Below, piece by piece: positions 1 through 64,000 of a DNA stretch of 64,000 nt. Made by a program: the position numbers and the translations under genes. This DNA comes from Tepidiforma thermophila (GTDB lineage: Bacteria > Chloroflexota > Dehalococcoidia > Tepidiformales > Tepidiformaceae). The DNA lies in NCBI RefSeq assembly GCF_002563855.1, contig NZ_PDJQ01000001.1, positions 2,418,001-2,482,000 of the forward strand. The letters run 5' to 3'. The notes below the pieces were generated by a model. The model was not told the DNA's origin. It worked only from the letters and a program-made list of their open reading frames with translations, and did no database searches. How positions within the stretch are numbered: the first letter of the stretch is position 1; each line of letters begins with the position of its first letter.

Positions 1-89
1 GGCCCGATTTTCTGACCGGTCGGACGCCGGCGTTACCCCGCCAGTGCCGTACGCTTCACCTGTCACGACTCTGACGCGGAGGTGCCTGT

Positions 90-1049
90 ATGAAGCGGAC
101 GAAGGCGATCATCGACTGCGACCCGGGCCACGACGATGCGGTGGCCATCCTGCTGGCGGCGCGGCATTTCGACCTGCTGGGTGTCACGACGGTGGGCGGC
201 AATGCGCCGGCCTGGCAGGTGACAGAGAACGCGCTGCGCGTGCTGGAGCTCATCGGCCGCCCGGAGGTGCCGGTGGCCCGCGGGGCCGCCGAGCCGATCA
301 TTGGGAGCCTGCCACGGGCGGGCGAGCGGGTGCACGGGGCGACCGGGCTCGATGGCGCGGAGCTGCCGCGCGGTTCGAACCGGGTTATCACCAGGGGCGC
401 GGTTGAGTTCCTGGTTGACACGGTGATGGCGAACGCGGGCACGGTGGTGATTGCGACGGGACCCCTGACAAATGTTGCGCTGGCGATGCGGGTGGAGCCG
501 AGGCTGGCGAAGAGCATCGCGCGGCTGAGCATCATGGGCGGGTCGGCGACGTGGGGGAACGTTACCGCCGCGGCGGAGTTCAACGCGTGGGCGGACCCGG
601 AGGCGGCGCATATTGTGTTTTCATCAGGGGCGCGGATCACGATGTGCGGGCTCGACCTGACGCGGCAGGCGGCGGTGGGGGCTGAGACGATTGCGAGGTT
701 CCGCGCAGCCGGGACGCGAACCGCGAGCGTCGTGGCGGACCTGCTGGAGCACTACCGCGCGTCAGCGGAGCGGGTCTACGGCACGCCCACGGTGCCGCTG
801 CACGACCCCTGTGCGGTGGCTGCCCTGGCGGCGCCGGAGCTGTTCGAGCTCACTGAGGCGCACGTTGCGGTGGAGCTGCGGGGCGAGGAGACGCGGGGGA
901 TGACGGTGGTCGACCACCGGTACATCGGTGCGAGCGAGGAGCTGCGACGGTCGGCCGGCGCACCGGAGCCGAACTGCCGGCTGGCGACGAAGGTGGATGC
1001 CGGGGGGCTCTTCCGCCTCATCGAGGAGGCGCTGGCGGCCTGCCCGTAG
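90..1049 (+). CDS. Nucleoside hydrolase (IunH/RihB-like)
   Basis: A 319-aa protein of the inosine-uridine-preferring nucleoside hydrolase family, which splits the N-glycosidic bond of ribonucleosides in purine/pyrimidine salvage. The family Asp cluster is at the N-terminus (DCDPGHDDA, about residues 10-18), where Ca2+ and the ribose are bound. A C-terminal PLHDPCAVA segment (about residue 231) carries the catalytic-region His. Length is normal for the family. The start is supported by a GCGGAGGT ribosome-binding site about 8 nt upstream. No signal peptide, so cytoplasmic. It ends 5 nt before the convergent Lrp-type gene. The exact base specificity cannot be read from the sequence. Confidence 0.93.
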   Translation: MKRTKAIIDCDPGHDDAVAILLAARHFDLLGVTTVGGNAPAWQVTENALRVLELIGRPEVPVARGAAEPIIGSLPRAGERVHGATGLDGAELPRGSNRVITRGAVEFLVDTVMANAGTVVIATGPLTNVALAMRVEPRLAKSIARLSIMGGSATWGNVTAAAEFNAWADPEAAHIVFSSGARITMCGLDLTRQAAVGAETIARFRAAGTRTASVVADLLEHYRASAERVYGTPTVPLHDPCAVAALAAPELFELTEAHVAVELRGEETRGMTVVDHRYIGASEELRRSAGAPEPNCRLATKVDAGGLFRLIEEALAACP

Positions 1050-1054
1050 GTGTC

Positions 1055-1303
1055 TCAGCGTGCGCCGGCTGTCTCGGGGAAGGTGACGCAGGTCGTGGTG
1101 CTTTCGATGCCCTCGATGGCGCGGATGTGGCGCGAGATGACCGCCGGGACGTCGGTGAGGTTCGGGACCTCGACGACGGCGACGATGTCGTAGGGACCCA
1201 TGACCTGGTAGACCTCGGAGATGCCTTCGACGGCGCGGAGCTTTTCGTAGACCTCAATGGTTTTGGCGGGGTCGACGACGATGAGGACGAAGGCTTTCAC
1301 CAT
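1055..1303 (-). CDS. Stand-alone Lrp/AsnC ligand-binding (RAM) domain protein
   Basis: An 82-aa protein matching only the C-terminal effector half of Lrp/AsnC regulators. It has the alternating strand/helix pattern (MVKAFVLIVV, then GISEVYQVMGPYDIVAVVEV) and no helix-turn-helix. Proteins of this kind form ligand-binding oligomers and may act as amino-acid-sensing partners of full-length Lrp proteins. A GGAG ribosome-binding site precedes the ATG. It lies upstream of lepA on the same strand, 89 nt away. The lack of a DNA-binding domain is typical of this subfamily and is not a truncation. Its ligand is unknown. Confidence 0.8.
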   Translation of the reverse strand: MVKAFVLIVVDPAKTIEVYEKLRAVEGISEVYQVMGPYDIVAVVEVPNLTDVPAVISRHIRAIEGIESTTTCVTFPETAGAR

Positions 1304-1392
1304 GAACGGCGCTCCACGTGGTTCGGCACGGTGTGCCGGGATTGAAGAAGGTTAACAGGCCCGGATTTCGAACGGATTACGGGCGGCGCTGG

Positions 1393-3216
1393 TCACTCCC
1401 TGAGGCGGAGGACGGCCATGAAGGCTTCCTGGGGGATTTCGACGCTGCCGACGCGCTTCATCTTCTTCTTGCCTTCGGCCTGCTTTTCGAGGAGCTTCCG
1501 CTTGCGGGTGACGTCGCCGCCGTAGCACTTGGCGAGGACGTTTTTGCGCATGGCGCGGATGGTCTCGCGGGCGATGATTTTGCCGCCGACAGCCGCCTGG
1601 ATGGGGACTTCGAAGAGCTGGCGAGGGATGAGGTCTTTGAGTTTGGTTACGAGAGCGCGGCCGACTTTTTCGGCGTTGCTGGCATGGGTGATGACCGAGA
1701 GGGCATCGACCGGGACTCCGTTAACGAGGATGTCGACCTTGACGAGCCGGGCAGGCCGGTATTCCTTGACCTGGTAATCGAGGCTGGCGTAGCCGGAGGT
1801 GGAGCTCTTCAGCTGGTCGTAGAAGTCGACGAGGATTTCGGCCATCGGGACGTCGTATTCGAGGAGGACGCGGGCCTCCCCGGGGGCGAGTTCGTTCTCC
1901 GCTTCGAGGAATTCCATGCGGAGGAACTGGCCGCGCCGGCTGGTGACGAGGTCCATGACCTGGCCGATGTAGCGGCTGGGGGTGATGACATCGATTTTCG
2001 CCCAGGGCTCGGAGATGACGGCGATGCGCGAGGGGTCGGGGAGGTCGGCGGGGTTGTCGACGACGATCTCCTCGCCGGAGGTGGTTTGGACGCGGTATTC
2101 GACGGAGGGGGCGGTGGTCAGGAGGGAGAGGCCGTATTCGCGCTCGAGCCGTTCGACGACGATTTCGAGGTGGAGGAGGCCGAGGAAGCCGCAGCGGAAG
2201 CCGAACCCGAGGGCGACGGAGGATTCGGGTTCGTAGACGAGTGAGGCATCGTTGAGGACGAGCTTGGCGAGCGCGTCGCGGAGCTCCTGGTACTGGTCGG
2301 AATCGGTGGGGTAGATGCCGGCGAAGACCATGGGCTTGGCGCGGCGGTAGCCGGGGAGCGGCTCGGCGGCGGGTTCGTCGGCCCAGGTGATGGTGTCGCC
2401 GACGCGGCACTCGGCGACGTCCTTGAGGCCGGTGGCGACGTAGCCGACTTCGCCGGCGGCGAGGCCCTCGAGGGGGCGCATGCCGGGGCTGAAAATACCG
2501 AACTCCAGCGGTTCGAAGACTGCGCCGGTGGACATGAGCTTGAGGTTCCGGCGGCCGTGCATCTCGCCGTCGACAACGCGGACGTGGGCGACGACGCCCT
2601 TGTAGGCGTCGTATTTCGAATCAAAGATGAGCGCCTTGAGGGGGGCGTTGGGGTTGCCGGAGGGCGGCGGGATGCGGGCGACGATGGCTTCGAGGATCTC
2701 GTCGACGCCGACGCCTTCTTTGGCGCTGGCGAGGATGACTTCGTCGCGGGAGAAGCCGATGACGCGCTCGAGCTCGGCGGCGACGCGTTCGGGCTCGGCG
2801 TGGGGAAGGTCGATTTTATTGAGGACCGGGATGAGGGTGAGGTCCTGGTTCATCGCGAGGTAGACGTTGGCGAGCGTCTGGGCCTCGATGCCCTGTGAGG
2901 CGTCGACGACGAGGAGGGCGCCTTCGCAGGCGGCGAGGGAGCGGGAGACCTCGTAGGCGAAGTCGACATGGCCGGGGGTATCGATGAGGTTGAGTTCGTA
3001 CTCCTGGCCGTCGGAGGCGCGGTAGAGCATGCGGGCGGCGGCGGCTTTGATGGTGATGCCCTTTTCGCGCTCGAGGTCCATGGAATCGAGGACCTGTTCG
3101 GCCATTTCGCGCTCGGAGATGGTGCCGGTGCGTTCGAGGAGCCGGTCGGCGAGGGTCGACTTGCCGTGGTCGATGTGGGCGATGATGCAGAAATTGCGGA
3201 TGTGGGACTGGTCCAC
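1393..3216 (-). CDS. lepA: Elongation factor 4 (LepA), ribosome back-translocating GTPase
   Basis: A translational GTPase of 607 aa, the normal LepA length, counted from the GTG at 3216. G1 is [10 protein letters not shown]3 is DTPGHVDF and G4 is NKID. The EF-G-like domains and the Lys/Arg-rich LepA C-terminal domain follow, with the family-typical ending (...[17 protein letters not shown]...). EF4 acts on stalled or mistranslocated ribosomes. The open frame extends 27 codons upstream of 3216, but that extension is Pro/Arg-rich. The GTG sits 6 nt after a TACACT hexamer, so I prefer the shorter, probably leaderless start. It is divergent from mdh. Confidence 0.96.
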
Positions 3217-3222
3217 GATTCG

Positions 3223-3228
3223 AGTGTA
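3223..3228 (-). promoter_or_regulatory. Candidate -10 box of a leaderless lepA transcript
   Basis: TACACT on the minus strand ends 6 nt before the lepA GTG, so transcription would begin at or next to the start codon. There is no Shine-Dalgarno sequence. The same arrangement recurs before several other genes in this window. No clear -35 is seen. Confidence 0.45.
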
Positions 3229-3320
3229 CGCGAGGGCGGGCGTACGGGGCGGTTCGAGGCGCGGGTAAGGCGGGCGCGTGCTAGCCTTGGCAGGCACAAA
3301 CCAGTTGAGCAGGGAGCCGC

Positions 3321-4259
3321 ATGCCTCGGAAGAAGGTCACGATTGTTGGCGCCGGGATGACCGGCGGAGCGATGGCGCAGCGCCTGATCGAGCGGGACAT
3401 CTGCGATGTGGTGCTGCAGGATGACCCGCAATTCGCGGGGACGATGCACCACGGGAAGGCGCTGGATGAGTCGCAGGCGGCGCCATGGGAGGGGTTTTCG
3501 ACGCGGATTATGGCGACGGACGGCTGGGAAGAGACCGCCGACAGCGACGTCGTGGTGGTCACGGCCGGGGCTCCGCGGAAGCCAGGCATGAGCCGCGAGG
3601 AGCTGCTGAACGGGAATGCGGAGATTGTGCGGTCGAAGGTGGCCGCGGCGGCGAAGGTCTCGCCGAACGCGGTGATCATCGTGTTTTCGAACCCGATGGA
3701 TGCGATGTGCCACGTGGCGATGCAGGCGAGCGGCTTTCCGCGGGAGCGGGTCATCGGGCAGGGCGGGGCGCTGGACAGCGCGCGCTACCGGTATTTCATT
3801 GCGGCGGAGCTCGGGGTTTCGGTGAACGACGTCCACGGGTATGTCATCGGCGGGCACACGGATACGACGATGGTGCCGGTGGTTTCGCAGACGCGCGTGG
3901 GCGGGGTGCCGCTGACCGACCTGCTGCCGCCGGAGAAGGTGCAGGCGATTGTCGCGCGGGCGATGCGCGGCGGCGCGGAGATCGGGGAGCTGTACAAGAC
4001 GGGGTCGGCGTATTTCGCGCCCTCGGCGGCGACGATTGCGATGGTTGAGGCGATCCTGCTCGACCAGCGGCGGCTGATCCCGTGTTCGGTGTACCACCAG
4101 GGCGAGTACGGCATCCGCGACGTGTTCAGCGGGACGGTGTGCCAGCTCGGGGAAGGCGGCATCCAGCGGACGTTCGAGCTGCCGCTGACGGACGAGGAGC
4201 GGGCAAAGGTCATCGCGGCGGCGGAAGCGACGAAGGAGCTGCTGAAGCTGCTGAACTGA
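3321..4259 (+). CDS. mdh: Malate dehydrogenase (LDH-like type)
   Basis: A 312-aa NAD-dependent enzyme interconverting malate and oxaloacetate in the TCA cycle. It has an N-terminal Rossmann motif ([11 protein letters not shown]) and the substrate loop APRKPGMSR, whose Arg residues are typical of MDH rather than LDH. The [16 protein letters not shown] helix and a catalytic-loop His ([10 protein letters not shown], about residue 175) are also present. That loop differs from the usual GGHGD(T/E)MVP by Gly-to-Thr and one extra residue. A CAGGGAG ribosome-binding site precedes the ATG. The downstream MFS gene starts 32 nt later. Function is confident; the loop variant could alter kinetics. Confidence 0.93.
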
Positions 4260-4279
4260 CGTCCAGCGCGCCTGCCGTG

Positions 4280-4285
4280 TAGGCT
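4280..4285 (+). promoter_or_regulatory. Candidate -10 box for a leaderless MFS transcript
   Basis: TAGGCT ends 6 nt before the GTG start at 4292. A CTGACG hexamer lies 18 nt upstream and could be a weak -35. The MFS gene may therefore have its own promoter as well as read-through from mdh. Confidence 0.4.
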
Positions 4286-4291
4286 GGAGGC

Positions 4292-5509
4292 GTGTCACTT
4301 GCGGGGCCACGGTCACAACGGACGCTGGTGCTGGCGCTGTTGTGCGTGGCCTCGTTTGCTGTCGTCTTCAACAACCTGATTATCACGCCGATCCTGCCGG
4401 AGATTTCGGAGGACTTCGGGGTGCGGGTCGCCGTGGCGGGCCTGCTGGTGACGGCGTACGCGGTAGCCGGCGGGATTGCGGCGGTATTCTCGGGGCCGTT
4501 CATCGACCGGCTGGGGCGGAAGCCTGTGGTGGTTGCGGGGATGGCCACGCTGACAGTGGCGACGGCGTTCTCGGCGGTTGCGCCCGGCTTCGTGCCGCTG
4601 CTGCTGGCGCGGGCGATGGCGGGGCTGGGGGTGGCGTGCCTGACGCCCGCAGTGTTCGCGGCGGTGGGGGATTATTTCTCGTACGAAGAGCGGGGGCGGG
4701 CGATGTCGTGGGTGATTTCGGCAAACACGAGCGCGAGCATTTTCGGGGTGCCGGCGGGCGCGGTGCTGAGCGGCGTGTTCTCGTGGCGGTGGACGTTTGT
4801 GGCGCTGGCGGTTCTGCTGGTGGTGTTCACGTGGCTGCTGTTCCGGAGGCTGCCGGCGGACCCGCCGCGACGCAGGGACGGCAGCGCGGGGAGCGGGATG
4901 GCGGCGATTCCGCGGGTGCTGCGGGACGTCTCGACGAGCGCGGCCCTGTTTTCGAACTACCTCTCGACGAGCTACTGGTTCGTGTTCGCGACATACATGG
5001 GCGCCTACTTTCACGATGAGTTCGGGGTCGCGAAGTGGGCGCTGGGCGGGCTGACGATGACGATGGGCCTCGGGGTGCTGCTGGGCAGCAACGCGGGCGG
5101 GCGGCTGGCGGACCGGGTCGGGAAGCGGCCGGTCATCCTGTGGACGTCGCTGACGTGCGCGGTGTTCATTGCGCTGACGACGACGGCTGCGGTGGCGATG
5201 GCTGTCGGACTTGGCTTCCTGTTCCTGTTTGCAGTCTCAGGAGGGGCGCGGTTCGCGAGTTCGCAGGCGATCATGACGGAGATGTCGCCGAACGACCGGG
5301 GAACGGTGATGGCGTTGAACGCGGCGGGGCAGCAGTTCGGGATTGTGACGGGGTCGGTAGTCGGCGGGCTGGCGCTGGAGGCCGGCGGGTATACCGCGCT
5401 GGGCCCGACGGCGGCGGCGCTGGCGCTGGTTTCGATGGCCATGTACGGGCTGTTCGTGCAGGAGCGGGGCCCGGCCGGGGCGGGGCAAGGGGAGCTCGCC
5501 GCGGAGTAA
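4292..5509 (+). CDS. MFS transporter (drug/metabolite efflux type)
   Basis: A 405-aa polytopic membrane protein with about twelve hydrophobic segments. The signature loop between TM2 and TM3 is seen (GPFIDRLGRKPVVV) and repeated in the second half (GGRLADRVGKRPVIL), giving the two-fold MFS architecture. This is the DHA1-like layout of proton-coupled exporters. The substrate cannot be predicted. It starts at a GTG directly after a TAGGCT box. It follows mdh on the same strand but shows no metabolic link to it. Confidence 0.9.
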   Translation: MSLAGPRSQRTLVLALLCVASFAVVFNNLIITPILPEISEDFGVRVAVAGLLVTAYAVAGGIAAVFSGPFIDRLGRKPVVVAGMATLTVATAFSAVAPGFVPLLLARAMAGLGVACLTPAVFAAVGDYFSYEERGRAMSWVISANTSASIFGVPAGAVLSGVFSWRWTFVALAVLLVVFTWLLFRRLPADPPRRRDGSAGSGMAAIPRVLRDVSTSAALFSNYLSTSYWFVFATYMGAYFHDEFGVAKWALGGLTMTMGLGVLLGSNAGGRLADRVGKRPVILWTSLTCAVFIALTTTAAVAMAVGLGFLFLFAVSGGARFASSQAIMTEMSPNDRGTVMALNAAGQQFGIVTGSVVGGLALEAGGYTALGPTAAALALVSMAMYGLFVQERGPAGAGQGELAAE

Positions 5510-5512
5510 GCC

Positions 5513-5530
5513 TTGTGTTTGTAATCACAA
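5513..5530. promoter_or_regulatory. CRP/FNR-like palindromic operator
   Basis: The 18-bp element has inverted half-sites TTGTG and CACAA, close to the TGTGA-N6-TCACA consensus of CRP/FNR-family regulators. It overlaps the candidate -35 of the NuoI-NuoG pair, a position more typical of repression or class II activation. No regulator gene of this family lies in the window. Confidence 0.4.
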
Positions 5531-5547
5531 TCCCCCGTTGGTAGGAT
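5519..5547 (+). promoter_or_regulatory. Promoter of the NuoI-NuoG-like pair
   Basis: TTGTAA (5519-5524), a 17-nt spacer and TAGGAT (5542-5547) match a sigma-70-type promoter at 4/6 in each box. It lies 51 nt upstream of the NuoI-like start codon and overlaps an inverted repeat at its -35. Confidence 0.5.
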
Positions 5548-5597
5548 CGGGACGCTACGGGGCCCGAGTGCGCCCCGTGGGACTGGAGGACCTCCCC

Positions 5598-6071
5598 ATG
5601 GCTTACGGCAAGGGCATCGCGAAGGGGATGAGCCTGACGCTGCGGAACATGTTCCGGCCGCCGGCGACGATCCAGTACCCGGAGGAGGTCCGGCAGGTCC
5701 CGGTCTACGCGCGGACGAACCTGCTGTGGTTCGAGGAGCGGTGCACGGGCTGTTCGACGTGCGCGCAGGCGTGCCCGGACGGCTGCATCCTGGTAGCGAC
5801 GAGCCAGGACGCGGAAGGCCGGCGGAACATCGACCGGTACGAAATTGATTTCCGGATTTGCATGTACTGCGGGCTGTGCACGGAGGCGTGCCCGTATGAG
5901 GCGATTCAGCCGGGCGGCCCGCTCGACGACGCGGTGTACGACTTCGAGGAGATGTACCGCGACAAGCACGCGCTGACGCGGGTGGCCCAGGAGTTTTTGA
6001 AGCGGAACAACAACACGTATCCGAACGGCATGAAGGCGCCGGACCCCGACGCCGACTTCCACCGCCTGTAG
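5598..6071 (+). CDS. NuoI-like ferredoxin subunit, two [4Fe-4S] clusters
   Basis: A 157-aa iron-sulfur protein related to the complex I subunit NuoI. It has two full cluster motifs: CTGCSTCAQACPDG (about residue 51) and CMYCGLCTEACPYEA (about residue 93). The flanking TNLLWFEERC and EIDFRICMYCG stretches resemble NuoI. The ATG at 5598 is chosen because a CTGGAGGA ribosome-binding site precedes it; the frame also opens 20 codons earlier without support. The NuoG-like gene starts 7 nt after its stop, so the two are co-transcribed. It should pass electrons between NuoG-type clusters and a quinone or ferredoxin site. No other Nuo subunit is encoded nearby. Confidence 0.88.
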   Translation: MAYGKGIAKGMSLTLRNMFRPPATIQYPEEVRQVPVYARTNLLWFEERCTGCSTCAQACPDGCILVATSQDAEGRRNIDRYEIDFRICMYCGLCTEACPYEAIQPGGPLDDAVYDFEEMYRDKHALTRVAQEFLKRNNNTYPNGMKAPDPDADFHRL

Positions 6072-6078
6072 GGAGCCC

Positions 6079-8535
6079 ATGGTCCAGATAACAGTCGACG
6101 GCAAGGTCATCGAGGCGCCGGCGGGTGCGCCGCTGGTCGAAGTCCTGAAGAACAACGGGTTTTATGTTTCGAGCCTGTGCTACATCGATGGCCTAAAGCC
6201 GTATGCGGGCTGCCGGTCGTGCCTGGTGGATATCGAAGGGCCGCCGGGGCTGCAGCTTTCGTGCACGGCGGTGGTCACCGAGAACATGGTGGTGCGGACG
6301 AACACGCCGGAGGTGCTCGAAGGCCGCCGTTCGGTGCTGTCGATCATCCTGGCGAACCATAGCGACCGCTGCCTGACGTGCCACCGTCGTGAGCACTGCC
6401 ACCCGGGCGACATCTGCCTGCGCGATGATGTGGTGACGCACCGCTGCCTGACGTGCTCGAAAAACTACCGGTGCGAGCTGCAGGCGACCTGCGAGATGGT
6501 GGGGAGCGCCGGGTATGAGCCGTGGGTCGGCGAGCAGCGGACGTGGTACCAGACGCCGCAGCCGCCGGCCGACCGGGGCAACCCATTCATGGAGTTCGAC
6601 CCGCAGATGTGCATCATCTGCACGCGCTGCGTGCGGGCGTGCGATGAGAAGCGGCACACGGGCGCGATTACGCTGAGCGGGCGCGGGTGGGATGCGATGA
6701 TTGCCTTTGGGGCGGGCGGACCGATCCACGAGAGCAACTGCGACTTCTCGGGGGCGTGCATCGACGTCTGCCCGACGGCGACGCTGATGGAGCACCCGAA
6801 CAAGTGGGTGGCGAAGCCGGAGAAGTGGACATCGACGACGTGCGACTCGTGCGCGGTGGGCTGCAGCATCCGGCTGGGCTCAAAGGACGGCCGGGGCGTG
6901 ATTGTGCGGCCGGGCGACGGCAACGCTTTCAGCGGCGACCAGATCTGCGTGCGCGGGCGGTACCACTACGATTCGCTGAAGCCGCGTGAGCGGCTGTCGA
7001 AGCATCTGCTGCGGCGCGGGAACATCCAGGCCCCGGCGACGCTTGCCGAGACGGCGGCTGAGGCGGCGCGACTGCTGCGCGAGGCGAAGAGCCGCGGGCG
7101 GGTGGGTGTGCTGGTCGGGGGGACTGTGACGAACGAAGAGGCGCTCGCCATCCGGGAGCTGGCGCAGGCGCTGGGGGCGACGCCCGACCAGTCGCTCGGC
7201 CCGGTCGTGCGCGCCATCAAGGGCGCGCTGGAGGAGCGGTTCGGCACGTGGCGGATGGCCGCCAACCTCGAACGGCTGCCCAAGGCGAAGGCGATTGTGA
7301 CGGTCGCGGACGACATCGAAGAGAGCCACAACGTGGTGAGCGTCCGGATTAAGGACGCAGTGGTTTGGGAGAAGGCGAAGCTGGTGGTCATCGGGCCGCT
7401 GCGGAGCGAGCTGGTGGACTTCGCGGCGGCCTGGATTCGAACGGCGGCCGGCGAAGAGGGCCTGGCGGCGTCGCAGCTGGCGGAGGCGCTGCAGGGCGGC
7501 ACCCCGGCGAACGAAGAGATTGCGCGGGCCGCTGCGCTGCTGCGCGAGGCATCACCGGAGTCGACGATGGTTGTGTGCGCGCCGAACCCGGTGAGCCCGG
7601 CTGTCGCGGCGGCGATGACCGGTGGCGCGGCGAACCTGGCGATTGCGCTGCTCGGCGAACGGGCGAGCGACGGCCTCGCGGTGCTGCCGCCGGAAGCGAA
7701 CACGTGGGGGCTGCTCGACCAGGGCATCGGCGCCGAGGGCGGCGCGAAGCCGCTCGAGGAGCTCGCGGGGCTGCTGGTGATCCGCGATGACCCCACCATG
7801 CGGCTGCCGGGCGCGGCGGCGGCGCTCGAGCAGATCGGGACGATTGTGGTGGTCGATGGTGTCGCCCACCCGACGGCGAAGCGCGCGCAGGCGGTGATAG
7901 CTGAAGGGCGGGCGTATGCGTCTGCGGGCACGTACACGGCCGCGGACTTCCGCGTGCAGAAGCTCGCGCCGGCGATCCGGCCGGAGGGCGATGCGGTGCC
8001 GCTGTGGGAGGCGCTCCATGTGCTTGCGAAGGAGCTGGGCGTGGAGCTGCCGGCGACGCCGGACGACGCGCTCGGGCAGATTGCGAAAGCGAACGCCGCC
8101 TACGAACCGGCGTGGGACCTAATCATCGGCGAGGGGGTGAAGCTGCCCATCGGCCTGGCGCCGAGGGCGCAGGCTGCGCCAGTGGCAGCACCCACGGCCG
8201 GCGACGGCTGGCGGGTGATCACCTCGCGAGACCTGTACACGGCGGCGGATGCCGCGGCGCTGCGGCACCCGGAGGCGGAGAAGCTCCACCGGTATGACCG
8301 GGTCCAGGTGAGCGAGGAGGATGCCGCCGCGCTGGGCATCGCCACGGGCGACCCGGTGCGGGTATCAGCCAACGGCGTGAGCATCGAGGCACCCGCCTGG
8401 GTGACGGAGCGAGTGCCGGTCGGGCACGTGTACATCTCGTGCCTGTTCCAGGGCGGCGCCGTGACCGGTCTGTTCGACGGCGCGGACATTGCAACGGTGC
8501 GGGTCGAGGCACGGGTGCCGGCAGCGACTGCCTGA
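6079..8535 (+). CDS. NuoG-like iron-sulfur/molybdopterin-fold oxidoreductase subunit
   Basis: An 818-aa protein with domains in order. An N-terminal [2Fe-2S] ferredoxin domain has SLCY...AGCRSC plus a later Cys. A NuoG-type His/Cys cluster region begins HSDRCLTC and is expanded to eight Cys (about residues 95-145). A 4Fe-4S ferredoxin pair follows (CIICTRCVRAC, about residue 178; CIDVCP, about 230). The molybdopterin-oxidoreductase Fe4S4 motif is TTCDSCAVGCS (about 254). A long alpha/beta region and a C-terminal molybdopterin-dinucleotide-binding beta barrel (about 710-800) complete it. It could serve complex I, an NAD-linked hydrogenase or a formate dehydrogenase-like complex. No residue proves that Mo is bound. 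A strong terminator follows. Confidence 0.87.
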   Translation: MVQITVDGKVIEAPAGAPLVEVLKNNGFYVSSLCYIDGLKPYAGCRSCLVDIEGPPGLQLSCTAVVTENMVVRTNTPEVLEGRRSVLSIILANHSDRCLTCHRREHCHPGDICLRDDVVTHRCLTCSKNYRCELQATCEMVGSAGYEPWVGEQRTWYQTPQPPADRGNPFMEFDPQMCIICTRCVRACDEKRHTGAITLSGRGWDAMIAFGAGGPIHESNCDFSGACIDVCPTATLMEHPNKWVAKPEKWTSTTCDSCAVGCSIRLGSKDGRGVIVRPGDGNAFSGDQICVRGRYHYDSLKPRERLSKHLLRRGNIQAPATLAETAAEAARLLREAKSRGRVGVLVGGTVTNEEALAIRELAQALGATPDQSLGPVVRAIKGALEERFGTWRMAANLERLPKAKAIVTVADDIEESHNVVSVRIKDAVVWEKAKLVVIGPLRSELVDFAAAWIRTAAGEEGLAASQLAEALQGGTPANEEIARAAALLREASPESTMVVCAPNPVSPAVAAAMTGGAANLAIALLGERASDGLAVLPPEANTWGLLDQGIGAEGGAKPLEELAGLLVIRDDPTMRLPGAAAALEQIGTIVVVDGVAHPTAKRAQAVIAEGRAYASAGTYTAADFRVQKLAPAIRPEGDAVPLWEALHVLAKELGVELPATPDDALGQIAKANAAYEPAWDLIIGEGVKLPIGLAPRAQAAPVAAPTAGDGWRVITSRDLYTAADAAALRHPEAEKLHRYDRVQVSEEDAAALGIATGDPVRVSANGVSIEAPAWVTERVPVGHVYISCLFQGGAVTGLFDGADIATVRVEARVPAATA

Positions 8536-8581
8536 CATCGGGCGGCAGACGCGCTGGAGTATCGTTTCAGCGGAGCATGCA

Positions 8582-8616
8582 GCGAACCCGCCGGGCCAAA
8601 CGGCGGGTTCGCTTTT
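8582..8616 (+). terminator. Rho-independent terminator after the NuoG-like gene
   Basis: A perfect 12-bp stem (8582-8593 with 8601-8612) and a 7-nt loop are followed directly by TTTT. It lies 46 nt after the stop codon of the NuoG-like gene. Confidence 0.85.
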
Positions 8617-8932
8617 GCGGCGTTGTTGCTGGAGAGGCAGGAGCGTAAACGCCAGGAGACCGGGGTTTTGGCCAGGCGCCCGCCCCGGGGAAAGACGGGC
8701 GCCTGGGAGGACGGACCCGCCGACTGGATCGGCGGGGGTGCTGCTGAGGGAGGAGGTCCGCCATGGCCGTCCCCGGGAGGGGGCCCGGGTGCGGAGAAGG
8801 TGGGGGAGAGCGTGCGAACCTCCGTACCCTTCGCTCAGTACGGTAGCGGGGCGATGTGAAACCGGTCCGGGGAGTTCGTAAACGGTGCGCAAATTGTGCG
8901 GACGGCTGCGTGACAGCCGGGAGGCGGCTGCG
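8617..8932 (+). ncRNA. Highly structured 316-bp intergenic segment, possible non-coding RNA
   Basis: The segment lies between a terminator and the convergent hydrolase gene and has no credible long reading frame. It holds a perfect 11-bp hairpin (8672-8682 with 8696-8706) and an 8-bp hairpin (8716-8723 with 8729-8736). GC-rich self-complementary stretches follow (around 8768-8790). A possible 27-codon frame at 8763 follows a GAGGAGGT motif but has a Gly/Arg-rich product. It does not match RNase P, tmRNA, SRP or 6S RNA signatures that I know. Strand and function are unproven. Confidence 0.35.
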
Positions 8933-9910
8933 TTACTGCCCCGCGGGCGGGGCGACCTCGCGGAGGAAGCGGAGGAGCGCAGCGGTCACTTCGGCGGGGC
9001 GCTCCTGCTGGGTCCAGTGGCCGCACCCTTCGAGGATGGCGAAGACGCGGAGGTCGGGGACGACATCGCGGAGGCGCTCGATGGCGGGCGGGTTGCGGGC
9101 AGGGTCGCGGCTGCCGGTTACGAACAGCGCGGGCTGCCGGACGACGGCGCCGGCGAGGTCGGCGGAGCGCTCCCAGTTGCGGTTGACGTTGCGGTACCAG
9201 TTGAGCCCGCCACGGAAGCCGCTGCGGGTGAAGGCGTCAACGTAGACGTTGAGGTCGGCGGCGGTCAGCCAGGCGGGAAGCTGCGCGGGCGGGGCGAAGG
9301 AGTCGATGAAACGGGCGTCGCGGCGGATGGGCCGGAACCGTTCGTCGCGGGGTGCATCGCCGGAGATTGACCAGTACAAGCCGAGGAGGCCGGCGCGGAC
9401 ATCGGCTTCGAACTCGGCTTCGGCGAGGCCGGGCTGCTGGAAGTAGTCAATGTAGTGGATGTGGTCGGGTCCGGCGGCTTCGCGCATGAGTTCGAGCGGA
9501 GGGCGTGACGGACGGGCGGCGTGCGGGACGCTCAGCGAGCCGACCGCGCGGATGAGGCCGGGGTAGCGCAGCGCGGCGTGCCAGGCGACGGGTGCGCCCC
9601 AGTCGTGGCCGATGACGACGGCCGGCCCGGCGCCGGCCCAGCGGACCAGGGCCGCGACATCGCCGGCGAGGCTGTCGAGGTCGTACGCCTCGACGGGAGC
9701 GGGAGCGCTGCTCGCGCCGTAGCCGCGCTGGTTGGGCACGATGACGCGGTAGCCGGCGGCGGCGAGCGGGCCGACCTGGTGGCGCCAGGAGTACGCCAGC
9801 TCGGGGAAGCCGTGAAGGAGGATCACCGCCGGCCCGGCGCCGGCCTCGCACAGCTCGAGGTCGACGCCGGGCGCGACGGTGACGATGCGGCGTTCGGCGC
9901 CCGGGATCAT
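8933..9910 (-). CDS. Alpha/beta-fold hydrolase, epoxide-hydrolase-like
   Basis: A 325-aa enzyme with the alpha/beta hydrolase layout. The oxyanion segment is HGFPELAYSWRHQ (about residue 34) and the strand/turn PNQRGYGASS follows. The nucleophile elbow is GHDWGAP with Asp as nucleophile (about residue 104), and the catalytic His is in CGHWTQQERP (about 298). Asp in the elbow and the HGFPE motif point to soluble epoxide hydrolases or haloalkanoate dehalogenases, not esterases. Its ATG overlaps the stop of the upstream CoA-transferase gene by 4 bp, so translation is probably coupled. The substrate is unknown. Confidence 0.88.
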   Translation of the reverse strand: MIPGAERRIVTVAPGVDLELCEAGAGPAVILLHGFPELAYSWRHQVGPLAAAGYRVIVPNQRGYGASSAPAPVEAYDLDSLAGDVAALVRWAGAGPAVVIGHDWGAPVAWHAALRYPGLIRAVGSLSVPHAARPSRPPLELMREAAGPDHIHYIDYFQQPGLAEAEFEADVRAGLLGLYWSISGDAPRDERFRPIRRDARFIDSFAPPAQLPAWLTAADLNVYVDAFTRSGFRGGLNWYRNVNRNWERSADLAGAVVRQPALFVTGSRDPARNPPAIERLRDVVPDLRVFAILEGCGHWTQQERPAEVTAALLRFLREVAPPAGQ

Positions 9911-11223
9911 GCGGTGGCGATCACTTCGGGGTCGAACGTGGTGGCGATATGGCCGGCGGCGGCGAGCCGCTCGATCTCTTCGTCGGAGAGGCCGAGGACT
10001 TCGCGGTAGACGTAGTCGTTATGTTCACCGAAGAGGCAGGGCGGGGTCCGGAGGTCGACATCCGACCTGGAGAACCGGTAGGCAGGGCGGAGCCAGTCGA
10101 CCTCGGGGTAGTCTTCGGTAGCGGGAAGGCGCTTCCAGGCCCCGGTTGCGGCGAGGTGCGGGTCTTCGGCGGCTTCTTTTGCGTTGAGGACGGGTCCGGC
10201 CGTGACGCCTGCCTGCTGGAGGGCGTGGAAGAGTTCATCGCGGTCGCGCGTGGCGGTCCACTCGGCGAGGCGCTCTTCGATCATGTCCTGGGCGGCGGCC
10301 CGGCCCTCGGCGGTGGCGAGTTCGGGTGCGGTCGCCCAGGCGGGGCTGCCCATGAAGGCGACGAGCGCGCGCCATTCGGCGTCGTCGCGGCAGGAGATGC
10401 AGATCCAGCGGTCGGTGCCGGCAGCGGGGAAGACGCCGCTGGGGACGTGTCCTTCGATGGAGCGGTTGCCGATGGTGCGGTGTTCGCGGCCGTTCCAGGC
10501 GGCGTCGAGCGCGGCCTGGGGGAACATGTGGGCGGAGGATTCGACCTGGGCCATTTCGATGACCTGGCCCTCGCCGGTGCGCCGGCGGTGGCGGAGGGCT
10601 GCCATCACCGCGACGGCGCCGTGCATGCCGCCCCAGTAGTCGCCGGCGAAGATGCTGACGTTGTCGACGGGGGCGGTGTCGCGGTAGCCGCGGAGGATGG
10701 TTGAGCCGGCAACGCTATCGATGTGGGCGCCGTAGCCGCGGCCTTCGACATACCTGCCGGTGCGGCCGAAGGCGGGCATGTGGAGGATGATGATGTCGGG
10801 GCGGACGGCACGGATGGCGTCGTCATCGAGGCCGAGCTTTTCGAGCGTGCCGATGGCCAGGTTCTCGGCGAGGATATCGCTGATGGCGATGAGCTGTTTG
10901 ACGATGGCGAGCCCCTCGGGGCGGCGGCTATCGACGGTGAATGACTTCTTGTTGCGGAGCACCTGGATGAAGGCGGGGCTGTTGTTCCAGGGGCGGGGGC
11001 CGGGCTCCGGGGGATGGCCGGCGATCCAGGGCGGCATGAGCTGGGCCATCATGGCGTTCATGCGCGGGCTGGCGGCGCGGGTCATTGGGTTCCAGATGAA
11101 CGGGTTTTCGACTTTGATGCACTCGGCGCCGAGGTCGGCGAGGTACATGGTGGCTGTCTGGCCGGCCCAGACGGCGGTAAAGTCGCAGATTCGGATGCCC
11201 TGCAGGGGAAGGGGTGCGCTCAT
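9907..11223 (-). CDS. CaiB/BaiF family CoA-transferase (first of pair)
   Basis: A 438-aa class III CoA-transferase, which moves CoA between acyl-CoA and free carboxylates. It shows the family N-terminus (ICDFTAVWAGQTATMYLADLGAECIKVE split around the active-site fold), the NKKSFTVDSRRPEG segment and the C-terminal CLFGEHNDYVYREVLG signature. The ATG at 11223 overlaps the TGA of the preceding paralogue. The longer open frame upstream is an Arg/Pro-rich shadow. Two adjacent CaiB genes suggest a heteromeric enzyme or two consecutive transfers. The Liv transporter genes are upstream on the same strand. Confidence 0.9.
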   Translation of the reverse strand: MSAPLPLQGIRICDFTAVWAGQTATMYLADLGAECIKVENPFIWNPMTRAASPRMNAMMAQLMPPWIAGHPPEPGPRPWNNSPAFIQVLRNKKSFTVDSRRPEGLAIVKQLIAISDILAENLAIGTLEKLGLDDDAIRAVRPDIIILHMPAFGRTGRYVEGRGYGAHIDSVAGSTILRGYRDTAPVDNVSIFAGDYWGGMHGAVAVMAALRHRRRTGEGQVIEMAQVESSAHMFPQAALDAAWNGREHRTIGNRSIEGHVPSGVFPAAGTDRWICISCRDDAEWRALVAFMGSPAWATAPELATAEGRAAAQDMIEERLAEWTATRDRDELFHALQQAGVTAGPVLNAKEAAEDPHLAATGAWKRLPATEDYPEVDWLRPAYRFSRSDVDLRTPPCLFGEHNDYVYREVLGLSDEEIERLAAAGHIATTFDPEVIATA

Positions 11224-12422
11224 GCGATGACTCCGGAAGCAGCGAGGGTGTCGACGGCGGCGGGTTCGAAGCCCGCCTCCTGGAGGATGGTGCGGGTGTG
11301 CTCCCCGAGGCGCGGCGCAGCGGAGCGGATGCGCCAGGGGGTCTTCTCGAAGATGTAGGGCCGGCCGAGCATCGGCAGTTCGCCAAGTTCGGGGTGCTGG
11401 ATCGTGGTCCAGAGGCCGCGTTCGCGGAAGTTCTCGTCGTTCCAGAGGTCGAGGCCGGTGTAGAGGGGCCCGCACATTACGTGGTGTTCGCGGGCGGCCT
11501 CCCAGACTTCGGCGCGGGTGCGTTCGAGCATCCAGGGGATGACGATGGCATCGACGGCCTCGCGGGCGCCGGGCTGGAGGGCGGCGAGGGGGCTGTCCAG
11601 CGCGGGGTCTTTGAGGGATTCATCGCCGATCATTTCGACGAAGCGGCGCCAGTAGGTGCCGGGCAGCGCTGCGATTTCGACGTAGCCGTCGGCGACGGGG
11701 TAGATGCCGCCGGCGAGGCCGGAGATGTGGGAGGCGGGCCGGTCCTGGACGCGGCCAGAGAACCGGTAGGCGAGGATGCTGGAGCTGCGGCGGTCGATGT
11801 TGTTGACCTGGACGTTGAAGCAGGGGACATCGACGAGCTGGCCGACGCCGTGGACCTCATAGGCGGTGAGGGCGCCCAGGGCGGCGACGGCAGCCATGGC
11901 GCCGCACTGGAGGGTGGCTGCGGTGCCGCCGAGCTTGAGCGGTTCGCGGTGCAGCAGGCCGTGGCTGTACATCTCGGCGCCCATGGCGTAGACGACCAGG
12001 TCGTCGAGGGAGTAGTCGCGGTAGGGGCCGTCGTGGCCGAAGTTGGTGATGGCGACGACGGGGATGTCGCGGTAGCTGGAGAGGGTGGCGTAATCGATGC
12101 CGAGGGCTTCTTCGACGCGCGGCGGCGAGGCGGTGACGACGAGGTCGGCGCGCTGGACGAGGGCGCGGACGACGTCGCGGGCTTCGGGCCGCTTGAGGTC
12201 GAGAACGACCGACTCCTTGTTGGTGTTGAGGTACTGGAAGGTTGCGCTGCGGTCGGGGCCGGGCTCATCGCCGAGGAACGGCGGGAGGTTGCGGGCCGGG
12301 TCGCCGCCCGGGCGCTCGACTTTGATGACTCGTGCGCCGAGGTCGGCGAGGAGTTTGGTGCAGTAGGGGCCTGCGATATGGCTGGAAAAATCGAGGATGG
12401 TGACGCCCTGGAGTGCGTCCAT
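11220..12422 (-). CDS. CaiB/BaiF family CoA-transferase (second of pair)
   Basis: A 400-aa class III CoA-transferase with the canonical N-terminal motif GPYCTKLLADLGARVIKVER (about residues 18-37). It also has NTNKESVVLDLKRPEARD and a conserved Asp segment (YSLDDLVVYAMGAE, about 157) where the catalytic Asp of formyl-CoA transferase relatives lies. It overlaps the next gene by 4 bp (ATGA), which suggests translational coupling. The upstream sortase ends 75 nt away. The substrate could be a carboxylic acid imported by the neighbouring transporter; that is inference. Confidence 0.9.
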   Translation of the reverse strand: MDALQGVTILDFSSHIAGPYCTKLLADLGARVIKVERPGGDPARNLPPFLGDEPGPDRSATFQYLNTNKESVVLDLKRPEARDVVRALVQRADLVVTASPPRVEEALGIDYATLSSYRDIPVVAITNFGHDGPYRDYSLDDLVVYAMGAEMYSHGLLHREPLKLGGTAATLQCGAMAAVAALGALTAYEVHGVGQLVDVPCFNVQVNNIDRRSSSILAYRFSGRVQDRPASHISGLAGGIYPVADGYVEIAALPGTYWRRFVEMIGDESLKDPALDSPLAALQPGAREAVDAIVIPWMLERTRAEVWEAAREHHVMCGPLYTGLDLWNDENFRERGLWTTIQHPELGELPMLGRPYIFEKTPWRIRSAAPRLGEHTRTILQEAGFEPAAVDTLAASGVIA

Positions 12423-12497
12423 GGTTCCTCCGGAATGGGATGTGCTGCCGCCGAGATTCTGCCGGATTCGTGGCCTGGCTGTCCCGTGATGGGCCCG

Positions 12498-13154
12498 TCA
12501 GCGGGGGACGGTGCGCTCGGCGACGAGGATGACCCGGCTATCGTACTCGCCGCCGCCCGGTCGCGGGATGAAGGTGCCGCCGCAGGAGATGAGCGTGACG
12601 CGTTCGCGGTCGGGTGGGAGCGGGGGGAAAACGACGGCGTCCATATCGAGGTCGGCGAGGCGGACGACATCGACGGAGACCACGGTGTAGGTGACGACGA
12701 GGCCGTTCTCCATGACGAGGGAGACGGAGTCGCCAGGGCGGACGGAGGTAAGGCGGGCGAAGGGGCCGGGTCCGTAGCCGACGTAGTCGATGTGGGCAGC
12801 GAAGATGCTGTTGCCGCCGGGGAAGCCCGGGCGGCCAAAGCGGGGGTACCAGGCGATGGCGTCCGGGCGGGAGGGGTCTTCAAAGGCCTCGCGGCCGGCG
12901 ACGATGGCGGTGTCACGCTGCTCGATCGGGAAGCGGCCGTCGACGCCGGCGGCGGGGACGACCAGGGCGGCAACCTGGCCGGCGAAGGGGGGTACAGGCG
13001 TGGGCGTCGGCGTAAGGTCGCCAGCGGCGATGTTTGGGAGGACGGCCCGGGGCAGGAGCGCCGCCGGGTCCTGGGCCGATGCCGCAGCGGCAGCCACCCC
13101 GCCGATGAGCACGGAGAGCAGGAGCGCCGCGTGCGCCAGGCGGGCGGCGTTCAT
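12498..13154 (-). CDS. Class F-like sortase
   Basis: A 218-aa secreted or membrane-anchored cysteine transpeptidase. It has an N-terminal hydrophobic signal segment (about residues 8-26) and a short Thr-Pro linker (about 48-55). The sortase beta barrel carries the full catalytic triad: His121 (IFAAHIDY), Cys191 (TLISCGG) and Arg207 (YDSRVILVAE). The TLxxC...R pattern is that of class E/F sortases. Its ATG overlaps the stop of livF by 4 bp, an unusual partner for a sortase. No LPxTG-type substrate is visible in the window. Confidence 0.88.
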   Translation of the reverse strand: MNAARLAHAALLLSVLIGGVAAAAASAQDPAALLPRAVLPNIAAGDLTPTPTPVPPFAGQVAALVVPAAGVDGRFPIEQRDTAIVAGREAFEDPSRPDAIAWYPRFGRPGFPGGNSIFAAHIDYVGYGPGPFARLTSVRPGDSVSLVMENGLVVTYTVVSVDVVRLADLDMDAVVFPPLPPDRERVTLISCGGTFIPRPGGGEYDSRVILVAERTVPR

Positions 13155-13850
13155 GCTTCGCCGAGGTAGGAGCGGCGGACGGAGTCGTCGCGGCTCAGCT
13201 CGGCACCGGTGCCGCTGAGGGTAATTTCGCCGGACTCGATGACGTAGGCGCGGTCGGCGATTTCGAGGGCCATGAGGGCGTTCTGTTCGACGAGGAGGAC
13301 GGTGGCGCCTTCGCGGCGGATGGCCTGAATGGTTTCGAAGATGGTTTCGACGAGGACGGGGGAAAGCCCCATGGAAGGCTCGTCGAGGAGAAGGAGGCGC
13401 GGGCGGGCCATGAGGGCGCGGCCGATGGCGAGCATTTGCTGTTCGCCGCCGGAGAGGGTGCCTCCGGGCTGGCGGAGGCGTTCTTTGAGGCGCGGGAAGA
13501 GGCGATAGACGCGCTCGAGGTCTGCCTGGAGCCCGGCGCCGTCATTGCGGGTGTAGGCGCCCATGAGGAGGTTTTCGTAGACGGAGAGGCTGTGGAAGAT
13601 GCCGCGTCCCTCGGGGACGTGGGAGAGACCGAGGCGGACGATGGCATGGGGCTGGAGGCGGTCGATGCGCTGGCCGGCGAAGGTCACCTGGCCGCCGCGG
13701 GGGCGGATGACGCCGGAGATGGCGCGGAGGGTAGTGGACTTGCCGGCGCCGTTCGAGCCGATGAGGGTGACAATTTCGCCTTCGTCGACGTGGAGGGTGA
13801 TGCCTTTAACGGCGGTGATGGCGCCGTAGCCGGCGCGGAGGTCGCGGACG

Positions 13851-13864
<14 letters not shown>
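13151..13864 (-). CDS. livF: Branched-chain amino acid-type ABC transporter ATPase LivF
   Basis: A 237-aa ATPase with Walker A GSNGAGKST (about residue 36), ABC signature LSGGEQQML (about 138) and Walker B LLLLDEPSMG (about 158). The GLSHVPEGRGIFHSLSVYENL stretch, here split around the Q-loop, is typical of LivF. It pairs with LivG to drive import through LivHM. It overlaps livG by 14 nt and the sortase by 4 nt. Liv-family systems carry leucine/isoleucine/valine but also amides, urea or aromatic acids, so the substrate is open. Confidence 0.94.
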
Positions 13865-14749
<885 letters not shown>

Positions 14750-14753
<4 letters not shown>

Positions 14754-15895
14754 GCGGCGGACACCGGGGCGGAAGGTTCGGTTTCGTCGTGCGCGAACTC
14801 GAGGCGGCGGCGGGAGGAGGGCCAGAGCCCCGAGGGACGGACGACCATCACGAGAACGAGGAGGGCGCCGAAGATGATGAAGCGGGTATCGTCGGCGAGC
14901 TGGGCGCCCCAGGTTTCGGCGGGAGGCAGGCGCCCAATGGAGCCGGGCAGGGCGGCATCGACGGCGCCGATGAGGCCGTTGAGGCCGTCGCGCAGCCACT
15001 CGAGGCGGGCGAGGAAGTCGCCGGTTTCGCGGAACTGGAGGATGCGGGGGATGCCGATGAGGATGAGGGACCCGAGGATGACGCCGGGGGTGCTGCCCAT
15101 GCCGCCGATGATGACGATGGCGAGGACGTCGATGGAGACCTGGAGGGAAAAGGCGGCCGGGCTGATGAACCCGATGAACGAGGCGTAGATGACGCCGCCG
15201 AGGCCGCCGATCGCCGCGCCGGTGGCGAAGGCGAGGAGCTTGTACTTCGTGGTGTTGACGCCCATGGCGGCGGCGACGTCTTCATCTTCGCGGATGGCCT
15301 CCCAGGCGCGGCCGATGCGGGAATCGCGAAGGCGGGCGGTGCAGAAACCGACGAGGACCGCCGCGGCGATGACGAAGTAGAACCACTCCGTGAAGGAGTC
15401 GATGCGATAGCCGAAGAATTCCGGCCGGGGGATTGCGGAAAGGCCCTGGGAGCCGCGGGTGAGGTCGTCGCGATTAATGAGGAAGAGGCGAATGATTTCG
15501 CCGAAGCCGAGGGTGACGATGGCGAGGTAGTCGCCGCGGAGGGGGAGGACAGGGAGGCCGAGGAGGAGACCGACCACGGAGGCGATCAGGATGCCGAGGG
15601 GGAGGATGAGCCAGAAGTTGAGCCCGGAGTCGATCGGCGAGCCGGGCGAGGTGAGGAGGCCCATGGTGTAGGCGCCGGCTGCGAAGAAGGCGACGTAGCC
15701 GAGGTCGAGCAGGCCGGCGAAGCCGACGACAACGTTGAGTCCGAGGCCGAGCACGATGAAGAGGCCGACGAACACAAGCATTTGGACCCAGACATCGGAG
15801 AGGACGACGGGGAGGAGGCAGACGAGCGCGACGAAGAGCGGCCAGCGGATGCGGAGGGCGGTGCGGGCCCAGTCGGGGGCAGGGGTATCAGGCAC
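14750..15895 (-). CDS. livM: Branched-chain amino acid-type ABC transporter permease LivM
   Basis: A 381-aa permease with about ten membrane segments. It has the LivM EAA-like loop (RLRDSRIGRAWEAIREDEDVA, about 215; broken here by the family helix) and the GLGGVIYASFIGFISP segment. I take the GTG at 15895, which overlaps the livH stop by 8 nt. The frame extends 26 codons further upstream, but that part is a Ser/Pro run antisense-like to livH codons and not LivM-like. It forms the heteromeric channel with LivH. Confidence 0.92.
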
Positions 15896-16844
15896 GGGTG
15901 GTGCTCCGCTGGGCGAAGATGCCGGTGGGCCGGAAGATGAGGATGGCGACGAGGAGGGTGAACGCGATGACATCGCGCCACTGGTTGCCGAGGTCGATGC
16001 CGGGGAGCTCGTTCAGGAGTTCGCGGCCGACGGTTTCGGCGAGGCCGAGGGCGTAGCCGCCGGCCATGGCGCCGGGGATGCTGCCGATGCCGCCGAGGAC
16101 CGCCGCGGTGAACGCTTTGATGCCCGGGATGAAGCCCATCGAGCCGCGGATGGTCTGAAAGAAGAGGCCGTAGAGGACGCCCGCGACGCCAGCCATCGCC
16201 GCACCGAGGATGAAGACGAAGACGATGGTGCGGTTGACGTCGACCCCCATGAGGGAGGCGTTGGTGGGGTTTTCGGCGACGGCGCGGATGGCGCGGCCGA
16301 GGCGCGTGCGCTGGATGATGGTGTAGAGGACGGCCATCATGGCAACCGAGCTGGCGATAAGGAAGAGCTGGATGTAGGTGATTGCGAAGGGGCCGGCCGC
16401 GACTGACCCCCGGGGGAAGATATCGGGGTAGAACTTGGCGCGGGCGGAGGTCTGTTCGAGGACGAGGTACTGGAGGAAGATGGAGACGCCGATGGCGCTG
16501 ATGAGCGGCGCGAGGCGGGGGGCGTTCCGGAGTGGGCGATAGGCGAGCCGCTCGATGACGACTGAGGCGCTAACGGAGGCGGCCATGGCCACGATGACGG
16601 CCCCGAGGATGGCGAGGGCGATGATGGGCCCGGAGAGTTCGTTGCCGCCCATGACGACGAGGGCGCCGTACCCGGCGAAGGAGCCGAGCATGAACACTTC
16701 GCCGTGGGCGAAGTTAATCATTTTGAGGACGCCGTAGACCATGGTGTAGCCGAGGGCGATGAGAGCGTAGAGGCTGCCGGTGGTGAGGCCATTGACGAAC
16801 TGGTCGGACCAGAAGCTGACGGAGAGGGTGAAGGCGAGGGGCAT
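15888..16844 (-). CDS. livH: Branched-chain amino acid-type ABC transporter permease LivH
   Basis: A 318-aa permease with about eight hydrophobic segments. It has the family N-terminus (NGLTTGSLYALIALGYTMVY) and the conserved KMINFAHGEVFMLG segment about 20 residues later. The RAVAENPTNASLMGVDVNRT cytoplasmic loop contacts the ATPases. The spacing to livK includes a strong stem-loop, a common way of lowering permease relative to binding-protein expression. Confidence 0.94.
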   Translation of the reverse strand: MPLAFTLSVSFWSDQFVNGLTTGSLYALIALGYTMVYGVLKMINFAHGEVFMLGSFAGYGALVVMGGNELSGPIIALAILGAVIVAMAASVSASVVIERLAYRPLRNAPRLAPLISAIGVSIFLQYLVLEQTSARAKFYPDIFPRGSVAAGPFAITYIQLFLIASSVAMMAVLYTIIQRTRLGRAIRAVAENPTNASLMGVDVNRTIVFVFILGAAMAGVAGVLYGLFFQTIRGSMGFIPGIKAFTAAVLGGIGSIPGAMAGGYALGLAETVGRELLNELPGIDLGNQWRDVIAFTLLVAILIFRPTGIFAQRSTTRA

Positions 16845-16872
16845 GGACGTTCCTCTGCCGACGGGTTGACGT

Positions 16873-16904
16873 GCGGAGAGGCGCCGCGATTGGCGCCTCT
16901 CCGC
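16873..16904 (-). promoter_or_regulatory. Stem-loop between livK and livH
   Basis: A perfect 13-bp stem (16873-16885 with 16892-16904) with a 6-nt loop lies in the 98-nt gap after livK and before livH. No T-run follows on the minus strand. It is more likely an mRNA-stabilising or partial-termination element than a full terminator. Confidence 0.6.
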
Positions 16905-16942
16905 TGCGAATCGGGAGTATGTAGGCTTGCGCCCTGCGAGCG

Positions 16943-18193
16943 CTACTGCTTGATCTCTTCGAAGGCGCCGTTCTTGACCTGGAAGAGGCTGACGGGGGTC
17001 GCACCGCCGACGTTCTCGCCGCGGGCGTCGAACTTGATCTTGCCGGAGGCGCCATCAAGTTCGGTCTTGCGGATCTCCTCGTTGAGCTTCTTGAGGTCGA
17101 TGACGAGCTTGCCGTCCTTCTCCTCGGCGACCTTTTCGAGGGCGCGGATGATGACGGTTGCGGCGTCGTAGGCTTCGGCGACGAAGGGGCTGGCGTCGCG
17201 CTTGATACCGGTTTCCTTCTCGAAGAGGTCGCCGAAGGTCTTATAGGCCTCGCCGGTGTAGACGGGGCTGGGGAGGGAGAGGTAGGCGCCTTCGGCATCG
17301 GCGCCGGCGCCCTTGATGAACTCGTCGTTCTTGACGCCGTCACCGCCGAGGAACTTGACGTCCTTCATCTCGGCGCGGAGCTGCTTGATGAAGGGGGTTG
17401 CCTCGGAGTAGAAGCCGGCGAAGTAGACGAGGTCGGGCTTGGCGTTCTTGATGTTGGTGACGACGGCCTTGAAGTCGGTCTGCTTCTTTTCGTAGCCCTC
17501 GCTGCCGAGGATCTTGCCGCCCTCTTTTTCGTAGGCGGTCTTAAAGGCGTCGCGCAGGCCGGTGCCGTAGGCGTCGGTGTCGTAAACGATATACGCGGTC
17601 TTGGCGCCGAGGGTCTTGTAGGCGAACTTCGCCTGCGCGGGGCCCTGGATGTCGTCGGAGTAGGTGGTGCGGAGGAAGGTCTGGAAGACCTGGCCGCGGT
17701 CCGGGTAGGTGGGCTTGTGGGCCGTTGAGGACGGCGAGACGTGGGTGATGCCGGCGGCTTCGTACTGGGGCTGGGCGGCGACAACGGCGCCGGAGCAGAC
17801 GGGGCCAACGACCGCGACAACGCCTTCCTGCAGAAGCTGGGTCGCGGCGGAGGCGCCGCCATCAGCCGAGCAGAGGTCATCCTTGCCGATGACCTGGATG
17901 GTGCGGCCCTTGATGGTCTTGTCCTTGGCTGCGAGTTCGACGGCCTTCTGGATCGGTTCGCCGATGCCCTTCAGGTCGCCGGAGAGCGGGCCGGAGTAGC
18001 CGATCTTGATGGGCTGGCCGGAGGCGATTTCGACGGTTTTGAAGCCGGCCTTGCCGTAGGTGACCTCGCCGCCGCCGGCGTCGTCGTCATCGTCGTCGCC
18101 GCCGCAGGCGACGGCGAGGACCATGGCGAAGGCGGCGAGGAGCAGGAGCCAGGCGAGCCTGGGCCGTCCCTTCCGTTCGATCATGTTGCGCAT
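16943..18193 (-). CDS. livK: Branched-chain amino acid-type substrate-binding lipoprotein LivK
   Basis: A 416-aa periplasmic-type binding protein of the LivJ/LivK (type I) fold. A lipoprotein signal peptide ends in LAVAC, so Cys30 would be lipidated and membrane-anchored, followed by a Gly/Asp-rich spacer. The mature part begins with the typical IKIGYSGPLSGDLKGIG segment and contains VVGPVCSGAVVA and SPSSTAHKPTYPDRG, which are characteristic of the family. It is the first gene of the livKHMGF operon. A GAGGAGGG ribosome-binding site precedes the start. The ligand cannot be named. Confidence 0.94.
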   Translation of the reverse strand: MRNMIERKGRPRLAWLLLLAAFAMVLAVACGGDDDDDDAGGGEVTYGKAGFKTVEIASGQPIKIGYSGPLSGDLKGIGEPIQKAVELAAKDKTIKGRTIQVIGKDDLCSADGGASAATQLLQEGVVAVVGPVCSGAVVAAQPQYEAAGITHVSPSSTAHKPTYPDRGQVFQTFLRTTYSDDIQGPAQAKFAYKTLGAKTAYIVYDTDAYGTGLRDAFKTAYEKEGGKILGSEGYEKKQTDFKAVVTNIKNAKPDLVYFAGFYSEATPFIKQLRAEMKDVKFLGGDGVKNDEFIKGAGADAEGAYLSLPSPVYTGEAYKTFGDLFEKETGIKRDASPFVAEAYDAATVIIRALEKVAEEKDGKLVIDLKKLNEEIRKTELDGASGKIKFDARGENVGGATPVSLFQVKNGAFEEIKQ

Positions 18194-18333
18194 CCCTCCT
18201 CATGTAGACGCTGCGGTTTACCGGGTGGTAACCCCGAATTGTGCGTGCCGCAGTCGCGGAATCCTAGCCATGCCCGGCGCCGATGGTCAAGACGCGCAGC
18301 GGGCCGGAAGGGGAGGCAGCGCGGCGGGGGCGG

Positions 18334-18684
18334 TCAGTCGCCGGTGGGGTAGCCGGCTTCGACCCAGGCGAGGGTGCCGCCTTCGACGTTGTAGAGTGGA
18401 AGGTCATCGAGGCCGGCTGCGGTGGCGAACTCTGCGGCGAGGGCACTGCGCTGCCCGCTGCGGCAGATGAAGAGGACCTCTTTACCGTTGGCGAATTCGC
18501 GGATCTGCTTGACCTCGTTGATGACGGTATTGACGGGAATGAGCCGGGCTCCCCTGGCGTGGACCTCAACGTATTCGTGGGGCTCGCGGACGTCGATGAG
18601 CACGGCTTCGCCGCGGTCGAGCTTCTCCTTCGCTTCATGGACGGTGATGCGGGTAAACGGCTCGCGGGGGTCCCTGGTGGCCAC
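18334..18684 (-). CDS. Single-domain rhodanese-like protein
   Basis: A 116-aa rhodanese domain with active-site loop CRSGQRS (Cys about residue 74) and the conserved LIDVREPHEYVEVHARGA segment. Such proteins carry persulfide sulfur for thiosulfate detoxification or sulfur relay. The start is a GTG after a CCGGAG ribosome-binding site. It is cytoplasmic, as no signal peptide is seen. It lies between livK (same strand) and the divergent hemerythrin-like gene, with no clear functional link. Confidence 0.9.
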   Translation of the reverse strand: MATRDPREPFTRITVHEAKEKLDRGEAVLIDVREPHEYVEVHARGARLIPVNTVINEVKQIREFANGKEVLFICRSGQRSALAAEFATAAGLDDLPLYNVEGGTLAWVEAGYPTGD

Positions 18685-18800
18685 AGGCTGCTCCGGTTTC
18701 GTGCGGTGGGATGTGGGAAAAGGGTAGCACGGGGTTGGGTAAGTTGCCGGGGCAGTGAGCGGGCGTCACACTCCATGGACCGACAGGGGAGGTGCACGCC

Positions 18801-19301
18801 ATGGACCGCGTCATCGGGCCGTACCGGGAGTGGCGGGCTTCGCTGCGCAGCGGTTTGCAGTCGCTGGCAATGGCGGGAGCGACGGCCGGGCAGGGCCCGG
18901 AGGATGCAGCGCGTGCTGCCCTCGCCGAGGCGGTGCGCTACGTCGAGGAGACGCTGCTGCCGGCTTCGCGGGCGGAGGAGTTCACGCTCTTCCCGGCGGT
19001 GGACGGCGTGCTGGGGCTGACGGGGTCGTGCGCGGTGCTCGAGCGGCAGCATGAGGCGATGCGGCAGATGGCGGGCGACCTCCGGCAGGTGGCCGCGGCA
19101 GCGGAGCAGGACGGGGACACGCGTGCCTATGCGCGCTACCTGCAGCCGCTCCTGTTCGGCCTCTACGGGCTGGCGCGGGCGCACCTCGAGGCGGAGGATG
19201 CGGTGTTTCTGCCGCTGCTGGACGAGCACCTGAGTGAGAGCCAGGTGGATGTGCTGGTGGAGAACAGCGAGCGAATCGCTTCGGCGAAAGCGGCCGGCTG
19301 A
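18801..19301 (+). CDS. Hemerythrin-like (HHE) domain protein, incomplete His set
   Basis: A 166-aa helical protein with hemerythrin-like pairs: ERQHEAMRQMAGDL (about residue 81) and RAHLEAEDAVFLPLLDEHL (about 128). Hemerythrin proteins bind O2, NO or iron through His/Asp/Glu at a di-iron site. The first helix reads SRAEEFTLFP where related proteins have a His before the Glu pair, so one ligand seems lost. The start at 18801 follows a GGGGAGG site; an in-frame ATG three codons earlier is less well spaced. Role unknown, perhaps redox or nitrosative stress. Confidence 0.72.
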   Translation: MDRVIGPYREWRASLRSGLQSLAMAGATAGQGPEDAARAALAEAVRYVEETLLPASRAEEFTLFPAVDGVLGLTGSCAVLERQHEAMRQMAGDLRQVAAAAEQDGDTRAYARYLQPLLFGLYGLARAHLEAEDAVFLPLLDEHLSESQVDVLVENSERIASAKAAG

Positions 19302-19372
19302 GGGGGTTTTCGCCAACCTTGACGTGAGGGTACGCTTTCGGGCCATCACGATTCGGCTGTTCGGAGGGAACG

Positions 19373-20272
19373 ATGGCTGGAAGGCTGGCCGGGAAGACGG
19401 CGATTGTTACGGGTGCGGGGCGCGGCATCGGGCGCGAGGTGGCGCTGCTGTTTGCGCAGGAGGGCTGCAAGGTCCTCGTGAACGACCTCGGGACGTCGGT
19501 CGCGGGTGAAGGTGCGGATACATCGCCGGCGGCGCAGACCGTGGCGGACATCCGGGCCGCCGGGGGCGAGGCGATCGCGCACTTCGGGGATGTGGCGGAC
19601 CTCGATGCTGCCGAGGACATGGTCCGGACCGTGCTGAACGAGTGGGGCCAGCTCGACATCCTTGTGAATGTCGCGGGCATCCTGCGGGACCGGATGGTGT
19701 TCAACATGACGGAGGAGGAGTGGGATGCGGTGGTGCGGGTGCACATGAAGGGCACGTTCGCGACGACGAAGTTCGCCTCGCTGCACTGGCGGCAGGCGCG
19801 GAACGGCGGGCGGCTGATCAACTTTACGTCGGGGTCGGGACTGTTCGGCGCGCCGGGCCAGCCGAACTACGCGGCGGCGAAGATGGGCATCTGGGGGTTC
19901 ACGCTGAGCTGCGCGCGGGCGCTGGGGCGGTATGGCGTGACGGCGAACTCGATTGCGCCTGGCGCGGCGACGCGGATGACGGACACGGTCCCGGCGGAGC
20001 GCTCGGCAGCGGGGCCGAACCGGGTGACCTCGGATGCGGCGAAGGGGACGGAGCGCGACCCGGCGAACATCGCGCCGCCGCTGGTCTACCTCGCGAGCGA
20101 CGCCGGGGGCTGGATTTCGGGCCGGTGTTTCGGGATTGCGGGGTACCGGATCACGCTCTACAGCAACATCGCGCCGCAGGTGGTGCTGCAGGGCTCGAAG
20201 ATGTGGACGGTCGATGAGCTGTTCGAGCGGATGGAGCCGACGTTCAAGCCGTTCATCCAGCCGATCCAGTAG
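19373..20272 (+). CDS. Short-chain dehydrogenase/reductase (SDR)
   Basis: A 299-aa NAD(P)-dependent oxidoreductase. The nucleotide motif is TGAGRGIGRE (about residue 12), NVAG is at about 98, and the catalytic Ser-Tyr-Lys set is in FTSGSG (about 150) and YAAAK (about 164). The arrangement resembles 3-hydroxyacyl-CoA/17-beta-hydroxysteroid dehydrogenase type 4-like SDRs (KTAIVTGAGRGIGREVALL, VLVNDLG). An acyl-CoA substrate is therefore plausible and fits the MaoC, CaiB and acyl-CoA dehydrogenase genes in this window. A GGAGGGA ribosome-binding site precedes the ATG. Confidence 0.9.
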   Translation: MAGRLAGKTAIVTGAGRGIGREVALLFAQEGCKVLVNDLGTSVAGEGADTSPAAQTVADIRAAGGEAIAHFGDVADLDAAEDMVRTVLNEWGQLDILVNVAGILRDRMVFNMTEEEWDAVVRVHMKGTFATTKFASLHWRQARNGGRLINFTSGSGLFGAPGQPNYAAAKMGIWGFTLSCARALGRYGVTANSIAPGAATRMTDTVPAERSAAGPNRVTSDAAKGTERDPANIAPPLVYLASDAGGWISGRCFGIAGYRITLYSNIAPQVVLQGSKMWTVDELFERMEPTFKPFIQPIQ

Positions 20273-20389
20273 GTGCGGCCCGGGCCGGCCGGTTCCGGGA
20301 TGGGGGCAGGCAGGCCGGACAGGGGATGGGGTGATCGGCGGCGCCGGCGGCGGTAGACTCCAGCGGACCACGCCGGAGGGGAGTACACG

Positions 20390-21324
20390 GTGTCGACGCA
20401 GCTGCCGGGGCCGCACGACGAGGTGCCGCCGCCGACCATCGAAGAGGTCAGCCCGGGGATTTACGCCTACATCCAGCTCGATGGGAGCTGGTTCCTGAAC
20501 AACGCCGGCTGCATTGTGGGGAGCCGGTCGGCGACGGTCGTTGACACGACCGGGACGGAGCGCCGCGCGCGGGCGTTCCACGCTGCGGTGCGGGAGGTGA
20601 CCCAGCTCCCGGTCAGCGCGCTGATCAATACCCACAGCCACGGCGACCACACGCACGGGAACTTCATGTTCGCGCCGGCGAGCGCCATTATCGCGAGCGA
20701 ACGGTGCCGGCAGGAGATCCTCGCGGCGGGGCATGCGGTCTACGCGCTGTTCCCGATGGTGGACTTCGGGGAGTGCCCGCTGACGCCGCCGACGGTGACG
20801 TTCGAGGACCGGCTGACAGTGTACGTGGACGACCTGCGGGTGGAGTTGCTGTACATGGGGCCGGCGCACACGACGAGCGACATCGTGGCGTGGATCCCGG
20901 AGCGGAAGCTTCTATTCACGGGCGACCTGGTGTTCAACGGCGGGACGCCGTTCGCGCTTGGCGGGTCAGTCGGTGGCTGGCTGGAGGCACTCGACCGGCT
21001 GGAGGCGCTGGGGGCCGAAACGATTGTCCCGGGACATGGCCCGGTGGCGGGGCCGGAGGTGCTCGGCCAGGTGCGGCGGTACCTGGAATGGCTGCTGGCC
21101 GTGGGCCGGGAGGGGTTCGCGCGGGGGGTGCCGCCGCTGGAGCTGGCGCAGGGGCTGGAGTTCGGCGAGTTCGCGGAGTGGCACGACCGGGAGCGGATTG
21201 TGCCGAACCTTCACCGGGTATACAGCGAGCTCCGAGGTGAGCCGCGGGGCACGCCGCTGGACTACCGGCAGATGTTCGCAGAGATGCTGGCCTTTAACGG
21301 CGGGCGGCCGCTGCGCTGCCTGTC

Positions 21325-21328
<4 letters not shown>
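20390..21328 (+). CDS. MBL-fold metallohydrolase
   Basis: A 312-aa metallo-beta-lactamase-fold enzyme with the metal-binding motif THSHGDHTHG (HxHxDH, about residue 83). A later His comes in GPAHTTSDIVAW, an Asp in LFTGDLVF and a His in PGHGPVAG complete a dinuclear site. It resembles glyoxalase II/cyclase-type MBL proteins; the reaction is not assignable. It starts at a GTG after a GGAGGGGAG site. Its stop overlaps the convergent histidine kinase stop by 4 bp. Confidence 0.88.
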
Positions 21329-24804
<3,476 letters not shown>

Positions 24805-24922
24805 CTGCGCGTCCTTTTCGTCGCTGGCATCGTACGGGGCATTGCGCAGCGGAACCTCGGGATTTTCCCTATTTTGCGAGAATTTGCCCGAGCTAACCGC
24901 GGTTGTTGTTAGGGCAGTTTGA

Positions 24923-26677
24923 TCACGCCAGCGGCGGCTGGAGCACAACCGCGTAGTCCTGGGAGCCGTGGATGCCGCGGACGATCACCTTCTCGATGTC
25001 CGCGGTTCGGCTGGGGCCGGTGAGGACGAGCGCGTCGTCGGTGCCGAGGAAGGGTTCGAGGCCGGCGGGGTGCTCGACGACGGCAGCGGGGTCGACCATG
25101 AGCGTGACGGCCGGGGCGGCGAGGAGCGCTCGGCGGTCGATCGGGCTGCCGGTGAGCAGGACGGACCCGGTGCCGGCGACGGCGGCAGCGGCCCGGAGGA
25201 CGAGCGACCCGGGGGCGGGCGCTTCGGCGAAGGCCACGCCAAGCGCCCCGGCGCGGAGGCGGAAGCGCTCGGCGGGGGTTGGCGGCAGGACCTCGCCGGG
25301 TGCGATCACGGTGCGTTCGGTGCGGTCGGGCCCCGCGGCCTGGAGGAGGGCAGGGTCGTGCGGTTCGGCGGGTTCCGGGAGGATGCCGGGGTCCGCGCGA
25401 TTCGGCGCCGGGGGGCGAAGGAGGCGCCCGGCGCCACGGAGGCCGACCCGGGCGAGGGCGGCAACCGCCCGGGCACCCACGGGCAGCGAGAAGGCTGCCG
25501 ACCAGGCTTTCCAGGCTGCGCGCTCTGCCCGGCCGGCAACGAGGCCGCGGGCAACGGCGTCGGCGCGGAGGTCGAGGAGCATGCGATGGAGCGGGATGCC
25601 GACGGGGCAGGCCTCGGTGCAGGCACCGCAGAGGGAGCTGGCGAACGGGAGGTCGGCATGGTCCGGGCCGGGCCAGAGGAGCGGGGAGAGGACGGCGCCG
25701 ATCGGGCCCATGTAGGGCGAGCCGTAGGCGATGCCGCTGACGGTCCGGTAGACGGGGCAGGCGTTCATGCAGGCGCCGCAGCGGATGCAGCGGAGGACGT
25801 CGCGGTAGCGGGGGTCGGCGAGGACGCGGGAGCGGCCGTTATCGACGATGACGACGTGCCGCTCCTGGCCCGGCGGCGGCGAGCCGAGGATGTGGGTGAA
25901 GGCGGTGAGGGGCTGGGCCGTGGCGCTCGGGGCGAGGACCTGCAGGACGGCGAGGGCGGCGGCCTCGTCGGCGACGATCTTTTCGAGGCCGGTGACGATG
26001 ATGTGCCGGCGCGGGTGGGAGACGCCGAGGGCGACGTTGCCTTCGTTTTCGACGATGGCGATGCGGCCGGAGCGCGCGATGAGCATGTTCGCGCCGGTGA
26101 TGGCGGCATCGCAGTCTTCGAAGAAGCGGGCGACGACATCGCGGATGTGCTGCGAGAGGACGACGGGGTCGTCGGTATCGAGGCTGGCGCCGGCACGGCG
26201 GAGGATGTCGCGGATACGGCCCCGGTTGAGGTGGATGGCGGGGGCGGTGATGTGGCTGGGGCCGCGGCCTTCGAGGTCGACGATGTACTCGCCGATGTCG
26301 GTTTCAAGGACGTCGATGCCGTCGGCGCGGAGGGCGCGGGTGAGGCCGATCTCCTCGGCGACCATCGATTTCGACTTGGCCACGCGCCGGGCGCCGTCGA
26401 GCAGCCGCCGGACGATGTCGACGGCTTCAGCAGCCGTCGCGGCGCGGTGGTAGCCGATGCCGCGGAGCGCGAGCTGCTCACGGAGCTGGCGGTGCAGGGC
26501 TTCGAGGTTCTCGACGGCGGCGGCGCGGGCGGCCGTGGCGCGGGCGCGCGCATCGGCGGGGCCGCGGGCGAGCATGGCGCGGGAATCCTCGACGAGCTTG
26601 CGCATGATGGGCTGGAGGGTGGCCGAGGGGTGCCCGGCGGCGATTTCTCGGCAGGCGCGGTCGCGGAAGGCGGTCAT
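24923..26677 (-). CDS. LutB-LutC fusion, lactate-utilisation iron-sulfur protein
   Basis: A 584-aa protein. Residues 1 to about 420 match LutB/LldF, with a LUD domain (RRVAKSKSMVAEEIGL, DIGEYIVDLEG) and two 4Fe-4S motifs: CIRCGACMNACPVYR (about 298) and CGACTEACPVGIPLH (about 350). The last 160 residues match a LutC-type LUD domain (SVLLTGSPIDRR...LVLTGPSRTADIEKVIVRGIHG). LutABC oxidises L-lactate to pyruvate at the membrane side of the cytosol; LutB and LutC are usually separate. Its start overlaps the lutA stop by 4 bp (ATGA), so translation is probably coupled. Confidence 0.9.
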   Translation of the reverse strand: MTAFRDRACREIAAGHPSATLQPIMRKLVEDSRAMLARGPADARARATAARAAAVENLEALHRQLREQLALRGIGYHRAATAAEAVDIVRRLLDGARRVAKSKSMVAEEIGLTRALRADGIDVLETDIGEYIVDLEGRGPSHITAPAIHLNRGRIRDILRRAGASLDTDDPVVLSQHIRDVVARFFEDCDAAITGANMLIARSGRIAIVENEGNVALGVSHPRRHIIVTGLEKIVADEAAALAVLQVLAPSATAQPLTAFTHILGSPPPGQERHVVIVDNGRSRVLADPRYRDVLRCIRCGACMNACPVYRTVSGIAYGSPYMGPIGAVLSPLLWPGPDHADLPFASSLCGACTEACPVGIPLHRMLLDLRADAVARGLVAGRAERAAWKAWSAAFSLPVGARAVAALARVGLRGAGRLLRPPAPNRADPGILPEPAEPHDPALLQAAGPDRTERTVIAPGEVLPPTPAERFRLRAGALGVAFAEAPAPGSLVLRAAAAVAGTGSVLLTGSPIDRRALLAAPAVTLMVDPAAVVEHPAGLEPFLGTDDALVLTGPSRTADIEKVIVRGIHGSQDYAVVLQPPLA

Positions 26678-27393
26678 TCGAGGGCCCTTGCGAGGAGTTC
26701 GGGGAGGGTCCAGCCTTCGAGCTGGATGCCGAGCCCGGCGGCGCCGGCCTGGAGGTGGGCGAGGCAGGAGTAGTCGGGGGAGACGACCACGCGGGCGCCG
26801 GTCGCGGCGAGGGCCTCAAGCTTTGCGCGCATCATTTCGACGGAGACTTCGGGCTCTTTGACGGCGAAGGTGCCGCCGAAGCCGCAGCACTCCTCTGCGA
26901 AGGCGGGTTCGCGGACTTCGAGGCCTTCGATGCGGGCCAGCACGGCGGCGACGGCAGCGGACGCCCCGAGCTCGCGGCGGGAGTGGCAGGATTCGTGGAG
27001 GGCGACGACCCCGGGGAGGCGGAGGCCAAGGCGTTCGAAGCCCGGGTGGCGGGCGACGTAGGTGGGGAAGTCGACGAAGCGGCTGGCGATGGCAGCCGCG
27101 GCTGCGGAGCGCGGGGGCTCCCAGAGCGCGGGGAGGTAGTGACGCACCATTGCGGTGCAGGAGCCGGAGGCGGTGACGATGGCGGCGTGCGCGCGGGCGG
27201 CGCGGAGCAGCTGGCGGCCGACGGCCCGGGCTTCGGTGCGGAAGCCGCTGTTGAAGGCGGGCTGGCCGCAGCAGCGGCCGTCGATGAGGGTGACCGTATC
27301 GCCGAGGGCTTCGAGGACCCGGCGGGCGCAGGCGGCGTCGCCGGGGCGCAGGGCCTGCAGGTAGCAGGGGTCGAACAGCGCGACGGCAGCCAT
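26674..27393 (-). CDS. lutA: Lactate-utilisation (Fe-S)-binding subunit LutA
   Basis: A 239-aa protein with two CCG domains. The first has FDPCYLQ and DGRCCGQPAFNSG; the second has HESCHSRRELG and EECCGFGGTFAVKEPEVS. These Cys-rich motifs coordinate the non-cubane clusters of LutA/GlpC/HdrB-type proteins. It works with the fused LutBC product next door in L-lactate oxidation. I prefer the second ATG (27393), 7 nt after a TACAAT box; an ATG three codons earlier overlaps that box. Divergent from the CDGSH gene. Confidence 0.92.
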   Translation of the reverse strand: MAAVALFDPCYLQALRPGDAACARRVLEALGDTVTLIDGRCCGQPAFNSGFRTEARAVGRQLLRAARAHAAIVTASGSCTAMVRHYLPALWEPPRSAAAAAIASRFVDFPTYVARHPGFERLGLRLPGVVALHESCHSRRELGASAAVAAVLARIEGLEVREPAFAEECCGFGGTFAVKEPEVSVEMMRAKLEALAATGARVVVSPDYSCLAHLQAGAAGLGIQLEGWTLPELLARALE

Positions 27394-27400
27394 GCCGGGC

Positions 27401-27406
27401 ATTGTA
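27401..27406 (-). promoter_or_regulatory. Candidate -10 box of a leaderless lutA transcript
   Basis: TACAAT (5/6 to the -10 consensus) ends 7 nt before the ATG at 27393, with no Shine-Dalgarno sequence between. This suggests a leaderless lut operon mRNA. Confidence 0.45.
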
Positions 27407-27485
27407 CGGCGGCGTGGTTTGCGCCGGCGGCGAGCAGGCGCGGAAAATTTCCCGCTGAACGCAGTCCCGAAAAGGAGTCGACAGG

Positions 27486-27692
27486 ATGGCAGAGACGACG
27501 ATCACGGTCCGGGATAATGGCCCGTACATTGTCCGCGGCGAATTCACGGTGGTTGACGCGGAAGGGAAGCCGTTCGAGAAGAAGGACGTGGTGGCGCTTT
27601 GCCGGTGCGGGCATTCGGCGACGAAGCCGTTCTGCGACGGGGCGCACCAGCGCGAGGGCTTCAGCTCGGCGCCGCGGGCGGGTCAGTCGTAG
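27486..27692 (+). CDS. CDGSH-type [2Fe-2S] small protein
   Basis: A 68-aa protein with the CDGSH/mitoNEET cluster motif CRCGHSATKPFCDGAH, three Cys and one His ligand, at residues 38-53. Single-CDGSH bacterial proteins bind a labile [2Fe-2S] cluster and are thought to act in redox or iron-sulfur handling. The start has an AAAAGGAG ribosome-binding site. Divergent from lutA, and its stop overlaps the convergent aldo/keto reductase by 10 bp. Confidence 0.9.
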   Translation: MAETTITVRDNGPYIVRGEFTVVDAEGKPFEKKDVVALCRCGHSATKPFCDGAHQREGFSSAPRAGQS

Positions 27693-28501
27693 AGGGCTGC
27701 GGCGGCCTGTTCGAGTTCGCGCATTTCTGCGGGGCTCATCGGCACGAACGCTTCTACAGCTTCGATGTTGGCGCGGATGCGGTCGGGGTACCGGGCGCCG
27801 GGGATGACGACCGAGACCGCGGGGCAGGTGAGCACGTAGCGGAGGAGGTTGGCGGGGGTGAGGGGCCCGGCTTCGCCGCGTGCGATGCGCCCGCGGATGG
27901 TGCTGGTGCGCCCGGAGCCGCCGAGGGGCCGCATAACGATGACCGCGAGGCCGCGGTCGGCGGCGTGTTCGAGCACGGGGAGCGACTCGGGGTAGAAGGC
28001 GGAGTACTCGAGCATGATGGCGGCGAAGGCTCCGGAGTCGATGGCAAGCCGGGCGACTTCGAGGCTGTGCGTGGAGATGCCGATGTGCCGGATGGCGCCC
28101 CGGTCGACGGCATCGCGCAGGCCTTCGAGCGCGCCGCCGGGGGCCATCACCTGCGCCCACGCCTCCGGGGTTGAGACATCGTGGAGCTGGTAGAGGTCGA
28201 CCGTCTCGCGGCCGAGGACCTGCCGGGAGCGGTCGATGTCGTACTGGGCGCTGGCGGCGGTCCGGCGGAAGGTCTTGCTGGCAAGGAAGACATCGGCGGC
28301 GGGCCGCTCGCGGAGGACGCTGCCGAGGAGGTACTCGGAGCCTTCGTAGTCGCGGGCGGTATCGATGAAGCGGATGCCGGCATCAAGGGCGGCGCGGACG
28401 GTCGCCTCGGCTTCGGGGGAGTGAGGTGTATCCATGGCGCCGAGGCCGAGCACCGGGAGTTCGAAGCCGGCGGCGCCGAAGGGGCGGGTGGGGATGGACA
28501 T
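27683..28501 (-). CDS. Aldo/keto reductase
   Basis: A 272-aa (beta/alpha)8 NADPH-dependent oxidoreductase. The catalytic tetrad can be placed: Asp and Tyr in FIDTARDYEGSEYLLG (about residues 43-48), Lys in FLASKTF (about 72) and His in YQLHDVS (about 105). The C-terminal NADPH-binding segment reads SVVIPGARYPDRI. The true start is the ATG at 28501, 6 nt after a TACACT hexamer. The upstream part of the open frame does not resemble the family. Substrate not predictable. Confidence 0.9.
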   Translation of the reverse strand: MSIPTRPFGAAGFELPVLGLGAMDTPHSPEAEATVRAALDAGIRFIDTARDYEGSEYLLGSVLRERPAADVFLASKTFRRTAASAQYDIDRSRQVLGRETVDLYQLHDVSTPEAWAQVMAPGGALEGLRDAVDRGAIRHIGISTHSLEVARLAIDSGAFAAIMLEYSAFYPESLPVLEHAADRGLAVIVMRPLGGSGRTSTIRGRIARGEAGPLTPANLLRYVLTCPAVSVVIPGARYPDRIRANIEAVEAFVPMSPAEMRELEQAAAALYD

Positions 28502-28507
28502 GGGGCC

Positions 28508-28513
28508 AGTGTA
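28508..28513 (-). promoter_or_regulatory. Candidate -10 box of a leaderless aldo/keto reductase transcript
   Basis: TACACT ends 6 nt before the ATG at 28501. No Shine-Dalgarno lies between. The arrangement is identical to that before lepA. Confidence 0.42.
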
Positions 28514-28609
28514 CGGCGCGGGACGGGACAGGAGCGGCGGGTTCGGTGTACGCTGCCGGTTGGCCGAACGGGGTTCGGCCGCAACACCTGAGACAGCGAG
28601 GTTGTTGAC

Positions 28610-29467
28610 GTGCCAATCGATCCTTCGAAGGCGCTTGGGGCGCCGATCCAGGGCGGTTCGTTCCGGTGGGACCGGGACCGGGTGATTCTCTACCACCTCG
28701 GGATTGGGGCGGGCGACCCGCCGACGGACCCGAACGAGCTGGCCTATACGTACGAGCGGAACCTGAAGGTGCTGCCGAGCTTCGGGGTGATCCCGGCGTT
28801 CGGCTCGCTGGGCGGGGTGGGCCAGGTGCCGGGGCTGCAGTTCAATCCTGCGCTGCTGCTGCACGGGGAGCAGGACCTGGAGATTCGGAAGCCGATCCCG
28901 GTCGAGGGGGAGGTTGAGACGCGGGGCAAGGTTGCCGGGATTTATGACAAGGGGAAAGCTGCGCTCGTCGTGCTGGAGACGGAGACCACGCTGAAGGGCG
29001 AGGCGGAGCCGCTGTTTGTGAACCGGTTCTCGCTCTTCCTGCGCGGCGAGGGCGGCTTTGGCGGCGAGAGCGGGCCCCCGGCAGGGAACGAGGCCCCGAA
29101 CCGGGCTCCGGATGGGACGGTGGAATCGAAGACGTTGCCGCAGCAGGCGCTGCTCTACCGGCTTTCGGGTGACAAGAACCCGCTACACGCGGACCCGGAG
29201 TTCGCAAAGATGGGCGGCTTCGACCGGCCGATCCTGCACGGGCTGTGCTCGTTCGGTGTGGTGTGCAAGGCGGTGGTCGACCACGCGCTGGGCGGCGACA
29301 CGGGGAAGGTGGCGCGCTACCAGGCGCGGTTTGCGGGCGTGGTGTTCCCGGGCGAGACGATCGTGACCTCGTTCTGGCGGGAGGGGAACACGATTCTCGT
29401 GGCAGCCCAGACGAAGGAGCGTGGGACGCCGGTCATCACGAACGCGGCGATTACCGTGCGGGGGTAA
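28610..29467 (+). CDS. MaoC-type enoyl-CoA hydratase (double hot-dog)
   Basis: A 285-aa protein with an N-terminal hot-dog half (DRDRVILYHLGIGAGD, YERNLKVLPSFGV) and a C-terminal MaoC half. The hydratase-2 motif YRLSGDKNPLHADPEFA (Asp and His about residues 183-188) is followed by FDRPILHGLCSFG. This matches (R)-specific 2-enoyl-CoA hydratases of the HSD17B4 type in fatty acid or sterol side-chain beta-oxidation. The start is a GTG. A hairpin terminator follows. Confidence 0.9.
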   Translation: MPIDPSKALGAPIQGGSFRWDRDRVILYHLGIGAGDPPTDPNELAYTYERNLKVLPSFGVIPAFGSLGGVGQVPGLQFNPALLLHGEQDLEIRKPIPVEGEVETRGKVAGIYDKGKAALVVLETETTLKGEAEPLFVNRFSLFLRGEGGFGGESGPPAGNEAPNRAPDGTVESKTLPQQALLYRLSGDKNPLHADPEFAKMGGFDRPILHGLCSFGVVCKAVVDHALGGDTGKVARYQARFAGVVFPGETIVTSFWREGNTILVAAQTKERGTPVITNAAITVRG

Positions 29468-29489
29468 GCTCCCGGGGGAAACATTTCTT

Positions 29490-29521
29490 GCGGGAGCCCG
29501 CCCTTGCGGCCGGGCTCCCGC
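29490..29521. terminator. Bidirectional hairpin terminator between the MaoC and LOG genes
   Basis: A perfect 11-bp stem (29490-29500 with 29511-29521) with a 10-nt loop lies between two convergent genes. Only short T-tracts flank it, so efficiency is uncertain. Confidence 0.6.
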
Positions 29522-29557
29522 TGCGTTTCCTGCGTGGGGGACGCGTGTTGGGTTCGA

Positions 29558-30343
29558 CTATTCGAAGAGGAAGCGGCGGCGCCGGGGGACCGCCTGCCGG
29601 TAGCGGAGGCCGAACTTGCGGATTCCGACCTCGCGGACGATGGCGGCGGCCTCCTCGGGCGAGTCGGTGAGGACGAGGCGGTCAAGGTCCTCGGGGTCGA
29701 TGGTGCCCATGGCGACGAGGCGGTTGAGGAGGAAGTCCATCAGGGGTTCGTAGTAGTCGACGCCCATGAGGATGCAGGGGTAGTCGCGGATTTTGCGGGT
29801 TTGGATGAGGGTAGCGATTTCGAAGAGCTCATCGAGGGTGCCGAATCCGCCGGGCATGGCGATGAAGGCGTAGGAGTACTTGGCCAGCATCACCTTGCGG
29901 ACGAAGAAGTAGCGGAACTCGACGAAGGTATCGAGGTAGGGGTTGGGCTTCTGTTCGTGGGGCAGCTGGATGTTGCAGCCGACGGAATGGCCGCCGACAT
30001 CTTTTGCGCCGCGATTGGCGGCTTCCATGAGGCCGGGCCCGCCGCCGGTCATGACGGTGAACCCTTCGCGGGCGACGGCCTGGCCGACGCGGCGGGTGAG
30101 GTCGTAGTAGGGGTGGTCTTCGGTGAAGCGGGCGGAGCCGAAGATGGTCACGCAGGGGCCGACGAAGTGGAGTTTGCGGAAGCCGCGGATGAACTCGGCG
30201 GAGATGCGGAGGGTGCGGATGAGCTCGGAGCCGCGGTCGGCCGGGCCTTCGAGGAACTGGCGTTCTTCTGCGCCGTTGACGGCTTTGCCCCACTCGGGGG
30301 CGCGTGCCGGAGGGGCGGGCAGGGGCAGGGAATCGTCAGGCAT
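29558..30343 (-). CDS. LOG family protein (TIGR00730-type)
   Basis: A 261-aa Rossmann-fold protein with the LOG motifs GGGPGLMEAANRGA (about residue 97) and PGGFGTLDELFE (about 164). LOG proteins are phosphoribohydrolases acting on nucleoside 5'-monophosphates, known for cytokinin-like activation in some organisms; the older 'lysine decarboxylase' label is a misannotation. The start lies 7 nt after a TAGACT box. It is divergent from the DUF2188-like gene. Confidence 0.9.
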   Translation of the reverse strand: MPDDSLPLPAPPARAPEWGKAVNGAEERQFLEGPADRGSELIRTLRISAEFIRGFRKLHFVGPCVTIFGSARFTEDHPYYDLTRRVGQAVAREGFTVMTGGGPGLMEAANRGAKDVGGHSVGCNIQLPHEQKPNPYLDTFVEFRYFFVRKVMLAKYSYAFIAMPGGFGTLDELFEIATLIQTRKIRDYPCILMGVDYYEPLMDFLLNRLVAMGTIDPEDLDRLVLTDSPEEAAAIVREVGIRKFGLRYRQAVPRRRRFLFE

Positions 30344-30350
30344 GGCGACA

Positions 30351-30356
30351 AGTCTA
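30351..30356 (-). promoter_or_regulatory. Candidate -10 box of a leaderless LOG-gene transcript
   Basis: TAGACT ends 7 nt before the ATG at 30343. No Shine-Dalgarno is present. Confidence 0.42.
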
Positions 30357-30438
30357 TCGGCCTGCTGCCCAAGAGGATGCAGGGGTCTCCGGCGGAGGTC
30401 CAGGGTATTCCCCTCTGCTGCCGCGCGGGGAACGGACG

Positions 30439-30639
30439 ATGGTTCGGAGTATGACGATGCGCGGCAGGGAAGCAGTCAGGGAGCTCCACCTTGTGCCGGG
30501 TCCGGCGGGGTGGGCGCTGGTGCGGGAGGGAAGCGAGCAGCCGCTGGGGATGTTCGGGGACCTGGGGCGGGCGCTCGACGCGGCGACGGCGGGTTCGCGG
30601 CGTGTGCGGGTTGTGGTGCACGGGCGTAAGGAATGGTAA
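30439..30639 (+). CDS. DUF2188-like small protein
   Basis: A 66-aa protein with the layout of DUF2188 proteins: ELHLVPGPAGWALVREG, then a short PLGMFGDLGRALDAA stretch and a basic end VRVVVHGRKEW. The family's function is unknown; the fold is a small beta-beta-alpha unit. In-frame ATGs at 30439, 30451 and 30457 make the exact start uncertain. The region 30640-30717 after it is GC-rich and partly self-complementary and holds no gene. Confidence 0.6.
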   Translation: MVRSMTMRGREAVRELHLVPGPAGWALVREGSEQPLGMFGDLGRALDAATAGSRRVRVVVHGRKEW

Positions 30640-30717
30640 GCCGCGGGCCGGAGGGGGTTCAGGCATCCCGGCCCCCGGCCGACTGTAGGTACACGAACAT
30701 CCTTTTTTGAGGCCTGG

Positions 30718-32154
30718 ATGATGCGGCCCCGGAGCTGGCTGTTACTTTCAATGGGCGCGGTGCTCGTACCGCTGGTTGGGTTTGCAGCAATGAAGCTGGT
30801 CCCCGGCTGGGACCCAATGCTTGTGTACCCGGTCGAGCATTTCTGGGTGGTGTCGGCGGCCGCACTCCTCTCGGCGCTGGTTGGCACCGGCCTTGCGATG
30901 TCGGTGGAGAGCGTGCGGACAACCCGGACGGTGTACCTTGCGCTGGGATTCGTCGCCATCGCGATGGTGTTCGCGACGCATGGCCTCGGGACTCCGGGGC
31001 TGCTCATCCCGGAGACGGATTACCCGTACGCGGTCATCATTTCGGCGGGGCTGAGCCAGTTCCTGGGGGCGATCTTCATTGCGCTCAGCGTCGTGCCGCG
31101 GCGTTGGCCCGGGGGCACATTTGTCCAGCGGCATAGCACCGACGTCCTGGCGGCGGGCCTGGCAGTGCTGGCAGCTTACCTTGTGAGCATGGTGCTTCGG
31201 CCGGAGCTGTGGGATTTTGTGCCGAGGTCGCGGTCGTGGGATAGCGTGCTGGCAGGGACCACGATCGCTCTCCTGGGGATTGCCGGCTGGCGCTATTTCC
31301 AGGCCTGGCGGCTCACGGAACTGCCGGGCCAGCTGGCCATGGTGACCGCGCTGGGGCTGCTCGGGGTTGCGCAGCTTTCGATGTACTACAGCGACCTGTG
31401 GCAGCTCAGCTGGTGGCTGTATCACGGCCTCCTGCTCATGGCCTTCCTCGTGGTGATCGGGGGTTGGGCGATCGAGGCAGCGCGGGCGAAGAGCCTTATC
31501 GTGTTTGCGCGGGCCCTCGAGCTGCGGGACTCGCTGGATGAGGTCCGCTCGATTGCCGACGTGCGGGTGCTGGAGTCACTGGAGGAAGCGGTAGAGCGGA
31601 AGGACGCCTACACGCGGCACCATATGGGACGGGTCGCCGAGTTTGCCGAGGGGCTGGCGCGGGAGCTCAGGCTCCCGGAGCGGCAGGTGATGGTATGCGC
31701 GGCGGCCGGGAGGATTCACGACGTCGGCAAGATCACGGTCCCGGATGCGGTGCTTCTGAAGCCCGGCAAGCTGACGCCAGAGGAATTCGAGGTGATGAAG
31801 CACCACACGGTGCGGGGCGCGCACATTGCGAAGCTCCACCCCGAACTCGAGGGCCTGGCGGCGGTGATTCGGGCCCATCACGAACGCTTCGCAGGGGGCG
31901 GCTATCCCGACGGGCTCAAGGGGGAGCAGATTCCGATCGAGGCGAGGGTGGTGGCGGTCGGCGACACGTTCGATGCGCTGACATCGACGCGGGTGTATCG
32001 GCCGAAACGACCGGTATCTGAGGCGCTAGAAGAGCTCCGGCGGGTAGCGGGCACGCAGCTTGATCCGGATTGCGTGGAGGCGTTCATCCGGTGGCTGGAG
32101 CGCACCGGCCGCCTGGACGACTACACGCTCGGCGCATCGCGGCCGGCGGCGTAG
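30718..32154 (+). CDS. Membrane HD-GYP phosphodiesterase
   Basis: A 478-aa protein. Residues 1 to about 265 form roughly eight hydrophobic helices, a probable membrane sensory module of no named type that I can assign. The C-terminal HD-GYP domain has GRIHDVGKI (HD, about residue 337), HHTVRGA (about 362), RAHHERFAGGGYPDGLKGE (HHE...GYP, about 390) and VGDTFDALTS. HD-GYP domains hydrolyse cyclic di-GMP. It is the last chromosomal gene before the integrated element. Confidence 0.9.
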   Translation: MMRPRSWLLLSMGAVLVPLVGFAAMKLVPGWDPMLVYPVEHFWVVSAAALLSALVGTGLAMSVESVRTTRTVYLALGFVAIAMVFATHGLGTPGLLIPETDYPYAVIISAGLSQFLGAIFIALSVVPRRWPGGTFVQRHSTDVLAAGLAVLAAYLVSMVLRPELWDFVPRSRSWDSVLAGTTIALLGIAGWRYFQAWRLTELPGQLAMVTALGLLGVAQLSMYYSDLWQLSWWLYHGLLLMAFLVVIGGWAIEAARAKSLIVFARALELRDSLDEVRSIADVRVLESLEEAVERKDAYTRHHMGRVAEFAEGLARELRLPERQVMVCAAAGRIHDVGKITVPDAVLLKPGKLTPEEFEVMKHHTVRGAHIAKLHPELEGLAAVIRAHHERFAGGGYPDGLKGEQIPIEARVVAVGDTFDALTSTRVYRPKRPVSEALEELRRVAGTQLDPDCVEAFIRWLERTGRLDDYTLGASRPAA

Positions 32155-32177
32155 GGGCCGGGCGGGAGGAAAGCTGA

Positions 32178-32206
32178 TTGAAGCGGGCCGGCGGGGCGGG
32201 TATTCT
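32178..32206 (+). promoter_or_regulatory. Orphaned native promoter left of the integrated element
   Basis: TTGAAG (32178-32183), a 17-nt spacer and TATTCT (32201-32206) form a sigma-70-like promoter. It leads to a GGAGCAGGAG ribosome-binding site and an ATG at 32254, which is the first base of the 17-bp repeat. The resulting frame (MSDLRA...) now stops after 17 codons, because the element interrupts the gene whose body lies at 57415. Before integration this was probably that gene's promoter. Confidence 0.6.
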
Positions 32207-32253
32207 GCGGGCGGCCGGTGGTTGCCGGCGAGACTTTGGAGCAGGAGCCGGGG

Positions 32254-32270
32254 ATGTCCGATTTGCGGGC
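32254..32270 (+). repeat. attL core, 17-bp direct repeat
   Basis: ATGTCCGATTTGCGGGC, identical to 57415-57431 and in the same orientation. It contains the start codon and the next codons of the interrupted gene. Confidence 0.85.
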
Positions 32271-32332
32271 AGTCTTAACAAACGGCCGGTCAGTGAATCT
32301 GAACTAGACAATAAACATTCGCATCGGGGCGG

Positions 32333-32354
32333 TTTGACAGCAATTTGACAGCAA
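32333..32354 (+). repeat. Tandem 11-bp repeats near attL (candidate integrase arm sites)
   Basis: Two perfect head-to-tail copies of TTTGACAGCAA lie 62 bp inside the left end. Related tandem copies occur near the right end (57288-57309) in the same orientation. Paired short repeats flanking the core are typical of arm-type binding sites for tyrosine integrases. Confidence 0.55.
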
Positions 32355-32524
32355 CGAAGGAGAGAGATGAGGGGGCGGCCCGTGCGTGTCTTATGCAATG
32401 CAACGGCGCGCGGGGTGGGCGAATGAGTAGTGGTGCTCTGCCCCAAAATCTCCGGCCCAATCGGCCCAGCCGGCAGAGTGGCGTACGCAGGCGTGCGCTT
32501 CTGCATGTGTGCGTTCCCGGCGGT

Positions 32525-32562
32525 ACAAAAGCCTGGGGCCGGTCCCTTCTCGGAACCGGCCC
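32525..32562 (-). terminator. Terminator of the integrase gene
   Basis: On the minus strand, an 8-bp stem (32555-32562 with 32536-32543) is followed after 7 nt by a TTTT tract. It lies 41 nt beyond the integrase stop codon and would keep transcription from reaching the left attachment site. Confidence 0.55.
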
Positions 32563-32602
32563 AAGTATCGGCCCACACGAGCCCCGGCAAGCGGGCCTGC
32601 TG

Positions 32603-33736
32603 CTAGCTCATCAAGGCCTGAGCGATGCGGCGGACGGCCTTCTCGTCCGCGCCCGGCACAGCGTGAGCGTACGTGTCGAGGGTCATGGAGGGCCGCGAGT
32701 GCCCCAGCAGCGCCGAAGTCTCCCGCAGGCTGACGCCGTTTGCGAGGGCTACCGTCGCGGCGGTATGCCGCAGGTCATGGAATCGGTAGCGGGGCAGCCC
32801 TGCACGCTCGAGCAGCTCGTGGTACCACCTGAGGACGGACCGTTCGTTGAGGTAGTAGCCGTCAGCACGGCAGAAGACGAGGTCGAGTTCGCGCCAGGCC
32901 GGGCCGGCCCGGAGCCGCTCCTCCAGCTGGCGCTGACGGTGGGCGCGAAGCGCGTCGACGGCTTCCTGCGGGAGGGGAATGCGGCGGCGGCCGGAGGCCG
33001 ACTTGGGCGGCTCGATGCGGTAATCACCGGCAATCCTTACGAGTGTCCCTGACACCTGAAGCAATCCGTTATCCAGGTCGATGTCTCGCCAGCGCAGGGC
33101 GAGCAGCTCCCCCTTCCTCATCCCTGTCGTGAGCGCCAGCACGACCAGCGCCTCGAGGGAGTCTCCGCGGGCGGCCTGCAGGAGCCGTCGCGCCTCCTCA
33201 GGCAGCATGGCCCTTTCGGCCCTTGAGCGGGCTCCCCGCGGAGGGGCCAGGTTTTTGGCAATGTTGGCCGGCAGGTAACCCAGGCGGACGGCGTCCCCCA
33301 GGGCACGGTGGATGATGCGATGAAGCATTTGGACCGTGGCCGGAGAGTCCCCTTTCTCGAGCTGCTGGCGGTACAGCTTTTCTAGCTCGAGGGGGTGAAG
33401 TTTCGAGAGCTGGCGGTGGCCGATGTTCGGGAGAATGACGTTCTCAACCCGCTCCCGGTAGGTGCGGAGCGAGGACGGCTTCAGCTGTCGCTCTTTCATT
33501 GCCAGCCACTCGGTGAAGTACTGCTTCACGGTAAGCCGCTCACTTGAAGGCGGGAGCGCACCTTCACGCACCTGAGCCTGCATGGTTTTGAGCAGTTCGA
33601 TCGCCTCCTGCTTCGTCCTTGCGTACGAGTATTTCCGCCTGCCGTCGGGCAGGGTTTTCTGGGCGACCCATTTTTTGGCCCGCCGCGAATCGTTGCGTTT
33701 GTAGACCGAACCCTCACCGTTGAATCGGCGTCCCAT
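32603..33736 (-). CDS. int: Tyrosine integrase of the element
   Basis: A 377-aa site-specific recombinase. It has an N-terminal arm-binding domain (GEGSVYKRNDSRRAKKW), a core-binding SAM-like domain (VKQYFTEWLAMKE, about 68-160) and a catalytic domain. The active site is complete: Arg207 (TTGMRKGELL), Lys245, His320 and Arg323 (FHDLRHTAA), His346 (LLGHSRPS) and nucleophile Tyr356 (LDTYAHAV). It lies at the left end and reads toward attL. Its start overlaps the TubC-N-like gene by 23 bp. It should catalyse integration at, and with Xis excision from, the 17-bp core. Confidence 0.95.
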   Translation of the reverse strand: MGRRFNGEGSVYKRNDSRRAKKWVAQKTLPDGRRKYSYARTKQEAIELLKTMQAQVREGALPPSSERLTVKQYFTEWLAMKERQLKPSSLRTYRERVENVILPNIGHRQLSKLHPLELEKLYRQQLEKGDSPATVQMLHRIIHRALGDAVRLGYLPANIAKNLAPPRGARSRAERAMLPEEARRLLQAARGDSLEALVVLALTTGMRKGELLALRWRDIDLDNGLLQVSGTLVRIAGDYRIEPPKSASGRRRIPLPQEAVDALRAHRQRQLEERLRAGPAWRELDLVFCRADGYYLNERSVLRWYHELLERAGLPRYRFHDLRHTAATVALANGVSLRETSALLGHSRPSMTLDTYAHAVPGADEKAVRRIAQALMS

Positions 33737-34223
33737 TTCTTCCTCCTTCGCTCAAATCTCGCGCTTGTTCCCGGGCGGCTCGCTGCGGTCCACCGAGGTT
33801 GCAGTCACGGACAATCATCGCCATCGCCTTGCGGACTCCGCGGTCGGCGTGCGCCCGCAGGACGTGATGCTCGGTGGAACCGTCTGGGCGGACCACCTTT
33901 ACCAGGACCGAGTCTCGCCCGGGGTTGCGGCTGCAGAGCTCAGTGACGGCCCCGACCGCGGAAGCGGCCTCCTCCGCGGTGCGGGGCCGGAGCGTGCAGC
34001 GGCAGCGGGGCTGAAGCCCAAGTTCGACGGCCAGCCTCAAGAGATGCCCCCCCGGAGGCGGCAAGGTGCGGAGGCAGTCGATGACCTCCTGTTTGTGCGC
34101 TCTGAGCTCCTCGAGGAGAAGTTCTGCCTCGGGTGTATCCGGCACGCTGACATTCAGCTTCTGGCCGTCGGCCAGGGAGACCTTGAGGCCAGCCCCGTAG
34201 CAGCGTTCAAGCAGCTCCATCAC
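33714..34223 (-). CDS. TubC N-terminal docking-domain-like protein of the replication module
   Basis: A 169-aa protein. Its first 50 residues (LLERCYGAGLKVSLADGQK, then ELRAHKQEVIDCLR) resemble the TubC_N docking domain, often found beside primases on mobile elements. The rest is unrecognised, with a CRCTLRPRTAEEAASAV stretch and the basic, low-complexity end expected of a small accessory protein. It overlaps the Prim-Pol gene by 4 bp and the integrase by 23 bp, so the three are one transcriptional unit. A role in replication or partner docking is inference. Confidence 0.6.
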   Translation of the reverse strand: MMELLERCYGAGLKVSLADGQKLNVSVPDTPEAELLLEELRAHKQEVIDCLRTLPPPGGHLLRLAVELGLQPRCRCTLRPRTAEEAASAVGAVTELCSRNPGRDSVLVKVVRPDGSTEHHVLRAHADRGVRKAMAMIVRDCNLGGPQRAAREQARDLSEGGRNGTPIQR

Positions 34224-36724
34224 AGCTCGACTTCTCGGGAGTCCTCGAGGATTGCACCGATGGGGAGCACGAACACCTCCCGCCTGACCCCGCCGATGGT
34301 CTTGCGCACCCTGTTCTTACCTCGGCTCTCGTCAGCAGCGGCCAGGTACCCCCTCTGCTTGAGCGCGCAGCCGAGAGCGCGGCCGGTGTTCACGAAGGGC
34401 TCGCTTGCCGGGGCGGCCTGCTGGGCAGCCTGGAGAGCGGAATTGGGGTCGAGGTAGATGTGTTCGCCGTCGACCCAGCCGATACAGACGCCCTGGGGCC
34501 GCCATTCCCCGCTCATGCCCCCCTCGGTCTCGCGCCAGCCGAGCACTTCGGGCATTTTCCCCGGGCATTTTCCGGAGACATCGGCGATGTGAGCTTTCCC
34601 ACTACCAAGGGCCGAGCGGAGCAGGTCGAGGAACCGCCGCGCGGGGTCGCTCTCCCGCTGGGCGGATGCCTGGGTCGCAACGCCCTCCTCCAGCGCTGCG
34701 ACGGCTTGCTTCAAAAGTTCATCGGCCTGGGCCTGGGTGAGGGCGCCGGCCTGAACGCAGAACTGGAGAACAAACCGGACGGTGACCTCAAGGGCGGCCT
34801 GAGCTGATGCCGTTCGTCCATGCCGGCCTGCAGCAAGCTCGCTCCTGCGCTTTTCGAGCAGGTCTTTCGCCATCACGCGGATGGCCCCCCAGTCTGCGGC
34901 GAGCCATTCCAGCCAGCCGGCCATCCAGCGGGCGAGGGCTCCATCGGCCGCGAGCCTCTGAAGCTCTGTCAACCGGCCGAGGTCCACGTCGCTAGGCTCG
35001 ACCTCGCCCACCCAGGTGCGCGCTCGGAGGCTGTGGCCGGGCGGGATGTCTTCGCCCGTGCTGAGAATGAGGCAGCGAGGCGGCCTGCCGTTTTGGAGTC
35101 TGGCATCCCTGGTGAGCCGCTGCCGGCCTGCCCGGTTGCCGGCGCCGCGAAGCAGCTGCTCGGCGTGGCGATACAGCTGCGTCACGTCCTGCGGCGACCC
35201 GACCGGGACGAAGTCATCGACCACCAGCACGCAGTCTTTTGCCAAGAAGGCGAGCGTCTCGAGGGCGTTCGCGGTCGACCGCCAGCTGGCAGGCAGGTTC
35301 CGTGCGTTCATCCCGGGGCCATAGAACTGCTGAACGAGCGCAGCCAGCTCGGTCTTCCGAACTCCGCTTGGTCCTGCAAGGTGGACAGCGAAGTCAGGCT
35401 CGAAAAGGGTGGGCAGGAAGGCCGCAGCCAGGAGCGTCCAGCTGATGCGCGGCGGCGCGACGTCGAGCAGCCTGGGGAGCACCTCCTTGATGTCCCGGCG
35501 CAGCTCTTCGGGAGACGGGGGGTTCGGCAGCGCAAAACGCTGAAGGTCGGCTGGAGGCCTCGTCAGGACGCCCTCGGCGCCGACTGCGCCGGAGGCGTGC
35601 AGGAAGACTTGACGGCCGTCAATCTCGCGCCAGCCAAGGTGGGCATAGACCCGGACCTCGGGCACGTCTCCGGACAGCTGCTGGATGGCGGCACGGAGAT
35701 GGTCGCGGACCGAAGGACCCGGGAAGACGATGGCTGAGGCTCCGAGGCGCTCGAGGGGCCAGTCCATCTTCTGGAATTCCGCAGCGCTGAGCGTAAAGCT
35801 CTTCGCCGCCCCGTTGACGGCGGCCTCGATTTCGAACTCGCGCTGCTCAAGCTCGCCGTCGTCGATGATTAACTCTCTCCTGATGCGTGCCGAGAACGTG
35901 GCAAGCTGTTCGAGGTCCTGGGGGCCGCCGTCCCTGGTCCTCCGCCGCCACGTGCCCCTGTCGTCGGCGAAGTACTCGATGGGTGTTTTGGGGGCCGCGG
36001 CAGCCGCGTCCAAAGGGCCCTCAGCCGGGTAGCGGGCGATGGATTCCGCAATCCGGCGGACCTCATCATCGGGGAGCGGCGGGACGCAGCGCGCGGCATT
36101 GATGGCGAGCAGTTCCGCCTCAATCCCCGCCTGCAAAAGTCCCCGGCGGCGCAGCCGGCCGGCCAGGCTCGCCAGGCAGTCGTTCCGCTGGCCCTCTCGC
36201 ACCGGCCCGCCCTCCAGCTCGCGGTAGAGCGGCGCCCTGCGTGCGCCGGCGGCCTCGAGGAGCCACGCCGGAATAAGAGCCAGCGGCAGGCGTTCGGTGC
36301 TGGCCTCCACCGCGTACGGCCGGCCGCTGGGGTGGACCGACGGCGGGGCGACGACGTAGCCGCCGTCGCCCTTCAGGTCGACACCAGGGGCGAGCTTCCG
36401 CGAAGGGACGGGGCCGTCCGCGGCGAAGTAGTAGTGCGCTCCCCCGCCGCCGGTGAGCACGGTATAGGTCTCGGGATGGCCGCCGGCGTCGGTGGGTACG
36501 CCCCAGCCGCCGTGCTCAGCCAGCAGCCGCTCAAGGGCCACGTCGCCGCCGTTCCGGGGGTCGATATCCAGCACGGCGAGCCCCGAGGGGGCGCCGGTGG
36601 CGATGCCGACGTTCGCCTTCGGCCAGCGGCGCCACCAGGCCTCGATGGCGGCCGGGTCGGTGGTGGCGTCGTGGACGCCGTGCTCGGTCAGCGGCTCCTT
36701 GCCGCGCGGCTTGAGCGGGAGCAC
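34220..36724 (-). CDS. Prim-Pol primase-polymerase with helicase-type ATPase
   Basis: An 834-aa replication protein. It has an archaeo-eukaryotic Prim-Pol domain with catalytic DxD at 53-55 (AVLDIDPRNGG), HYYF at about 97 and GVDLKGDGGYVVAPPS. A PriCT-like helical region follows (about 180-232). The ATPase has Walker A AGPSGVRKTE (451-458) and Walker B CVLVVDDFVP (about 498). The GTG at 36724 is only the first usable codon in this frame. The conserved start of the domain (ALAYARRGWKVLPL) continues upstream without any ATG, GTG or TTG, so the real start is probably the ATG at 37236 with a frame change. Together these domains would prime and unwind the element's DNA. Confidence 0.82.
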   Translation of the reverse strand: MLPLKPRGKEPLTEHGVHDATTDPAAIEAWWRRWPKANVGIATGAPSGLAVLDIDPRNGGDVALERLLAEHGGWGVPTDAGGHPETYTVLTGGGGAHYYFAADGPVPSRKLAPGVDLKGDGGYVVAPPSVHPSGRPYAVEASTERLPLALIPAWLLEAAGARRAPLYRELEGGPVREGQRNDCLASLAGRLRRRGLLQAGIEAELLAINAARCVPPLPDDEVRRIAESIARYPAEGPLDAAAAAPKTPIEYFADDRGTWRRRTRDGGPQDLEQLATFSARIRRELIIDDGELEQREFEIEAAVNGAAKSFTLSAAEFQKMDWPLERLGASAIVFPGPSVRDHLRAAIQQLSGDVPEVRVYAHLGWREIDGRQVFLHASGAVGAEGVLTRPPADLQRFALPNPPSPEELRRDIKEVLPRLLDVAPPRISWTLLAAAFLPTLFEPDFAVHLAGPSGVRKTELAALVQQFYGPGMNARNLPASWRSTANALETLAFLAKDCVLVVDDFVPVGSPQDVTQLYRHAEQLLRGAGNRAGRQRLTRDARLQNGRPPRCLILSTGEDIPPGHSLRARTWVGEVEPSDVDLGRLTELQRLAADGALARWMAGWLEWLAADWGAIRVMAKDLLEKRRSELAAGRHGRTASAQAALEVTVRFVLQFCVQAGALTQAQADELLKQAVAALEEGVATQASAQRESDPARRFLDLLRSALGSGKAHIADVSGKCPGKMPEVLGWRETEGGMSGEWRPQGVCIGWVDGEHIYLDPNSALQAAQQAAPASEPFVNTGRALGCALKQRGYLAAADESRGKNRVRKTIGGVRREVFVLPIGAILEDSREVEL

Positions 36725-36942
36725 CTTCCAGCCGCGCCGGGCGTAGGCGAGGGCAGCCTCGCGGCAGGCAGCGTGACCGCCCGGTTCGGCACCTGCCGGG
36801 ACGGCGCCCCGGTCTACCCGGCCCTCGGGCTCCGGCGCGGCAACCCCGGCCGGGAGGGCAGGTGCGGGCTCATGCAGGCCAGGATGCGGGTCATCTGCGG
36901 CACCGGAGAGGTCCTCGCCGGGGGCAGGACTGTCCTGCGGCC

Positions 36943-37236
36943 CTATCGGCCAGCGGCCCGGGGTGCATCCCCGGCCGCCGGGCCGGCCCCGACGTTGGCG
37001 GCGCTGGTCGCGGCGGCTCGCCAGGATGTCGCGGACCTGGACCCCTTCCGGATGAGCAAGCCTTCGGTTCTCGGAATCATCGGCGGCACTCTGTCCCGGT
37101 GCGGTGGCCTGGGGGCCGCTGGGGGCTCGCTCGTCGCCGGCCGGTCGCGCTCCTCAGACAGCGGCCGCCCTGCACCTTCTACGGTGCTGTTGTGCCCGAC
37201 ATTGATGGCGCTCCCAAGAGTGGTTGATTGATTCAT
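36943..37236 (-). CDS. N-terminal piece probably belonging to the Prim-Pol gene
   Basis: A 97-codon frame (MNQSTTLGSAINVGHN...) starting with a textbook AGGAGG ribosome-binding site. It ends in a different frame from the Prim-Pol gene, which is open but startless from about 37160 down to 36724. The two frames overlap across two C5 runs (minus strand; 37111-37115 and 37121-37125 on the plus strand). A one-base indel or a -1 shift there would join them into a protein of about 1000 aa. The N-terminal piece itself is low complexity. It could also be a separate small protein. Confidence 0.5.
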   Translation of the reverse strand: MNQSTTLGSAINVGHNSTVEGAGRPLSEERDRPATSEPPAAPRPPHRDRVPPMIPRTEGLLIRKGSRSATSWRAAATSAANVGAGPAAGDAPRAAGR

Positions 37237-37264
37237 GGCTTTCCTCCTTCCAGATGCGATGTTT

Positions 37265-37453
37265 TTAGGAAGCATTTGCGGAGCTCAGCTGCTCGGCAAT
37301 GAACGTCTCAACCGCTGTTACCGGAATAAGACGCCGCTTGCCGACCTTGAACGACGGAAGCTTGCCTGACTTGACGAGCCTGTAGGCAAGAGTCCGGCTG
37401 ATGCCGAGCAGCCTGGCAGCTTCCTCGACCGTGCACGTGAGGCGATCGGCCAT
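37265..37453 (-). CDS. Excisionase-like helix-turn-helix protein
   Basis: A 62-aa winged-HTH protein of the excisionase/MerR-type HTH_17 family. It has CTVEEAARLLGISRTLAYRL (helix-turn-helix, residues 6-25) followed by SGKLPSFKVGKRRLIPV, the wing. Such proteins bind next to attachment sites and steer tyrosine integrases to excision. Start chosen at the ATG behind AAAGGAGGTGA, a near-perfect ribosome-binding site; the frame extends 15 codons upstream without support. It is the first gene of the minus-strand xis-primpol-int unit. Confidence 0.85.
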   Translation of the reverse strand: MADRLTCTVEEAARLLGISRTLAYRLVKSGKLPSFKVGKRRLIPVTAVETFIAEQLSSANAS

Positions 37454-37498
37454 GGCTCTCACCTCCTTTCGGAGAGATGCTTCGTTCCAGCAAGGCAC

Positions 37499-38478
37499 CT
37501 GAATTGCATCAAATACCTTGCTAGCTTGAGGGAACTAAGGAGATCACTGCGTGACCACCGAAAGTCCTGTGGAGATTATACAAGCACCCAACCTGGCTCG
37601 TTCGTACAGGAAGCACGTAGCGATCGACTTTTACGACATGCGTGAAACAACATGACAGTATGTCGGAGGAGGACATGTGCTTTAATGCTAGGAAGTTGGG
37701 ACGATTGACCGACCTCCAGGACGCGAGGGTCAGCAGTAGCAGGGAGCCTTGCTCTTTCATGCTCAGGGGGAGCGTGCTCAGACCCGTCGCGGTGGGTGGA
37801 GCGGCCAAAGGAAGCCGAAAGAGTGAAGTGCGAGCCAGCGCGCATCGGCGAGGTGTTCTCTCTTGCCGGAACCAGTTGATGCAGGAAAGGTCAAGGTTTG
37901 CCAGGCCGGTAATTTCCGGAGCGTATAGCTCGAAGACTGACAGTTCCCAGCGATGAAGGCAGGACCAATGGTGGACGAAAAGCCGGCCAGGCACCTGCAT
38001 GAGCGTCGCCCGCCCAGGAGGTGAGCGGGTGTGGCTCAGCTACTCCAGGTGCTGGCACGGCAAGGGGCTAGCAGGTCAATTCCGGCCACGACCCGACGCC
38101 AGGTACCGCCAATTGGGATGCCGCGCAGTACCCCCGAAAGCCCGTCGGACTTTCCCAGCCTAGGGCCTGGGCTTCGGCCTTGTTCAGTGGCGCGAGGGAG
38201 CGAGAGTTCCGCGGGACGTGGCTGCGGTTGCGCGGCGGCGCAGGACGGGGAAGTGGCCGCCTGGCTGAGGGACTGGCCACGGGGGGGCAGGGCGAACTCC
38301 GTGGCGACGGCCAGGGGGAAGGCAGGTGGCAGGCTGGCGTTCCGAGCCTGGAGGTACCAACTCGGACACGTTTGCCGGCGTTGGAAGTCGGAAATCTTCG
38401 CTCTCCGGGCCATGGGCCGGTGCGCAACGCCATGCTTTCGGGGCGCCGGGCGGTGCGGGCGCTTACGGATGCGGTGAT
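37499..38478. other. 980-bp gap between replication and defence modules
   Basis: The first 250 bp are AT-richer than the surroundings and include the probable promoter of the xis-primpol-int unit. The rest is GC-rich without a convincing gene. Reading frames up to about 230 codons exist on both strands, but their products are Arg/Pro/Ser/Gly-rich and none has a plausible start or a recognisable domain. No repeats of iteron type were noticed. Confidence 0.5.
37575..37580 (-). promoter_or_regulatory. Consensus -10 box upstream of the excisionase-like gene
   Basis: A perfect TATAAT on the minus strand, about 122 nt upstream of the start at 37453, lies in a locally AT-richer stretch. No good -35 is seen 16-18 nt upstream. 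Confidence 0.4.
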
Positions 38479-41400
38479 TCACGAAGCCGGCTGGGGGGCA
38501 GGATGTGCGACGGAGGGGTCGGCCGGGGGAGGGTCGAGGAGTGAGGTGTAAGGGGCGCGGCATGCTTCGGCAGCGGCCATCCGGTCGTAGGCCTCGAGGA
38601 CGAGGCGGGCGGTGCGGTATTCGCCGAAGCGCTCTTCGTCGTGGCGTTTGACGATGGGGAACTGGTCCAGGATGTAGCTCACGGCATCGCGCGGCGCCGG
38701 GAAGAGGGCACGGAGCTCCGGGCTTGCCTGGGCCTGCCATTCGTCCTCGCTGCCGAGATAGAGGCGGAAGAAGCAGGCATCGAGCTCGGCGCGGAGGCGG
38801 GCACGGCGTTCGGGGTCGTAGCGGAAGGGCGGGCCGTGGTAGCCGAGGTCGCGGGCGAAGGGGGCCAGGTCCCAGGCGGTATAGGTGAGCTCGAGGATAC
38901 GGGGGCGGAGCCAGTCGGCGATCGAATATGAGTCAAGCCACGGGCAAACGTTGGCCAACAATTCTGCTGTGATGGCAGGAAGCTGCTGAAAGATGAAGTA
39001 GTTGAGGTTCATGCCTCCCACCTTTTGGCGGGCGACGAAGTCCAGCACCTGGGCGGACAGGATTGTGCTGAGTAAGGGTGCAGCATCCTCGGCTGCGAGC
39101 GCCAACGGGAAGTTGTTGCCGACGGCGACGCGGGGGATGACGGCGGAGATAACGGTGCGCTCGTTGGTGGCGTTGGTGATATTCCGCCAGCCGAGCAGCC
39201 AGCCGCGCTCCCAGCGGCCGGCGAGGCGGGATTCGACTTCGCGCTCGTGCACCCAGTAGCGGGGAAGGACGGTGTAGCCGGGGTCGCACTTCGCGGCGTC
39301 GGGGACGTCTTCGGTGGCGCCGGAGTCGTTGTAGGTGGCCCAGCGATGGTCGAACTGGTGGACCAGCTTGGCCTCGTAGAGGGGGAGGTAGCGCTCGTCG
39401 CCGCGGACGAAGAGATTGCCGGCGAGGCGGAAGCCGGCGTCCTCGAGCTGTTCGCGGGTGCGGAAGAGGCCGGAGTCAGTGTTCATCATGAACATGAGCA
39501 AACCCTTGAAGCCCCACGGGTTGCCGGCATCGCCCCTGGTTTCATCGACCAGGACGGGGACACGGCGGTAGATGTGGCGGGTGAGCTCGGCGTCGCGCCT
39601 GGTGCGGAAGACCGGCGCGGTGCGGGTATTGGGGTTAAGGAGGCGGAAGTCCTCGGGGGTGAGGGTAAAGCGACGCTCGGGGTCGGCGAGGTCGGAGATG
39701 TCGTGGCAGAAGAAGGCGAACTCGGCGGCTGCCGCGGGACGGGCCTGCCCCGTGAGCGTGAGAATGGCGAACTTCATCCGGCTGTCAACCGCCGGGAACA
39801 ACTTTCTCCGGTTCTCGAAATCGTAGAGGCTGGCGAGCTGGCGACGTTCCACGATGTGAGCGAAAAAGTTCTGGGTGAACGCGTCAGTAGCAATACCTGT
39901 TGGAACAATTAATCCCGCATATCCGGCCGCATCACAAAGACGCAAAACATTCTCGGCAAACAAAGGTGCAAGATTGATTCTGCCGCGACTCGTCAGAGGG
40001 AATAGATCAGAGCTATGTACGAATGATTGCAAGCCTTGTATGTAATGAATGGCACCGATGTATTGCTTGAAGAGGCTATGGTCTTCTTCCGAGAGCTTGG
40101 CCAGCATTCGCTTACGAACGGCCATGCTAGGAGCTTCGGCGATGTCCGGCCGGGTCGATGCAAAGAACTCGCGGTCGTCGAGCTGAACCTGCTCCCAGGG
40201 CGGGTTGCCAAGGATGACGTCGAAGCCCCCAGACCAGCCTGCCTCGGGGTTGTCGGAGGTACCGTTGACGCTGCGGAACACCTCGGGGAACTCGAGGTGC
40301 CAGTGGAAGAAGCCGAGTTCGCGGGCGAGGTGCTGGACCTGGTCGCGGAGGGCAGCCGGCACGAGCTCAGGGTTGCGGGCGAGCCGACGGAGGACGTCGG
40401 TGGTGATGGCCTCGGCCCCTTTCTGCTTTGGAAGGAAGAAGGCAGCGCACCAGGCGTCGGCGACCAGCCTGGCGTGCTGATAGGCCTGGCCGTGGATGAG
40501 TTCGTGGAAGGCGGATTCCTTGGCTGCAAGCTGGTCGGGGGTATCGTCGGGGGCCTCGGCGAGGCGCCTGGCTGCCTCGGTGAGCTCGCGGACGTCACTG
40601 GAGAGGGCGTCATCGAAGGTGAGCTGGAGGGCTCCATGCTGGAGCCGTTTGCGCTCCTCACGGTTGCGCTTTTTGAGGGCGCGGGCGGTCTCGCGGTCAT
40701 CAAGGGCGTGGGGTTCGTAGGCTTCGTCGGGGATGCCGGAGGCGAGGAGGGCCGGGGTGACGCCGATGAGGCTGTTGCCGCGCCTGATGTGGGCATCGAG
40801 GAAGGAGAGCGGGCGGCCAGGCTCGAGGGCCTCGAGCCAGAGGGAGACCTTACAGAGTTCGACGGCCATCTCGTTGACGTCGACGGCGTAGATGCAGTGA
40901 GAGACGACGTCGCGGAGGGCGTGACGAACCGCTTCAGGGGAGGGTTCGGGGTCCCCGGTGCGGACTGCGGCGAGCCGGCGAGCGATGCGGTGGGCCGCTG
41001 CGACGAGGAAGTGCCCGGAGCCTGAGGCCGGGTCGAGGACCTTGAGGGAGAGGATGGCGGCCTCGGGGTTGCTGGCACGGGCTCGTTCCTCGAGGACTGG
41101 CTCGAGGGCGGTATCGAGCAGGGCCTGGACGAGCTGGGGAGGGGTGTAGTAGCTGCCGGAGGTTTTCCGTTCGTGCCCGGCCTCGACGCGAAGCTCGAAG
41201 GTGCCCTGGTCGATATTAAGTTCGGGCCGGAGTTCGAGGAGGGACTCGTAGACGCCGCCGAGCTCTTCGCTTCCGAGGTTGCGGTAGTCGACCGCGCGGA
41301 CGGTCCCTCCGTCGCTGACGCGGGCCAGGTGGCCAACTGCCCGGAGGAGAACGTCGTTGGAGAGGCTGCAGGCTTCGAGGTGGGGGATGGCGCGTGGGGA

Positions 41401-42530
41401 CCAGAGGAAGCTGCCGAGCGGAGGGAGGGCGAGCCCAGGTTCGCCGGCGTGGGCATCGAGGGCGCGCATGACGACCTTCAGGCCTTCCCAGAGGTCGCCG
41501 TGGCGGGGTGAGACACGTCGAACGGAGAGCCGGCGGAGGCGCTGGGTAGAGTAGAACCTGGTGTAGCGGTCACGGGCCTGGGGGTCGGCGTCGGACGCGA
41601 AGAGGACTTCACGGTCTTCGGCGGCGAAGAGGAAGATGAGGCGGTAGACGAGCCGAAGGAGCTGGCGGTAGTAGTCCTGGCGGTCGAGGGTTCCTGAGCG
41701 AAGTGCTTCGCGAAGGGCGGTGTTGGATGGATGGGCGAGGAATCCGGAACCGAGCGCCTGGAGGGCATGTTCGACGCCCTGGCGGAGGGCCTCGAGGGCG
41801 CGGACGCCCTGCTCTCGGGCTGATTCGCGCCAGCGTTCGAGGATGCAGGATTCCGGGGGCTCGCCTTCGAGACGAGACTGGTGACAGGTGAGCCAGAGGA
41901 GGGCGAAGTCGGCATAGCTGTCGCCATCGAACATGGCGGCCAGGTCGAACTCAACGTAGGACTGGCGGGTCAGGGAGGTGGAGTCGCGGAGGAGGCGAAG
42001 CGCCTGGCCGTTGGATACGAAGCCGTAGAGCCGCTCTTCTGAGCGGTTGAGGAGCTCCTGGACGAGGCCGTGAGGACTCTGGGAGGCCGCACCTGCCAGG
42101 CCTTTGGTGCGGCGGTCGAGGTCGACGCCCCAGCCGAGGAGATGAATGGGGACTGGGCCCCAGCTGTGGGAGACGGGGTAGGAGCGGCCGTCAATCTCGA
42201 TGGCCCTGGACGTGGGCAGCCTGCCGTAGCCCAGCTCGGAGAAGAGGGGGAGCAGCCAGCGCTCCCGGGTCAGCGTGGTGAACGACTCGCCCTGCCCGGG
42301 CTGGCTTTGCTGGCGTTCGAGTTCATCCCTGAATGCGCGCCAGGTGCCGACGAGCCTGTTCCAGGAGCGAGTGATGGCCTCGCCGAGGCGGTCGCCGGGG
42401 GAGAGGTGGTAGTCGCCGGGCTCGAGGCCACCGAGGGACTGGTCGTTGGCAGCGATTCGTGCGAGGAGGTCTGGAGGCAGGATGCCGCCCTCGGTGCGGA
42501 TGGTTGAGAAGAGCTGGTTGCGGGCGTTGC

Positions 42531-42534
<4 letters not shown>
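38479..42534 (-). CDS. Eco57I-type adenine-specific DNA methyltransferase (DISARM DrmMI-like)
   Basis: A 1351-aa methyltransferase. The N-terminal 450 residues are of the large RM-methylase type. The catalytic core then has GSYYTPP (about 460), SAM-binding motif I DPASGSGHFLVAAA (501-514), DVNEMAVELCKVSLWLEAL (about 553) and N6-adenine motif IV NPPWE (777-781). A long C-terminal target-recognition-like region follows. Last gene of the operon; its ATG overlaps the helicase stop by 4 bp. In class 1 DISARM a similar enzyme marks self DNA. A patch around 39,890-40,060 is much AT-richer than the rest of the gene. An orphan or type IIG role is less likely given the helicase partners. Confidence 0.88.
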
Positions 42535-45380
<2,846 letters not shown>

Positions 45381-48300
45381 TTTTGGAACACCCCTTCCCA
45401 CGTGTCCTGATCGCTGCCAAAGCGGACCACGGTCCAGCCTTCGTCCTCAAGGCGACGCTCAGCCTCTCGGTCTCTGGCGGCCACGTCAGGGTACTGGTGA
45501 ACCGGTCCATCAACGAAGACTGCCGTGAGGCTGTCATCGTAGGTGAAGTCAGGCCTCGCATCTGCTGCGGGGATATGTTTCTGGGCCCTGGTTGGCAGGG
45601 TCAGCCCAAGTTCATCAACAAAGCGCAGCCACTGGCGTTCGAGCTCGGTCTGGCAAAGGTTCAGGAGGGCCTGGAGGTGCTCGTGGCGAGGGGTGGCGAC
45701 GGGCGATGGCTCGGCCCTGGCCCCGGCCAAGTCGAGGAGAAAGTCACGGACGCACTGCCGGTCAAGGAGTCTGTGGTCGGGCTGGTTGGTGTAGCTCATG
45801 AGGCAGTCGTAGCAGGCTGCCTCGCAGTTCTCGCTGGCATGTGGGGCTTTTCCGAGGTCTCTGCCGTCATCGGGGTCAAAGTGGCAAATCTCGAGGGCGC
45901 GGCGGGCGACCCGGCTCATTGCTTGAGTATCAGCGACAAGCCTTCGGAGGACGCCGGCTCCGCCTTCGGCGGCTTCGTAGAAGAGCAGTAGATTGCGCTT
46001 CTCGCGGCGGGGCAGCGGTTCGACAGCAAGCTCGGATTCCTCGAGCTGGAACTCTACCTGTATGGCCCGCTTCAATGCAGCCGCCAGTGAGGCCATGAAC
46101 TGGACATCCTGGGGGGTCACAGGTTCAAACAGAAGTGCGTTGCGGCGGTCTTCTACGTAGGGCACCACCCTCTGGCGAGGCCGTTCCTGCTTTTCCTCTG
46201 CATCATCGGACTCATCTTCGCGCCGCTGCCAGGTGCCGCGCTCAGGGTCAATCCAGAACCCCACTCCAGCCGTGCTCTTGCGCCGTCTCCAGCCGAGGTT
46301 AATCCGCCAGAGGGTCGCGGCGCCGCTGTAGGTAAGGGTTGCGAGTTTCTCCTCGTCCTTGCGCACCTCAGCAATCCTGGCCCGAGTAGCACCGGCCTCC
46401 TCAGCGAAGCGGATGCCGGTCTGCACGTCGTAGCCAACCCGAACGCGCTCCTCCTCGTCGGAGGTAATCCGCTCGCGGCGAACCGTGGAGACATTCTCAA
46501 GGCGGAAAAGGCTATCGATGGGGGCGTCGAGGAGGCGGTCACAGCGCTCGCAAAGGTCAGGTCCGGGGGGTTCGGCAATAAGGTGGAGGTAGCCGCACTC
46601 GCTGCACTGCTTCGCCGAGCTGGTGATGAGCTTTCCGTCAAGAGTTCTGCTCGGCGGCAGAAGGACCCGGCTGATAACGTACCTAGCCCCTTCGTGGTAG
46701 ACGATGCCGCGGGGCCCGAACTCCTCAATAGCCAGGAACCTTGGGCGTGAGAGAAAGTCGTCTTGCCCCTTGGTGCCGCGCCGGCCGGGGATAAATGCGG
46801 AGAGCGGGAGCCGGGGGAAGTTGTACCCGGGCAGGAACCCCTCGCTGGCGAAGTAGCGATAGCTGTAGAAATCTGACTGGTATGTTCGGTTTCCAGCAGT
46901 ATCAGCGCGGAGCAGATCAAGCTGGGATTCGGCCTCGGCCCTGAGCCGCTTGGCACGGTCACGGTCCTGCCTGGAGCGTGAGGCGTCCCCGATGATGCGA
47001 TTCTGTTCCTCTCTGGTGTTGAGCGCTGCCCGGTAGAGGGAGCGCCAGCGGTCACAGGCGGCGTCGAAGCTCGTGAGGGCCCTGCTGAGGACTTCATCGA
47101 GCCAGCCTTCGTGGTACCAGTCCGCTTCCTTAAGGCCAGGAACCGTGTCCAGGATGCTGGCACACCTCGCATTCGCACGCTCCCTGGCCGCGGGATTGGC
47201 CAGAGCGTTTCTCAGTGAGGCCTGGAGTTCCAGGGAAGGCGCTTCGCCGGACACGTCGAGGACATCGGCCATCGACGACCCAAGGTCCTGGCCGGTTTCG
47301 GCCAACCAGACGGCGTGGACGTGAGCCTTGAGGAGGTCCTCATTGGCAAGGTCAAGCTGGGGAGGCAACACCTGGCCGGCGACCATTTCCACGGGATGAT
47401 TGAAGAAGTACTGGTCGTGAGAGCTGGTAGCTGAGCAGTAGGTAAAGACCAGGGCTGGCTGGCCCCGCCTGCCGGCACGGCCGCTGCGCTGGGCATAGTT
47501 GGCCGGGGTTGGGGGAACATTACGGAGATTCACCACATTGAGTTCGGCGATGTCGACCCCAAGCTCCATGGTTGGCGAACAGAAAAGCACGGGAAGCCTG
47601 CCTTCCCTGAAAGCCTTTTCGCGGAATTCTCGGACTCCTGACTGGACCTGGGCGGTGTGCTCCCCGGCCATAAATCCGACCATCGTGTCCGCAACCTGCC
47701 GATAAAGGTCGACAAAATACCGATTTGCGCCCCTGGGGGTCTCATTTAAGAGGGTCACCCGCAGGGGGTCATGCATGGGTCTGGTGCCATCGCCGGCCAA
47801 CCAAACCATCGAAGCGGCTGAGAGCTGGTAGCCGGGAGCAGCTTCATCCCGGTCATCGACGACGTCAACCAGCCCGCCGATGCGAAGGACCTTAAATAGG
47901 TCCGCAATGACCGCCTCGACTTCCCTTTGACTGAGAGCTGGACGACCTGAGCTGCGGTTGAGCCTTCTCAGGTACTGCCCGAACAGGCTCCTCGACGAGA
48001 TAAAGACGTGCCTCCAGTCCTTATCGTCGCCGTTGCGGCGGGGGCCGGGGTAGGCTACTGATGCGCTCTTGAGCTTTTCGTCTTCGTCGAAAGCCCAAGG
48101 GGCTGCCAGGCGGGAGTCAGACCTCTGTTTTATCCGCTCCAGATAGCCGGACTCGAGGTAGTTGACGCTAATGGCCAGCTCGCGGCGGAGAAGGTCGAGA
48201 AGTACCCGCGATACTTCCTCTCGCTCGTTGGGAGTCGCCCCGGCGAGCGCGGGGTGAAGGCTCTGCCAGTCCCTCTCGCTGGAGCAGAGTTCCGCCAAGG

Positions 48301-50591
48301 AGAGGTACTCGAACCTCAAAAGCCCGCACTGCTCAAGATTTGGTGCGGTGAGCCGCCAGCCTCGCTCGAGGTCGCGATAGAGGCGATAGCCGAGGACGTC
48401 CCGGAGCGCCTGGGCAGCCTCGTCTCTCGCGGCAAACCCCTTCTCGGGGTCCTTTGCATACTGTTCATACGGTAAGGAAAGGGCCTTGAAGACAGCCTGG
48501 GTTAGTTCGTCATACCTCAGGCCTTGGGGCCCGGCCTGAGAGACCGCCCTGTACAGCGCTGAGCGAAGCAGGCCAACCTGAACAAAGTCGTTGAAGTGTC
48601 CTGCCTGGAGCGAGGCGTCCTGCCTGTTATCGGTGAAGCTCAGAACCTTCCTGGCTTCCTGCGGAAGGTCGGCGGCATCCTTAAGGCGGCGCAGTGCTTC
48701 GGCGACCAGGATAGTCGTCGCAGAAGCCCTGCCACCCTCACCGATGGTCGCGAGGCGGGCGTAGTCCTGCCTTTCCTTCCCCTCGTAGGACACCCCGCAT
48801 CGGAGACAGAACGGAATTGGCGAGGGAATGACCAGGACTTCGCGGCCGTCTGGTGAGGGCTCTCCGTTCGCCCCCACGCGGCGAGCGCGGGGGAGCTTGC
48901 TCCGCCGGGCTCTCAGGACGTCTCCAGTCGAAGGGTCGACCCAGGAGTCAGGAATGCGCTCTCGGTACGCATCTGGTGCTTCATCAGGGTCAGGCAGGTA
49001 CAGGTAAGCAGCACCCTCGCCTCCTGACCGAGGGTCCCTAGGTTCGAACGTGGTCGGTGACACATCGCCGGACTGGAACGAGACATTGTCGTTCGCCCCC
49101 TGGGCCGTTTCGACAACCGAGTAGTACTCCTGGCCACATTCTCGACAAAACGCGAGAGGGAAGAGCAGCCTTGACCGGTCGCCAGGAACATACTGCTGCT
49201 CGCGAAGGGTCAGATACCGGGATTCCGGGGGTTCGAGCGAGGCGTAGACGGTATCGCCCCTGGTGAAGAACTGATGCAACCGAAAGGCAAACATGGGCTG
49301 GCCCGTCTCTGGATTGAGGACACGGAACCCGGAAGAGAGGATGGCCTCGATCGCTTGTGCACATCGTTCGGGGTCGAGGCCTGTGAGCTCGGCCAGCTCG
49401 GCTGCGAGGCCGCCGTCCTTACGAATCGTCCGGGGCTTGGCCCTCCGCAAGTGCTGGCCCTTTTGCTCGATTCCCAGTTTTTCTTCAACCCAGCAGGCAA
49501 GGGCGTTTCTCCTCAGTTCCTCGGCTGAGGCAGGGACCGACCCGGATTCGACGGCGCGACGAAGCTCAAGGACGAATGCGGGGTCCGACATGTCCCGTTG
49601 GTCGGTGACGCGTTGGAGGGTTTCGAGGATGACGCTGTTGGGCCCGACGGTGGTCCCAAAGAGAAGCGTTGCGACTTCGGCGACACGCTCGCGCTGTTGC
49701 TTGAGGTCGTCGACACCTGCGAGGGTTGCCGAAGTTCCGATGCACTGCAGTTGGCGAGCTTCGCAGGCCTCCCGGACCCGCCTCACGAGCATGGCCACGT
49801 CGGCGCCCTGCCTCCCGCGGTAGGTGTGGAGCTCGTCCAGAACCAGGAATCTGAGGCCGCGTGCAGCCTGGACAAGGGGCCGCTCGAAGGGCCGGGTCAG
49901 GATGAGCTCCAGCATGACATAGTTGGTGAGCAGGATATCTGGAGCATTGGCGACAATTTCCTGTCGCTCTTCGTCCGACTCCTGACCCGTGTACCTCTTG
50001 TAACGGACGGGCCCCTGACCTCCAGGGAACCCAAGCTCGAGGAACTTATGGAGTTCGCCAGCCTGGCTGTTGGCCAGGGCGTTCATGGGGTACACGATGA
50101 TAGCCCGGATACCTTTACCGGGGCCTTCTCGCAAGATGGCATCCACGATTGGAATGAGGTAGGCAAGGCTCTTGCCTGAGCCGGTGCCGCTGGTGAGCAC
50201 GTAGCTTTCGCTGCGCCTTGCGACCTCTATAGCTTCGATTTGGTGCTGATAGAGCCTCAGTGGCCTGCCAACAGGGTCATGCTCGCTTTTATCCTTGCGG
50301 AAGATGCGGCGGCACTCCTCGTGAAGCAGGCCACGGTCCACGAGCGTGTCAATGTCTGCCGGCGTTTTGAAGCCAGGGTTTAGCTGGACCAGTGCTTCAG
50401 GCCAGAGCAGCCCTTCGCTGAGGGCCTGGTCAACGACTGCCCGAATTCGGTCATCCCGGATAGTCAGGAAGCTCTCTACGAAGTCGCGATACTCCTTGAC
50501 CAGGCTATTCCGGAGGGAGAAGACGTCCATGGCTGCTCCAGGTGACGGAAAAGTCTGAGCCCGAACGAACAGTACCGGGATTCTAGCGGCA

Positions 50592-50623
50592 AACAGGGCA
50601 GAGGGCAGCGTGCCTGCCCTGTT
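50592..50623. repeat. Perfect 10-bp inverted repeat upstream of the defence operon
   Basis: AACAGGGCAG (50592-50601) pairs with CTGCCCTGTT (50614-50623) across a 12-nt loop. It lies 62 nt before the giant helicase start and could be an operator, a leader hairpin or an old terminator. No promoter hexamers close by are convincing. Confidence 0.5.
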
Positions 50624-52405
50624 CAGACCCCCGGGCGACACTGAGGACCCCAGCCGGAGTCAGTTCATCGCACCTTACTGGAGTTCCCCGAGAGGGCTGG
50701 GCGAGGAGAGCCGGCAGGGACGCGCCGGGAGCTAGCAGGCCTGCCCGGGGGCCGAGCATTCCCTGACGAGGTGGCCGAGGCAGTGGGTTTTCACCGGTCC
50801 GCTGGCCCAGGCGCAAGCCTTCGCCTTGGTCGACGATTGGGAGACCCGCAGCGTCGAGGGCCGGCATCGACCCAATGGCCGAAGGGGCATCGGCTGGCCA
50901 CCAGAGTCGAGTTATCGAGATAGAGCCCGTGGACAGCGATGTTGTCCGGACTTTCTCGTACACACTGTTGAGCTGTCGATATGGGCTGGGCATGGCATTT
51001 CGGGGGAAGCCGGCGCCGCTGGCTGGCGACCGCTGACCGGTTCGGATGCTCGAGGGAAGCCATGCACTGCCCGCCGGCATCAGGGGCGGCTTGGCAGGGA
51101 CGTGTCGCGCCACATTGGGTCCAGCCACCCGGCTGCTCGTCTACTCAAAGCAAGTGCCGGCAGAGCCGCCGCCGGCTGAACGCGAGATGAACTGCGCACC
51201 ACCAAGGAAGGTCTCCACGCTTCGCCAGGGCCAAGGCCTCGGCCGCAGCGAACCGGCCAGACGCCTTGGCCCGCCATCCACGGTGGCATAGAAACAGAAC
51301 TTTTGGCCACTTGAGCCTCCCTGGCGAAGCGGCCTGCGGATTAGTCGGCTGAGAGGGCAGGGGAACCCTTCGCCACAAAGGGTTTGGTTCGACAGCCACT
51401 CATGGAGGCCAGCCCGGTCGGCTTCGAAACGTTCAGCAGCGCTCGGCCAGGGCACAGCCGACACCGGGTGCTGGACTCGGTTTCTGGGGCTGGCGGATAC
51501 CGGGCCGGAAGCACCGCAGCCGCGAGAATGGGCGGACAGCGGCAGCGGCACGCGAATACACCCCGGAAGTGGAGCCAGATGGCTGGCATCCAGCCGTCTG
51601 CGACAGGGGGAAACTAAACCTTGCGTACGGCGAGCCGTCAGACCATGACTCAACCGCCATCGCCAGGGCGGCCACCGAAAGGGTGAATGGCTCCGCCGAC
51701 CGGCAACGGTACGCCCCGGACATCGGCCTTCGGCTGCCGGTGAGGAGCCGCGGCCCTTTGCAAAGAGCCGCGTCACGCCGCAGCGGTCGGGCAATCGGTC
51801 GCCTGCCGGTCGTCAGCGACGCCCAGCCGGCCGGATGCTCGGCTGCGGTTCGGCCATGGGGCAGGGAGAGTGGAACGAACTGCAGGCGCCGTTGGGGGTG
51901 CAACGGCCGATCGTGGCGGCCGGAAGCTCCTGGTTGCCGCAATCGACCCGGTCTTCTGTCGGCTCTTTTGTGGAATGCGCTGCCGTGGTTACCGCACCTC
52001 ACGGGGGTACTGAAGGTAAATGGAGAGGCGGGGCTGAAGCGTGACACAGCTCCCCAAAAAGAGCCCACTGCGCTGCGTCCGGGCAACGAAGCGGGGCCGC
52101 GGGGTGGTAACTGCTACCGGTAACAAGGTTCTCCTAGCGGTGGAGTCAAATTTGCGCCCAGGCAGGAGGCAAGCCGCCCGCCCCGGGCGCGGCCCCTGGC
52201 GCAGACGAAACAAGATGGCCAACAACCTCAAACATGCGTCAGAGACCTAACCGGCCTTCAGAGAGGCACCAGCCCAGTAATCCCCGGCGAATTGCGCAAA
52301 GCCTCTCTTGGACCGGCGAGCTGCCCAAGGGGACCGGGGGAGGGGGCTTCCCCTTAAGCCCCATCGTCGGACGCGTGGTACCCCCTCAGCCGTGTTCGAA
52401 CCCCC
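50624..52405. other. 1.8-kb gene-free region of the element
   Basis: No credible gene is seen. Overlapping frames of 60-220 codons exist in all six frames, with Arg/Pro/Ser/Gly-rich products, no conserved motifs, no ribosome-binding sites and no codon-position bias. It might be decayed sequence, a regulatory region or a structured RNA. No transposase remnant or tandem repeat was recognised. Confidence 0.5.
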
Positions 52406-52981
52406 TCAGGCCTCCTCTTCGTCGGCTTCTTCCTCATCCCATTCGGCAGCAGACTTTTCATCCCACGCCTTCGATCCCCTTGACCTGAGACGCTCTAAAA
52501 CCTCGCTGACAATCGGTTCGTTGCCCACGACCGTATATTCGCCGACCGGCAGGCAGTCTACGGCTTCACGCCAGTCGAGAGAGTCAGAAGCTTCGCCGAA
52601 GTCCATGTAACTCCCGTCGTCCAAAACCACCCCAATCTTCTCCGCATCGCACCAACTAGAGTTGTAGAACCTTCCTCGGTAAACTGTCGCTTCCACGTAA
52701 GGCGAGTAGTCGTCTCCGTTGTGCAGACGCCACCTAGCGACATCCAGAGAACAGTCCGACATTTCTCTCATCCGACCACCAATGACCTCAGCTCTAACAA
52801 AAGGGTCGGGATGGAAGCAAGTATCAAGCACGGTTTCGAATCCGAATTCATCGATGAGACGCAGAGCTACCTTCTTAGGATCGTCTGAATGAAGCAACCA
52901 GCCAAAATCGTCAGCGATAAGCTCGGCCAATTTTTCAGGAGTCATGCTGCTTTTAAGGTCTTCGGTTCTCTCGCCTGACAT
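52406..52981 (-). CDS. Hypothetical acidic protein of the element
   Basis: A 191-aa protein of unknown function. It is mostly soluble, acidic and ends in a run of Glu/Asp (EWDEEEADEEEA). The first half is helical (MTPEKLAELIADDFGWLL, VALRLIDEFGFETVLDTCF), with a HEAT-like PDPFVRAEVI motif. The second half is strand-rich (VYRGRFYNSSWC, IGVVLDDGSYMDFG). Codon use is much less GC-biased than the neighbours, which marks it as recently acquired. GGGGAA precedes the ATG. It could be an accessory or immunity-type protein, but nothing proves it. Confidence 0.75.
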   Translation of the reverse strand: MSGERTEDLKSSMTPEKLAELIADDFGWLLHSDDPKKVALRLIDEFGFETVLDTCFHPDPFVRAEVIGGRMREMSDCSLDVARWRLHNGDDYSPYVEATVYRGRFYNSSWCDAEKIGVVLDDGSYMDFGEASDSLDWREAVDCLPVGEYTVVGNEPIVSEVLERLRSRGSKAWDEKSAAEWDEEEADEEEA

Positions 52982-54225
52982 ATCCGTATTCCCCTAGAGC
53001 TGGGCTACGACATTTCCCTTGACCGACTTTTGCAGTGTCGTCGTAGTCCGCGGCCACTTATCTTGCCGCAGCCGGCACCGCCGACGCAAGCCCATTCCAC
53101 GGTTCTAGAGTGGGTGGACGGCACAGTGACACACACCTGACACGTTTACCTGCCGGAAGGCATACCGGCATCAACACCAAAGCAGCCACAGATCTCCGGC
53201 CATTGAGCAGCCCGAGCTGTGGATACCTGGCGCGGAGACACTGGACGACGCACGTGGACCGGACTCACTGAGGGACGCGATCCTGTATGCGACAAATTCG
53301 CGTCATGCTTCTGCGTTTTCGGCAGCAGCAGGCTCCCTGCACGCCGTGCTCCGGATTGCGCGGACGACCGAGGTTGAACAGAGCTTGCTGGCAACGCAGC
53401 GGGTCCCGGGAACCTGATTCGAAGTTGAAAAGCGACCGGGCCGTGCCCCTTGCGCGACGCGCCCAGCGTCGATGCCCAGCCGTTCGACAGGCGCCGTGGA
53501 CAGTACAGACTCCTCTGGCGGCTGGCAACACGGCATTTGCGGGTGCCCACTGCCGCACCGGGCCGCGTGCCGGCTGCCCTCGCGGCTGCAGCGCCAGGGT
53601 TCCCATGTCGGCGCCGGCGGCACCGTGCGCCCCTCGGCTACGACGCCGGGACCCTCGGTACGGGGAAGGCCTTGCAGGCTGCGCACCGCCGGTTTGACCC
53701 TGCATGCGCCAGGCCAACCGCCTTCCCCTTGGCCCGAAACGCAATCGGCAGGATTCAGCTCCGCATCGCTCGGGGCGGCCAGTCCGGCAAGCAGCGACAT
53801 CCGGGGCCAGACAGGGGTCGAGCCGGCTGCAACCCATCAGCCACCAACGGTCCCCGGCCTCACATTCGCCAACGCAACGGGGCGAGTCGGCCGTCCTCGC
53901 GGACATCAGGCTAAGGGCACGGATCGGCTTCGCTTGCTATCGCTCGCCCGGCGTAAGGCTCCTGAATCGGACGAGGCTGGTGGGGCAACCGAAACCCACC
54001 GCAGGCGAAGGGAGGGCCTATCCGAGGACAGGTCGAGATGTGCAGAGCCGGCCAGGCAGCAGGCCAATGAGGTGCGGCACCCCCTGACCAGCTCTGGGAC
54101 GGCCAGAGCCAAGTCCCGCGCCGCATTTCAGGCTGCACAGGAGCCCTTTGAACACGTAAGCCCGAAAGGCAGCCCGGTGGCATACGGGCATTGCACAGCC
54201 TGCAACCGTTCGGGCCCCGTTAAGC
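52982..54225. other. 1.2-kb gene-free region of the element
   Basis: Nothing supportable is seen here. The longest frame, a plus-strand frame reaching 54329, encodes a Ser/Arg/Pro/Gly/Ala-rich product without motifs and runs antisense through the small gene at 54226. The GC content is high but without third-position bias. Confidence 0.5.
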
Positions 54226-54378
54226 CTAAGCCGACTGGCCGTTCTTCCTGTCCTTGTCCTTCTCCTCCTTCTCCTGCTCCTCGCTCGCAGCCTCGTCAGG
54301 CTCCTCTGCCCGGGGGCCCATCGGTATGAAGATGGCTCGCCGGTAAAGCTCCTGCAGCTCCTTTTCCTTCTCGTCCAT
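54226..54378 (-). CDS. Small, highly charged 50-aa protein
   Basis: A 50-aa reading frame behind a strong GGGAGGTGGT ribosome-binding site, 5 nt before the ATG. The product is very rich in Glu and Lys: an EKEKELQELYRRAIF helix at the start, a short PMGPRAEEPDEAASEE linker and a Lys/Glu-rich tail. It has no membrane segment or recognised domain. It lies alone in a gene-poor part of the element. Such proteins can be regulators, anti-restriction mimics or chaperone-like factors; none of these is shown. Confidence 0.6.
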   Translation of the reverse strand: MDEKEKELQELYRRAIFIPMGPRAEEPDEAASEEQEKEEKDKDRKNGQSA

Positions 54379-56056
54379 CGTGACCACCTCCCGTCGAGTT
54401 GGAACATGGTCCGGAGAACCGGGACATCCGCAACTGCGACATTTAGGCGACAGTTTTCGCGAACGCCGGTCCGCCGTAGGCCGGTATTCTCGCTTCTCCC
54501 CGGCTCGTGGTCAACGCGCCGAGGGTGACTGCCAGAGTCGGATATGAGCAATCGTCCATCGCTATCAACATCGCAAATCTATCCGCAAGAACATTCCTTA
54601 CAGAATGACTACAATTAGAAAAATCAGGAATGGAACTACTTTAGATGCGTATAAAATCTTGAATAAGCGATCGCTTCTTTCATGGAAGGAAGGCTGGAAG
54701 TTGAGAAATACTGCTCAGAAGTTGAACAAGACATTACCAGATGCCAATCAAACCGTGAGTCGGGCGGCAATCTCGCAAGAGCCTGCCTTAAGCGCACAGC
54801 CCAGGCAGCGGCCGAAATCGCCGGGCAAGCGGGCGCCTGGGTTCCTGCCTTCGGCCACCCTGCGATGCCAGGTCCCAGACCATGAGCATGCACGTGTGCG
54901 ACCTCAAGATCTTCTCCAAGCGCGGCCCCCGACGACGCAGTCGCTCGCGCTCTTCCGGAGCGCGCGAAGCGAGGCATGCGGGAAGCCGCCGTGGAGGACA
55001 GGGACTGGAGGCGGGCGACACGTCCGCAGGAGCGGTCCAGAGCATTATCGCCAGGGGCAAGCGTCTCGGTACCCGCCCGTGCGGGCTCTTGCGTGGTCCT
55101 GGCGCCCACCCATCGACGCACGCTAGGGCGCACTTCTTCATCCTGACGCGCCCATTGTTCAACCCGGAGGTTGGCGTCGACCTTGCCAGGGGAACCGCCG
55201 TGCTTCGTCCTCGCACCTGGCACCGAAGCGGCCAGAGCCATCGAAAGCGCAGGCGGGAGTGCACGACTGGGCGAGATGCAGACGTGCGCCGAGCTATGGC
55301 AAGAGATGGCTGCGTCTGCCGCCATTGGAGAGGGGGCGACGATGATGGCTGTCGGACCCTAACCGATACGGGACGCTACGACGGCGTCAATCAGGTAGCG
55401 TCGTTCAGGCCGCAGTAAGTTCGCTTGGACTAGTTCGATGGCCGGACGATGGGCAAACGCCCTCGGGCCGACGTGCAAAATTCGCGGCACCGCGACGGAC
55501 CGTCCGCCATGGCGGCGCCCGGCGCCGCACACGCTGGAGCTGACGCAACCGAGAGAAGGAACAGGCAGCCGCAGCCCGGCGAGTGTCCCGGGCGGCCAAG
55601 CTCGCTATATGAGTCAGGCCCAGGATTAGCAGCCGAGTCGCGGCATCGCCTCTCCTGGAATGTGCGGATGTTGCGGCCAAAGCGCCACGACTTATCGGCG
55701 AGATGCCGGGCAGGCGCCCAGGCGCATCCCGCGCGCGGGCAAGGCTCGATAAGCGATCATGCTCTGACCGCTCCGGACTCGGAAACCCTGCATGCCGGAA
55801 TGCCCAAACCTTGTTAGCAGCCGTTGGCGGGCCGGGAACAACAACCGCTCCCAACCGTCCCCATCGTCTGGACGTCGAGGCGCGCCGGTGGCGACCTCGA
55901 GCAAGCGACGCGGGCCGCGACGTTCGAGAGCGCTGAGACTGCCAGAGGCGCAGAGGGGAGAGGAGCTATAAGGCGTCGACCCCGGGCCGGTATCAGCCCC
56001 TGGCCTCCAGGCAGCCAGATATGCCCAGGCCTCAGGCCGTCGCCGGGGCGAGCAGG
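54379..56056. other. 1.7-kb gene-poor region with an AT-rich patch
   Basis: Most of the stretch shows no credible gene. The interval about 54,560-54,770 is strikingly AT-rich for this window and contains the perfect 12-bp palindrome AAGCGATCGCTT (54665-54676). A frame from 54605 starts with normal-looking residues (MTTIRKIRNGTTLDAYKILN) but decays into low-complexity sequence, so it may be a gene remnant. An origin or a decayed insertion is possible. Confidence 0.45.
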
Positions 56057-56596
56057 CTACCGGCACTCCGGGGGCGCGAAGACCACGAGCCAGGTCATTG
56101 TGACCTCACTCAGCGTCGCCTCGAAAAACCCGTAGTAGCCGCCAACCATTACGCCCGGACCACCCACATTCCAAACACCGTCACCGACGTAGGTGGCATC
56201 AAAAGACACCGGCAAGACAGTCACCGCACTGCCCTGCTGGACACAGTCCCCAAAACGGCGATACGCCGCTTGCCGAACCTGCTCCGCTGTCAGGCGGGGG
56301 CTCGGAGTCGCGGCCGGCATCGGAGTCGGCGGAGGTGGAGGGGGCGGCGGAGGCGGTGTCGGCGTGGCGGTCGGCGGCTCCGGTGTCGCTGTTGCCGTCG
56401 GGGTGAAGGTCGCGGTCGGCGTGGGGGTGGACGCCAGAGGTGTGCCGGGACCGGGCGATGCGGCCGACGCTGCAGAGACCTGGGTGCGAAGTTCTGCGAC
56501 CTCCTCCCGAAGGGCCAGCAGTTCCTCGCTGTCATCGTCGCAGGCAGCCAGCACGGCCGCAGCGAAAAGCAGCGAAATGACAGCACCAAAGCGCAT
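56057..56596 (-). CDS. Lipoprotein with coiled-coil and Pro/Thr-rich linker
   Basis: A 179-aa exported protein. A signal peptide ends in the lipobox LAAC (Cys19), so it should be lipid-anchored outside the membrane. A short heptad-like helix follows (SEELLALREEVAELRTQVS), then about 45 residues of PT/PP repeats and a C-terminal domain of about 75 residues (VRQAAYRRFGDCVQQG...GVWNVGGPGVMVGGYYGFFE) that I cannot name. The start at 56596 is chosen from the signal peptide; the longer frame upstream is unlikely. As element cargo it could be a surface-exclusion or phage-blocking factor, but that is speculation. Confidence 0.72.
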   Translation of the reverse strand: MRFGAVISLLFAAAVLAACDDDSEELLALREEVAELRTQVSAASAASPGPGTPLASTPTPTATFTPTATATPEPPTATPTPPPPPPPPPPTPMPAATPSPRLTAEQVRQAAYRRFGDCVQQGSAVTVLPVSFDATYVGDGVWNVGGPGVMVGGYYGFFEATLSEVTMTWLVVFAPPECR

Positions 56597-57287
56597 AGTC
56601 GGGATTGTGCGATCGGCATCCAAGGGGCACAAGGGGGATGGCTCCGCTGATGCGGTGAGACGCCACGAGAACGCCGCTGCCTCTACCTTCGAACCCTGGC
56701 AGCAGCCGGGGGAGTCCTGACCGTCACATGGGCCGAAATGGCGGCACCGGGGGACACCGTCCCGCAATGCCGGGGCGCCGACGACGGAGCTGGGGAAAAG
56801 GTCATCACTGAGAGATCTGTGCCGCCCGGCCTCCCGGGGCTGATGGCCCATTCAACGCCCGTGACCCAAGGCCGGGGCCAAAGCCTGGCACGGGTGACCC
56901 TCCAGGGCAGGGCAGCAGGGCCCGAAAGGACACAGGCGGGCAGGGGCGTCACGCGACCGGGCTCGATAGCCACTCGGCGCTAGGGCGGCCGCATCGTCAG
57001 AGCTGTCCGTCAGCACCGCCGCCGACGGTCGGGTCTGCCGGCGGCGCCGACCGCGGCAGTGGGCCGGTTGGGCCTGTCGTGGGCCGGTTCTCGGGGCGGA
57101 ACCGACCCAGAGGTGGAGTACCGCGGTGAACGCGGCGGTACCGCCATGGCCGCCGGGAACCTACCCACCTGGTCATTGGGCCTGTTGGGCCGGTTGTTTG
57201 ATGATACCACTCGCTCCTGGTGGCACTTCGAGGGGGCTGCGTCGCGCGTTTGAAGCCGCCGGATAGGGGCCCGACCGGGGGCGAGCC
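56597..57287. other. Gene-free right end of the element
   Basis: No gene is supported between the lipoprotein and the right-end repeats. The last part (57061-57195) holds repeated nonamers, described separately. The rest is GC-rich with no frame of credible composition. Confidence 0.5.
57061..57195 (+). repeat. Iteron-like 9-bp direct repeats near the right end
   Basis: GGGCCGGTT occurs at 57061-57069, 57081-57089 and 57187-57195. The variants GGGCCTGTC (57070-57078) and GGGCCTGTT (57178-57186) are adjacent, so two clusters of head-to-tail copies lie about 90 bp apart. Such spacing suits protein binding sites for an excisionase, integrase or replication initiator. Confidence 0.5.
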
Positions 57288-57309
57288 GGTGACAGCAGTT
57301 TGACAGCTA
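57288..57309 (+). repeat. Tandem 11-bp repeats near attR (candidate integrase arm sites)
   Basis: GGTGACAGCAG followed directly by TTTGACAGCTA, related to the perfect tandem TTTGACAGCAA pair near attL and in the same orientation. They lie about 105 bp inside the right core repeat. Confidence 0.5.
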
Positions 57310-57328
57310 CACGGGCGGATTTTAGGGT
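57300..57328 (+). promoter_or_regulatory. Element-borne promoter facing the interrupted chromosomal gene
   Basis: TTGACA (57300-57305, perfect -35), a 17-nt spacer and TAGGGT (57323-57328) lie 87 nt upstream of the ATG at 57415. The -35 lies inside the 11-bp repeat. A GAGAGAGGT ribosome-binding site then precedes the gene. It would replace the gene's native promoter, left behind at the other end of the element. Confidence 0.45.
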
Positions 57329-57414
57329 ACCGACGCGACCATAACGAGACGGGCCGACCCGCCGTCTGAATCTGTGGTGAACAATAACGAACTAAGAGAG
57401 AGGTACATCACAAA

Positions 57415-57431
57415 ATGTCCGATTTGCGGGC
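57415..57431 (+). repeat. attR core, 17-bp direct repeat
   Basis: ATGTCCGATTTGCGGGC, identical to 32254-32270. It is the 5' end of the coding sequence beginning at 57415. Confidence 0.85.
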
Positions 57432-57693
57432 GACGCAGGAGCGACACGCGCAGGATGTGGTGACAGGGAATGTGGCCGGGCTGATGGGCGACTTTACGCC
57501 GAACGCGATGGCAAAGGTGATGGCGCTGGCCGCCAATCCCATCCGGGCGACGAGCTTCGAGATTAAGGACCTCGGCAATAACGAGGTGGAAATTTCGTAC
57601 ATCGGCGACACGACGCGCGTCGTCTGGAGCAAGTGGGTCGAGAATGGTGGGAAGTGGCAGATTGACGACGTGAAGGAAGTGACGGCGTCGTGA
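57415..57693 (+). CDS. Small conserved-type hypothetical protein, target of integration
   Basis: A 92-aa protein of unknown function and the first of two tandem paralogues. Both share a helical start with TGN(V/L)A..M.D..P.AMA..M.LA spacing (here VTGNVAGLMGDFTPNAMAKV) and a strand-rich C-terminal half. The layout loosely resembles SnoaL/DUF4440-type cone folds, but I cannot assign it. The element inserted at its first codons, leaving the protein intact because the 17-bp core restores them. Its original promoter is now at 32178-32206. Confidence 0.75.
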   Translation: MSDLRATQERHAQDVVTGNVAGLMGDFTPNAMAKVMALAANPIRATSFEIKDLGNNEVEISYIGDTTRVVWSKWVENGGKWQIDDVKEVTAS

Positions 57694-58052
57694 GTGCGGA
57701 GCCCGGCGACGTGCGCGCGGCAGTCGAACGGACGGCGCGGGCGGTGATGACCGGGAATCTTGCGCAGGTGATGGCCGACCTCGCGCCGGAGGCGATGGCG
57801 CAGCTGATGCAGCTGGCGTCGGGTGCGCAGGGTCTCTCGCCGGCGCAGCTGCCGTCCATCGACGGCTTCGAGGTCGAGGAAGTGTCGTCGTCGGCAGAAG
57901 AGGCGCGCTACCGCGTCCGGTTTCGCTCCTCGATGGGCAGTGTGACGGTGGCGACGACGTGGCGGCCGATGGTGGGGCAGTGGAAGGTCGTCGAGATTGG
58001 GCTGGCAGGGTTTGAACTCGCCGAGGGCGGGGGACCGCCGCCGGAAAGGTAG
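57690..58052 (+). CDS. Hypothetical protein, paralogue of the preceding gene
   Basis: A 120-aa protein starting at a GTG that overlaps the stop of the upstream gene by 4 bp. Its RAVMTGNLAQVMADLAPEAMAQLMQLAS segment, about 10 residues longer than the paralogue's and given here as spacing only, aligns with that of the first gene. A strand-rich half follows (ARYRVRFRSSMGSVTVATTW). Probably a heteromer or duplicated small fold; function unknown. The sixA gene begins 10 nt later. Confidence 0.7.
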   Translation: MSAEPGDVRAAVERTARAVMTGNLAQVMADLAPEAMAQLMQLASGAQGLSPAQLPSIDGFEVEEVSSSAEEARYRVRFRSSMGSVTVATTWRPMVGQWKVVEIGLAGFELAEGGGPPPER

Positions 58053-58055
58053 GCT
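58050..58055 (+). promoter_or_regulatory. Candidate -10 box of a leaderless sixA transcript
   Basis: TAGGCT ends 6 nt before the sixA ATG. It overlaps the stop codon of the upstream gene. No Shine-Dalgarno is present apart from a G-run inside the spacer. Confidence 0.4.
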
Positions 58056-58061
58056 GGGGCG

Positions 58062-58562
58062 ATGGAGCTGCTGCTCGTCCGGCACGCGATTGCGGTGGAG
58101 CGGGGCACTGTGGCGAGCGATGCAGAGCGGCCCCTGACTCCGGAGGGCCGGGCGCGGATGACGGAGGCCGCCCGGGGGCTGGCGCGGCTGATCACTCCGC
58201 AGGCGATCCTGAGTTCGCCGTGGCTGCGGGCGATGCAGACGGCGGAGATCCTGCGGGAGACGTACGGACTGGGGCGGGTGCGCGTCTGCGAGGCGCTGGC
58301 GAGCGCTGATTACGACGCGGTGATCGAGGCGGCGACGGAGACGGACGCATCGCCGGTCGCGCTGGTGGGGCATGAGCCGTGGATGGGGGAGCTGCTAGCG
58401 TACCTGGTGACCGGGGACCCCGCCGGCATGGGGGTGACATTCAAGAAGGGCGGGGCAGCGCTGGCCCGCTCGGCGGGAGAGCCGCGACCGGGCGGGTGCT
58501 GGCTCGAGTGGCTGATTCCTCCGGGCGTGCTGCGGCGGGTTGCGGGGGAGCAGAAGGGTTAG
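58062..58562 (+). CDS. sixA: SixA-like phosphohistidine phosphatase
   Basis: A 166-aa histidine phosphatase of the small SixA branch. The catalytic motif is LVRHAIA (Arg7, His8), ERPLTPEGRARM follows, and the second His is in VGHEPWMGELL (about residue 105). SixA removes phosphate from phosphohistidine on HPt or PTS-type proteins; here the true partner is unknown. Its end overlaps the convergent ppx gene by 4 bp. Confidence 0.88.
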   Translation: MELLLVRHAIAVERGTVASDAERPLTPEGRARMTEAARGLARLITPQAILSSPWLRAMQTAEILRETYGLGRVRVCEALASADYDAVIEAATETDASPVALVGHEPWMGELLAYLVTGDPAGMGVTFKKGGAALARSAGEPRPGGCWLEWLIPPGVLRRVAGEQKG

Positions 58563-60070
58563 CTGCCCGGCACGTGCTCGACGAGCAGGCGGCAGCGCAG
58601 GATGGCTTCGAACCTGCGGCGCCGGTTCTCCAGTTCGTACAGCTCGGCGTCGATCGGCGCGGCTGCGCGGAGCTGCAGGCGCAGGGCGGTACCTTCGAGC
58701 ACGGCGTGCACGTCATGGATGGGTGAGGGTGAGCGCCGGCGGATGGCCCGGGCGAGGCCGAGGAGGGAGGCGAGGACAGCGGCGCGGCGGGTGTCGTCGG
58801 GCTGGATGATGGCGCGGTAGGGCGAGAGGTCGGGGGTGCCGGAATCGGCCCAGCGGACGAGGGCGGCGAGGAGGACGACTTCGCGGTGGGAGTAGCCGTG
58901 GAGGTCGCCGCTGTGGACGAGGTATTCCGCGTGGCGGTCGCGGTTGTAGTAGTCGATGTGCATGCCGATGCCGGCGAGGCGGGCGGCATCGAGCAGGAGC
59001 TGGCGATCGGCATCGCCGAGGCCGTGCAGGGGCCGGGCTGCGTCGAAGAGGCTGGCAGCTGCGGAGACCGTTGGTTCGGCGGAGGTGACATCGACGCCGT
59101 TCGCGAGGGCGAGACCGGCGAGGCTGGCGGAACGCACGTCGGGAAGGATGGGGGCTTCGCCGCGGATCGCCTGCCAGGCGAGGCCTTCGCGAAGGCCCTG
59201 GCCGGAGACGGTGAGGGCGTCGGCGCCGAGGATGTCCATGACTTCGTCGATGACGATGGCAGCGGCATGGAGGAGGTCGGCGCGGTTGCTGCCAACGCCG
59301 GGGATACGGCGGCGCGCCTCGGTGGGCACGGCGCTGAGTTCGCGAGCGAGGCGGCGTACCTCTTTGCGGGCGAGTTCGAGACCATGCAATCGACCGAGGG
59401 GGTACCGGCGGCGAATACGGACGATGCGGGCGAGGTTGCGGATGGCGCCGCCGGTGCCGAAGAGGACGGGCGGGGCGCCGGCGACCGGGACGAACGAGCG
59501 CCGGACGGCCTTGCGCAGGGCACGGATTTCGCGGGGAGCGGGCGGGTCGGAGTGGAAGTAGGTTTCGCGGCTGTAGATGGCGCCGAGCGGCACGGACTGG
59601 ACTTCGCGGAGCTGGCGCCCGGCGATGGTCATGAGCTCAAGGGAGCCGCCGCCGAGATCGAGGAGGTAGCCGTCCGTGAGCGTGGTGCTGTTGATGACGC
59701 CGATGTAGCCGGCGTGGGCTTCTTCGAAGCCGGAGAGGACCCGGATGCGGACGCCGGTGCGCTCGCGGACCCGTTCGAGGAATTCGTCCGCGTTCGGGGC
59801 GCGCCGGAGGGCTTCGGTGCCAACGGCGAGGAGGCGTGCGGGCGCGTAGGACTCGGCGAGCTGGGTCATGATGGCAAGGGCGCGGAGGCCGCGGTCGATG
59901 CCTTCGGGGGTGAGGTTGCCGCCGGCCTGTCCAGCGCCGAGGCGGGCGCTGTAGCGGGCTTCGTCGATGACTTCGAAGGCGGTGTGGCTGAGGGCGCGGG
60001 CGACGAGGAGGCGAACGGAGTTTGAGCCGACGTCGATGACTGCGATGATGTCGTGCGGGTGAACCGGCAT
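58559..60070 (-). CDS. ppx: Exopolyphosphatase / guanosine pentaphosphatase (Ppx/GppA)
   Basis: A 503-aa enzyme of the ASKHA fold. It has N-terminal AVIDVGSNSVRLLVA (about residues 9-23), GTEALRRAPN (about 90) and the phosphate loop LLDLGGGSLEL (about 140). A C-terminal HD-like domain follows (RLAGIGMHIDYYN...HAEYLVHSGDLHGYSHRE). It degrades polyphosphate chains or pppGpp; the two roles cannot be separated by sequence here. The ATG at 60070 is favoured over an upstream extension that reads through Pro-rich codons. Convergent with sixA. Confidence 0.9.
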   Translation of the reverse strand: MPVHPHDIIAVIDVGSNSVRLLVARALSHTAFEVIDEARYSARLGAGQAGGNLTPEGIDRGLRALAIMTQLAESYAPARLLAVGTEALRRAPNADEFLERVRERTGVRIRVLSGFEEAHAGYIGVINSTTLTDGYLLDLGGGSLELMTIAGRQLREVQSVPLGAIYSRETYFHSDPPAPREIRALRKAVRRSFVPVAGAPPVLFGTGGAIRNLARIVRIRRRYPLGRLHGLELARKEVRRLARELSAVPTEARRRIPGVGSNRADLLHAAAIVIDEVMDILGADALTVSGQGLREGLAWQAIRGEAPILPDVRSASLAGLALANGVDVTSAEPTVSAAASLFDAARPLHGLGDADRQLLLDAARLAGIGMHIDYYNRDRHAEYLVHSGDLHGYSHREVVLLAALVRWADSGTPDLSPYRAIIQPDDTRRAAVLASLLGLARAIRRRSPSPIHDVHAVLEGTALRLQLRAAAPIDAELYELENRRRRFEAILRCRLLVEHVPGS

Positions 60071-60166
60071 GATCCAATCCCAGCTTGCGCCGGGATGGGG
60101 GAGGGGGCAAGGCGGAGGCTGGACGGGCGTGGTAGACTGCATGGCAGTTGGTTAAGGAGGCCGCCT

Positions 60167-60442
60167 GTGCGCCGGGCTTTTGTCATTTTTGTGACGCTTC
60201 CGTTAACGTTTGCCCTCCTTCCGCTCGCTGCTGTGCTGATGACGCCGGGAGCGCCGGCACGTGATACGACCCTGGTGCTGGAGCAGGAGCCAGCGAGCCC
60301 CGGCCCCGGTCTGCCGACACCCGCGGGCGTCGCGGCGTGGGACGCGGCCGAGTTCGGAGGGCGCGACGGCGCGCTGACCTTCCGCGGGGCCGAGCCGAAC
60401 GGCGGACCGGCGGGCGGCTGCGAGGAGGTTCCGCAGAGCTGA
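60167..60442 (+). CDS. Small secreted or membrane-anchored hypothetical protein
   Basis: A 91-aa protein beginning at a GTG with a perfect AAGGAGG ribosome-binding site, near a TAGACT box at 60133. Its N-terminus is Arg-Arg followed by about 22 hydrophobic residues (FVIFVTLPLTFALLPLAAVL), a signal peptide or anchor. The remainder is Gly/Pro/Ala-rich without a recognised domain. It is followed by a terminator hairpin and has no obvious operon partner. Confidence 0.6.
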   Translation: MRRAFVIFVTLPLTFALLPLAAVLMTPGAPARDTTLVLEQEPASPGPGLPTPAGVAAWDAAEFGGRDGALTFRGAEPNGGPAGGCEEVPQS

Positions 60443-60473
60443 GGGCTCGACGGGCCCCCGACAGGGATGACCG

Positions 60474-60500
60474 ACGGCCCGCCGGTTGCCGGCGGGCCGT
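60474..60500. terminator. Bidirectional hairpin terminator
   Basis: A perfect 12-bp stem (60474-60485 with 60489-60500) with a 3-nt loop lies between two convergent genes. T-tracts are short on both sides. Confidence 0.65.
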
Positions 60501-60526
60501 TTGCGTGCGCGGCGATGCGGCCTGTT

Positions 60527-61711
60527 TCAGCCGCGCGGGGGCAGGGCCTCCAGGGCGCGGCCGATGACCAGGCGCTGGATCTGATTGGTGCCTTCGAAGA
60601 TCTGGAAGATCTTGGCGTCGCGGACCCACTTTTCGACGGGGTGGTCGCGCATGTAGCCCTGGCCGCCGAGGACCTGGACGGCATCGACGGTGACCTTCAT
60701 GGCGACATCGGAGGCGTAACACTTGGCCATGGAGCCCTCGGCCTGGAGGTAGGGGACGTTGGCGCCGGCCATCCAGGCGGCGCGCCAAACCATAAGGCGG
60801 GCGGAATCGACGGCCATGGCCATGTCGGCCAGCATGAAGGAGATGCCCTGGTTCTTGATGATCGGGCGGCCGAACTGGACGCGGGTTTTGGCGTAGTCGA
60901 GGGCGTATTCGTAGGCGGCGCGGGCGATACCGACGGCGTACGCGCCGACAACGGGCCGGGTCCGCTCGAGGGTCATGAGGGCGCCGACGGCGCCAGGGCC
61001 GGCGGAGCCGCCCGGCTTCGCCGGTGCGCCGAGCTTGTACTCGGCCGGGATGCGGCAGTCGTTGAAGATGACATTGGCGGTGTGGGAGGCGCGGATGCCC
61101 ATTTTCTTCCAGACGGTGCCCTGCTGGAGACCGGGCGTGCCTTTCGGGACGACGAAGGCGCTGATGCCGCCCCAGCCTTTTGAGCGGTCCTCGGTGGCGA
61201 AGACGACGTGGACATCGGCGATGCCGCCGTTGGTGATGAACTGCTTTTCGCCGTTGAGGACGTAGAAGTCGCCGTCGCGCGTGGCCGTGGTCTGGATGTT
61301 GGCGACGTCGGAGCCGGCATCGGGCTCGGTGAGACACATGGCGCCGAGGCGGACTTCGTGCTCGTCGGAGGCGATGGCGGCGAGCCACTGCTGGCGCTGC
61401 TCGGGGGTGCCGGTGGCGGCGATGGCGGCGGCGGCGAGGCCGGAGCTGTTGATGGCGAGGGCGATGCCGGCGCACCCCCAGGAGAGCTCCTCGGCGATGA
61501 TGGAGGGGATGAGGGAGGAGCCTGCGCCATCGAGGAGGGAGCCCTGCTTCGAGATGCCGAAGCCGACGGCGGCGGCCTTTTTGATCAGGTCGTAGGGGAC
61601 CTCTTCGCGTTCGTCGTAGTAGGCGGCGACGGGGCGGATCTCTTTGCGGGCGAAGTCGCGGGCGACCTGCTGGATGAGCTTTTCTTCGTCGTTGAGTTCG
61701 AGCGAAACCAT
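60527..61711 (-). CDS. Acyl-CoA dehydrogenase
   Basis: A 394-aa FAD enzyme catalysing alpha,beta-dehydrogenation of acyl-CoA in beta-oxidation. It has the CLTEPDAGSDVANIQTTA segment (about 127) and GEKQFITNGGIAD (about 155). The catalytic Glu lies in FEGTNQIQRLVIGRAL (about 373), the position used by short/medium-chain dehydrogenases, and the FAD-binding C-terminus is typical. Start at the ATG behind GGAGGAG. It belongs functionally with the SDR and MaoC genes elsewhere in the window. Chain-length specificity is unknown. Confidence 0.93.
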   Translation of the reverse strand: MVSLELNDEEKLIQQVARDFARKEIRPVAAYYDEREEVPYDLIKKAAAVGFGISKQGSLLDGAGSSLIPSIIAEELSWGCAGIALAINSSGLAAAAIAATGTPEQRQQWLAAIASDEHEVRLGAMCLTEPDAGSDVANIQTTATRDGDFYVLNGEKQFITNGGIADVHVVFATEDRSKGWGGISAFVVPKGTPGLQQGTVWKKMGIRASHTANVIFNDCRIPAEYKLGAPAKPGGSAGPGAVGALMTLERTRPVVGAYAVGIARAAYEYALDYAKTRVQFGRPIIKNQGISFMLADMAMAVDSARLMVWRAAWMAGANVPYLQAEGSMAKCYASDVAMKVTVDAVQVLGGQGYMRDHPVEKWVRDAKIFQIFEGTNQIQRLVIGRALEALPPRG

Positions 61712-61991
61712 CAGCGCATCTCCTCCGGGAAGGGCGTGAGGCACAGCTTACCAGCCGGTAGAGCAACGGTCGGCTGGGGGTGCACGGTTCATCGCGGCGG
61801 GCTAGCCTCAGTGGAGAGAACCGCCCGGGCCCCGGGGAAGGTAATTCGTATTTGTTATGCAGGAATCCGGACGGCAGATCACGGAAATTCACGGAACGGG
61901 GCTCGAAATGCGTGGACACCATGGGAAGCGGCTGCCTATCATGGCGCCGCCCCTGGAACCCACGACCGCAACGGCACCGAGGTAACGCGAC

Positions 61992-62900
61992 GTGACCAAC
62001 GAGCGCATCGACCAGTTTTTGAACTTTCTCGCGGTGGAGAAGAACGCCTCGCAGAACACGCTGGCGGCGTACCGGAACGACCTGCTGCAGTTCACCTCGT
62101 TCATGGAGCAGGCGTTCCCGGGGGTTGCGCCTGAGGCGATGACGAAGGACCAGCTCGTCGCGTTCGTGGAGCATCTCCGGGAGCGGAAGTACAAGGACAC
62201 GACGGTGGCGCGGAAGGTCGCCTCGCTGAAGTCGTTTTTCAGCTTCCTGGTGGGGGAGGGGATTATCGAAGCGGACCCGACCGAGCAGGTGAAGTCGCCG
62301 CAGGTGGGCAAGCAGCTTCCGCGGGCGTTGACGGTGGAGGAGGTTGACGAGCTGCTGGAGCAGCCGGCGCGGCGGAATACGCCGGAGGCCCGCCGGGACA
62401 AGGCGATGCTCGAACTGGCGTATGCGACCGGCCTGCGGGTGACGGAGCTGGTATCGCTCGACGTGAACGACGTGGCCCTGGAGAGCGACCCGGTGACGGT
62501 GCGCTGCGTCGGCAAGGGCGACAAGGAGCGCGTGCTGACGCTGCCTCCGACGGCGGTGGATGAACTCCGGCAGTACATCTTCCATGTGCGGCCGCGGCTG
62601 GTGCGGAACCGGCGGGAGGCGGCGCTTTTCGTGAACCGGCGGGGCGAACGGCTGACGCGGCAGGGGTTCTGGCTGATCCTGAAGAACTACGCGAAGGAGG
62701 CGGGGCTCGATACGGCGATCACGCCGCACACGCTCCGCCACACGTATGCGACGCACATGCTCGCCGGGGGGATGCCGCTCCGGTACGTGCAGGATGCGCT
62801 GGGCCACGCGAGCATCTCGACGACGCAGATTTACACGCACCTGACCGACCAGCAGAAGCGAAAGGCGTACGACCAGGCCCACCCGCGGGCCTCGGCCTGA
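61992..62900 (+). CDS. xerD: Tyrosine recombinase XerD/XerC-type
   Basis: A 302-aa chromosomal recombinase. The N-terminal SAM-like domain is followed by a catalytic domain with Arg in ATGLRVTELVSLD (about 145), Lys in GKGDKERVLTL (about 175), His-x-x-Arg in PHTLRHTYATHM (about 245), His in LGHASISTTQ and Tyr in QIYTHL (about 280). It resolves chromosome dimers at dif together with a partner. The start is a GTG. The 280 bp upstream (61712-61991) contain no gene. It is distinct from the element's own integrase. Confidence 0.92.
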   Translation: MTNERIDQFLNFLAVEKNASQNTLAAYRNDLLQFTSFMEQAFPGVAPEAMTKDQLVAFVEHLRERKYKDTTVARKVASLKSFFSFLVGEGIIEADPTEQVKSPQVGKQLPRALTVEEVDELLEQPARRNTPEARRDKAMLELAYATGLRVTELVSLDVNDVALESDPVTVRCVGKGDKERVLTLPPTAVDELRQYIFHVRPRLVRNRREAALFVNRRGERLTRQGFWLILKNYAKEAGLDTAITPHTLRHTYATHMLAGGMPLRYVQDALGHASISTTQIYTHLTDQQKRKAYDQAHPRASA

Positions 62901-62921
62901 GCGGCGGAGCCGGGGGCCGGC

Positions 62922-63341
62922 TCAGGCAGCCCGGAGCACGTCGGCGAGCTCGCGGCGGCTGATGCCGAGCGAGGCGAAGAACATGGGGCTGCACTCGCCG
63001 GACTCAGCGAGGGCGATGGCGAGGCCGCGGGCCGTGATGGTCCGTTCTCCGGCGGCGCGTGCAGCGGCCGCGGCCGCGGAGATGGCGTCGCGGGCGGCGG
63101 AGCCGAAGATGACGTCGCGGTCGAGGGGGTCCTCGCCGATTCCCTGGGTGGCCACGAGGGCCTGCTGAATTGCCCCGGGCGACGGGAGGCCTACGGCGCC
63201 GGCTGCGTGGAGGCGAAGGAGGCAGGCGGCGAGCAGGTGTTCCGGTGCGACGATCGCGCAGTTCATCCGGTAGCAGAGGGCCTGGGACTCGCGGAGTGCC
63301 TGGGCGGCGTCGGGGGCGAGGGTGAGCTCTTCGGAGGTCAT
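62922..63341 (-). CDS. Stand-alone Clp N-terminal-domain protein
   Basis: A 139-aa helical protein of two Clp-N repeats, about residues 10-70 and 85-135 (APEHLLAACLLRL, ITARGLAIALAESGECSPMFF). Similar domains recruit substrates to ClpC/ClpA. No AAA+ domain follows, so it would act as an adaptor or as a competitor for ClpC adaptors. Its ATG overlaps the recJ stop by 4 bp, which suggests coupled translation with recJ. Function is inferred from the fold only. Confidence 0.75.
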   Translation of the reverse strand: MTSEELTLAPDAAQALRESQALCYRMNCAIVAPEHLLAACLLRLHAAGAVGLPSPGAIQQALVATQGIGEDPLDRDVIFGSAARDAISAAAAAARAAGERTITARGLAIALAESGECSPMFFASLGISRRELADVLRAA

Positions 63342-64000
63342 CGGCCGCGTTCGAGGGGCCGAGCGGCGGCCGTGGGCGCGAGGTCGAGGACCTCGAGTTC
63401 GACGCCGGTCCCGGAGAGGTCGTGCTGGAGCGAGTAGACGATATCGACTTCGTCGTCGAGTTCGGCGCCTGCCTGGCGGAAGGCGATGCCGCGCCAGGTC
63501 ACCTGGCCGTCGCGGACGGCGAGGCGGAGGTGGTCGCCCGTCTGCCCGACCGGTTTGGCATCAAGGAGGCGAACTCCGCGGCTGAGGAGGACCGGCTTGC
63601 GGTTGCCGTGGCCGGTTGGTTCGAACTTCATGAGCCCCTTGACTTCCAGGCCGTCGAGAGCGGCGAGGGGCGCCTCGGCGTCGATGTCGATGACCCGGCG
63701 GGCGGGCTCGCGGCCAAGCTGGGCCGCGGCGGTGGCAGTCAGGCGTTCGCGGAGTTCGTCGAGGTGTTCGTTGCGGACGGTGAAGCCGGCGGCGGAGCGG
63801 TGGCCGCCGTGGCGTACGAGCAGGTCCTTTTCTTTGCGGATGGCGGCGACGATATCGAAGCCGGGGATGCTGCGGGCGCTGGCGCGGGATTCTTCCGGGC
63901 CGCGTGAGAGGACGACGGCAGGCCGGTTGCGGCGCTCGGCGAGGCGGGAGGCGACGAGCCCGACGATGCCGGGAGCGATCCGGTCGGTGACGACGAAGAG
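63338..64000 (-). CDS. recJ: Single-stranded-DNA-specific exonuclease RecJ, 3' part
   Basis: The C-terminal 220 codons of RecJ; the 5' part lies beyond the window edge. Visible are VVTDRIAPGIVGLVASRLAE, the DHHA1 motif HGGHRSAAGFTV and the RecJ OB domain (LMKFEPTGHGNRKPVL, RLAVRDGQVTWRGIAF). RecJ is a 5'-3' ssDNA exonuclease used in RecFOR recombination, mismatch repair and base-excision repair. It is followed, with a 4-bp overlap, by the Clp-N gene. Confidence 0.9.
   Translation of the reverse strand, partial: LFVVTDRIAPGIVGLVASRLAERRNRPAVVLSRGPEESRASARSIPGFDIVAAIRKEKDLLVRHGGHRSAAGFTVRNEHLDELRERLTATAAAQLGREPARRVIDIDAEAPLAALDGLEVKGLMKFEPTGHGNRKPVLLSRGVRLLDAKPVGQTGDHLRLAVRDGQVTWRGIAFRQAGAELDDEVDIVYSLQHDLSGTGVELEVLDLAPTAAARPLERGR

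What the first reader, a model, noticed from the sequence alone, without database searches (positions are those of the whole stretch)
32254..57431. A 25-kb element integrated at the start codon of a protein-coding gene, swapping its promoter
The 17-bp core (ATGTCCGATTTGCGGGC) occurs at 32254 and 57415 and is the beginning of a coding sequence, not a tRNA. Left of attL a promoter (TTGAAG-N17-TATTCT) and a ribosome-binding site lead to an ATG whose frame dies after 17 codons. Right of the element the same codons continue into an intact gene with an element-supplied promoter (TTGACA-N17-TAGGGT) and ribosome-binding site. Integration therefore keeps the protein but exchanges its control region.
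Basis: partly seen in the sequence, partly recalled or inferred. Interest (0 to 1): 0.85.

Follow-up and report, generated by a model that had tools for sequence, protein, structure and literature searches.

The report
Defence island replacing a gene's promoter
A 25-kb mobile DNA element carrying anti-phage genes has inserted exactly at the start codon of a small bacterial gene, so the protein is unchanged but its promoter and ribosome-binding site now come from the element; this is solid, but similar promoter swaps are already known at two other genes.

Summary
An exact 17-bp repeat (32254, 57415) occurs only twice in the 2.74-Mb genome and bounds a 25.2-kb element with a tyrosine integrase beside attL, an excisionase-like HTH protein, a primase-polymerase and a DISARM/Druantia-like defence cassette. 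Genus-mate G005 has the empty site: the present left flank runs directly into the gene. The native promoter (TTGAAG-N17-TATGCT) is kept in all four unoccupied congeners and now lies stranded at attL. The gene (92 aa, NTF2-like fold) is intact and starts behind element DNA.

Correction: the proposed element -35 (TTGACA) lies inside TGACAGCANTTTGACAGCNAC. In 61 genomes this motif occurs only at the ends of this element and its relatives in G004, and once in viral contigs, beside a distant integrase. It is probably an integrase arm site, so the promoter is plausible but unproven. Sister species G004 keeps the swapped junction although attL is lost. There the motif-plus-TAGGGT block is the best-conserved stretch of the right 2 kb, and the gene is under strong purifying selection (dN/dS 0.02).

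The mechanism is known (SXT/prfC; IMEVchUSA3/dusA). New here: the integrase, target and element, and a join exactly at ATG.

The parts
32178..32206 (+). Native promoter of the target gene (TTGAAG-N17-TATTCT), stranded left of attL
   Evidence: TTGAAG-N17-TATGCT conserved directly upstream of the gene in G001, G002, G003, G005; coordinates
32238..32247 (+). Native ribosome-binding site
   Evidence: GGAGCAGGAG; GGAGCAGGAG also in G005
32254..32270 (+). attL core (start codon and first codons of the target gene; frame stops after 17 codons)
   Evidence: exact repeat; frame
32335..32355 (+). Left arm-like site TGACAGCAATTTGACAGCAAC
   Evidence: motif only at ends of these elements in 61 genomes; same motif beside a distant integrase; conserved in a second, otherwise diverged left end in G004
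32603..33736 (-). Tyrosine integrase (377 aa)
   Evidence: PF00589 6e-27, PF14659; phrog_1 integrase
34220..36724 (-). Primase-polymerase (Prim-Pol, PriCT_1, DUF927)
37265..37498 (-). HTH_17 protein, candidate excisionase
   Evidence: PF12728; excisionase PHROGs 66 and 2907
38479..42534 (-). Eco57I-type adenine methyltransferase, DrmMI-like
42531..45401 (-). SNF2-family helicase, DpdE/DrmD-like
45347..50641 (-). Large DEAD helicase with MrfA Zn-binding domain, DruE-like
57290..57310 (+). Right arm-like site TGACAGCAGTTTGACAGCTAC, contains the proposed -35
57300..57328 (+). Candidate element promoter TTGACA-N17-TAGGGT
   Evidence: in the most conserved 66 bp of the right 2 kb between G000 and G004; not called by the generic scan; activity untested
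57395..57403 (+). Element-supplied ribosome-binding site AGAGAGAGG
   Evidence: AGAGGTA.ATCACAAAATG kept in G004; coordinates
57415..57431 (+). attR core
57415..57693 (+). Target gene, intact, 92 aa, NTF2-like fold
   Evidence: conserved with the same start in the family; dN/dS 0.019 against G004; fold
57690..58052 (+). Paralogue of the target, overlapping by 4 bp, probable operon partner
   Evidence: 39% identity to the target; conserved neighbour
58062..58562 (+). SixA-like histidine phosphatase, probable operon partner
   Evidence: PF00300, TIGR00249 just below cut-off

Best explanation
A tyrosine-integrase element integrated by recombination between its attP and a chromosomal attB made of the start codon and first codons of a small NTF2-like gene. 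Because attP carries its own ribosome-binding site and the same ATG plus codons, the protein is unchanged. The native promoter is left at attL, and the gene and its likely operon partners are now expressed from signals inside the element's right end (candidate TTGACA-N17-TAGGGT overlapping an integrase arm site). Shown: the junctions, the empty site, the displaced native promoter, gene intactness and purifying selection. Inferred: that Int made the junction, that element signals drive transcription, and that excision would restore the native state.
For: Exact 17-bp repeat only at the two ends; intact integrase and HTH_17 protein inside; empty site in G005 and native promoter in four congeners; arm-like motif at both ends and nowhere else in 61 genomes except the related elements of G004, and beside a 39%-identical integrase in a viral contig; G004 has the same swapped right junction, RBS and conserved 66-bp block, and an intact gene with dN/dS 0.019; all credible element genes run leftwards, so read-through into the gene is unlikely; experimentally shown precedent at dusA (PMC8409611).
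Against: No transcript data. The -10 is weak, the -35 lies in an arm site, and the generic scan calls no promoter. Only two genomes carry the junction and they may share one event. G004 has lost attL, so mobility is not shown there.
Confidence: 0.8

Rival explanations
1. Integration silences the gene. The element supplies a ribosome-binding site and ATG but no working promoter, and TTGACA is only an integrase arm site. The gene would be off while the element is in place and on after excision.
For: The -35 is inside the arm-like motif; the same TTGACA at the left end has no -10 behind it; TAGGGT is a weak -10 and the scan finds no promoter; expression of dusA dropped after integration in the known case.
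Against: The gene is intact in both occupied genomes with dN/dS 0.019. In G004, where attL is gone and precise excision seems impossible, RBS, TAGGGT and surrounding block are conserved.
Confidence: 0.14
2. The 17-bp repeat is not the attachment core; the boundaries arose by other rearrangement and the repeat is chance or a short duplication.
For: A repeat of 17 bp or longer arises in about 1% of shuffles; the related G004 locus is mosaic, with a type III-A CRISPR island and no attL.
Against: Exact position at ATG with an integrase alongside, the G005 empty site joining precisely at the core, arm-like motifs at both ends, and a related left end in G004 that starts at the core's TTTGCGGGCA.
Confidence: 0.03

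Closest known systems
IMEVchUSA3 and other dusA-specific integrative elements (PMC8409611, PMC4482086)
   Same: Tyrosine-integrase element at the 5' end of a protein gene; brings a new promoter so the host gene stays expressed (lacZ fusion in PMC8409611)
   Different: Different target and cargo; there the element also changes the N-terminus (61% identity over 35 residues), here the core starts at ATG and the protein is unchanged; mobilisation by IncC has no counterpart found here
SXT/R391 ICEs at prfC (Hochhut and Waldor 1999, as cited in PMC8409611 and PMC4344509)
   Different: SXT is a conjugative element; no conjugation genes were found here; different target and an unchanged protein
KplE1 IntS/TorI module (PMC2951348)
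   Same: A promoter overlapping an att region with integrase-binding sites
   Different: There the promoter is the integrase's own; here it would be the host gene's, and regulation is untested
DISARM / Druantia / Dpd defence systems (PADLOC models)
   Same: Adenine methyltransferase, SNF2 helicase and large DEAD helicase with MrfA Zn-binding domain; hits to DrmMI, DpdE/DrmD, DruE
   Different: No complete known gene set; proteins hit models of several systems, and the NCBIfam DrmD hit is below its cut-off

Membership tests
5'-end-targeting, promoter-supplying integrative elements (the dusA / prfC kind) | Tyrosine integrase at one end of the element | tested here: met
   32603-33736, PF00589
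5'-end-targeting, promoter-supplying integrative elements (the dusA / prfC kind) | att core within the 5' end of a protein gene, with an empty site in relatives | tested here: met
5'-end-targeting, promoter-supplying integrative elements (the dusA / prfC kind) | Reading frame of the target kept after integration | tested here: met
   92-aa frame intact, aligned start in the family
5'-end-targeting, promoter-supplying integrative elements (the dusA / prfC kind) | Element-supplied promoter drives the target | tested here: inconclusive
   candidate conserved in G004, not called by the scan; needs transcript mapping
5'-end-targeting, promoter-supplying integrative elements (the dusA / prfC kind) | Excision restores attB | not testable with these tools
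   no reads or cultures
SXT/R391 ICE | Integration in prfC | tested here: not met
   the target is a 92-aa NTF2-like protein
SXT/R391 ICE | Conjugation genes | tested here: not met
   no such domains among the large element proteins scanned
DISARM | Complete drmA-drmB-drmC plus methyltransferase set | tested here: not met
   only three genes, with best hits to DrmMI, DpdE and DruE models

The most novel reading that the evidence does not exclude
The host gene's new promoter is built on the integrase arm site, so integrase or excisionase bound at attR would repress or time the host operon, coupling expression of a chromosomal operon to the element's recombination state.
Probability: 0.12. Interest if true: 0.65.

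Novelty: new member of a known kind. Interest (0 to 1): 0.4.

Why it matters
It adds a clean, comparatively supported case of start-codon integration with promoter exchange, with a target, integrase and element unlike the known prfC and dusA systems. Occupied and unoccupied congeners are in hand, as is a sister lineage where the swap persists after attL was lost. It also gives a concrete, testable overlap between an integrase arm site and a host promoter.

Tried and rejected
Target as tRNA/tmRNA or another known RNA: none. G004 as an empty site: rejected; it carries the same right junction with different cargo. G004's second element copy as a clean second target: not usable, since it lies in an island at tRNA-Met and its right end is lost before the arm motif. 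The two further related integrases in the same genome as a rule for start-codon targeting: they do not follow it; one sits about 15 codons into another gene, the other at the 3' end of a crotonase-like gene. Profile search of the target against solved structures gave one weak hit only. Genome-wide scan with the integrase returned mainly Streptomyces integrases at 33-37% identity, too distant to transfer att sites.

Full report
Observation. The sequence ATGTCCGATTTGCGGGC is at 32254-32270 and 57415-57431, identical for exactly 17 bp and no further, and nowhere else in the 2.74-Mb single-contig genome. At the left copy the frame reads MSDLRAVLTNGRSVNLN*. At the right copy it opens an intact 92-aa gene. 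Repeat length alone is modest evidence: a repeat of 17 bp or longer appeared in 3 of 300 shuffles of the same two regions. The context makes it decisive.

The element. Between the copies lie 25.2 kb whose credible genes all run leftwards: a tyrosine integrase next to attL, a primase-polymerase and an HTH_17 protein matching excisionase families. Then comes a three-gene cassette of methyltransferase, SNF2 helicase and large DEAD helicase, resembling parts of DISARM, Dpd and Druantia. No relaxase, FtsK or phage structural gene turned up among the proteins scanned.

Empty site. Six genomes of the genus carry the gene. In G005 the homologue of the window's left flank (28350-32252) runs straight into the homologue of 57415-60039. 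In G001, G002 and G003 the neighbouring HD-domain gene is missing, but native upstream DNA with TTGAAG-N17-TATGCT still precedes the gene. That promoter is therefore ancestral, and its copy now sits stranded at attL. Many more distant family members also show a TATGCT or TATCCT box upstream of the gene. The unoccupied congeners differ from the core at 5 of 17 positions, which may limit the element to the G000/G004 lineage (inference).

A sister species with the swap. G004 has the same right junction. Its upstream 5 kb matches window 52324-57414 at about 80%, its core reads ATGGCCGATTTGCGGGC, and the start signals are kept. Its left side is different: the attL core is absent and the space holds a type III-A CRISPR island with a DUF1156 methyltransferase and a helicase. 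The gene is 98% identical in protein, with dS 0.50 and dN/dS 0.019. If the insertion is shared, this selection acted under the new upstream region. Genes in the shared right end have dS 0.3-1.0 against 0.3-0.5 for flanking genes, so shared descent is plausible but not proven.

The promoter. The left end holds TGACAGCAATTTGACAGCAAC. Allowing one mismatch, TGACAGCANTTTGACAGCNAC occurs four times in 61 genomes: both ends here, the right end at the G004 gene, and the left end of a second related element in G004; reversed-pattern controls gave none. In IMG/VR it occurs once, at the 3' end of a 39%-identical integrase gene. It is best read as an integrase arm site (inference from position and distribution). 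A second motif, TGAATCT...ACAATAA, also lies near each core. A promoter may still be there: TAGGGT sits 17 bp from TTGACA, and the 66-bp block from the arm through TAGGGT and beyond is the most conserved of the right 2 kb between G000 and G004 (97% against 80%). The generic scan calls neither the native nor the element promoter.

Target. The protein is conserved in its family and has no Pfam or NCBIfam match. A moderate-confidence model (pLDDT 76) resembles NTF2-like proteins, TM about 0.6, with no match better than E = 0.001. It is followed by a paralogue and a SixA-like phosphatase, so the exchange may affect three genes.

Comparison. Integration of IMEVchUSA3 into the 5' end of dusA supplies a new promoter, shown with a lacZ fusion at reduced level, and an altered N-terminus; the same paper states that SXT does this at prfC (PMC8409611; see also PMC4482086). 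The present case works like these but is not one of those families. Its distinguishing points are a join exactly at ATG with the protein unchanged, and the overlap of arm site and putative -35. KplE1 shows that integrase can repress a promoter overlapping an att region, there its own (PMC2951348), which makes the novel reading testable.

Verdict. It is a new member of a known kind, of moderate interest.

Noticed in passing
38479-50641: Three-gene defence-like cassette (DrmMI-like methyltransferase, DpdE/DrmD-like SNF2 helicase, DruE-like helicase with MrfA Zn-binding domain) that matches no single catalogued system fully.
   Followed up: partly
32452-32584 and 57061-57193: The two ends of the element share an imperfect inverted repeat of about 133 bp (64% identity) rich in GGGCCGGTT hairpins; purpose unknown.
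   Followed up: no
32294-32314 and 57367-57387: A second shared motif TGAATCT-N7-ACAATAA lies near both cores in the same orientation, possibly another recombination-protein site.
   Followed up: no
53000-56000: About 3 kb of the right part has no convincing gene, no Rfam match and no repeat array, yet aligns with G004 at about 80%.
   Followed up: partly
L155, L148, L149 (G004:C1 about 2367976-2404887): A second copy of window 32262-52229 (81% identity) lies inside a larger island bounded by a 45-bp repeat at tRNA-Met; the site is empty in the window's genome.
   Followed up: partly
L052 and L053 (G004 target locus): The same insertion site in G004 holds a type III-A CRISPR system plus a DUF1156 methyltransferase and helicase, so the site looks like a defence hotspot.
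   Followed up: partly
L150 (G000:C1 about 2626544-2644720): A second element with a 56%-identical integrase is inserted about 15 codons into another protein gene, splitting it.
   Followed up: partly
L152 (G000:C1 about 1067813-1069010): A third related integrase (61% identity) lies next to the 3' end of a crotonase-like gene, whose TAC TAG end lies in the core it shares with the second element.
   Followed up: partly
30718-32154: The HD-domain gene left of attL is present in G000, G004 and G005 but missing at this place in G001, G002 and G003.
   Followed up: no
32178-32700: The stranded native promoter now points into the element, antisense to the 3' end of the integrase gene; it could lower integrase expression.
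   Followed up: no
L013, L016, L020 and others, upstream of the target homologue: Native leaders in several family members share TTACCGRCCGG just before the ribosome-binding site, possibly a regulatory site.
   Followed up: no

Follow-up and report, generated by a model that had tools for sequence, protein, structure and literature searches.

A mobile-island Prim-Pol replicase gene of Tepidiforma thermophila that is probably out of frame with its own start

Integrated islands that carry a tyrosine integrase, a small HTH/excisionase-like gene and a Prim-Pol gene are represented by the AICEs of actinobacteria (PMC3218068) and by ICETh2 of Thermus thermophilus (PMC9751324). The same components occur in the 64-kb stretch of T. 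thermophila DNA analyzed here (the window), but in contrast to AICEs and ICETh2 the Prim-Pol copy appears to be out of register with its start codon. The putative island reads, on the minus strand, from an HTH_17 (excisionase-like) gene (37265-37453, ATG at 37453; PF12728, E = 1.3e-16) through a Prim-Pol-PriCT_1-DUF927 replicase and a 169-codon gene that overlaps the replicase end (33714-34223) to a tyrosine integrase (32603-33736; PF00589, E = 6.2e-27). The replicase is genetically linked to both the integrase and the excisionase-like gene, and a defence-like cluster adjoins the replication genes. A search for a 15-base att repeat shared by 32150-32610 and 50400-53000 found none, and no tRNA was found in the window. 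A full-length intact Prim-Pol paralogue is present at G000:2629403, and the same genome has a Prim-Pol relic of 43 residues at 816 kb.

The nearest solved folds to the Prim-Pol domain are the primase-polymerases of pRN1 (ORF904) and phage NrS-1, which were retrieved at E-values of 4e-8 to 4e-6 with an AlphaFold2 model built from six sequences (mean pLDDT 83). The Foldseek TM-scores were moderate (query-normalised 0.33-0.43), and a phmmer search against solved structures returned no chain matching by sequence at E 0.1 or better.

Register 1 of the minus strand (positions equal to 1 mod 3) opens at 37153 and continues for 977 codons before its stop at 34220. It encodes a linker followed by the Prim-Pol domain (PF09250, 36263-36754, E = 1.5e-46; 159.2 bits against a curated cut-off of 22.8), the downstream PriCT_1 domain (PF08708, 36029-36208, E = 5.4e-15; 55.2 against 21.1) and a DUF927 region (PF06048, 35117-35755, E = 4.9e-9), which we take to be helicase-like. 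The first ATG, GTG or TTG in this register is the GTG at 36724 (36722-36724), 143 codons past the opening of the frame and inside the Prim-Pol domain, and the residues ALAYARRGWK are encoded just upstream of it. The first-pass annotation was therefore right that the first Prim-Pol residues precede the sole usable start in their frame, and that this frame stays open for more than 140 codons without a start codon. It was equally right to point to a frame with a ribosome-binding site in the neighbouring register: the ATG at 37236, in register 0, is preceded at a distance of six bases by the strong site GGAAGGAGG (37243-37251). The open stretches of the two registers overlap at 37152-36943, where a -1 base shift at any position fuses them. 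The overlap contains the two C5 tracts to which the joining of the frames had been assigned (37121-37125 and 37111-37115), the second of which holds an in-frame C_CCC tetramer at codon 37113. Across 620 kb of this genome, runs of at least five C or G number 3.16 per kb. A single strand of 210 nt is expected to hold 0.33 C5 runs, against the two present in the overlap; the tracts themselves are only mildly unusual.

We propose, with a probability of roughly three in four, that these frames form one replication gene, carried by an integrated mobile island, which a recent indel or an assembly error has put out of frame with its own start. Translation of the replicase would begin at ATG 37236 and enter an N-terminal extension of about 150 residues, Pro/Ala/Gly-rich and poorly conserved, that would bear a net one-base frame difference. 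In the present sequence, ribosomes that initiate at 37236 would halt after 97 codons at TAG 36945-36943 (register-0 frame, 36943-37236), so that little or no replicase would be produced. The break itself would be either an indel that arose recently in the strain or an error of the assembly.

The GTG at 36724 was rejected as the true start of the gene. With the upstream residues included, the Pfam match to Prim-Pol begins at profile position 1, whereas from the GTG it begins at position 12 of 158; no usual start in the same frame yields a complete domain, as the GTG loses profile positions 1-11. In the structural model, numbered with 36817 as residue 1, helix alpha-1 spans residues 15-27. Strand beta-1 follows at residues 32-35, and its first residue, 32, is the one encoded by the GTG. 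A start at this codon would remove helix alpha-1. We surveyed the starts of 30 homologues, several of whose loci are near copies; in 29 of them the alignment reaches the first 12 domain residues, and each of these 29 has an in-frame start at or upstream of those residues. A homologue beginning exactly at the GTG, which would have spoken against the split-gene reading, did not occur among those examined. The annotation of the gene should be corrected to start at ATG 37236 instead of GTG 36724, so that the N-terminal helix of Prim-Pol is kept.

A homologue search covering 99 related genomes identified a relative of the replicase in a member of the same genus (G004). Among the 37 other genomes of the family, G004 alone has this orthologue; G009 gave remote Prim-Pol matches. 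The G004 locus is syntenic, with the HTH gene, the replicase, the 169-codon gene (61.5% identical) and the integrase (82.5% identical) in the same order, and the island sits at a different chromosomal place. The other island genes compared gave full-length protein matches. In G004 the replicase occupies one uninterrupted frame of 994 codons (L006:1249-4233). The ATG of this frame aligns with ATG 37236 and is preceded at the aligned place by the ribosome-binding site AAGGAGAGAATCATG, and an extension of about 150 residues lies ahead of the domain. Register 0 of the window at 37236-37129 matches the beginning of this extension (12 of 36 residues identical; local score 40, reached by 3 of 1000 shuffles), and register 1 at 36946-36776 matches its later part (score 124, reached by 0 of 1000 shuffles). 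Since each register matches its own part of the continuous G004 extension, sequence comparison indicates that the two are the ends of one gene. The homologue with one continuous N-terminus that the split-gene claim called for is thus found in G004.

The frame at 36943-37236 was also considered as an independent gene and rejected; it has no Pfam match, and in G004 the sequence aligned with it forms the 5′ end of the continuous gene. The alternative raised at the outset, a separate product from this frame, has no counterpart as a separate gene in G004. Collections of viral, plasmid, phage and genome sequences yielded distant homologues only, with no long G004-like extension at any of the loci examined, and the exact pattern of the start site had no match in viral contigs. 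The extension is known from a single orthologue, which leaves the ancestral state of the frame unfixed.

The position of the frame difference was approached in several ways. MAFFT placed a one-base gap at the first C5 tract, and a scan of joining positions gave its maximum of 237 at 37131 and a second peak of 234 at 36948-36945. In a pair-HMM run with four parameter sets, register 0 came out as the most probable phase as far as about 37130, and all four sets gave register 1 P ≥0.97 from 36936 on; at 37116-37070, three sets gave register 1 a probability of 0.64-0.97 and the fourth one of 0.23-0.49. By codon usage, register 0 is preferred at 37236-37129 (-3.8 versus -20.9 and -28.2 nats), and register 1 is slightly preferred over register 0 at 37120-36946 (-3.1 versus -7.2). 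A linker-composition model splits the latter segment, assigning register 1 first and preferring register 0 for 37033-36946. The net one-base difference most likely lies at 37136-37116, around the first C tract, which the alignments suggest as the best single place and do not prove. More than one indel in the linker is possible, because 37060-36950 is too diverged from G004 for the phase to be assigned.

Frame breaks that are singletons with intact relatives have been attributed to an indel or a sequencing error, according to Antonov et al., 2013 (PMC3711429). The break described here counts as a singleton, because the sole orthologue in the family is unbroken. Such singletons share with our locus two adjacent registers that match one continuous homologue and the lack of a conserved shift site in relatives; what sets our locus apart is that the break falls in a fast-evolving linker, not in a domain, and that the N-terminal piece is invisible to profile searches. 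The first-pass annotation had named a sequencing error, a phase-variable or inactivated gene and programmed -1 frameshifting as causes. Among these, the best fit is with a recent indel that inactivates the gene or with a sequence error, while programmed frameshifting and phase variation found no support. Both of the favoured causes rank above internal initiation and frameshifting.

From the Prim-Pol domain on, dN/dS against G004 is 0.33, compared with 0.27 for the HTH gene, 0.23 for a methylase-like gene, 0.17 for the integrase, 0.13-0.14 for helicase-like genes and 0.51 for the 169-codon gene. With the paralogue G000:2629403 as outgroup, 49 lineage-specific amino-acid changes fall to the window copy and 78 to the G004 copy (chi2 = 6.62). 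Neither measure gives a sign of relaxed selection on the Prim-Pol part of the window copy. The locus thus combines intact relatives and a broken frame, as a pseudogene would, with a coding sequence that shows no sign of relaxed selection. We conclude from these substitution counts, which are lower for the coding part of the window copy than for that of G004, that the window copy is not an old pseudogene. The lack of visible decay implies that the break is recent, that it is an error, or that the product is still made.

Within the proposed reading, we tentatively favour a real, recent indel that would have inactivated the replicase in this strain, leaving an island that retains an intact integrase and defence-like genes but could not replicate on its own; we put this just short of an even chance. 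The singleton nature of the break points this way, as do the other length differences from G004 in the linker and the decayed remnant of a comparable element in this genome. The intact paralogue suggests that the loss may be tolerated and might help in trans. On the other hand, amino-acid changes are not in excess in the window copy, which would require a recent event. Should the break be real, the locus represents a defence-carrying island with a silenced replicase.

The other branch, an error of sequence or assembly, is doubtful but not far-fetched. The real gene would then be continuous as in G004, with a wrong base count in the linker, and this would agree with a downstream frame of 977 codons that is intact, constrained and without visible decay, with the intact orthologue, and with a phase change that maps near a C tract. 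Against it stands the apparent quality of the assembly. As a control, 773 G004 frames were compared with 620 kb of this genome, and 161 of them had an orthologue (60,229 codons, median identity 95.4%). A single frame break was found among the 161, at a place with several substitutions and length differences and not at a homopolymer, and the reverse comparison (153 orthologues) likewise gave one. Matches with in-frame stops numbered 8 from G004 to this genome and 11 in reverse, some of which may be antisense frames. The full-length matches of the other compared island genes to G004 proteins likewise speak against frequent errors. The control missed the present break, whose N-terminal piece is too weakly conserved, and is blind to breaks in fast-evolving ends; the assembly is not full of frame errors, and the control does not decide between an error and a recent mutation.

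Against the proposed reading as a whole, the constraint on the Prim-Pol part (dN/dS 0.33; 49 versus 78 changes) would be equally compatible with a gene whose product is still made in some way.

Internal initiation in register 1, either by re-initiation at ATA 36946 or at GTG 36724 with the upstream frame serving as a leader, is improbable. Conservation with G004 climbs sharply at about 36940, and the G004 codon aligned with ATA 36946 is GTG. The ATA overlaps the register-0 stop in an ATAG (36943-36946), which resembles the overlaps of translationally coupled genes. However, ATA is a poor start codon, and no binding site lies ahead of it, so that the ATAG is a possible but weak site of re-initiation. 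A start at the GTG would delete alpha-1 as well as Pfam positions 1-11, and an upstream start is present in all 29 homologues. The G004 gene, moreover, is open throughout from an ATG with a ribosome-binding site.

More improbable still is -1 frameshifting, programmed or tolerated, at the C tracts, by which a little replicase would be made along with a 97-residue N-terminal product. C_CCA at 37122 and C_CCC at 37113 lie in register 0, and the Prim-Pol part is still constrained. C_CC.C is among six tetramers that gave frameshifting of 0.26-5.6% in E. coli (PMC4066793). Yet the overlap contains no X_XXY_YYZ slippery heptamer, only single-codon tetramers, and of the 339 ORFs that reach 200 codons, 246 contain C_CCC in frame. 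Downstream of the tracts the RNA folds no better than shuffled sequence does (z = 0.50 and 1.16, with a tool blind to pseudoknots). The sole orthologue reads straight through, so no conservation of a shift site is seen. Low-level slippage at C_CCC may nevertheless occur. Our literature search found no papers that join programmed ribosomal frameshifting with a primase and mobile genetic elements.

Slimmest among the scenarios of residual expression is the idea that the replicase is kept out of frame and that rare -1 slippage at C_CCA or C_CCC, or re-initiation at ATAG, sets a low and controlled level of Prim-Pol. If this were true, selection for low Prim-Pol expression would account for a coding sequence that is preserved in spite of the break, and such an expression control would be unexpected for a Prim-Pol element.

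Phase variation by slipped-strand mispairing at the C tracts is unlikely, since it normally needs tracts longer than the five bases present here, which are no long repeats in a genome with 3.16 such runs per kb.

An open frame of 299 codons on the plus strand (36332-37231) was examined as a candidate gene as well. Its codon score is positive or near zero, at +0.5 to +12.3 nats in three of four segments. It runs antisense to conserved Prim-Pol codons, and we rejected it despite the codon score because the minus strand has both the domain and the conservation.

At the place in G004, a same-genus genome with a syntenic, continuous orthologue of the replicase, that corresponds to the island in the window (32252-52324), we found other DNA, with ~27 kb between the flanks, and the G004 copy of the island lies ~300 kb away. 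By this comparison of sequences, the place occupied by the island is an apparent integration hotspot.

The island also carries a defence-like cluster (38479-50530), which comprises a type IIG/DrmMI-like methylase (38479-42534), a DpdE/DrmD-like helicase (42534-45401), matched by one DpdE model at 815 bits, and a DruE/BrxHI-like DEAD helicase (45350-50530). Judged by model matches, components of several named systems are mixed in this cluster, and its genes do not reach the NCBIfam cut-offs.

The 169-codon gene (33714-34223) overlaps the end of the replicase gene. Its match to the TubC_N docking domain is weak, with E 0.005 in the window and E 1e-5, at the cut-off, in the G004 counterpart. Within the replicase gene, a GC-rich hairpin (36950-36984) directly precedes the register-0 stop; the 91-nt stretch containing it folds somewhat better than shuffled sequences (z -1.45), 13 of 200 of which were equally good.

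Elsewhere in the genome that contains the window, an intact paralogous replicase is encoded at 2629 kb (L002:1435-4053) and is devoid of the long N-terminal extension; its ATG is overlapped by a second small frame that appears HTH-like by eye. A 43-residue relic of a Prim-Pol gene is located at 816 kb (L003:1502-1630), followed by a fragment that, by eye, resembles an integrase.
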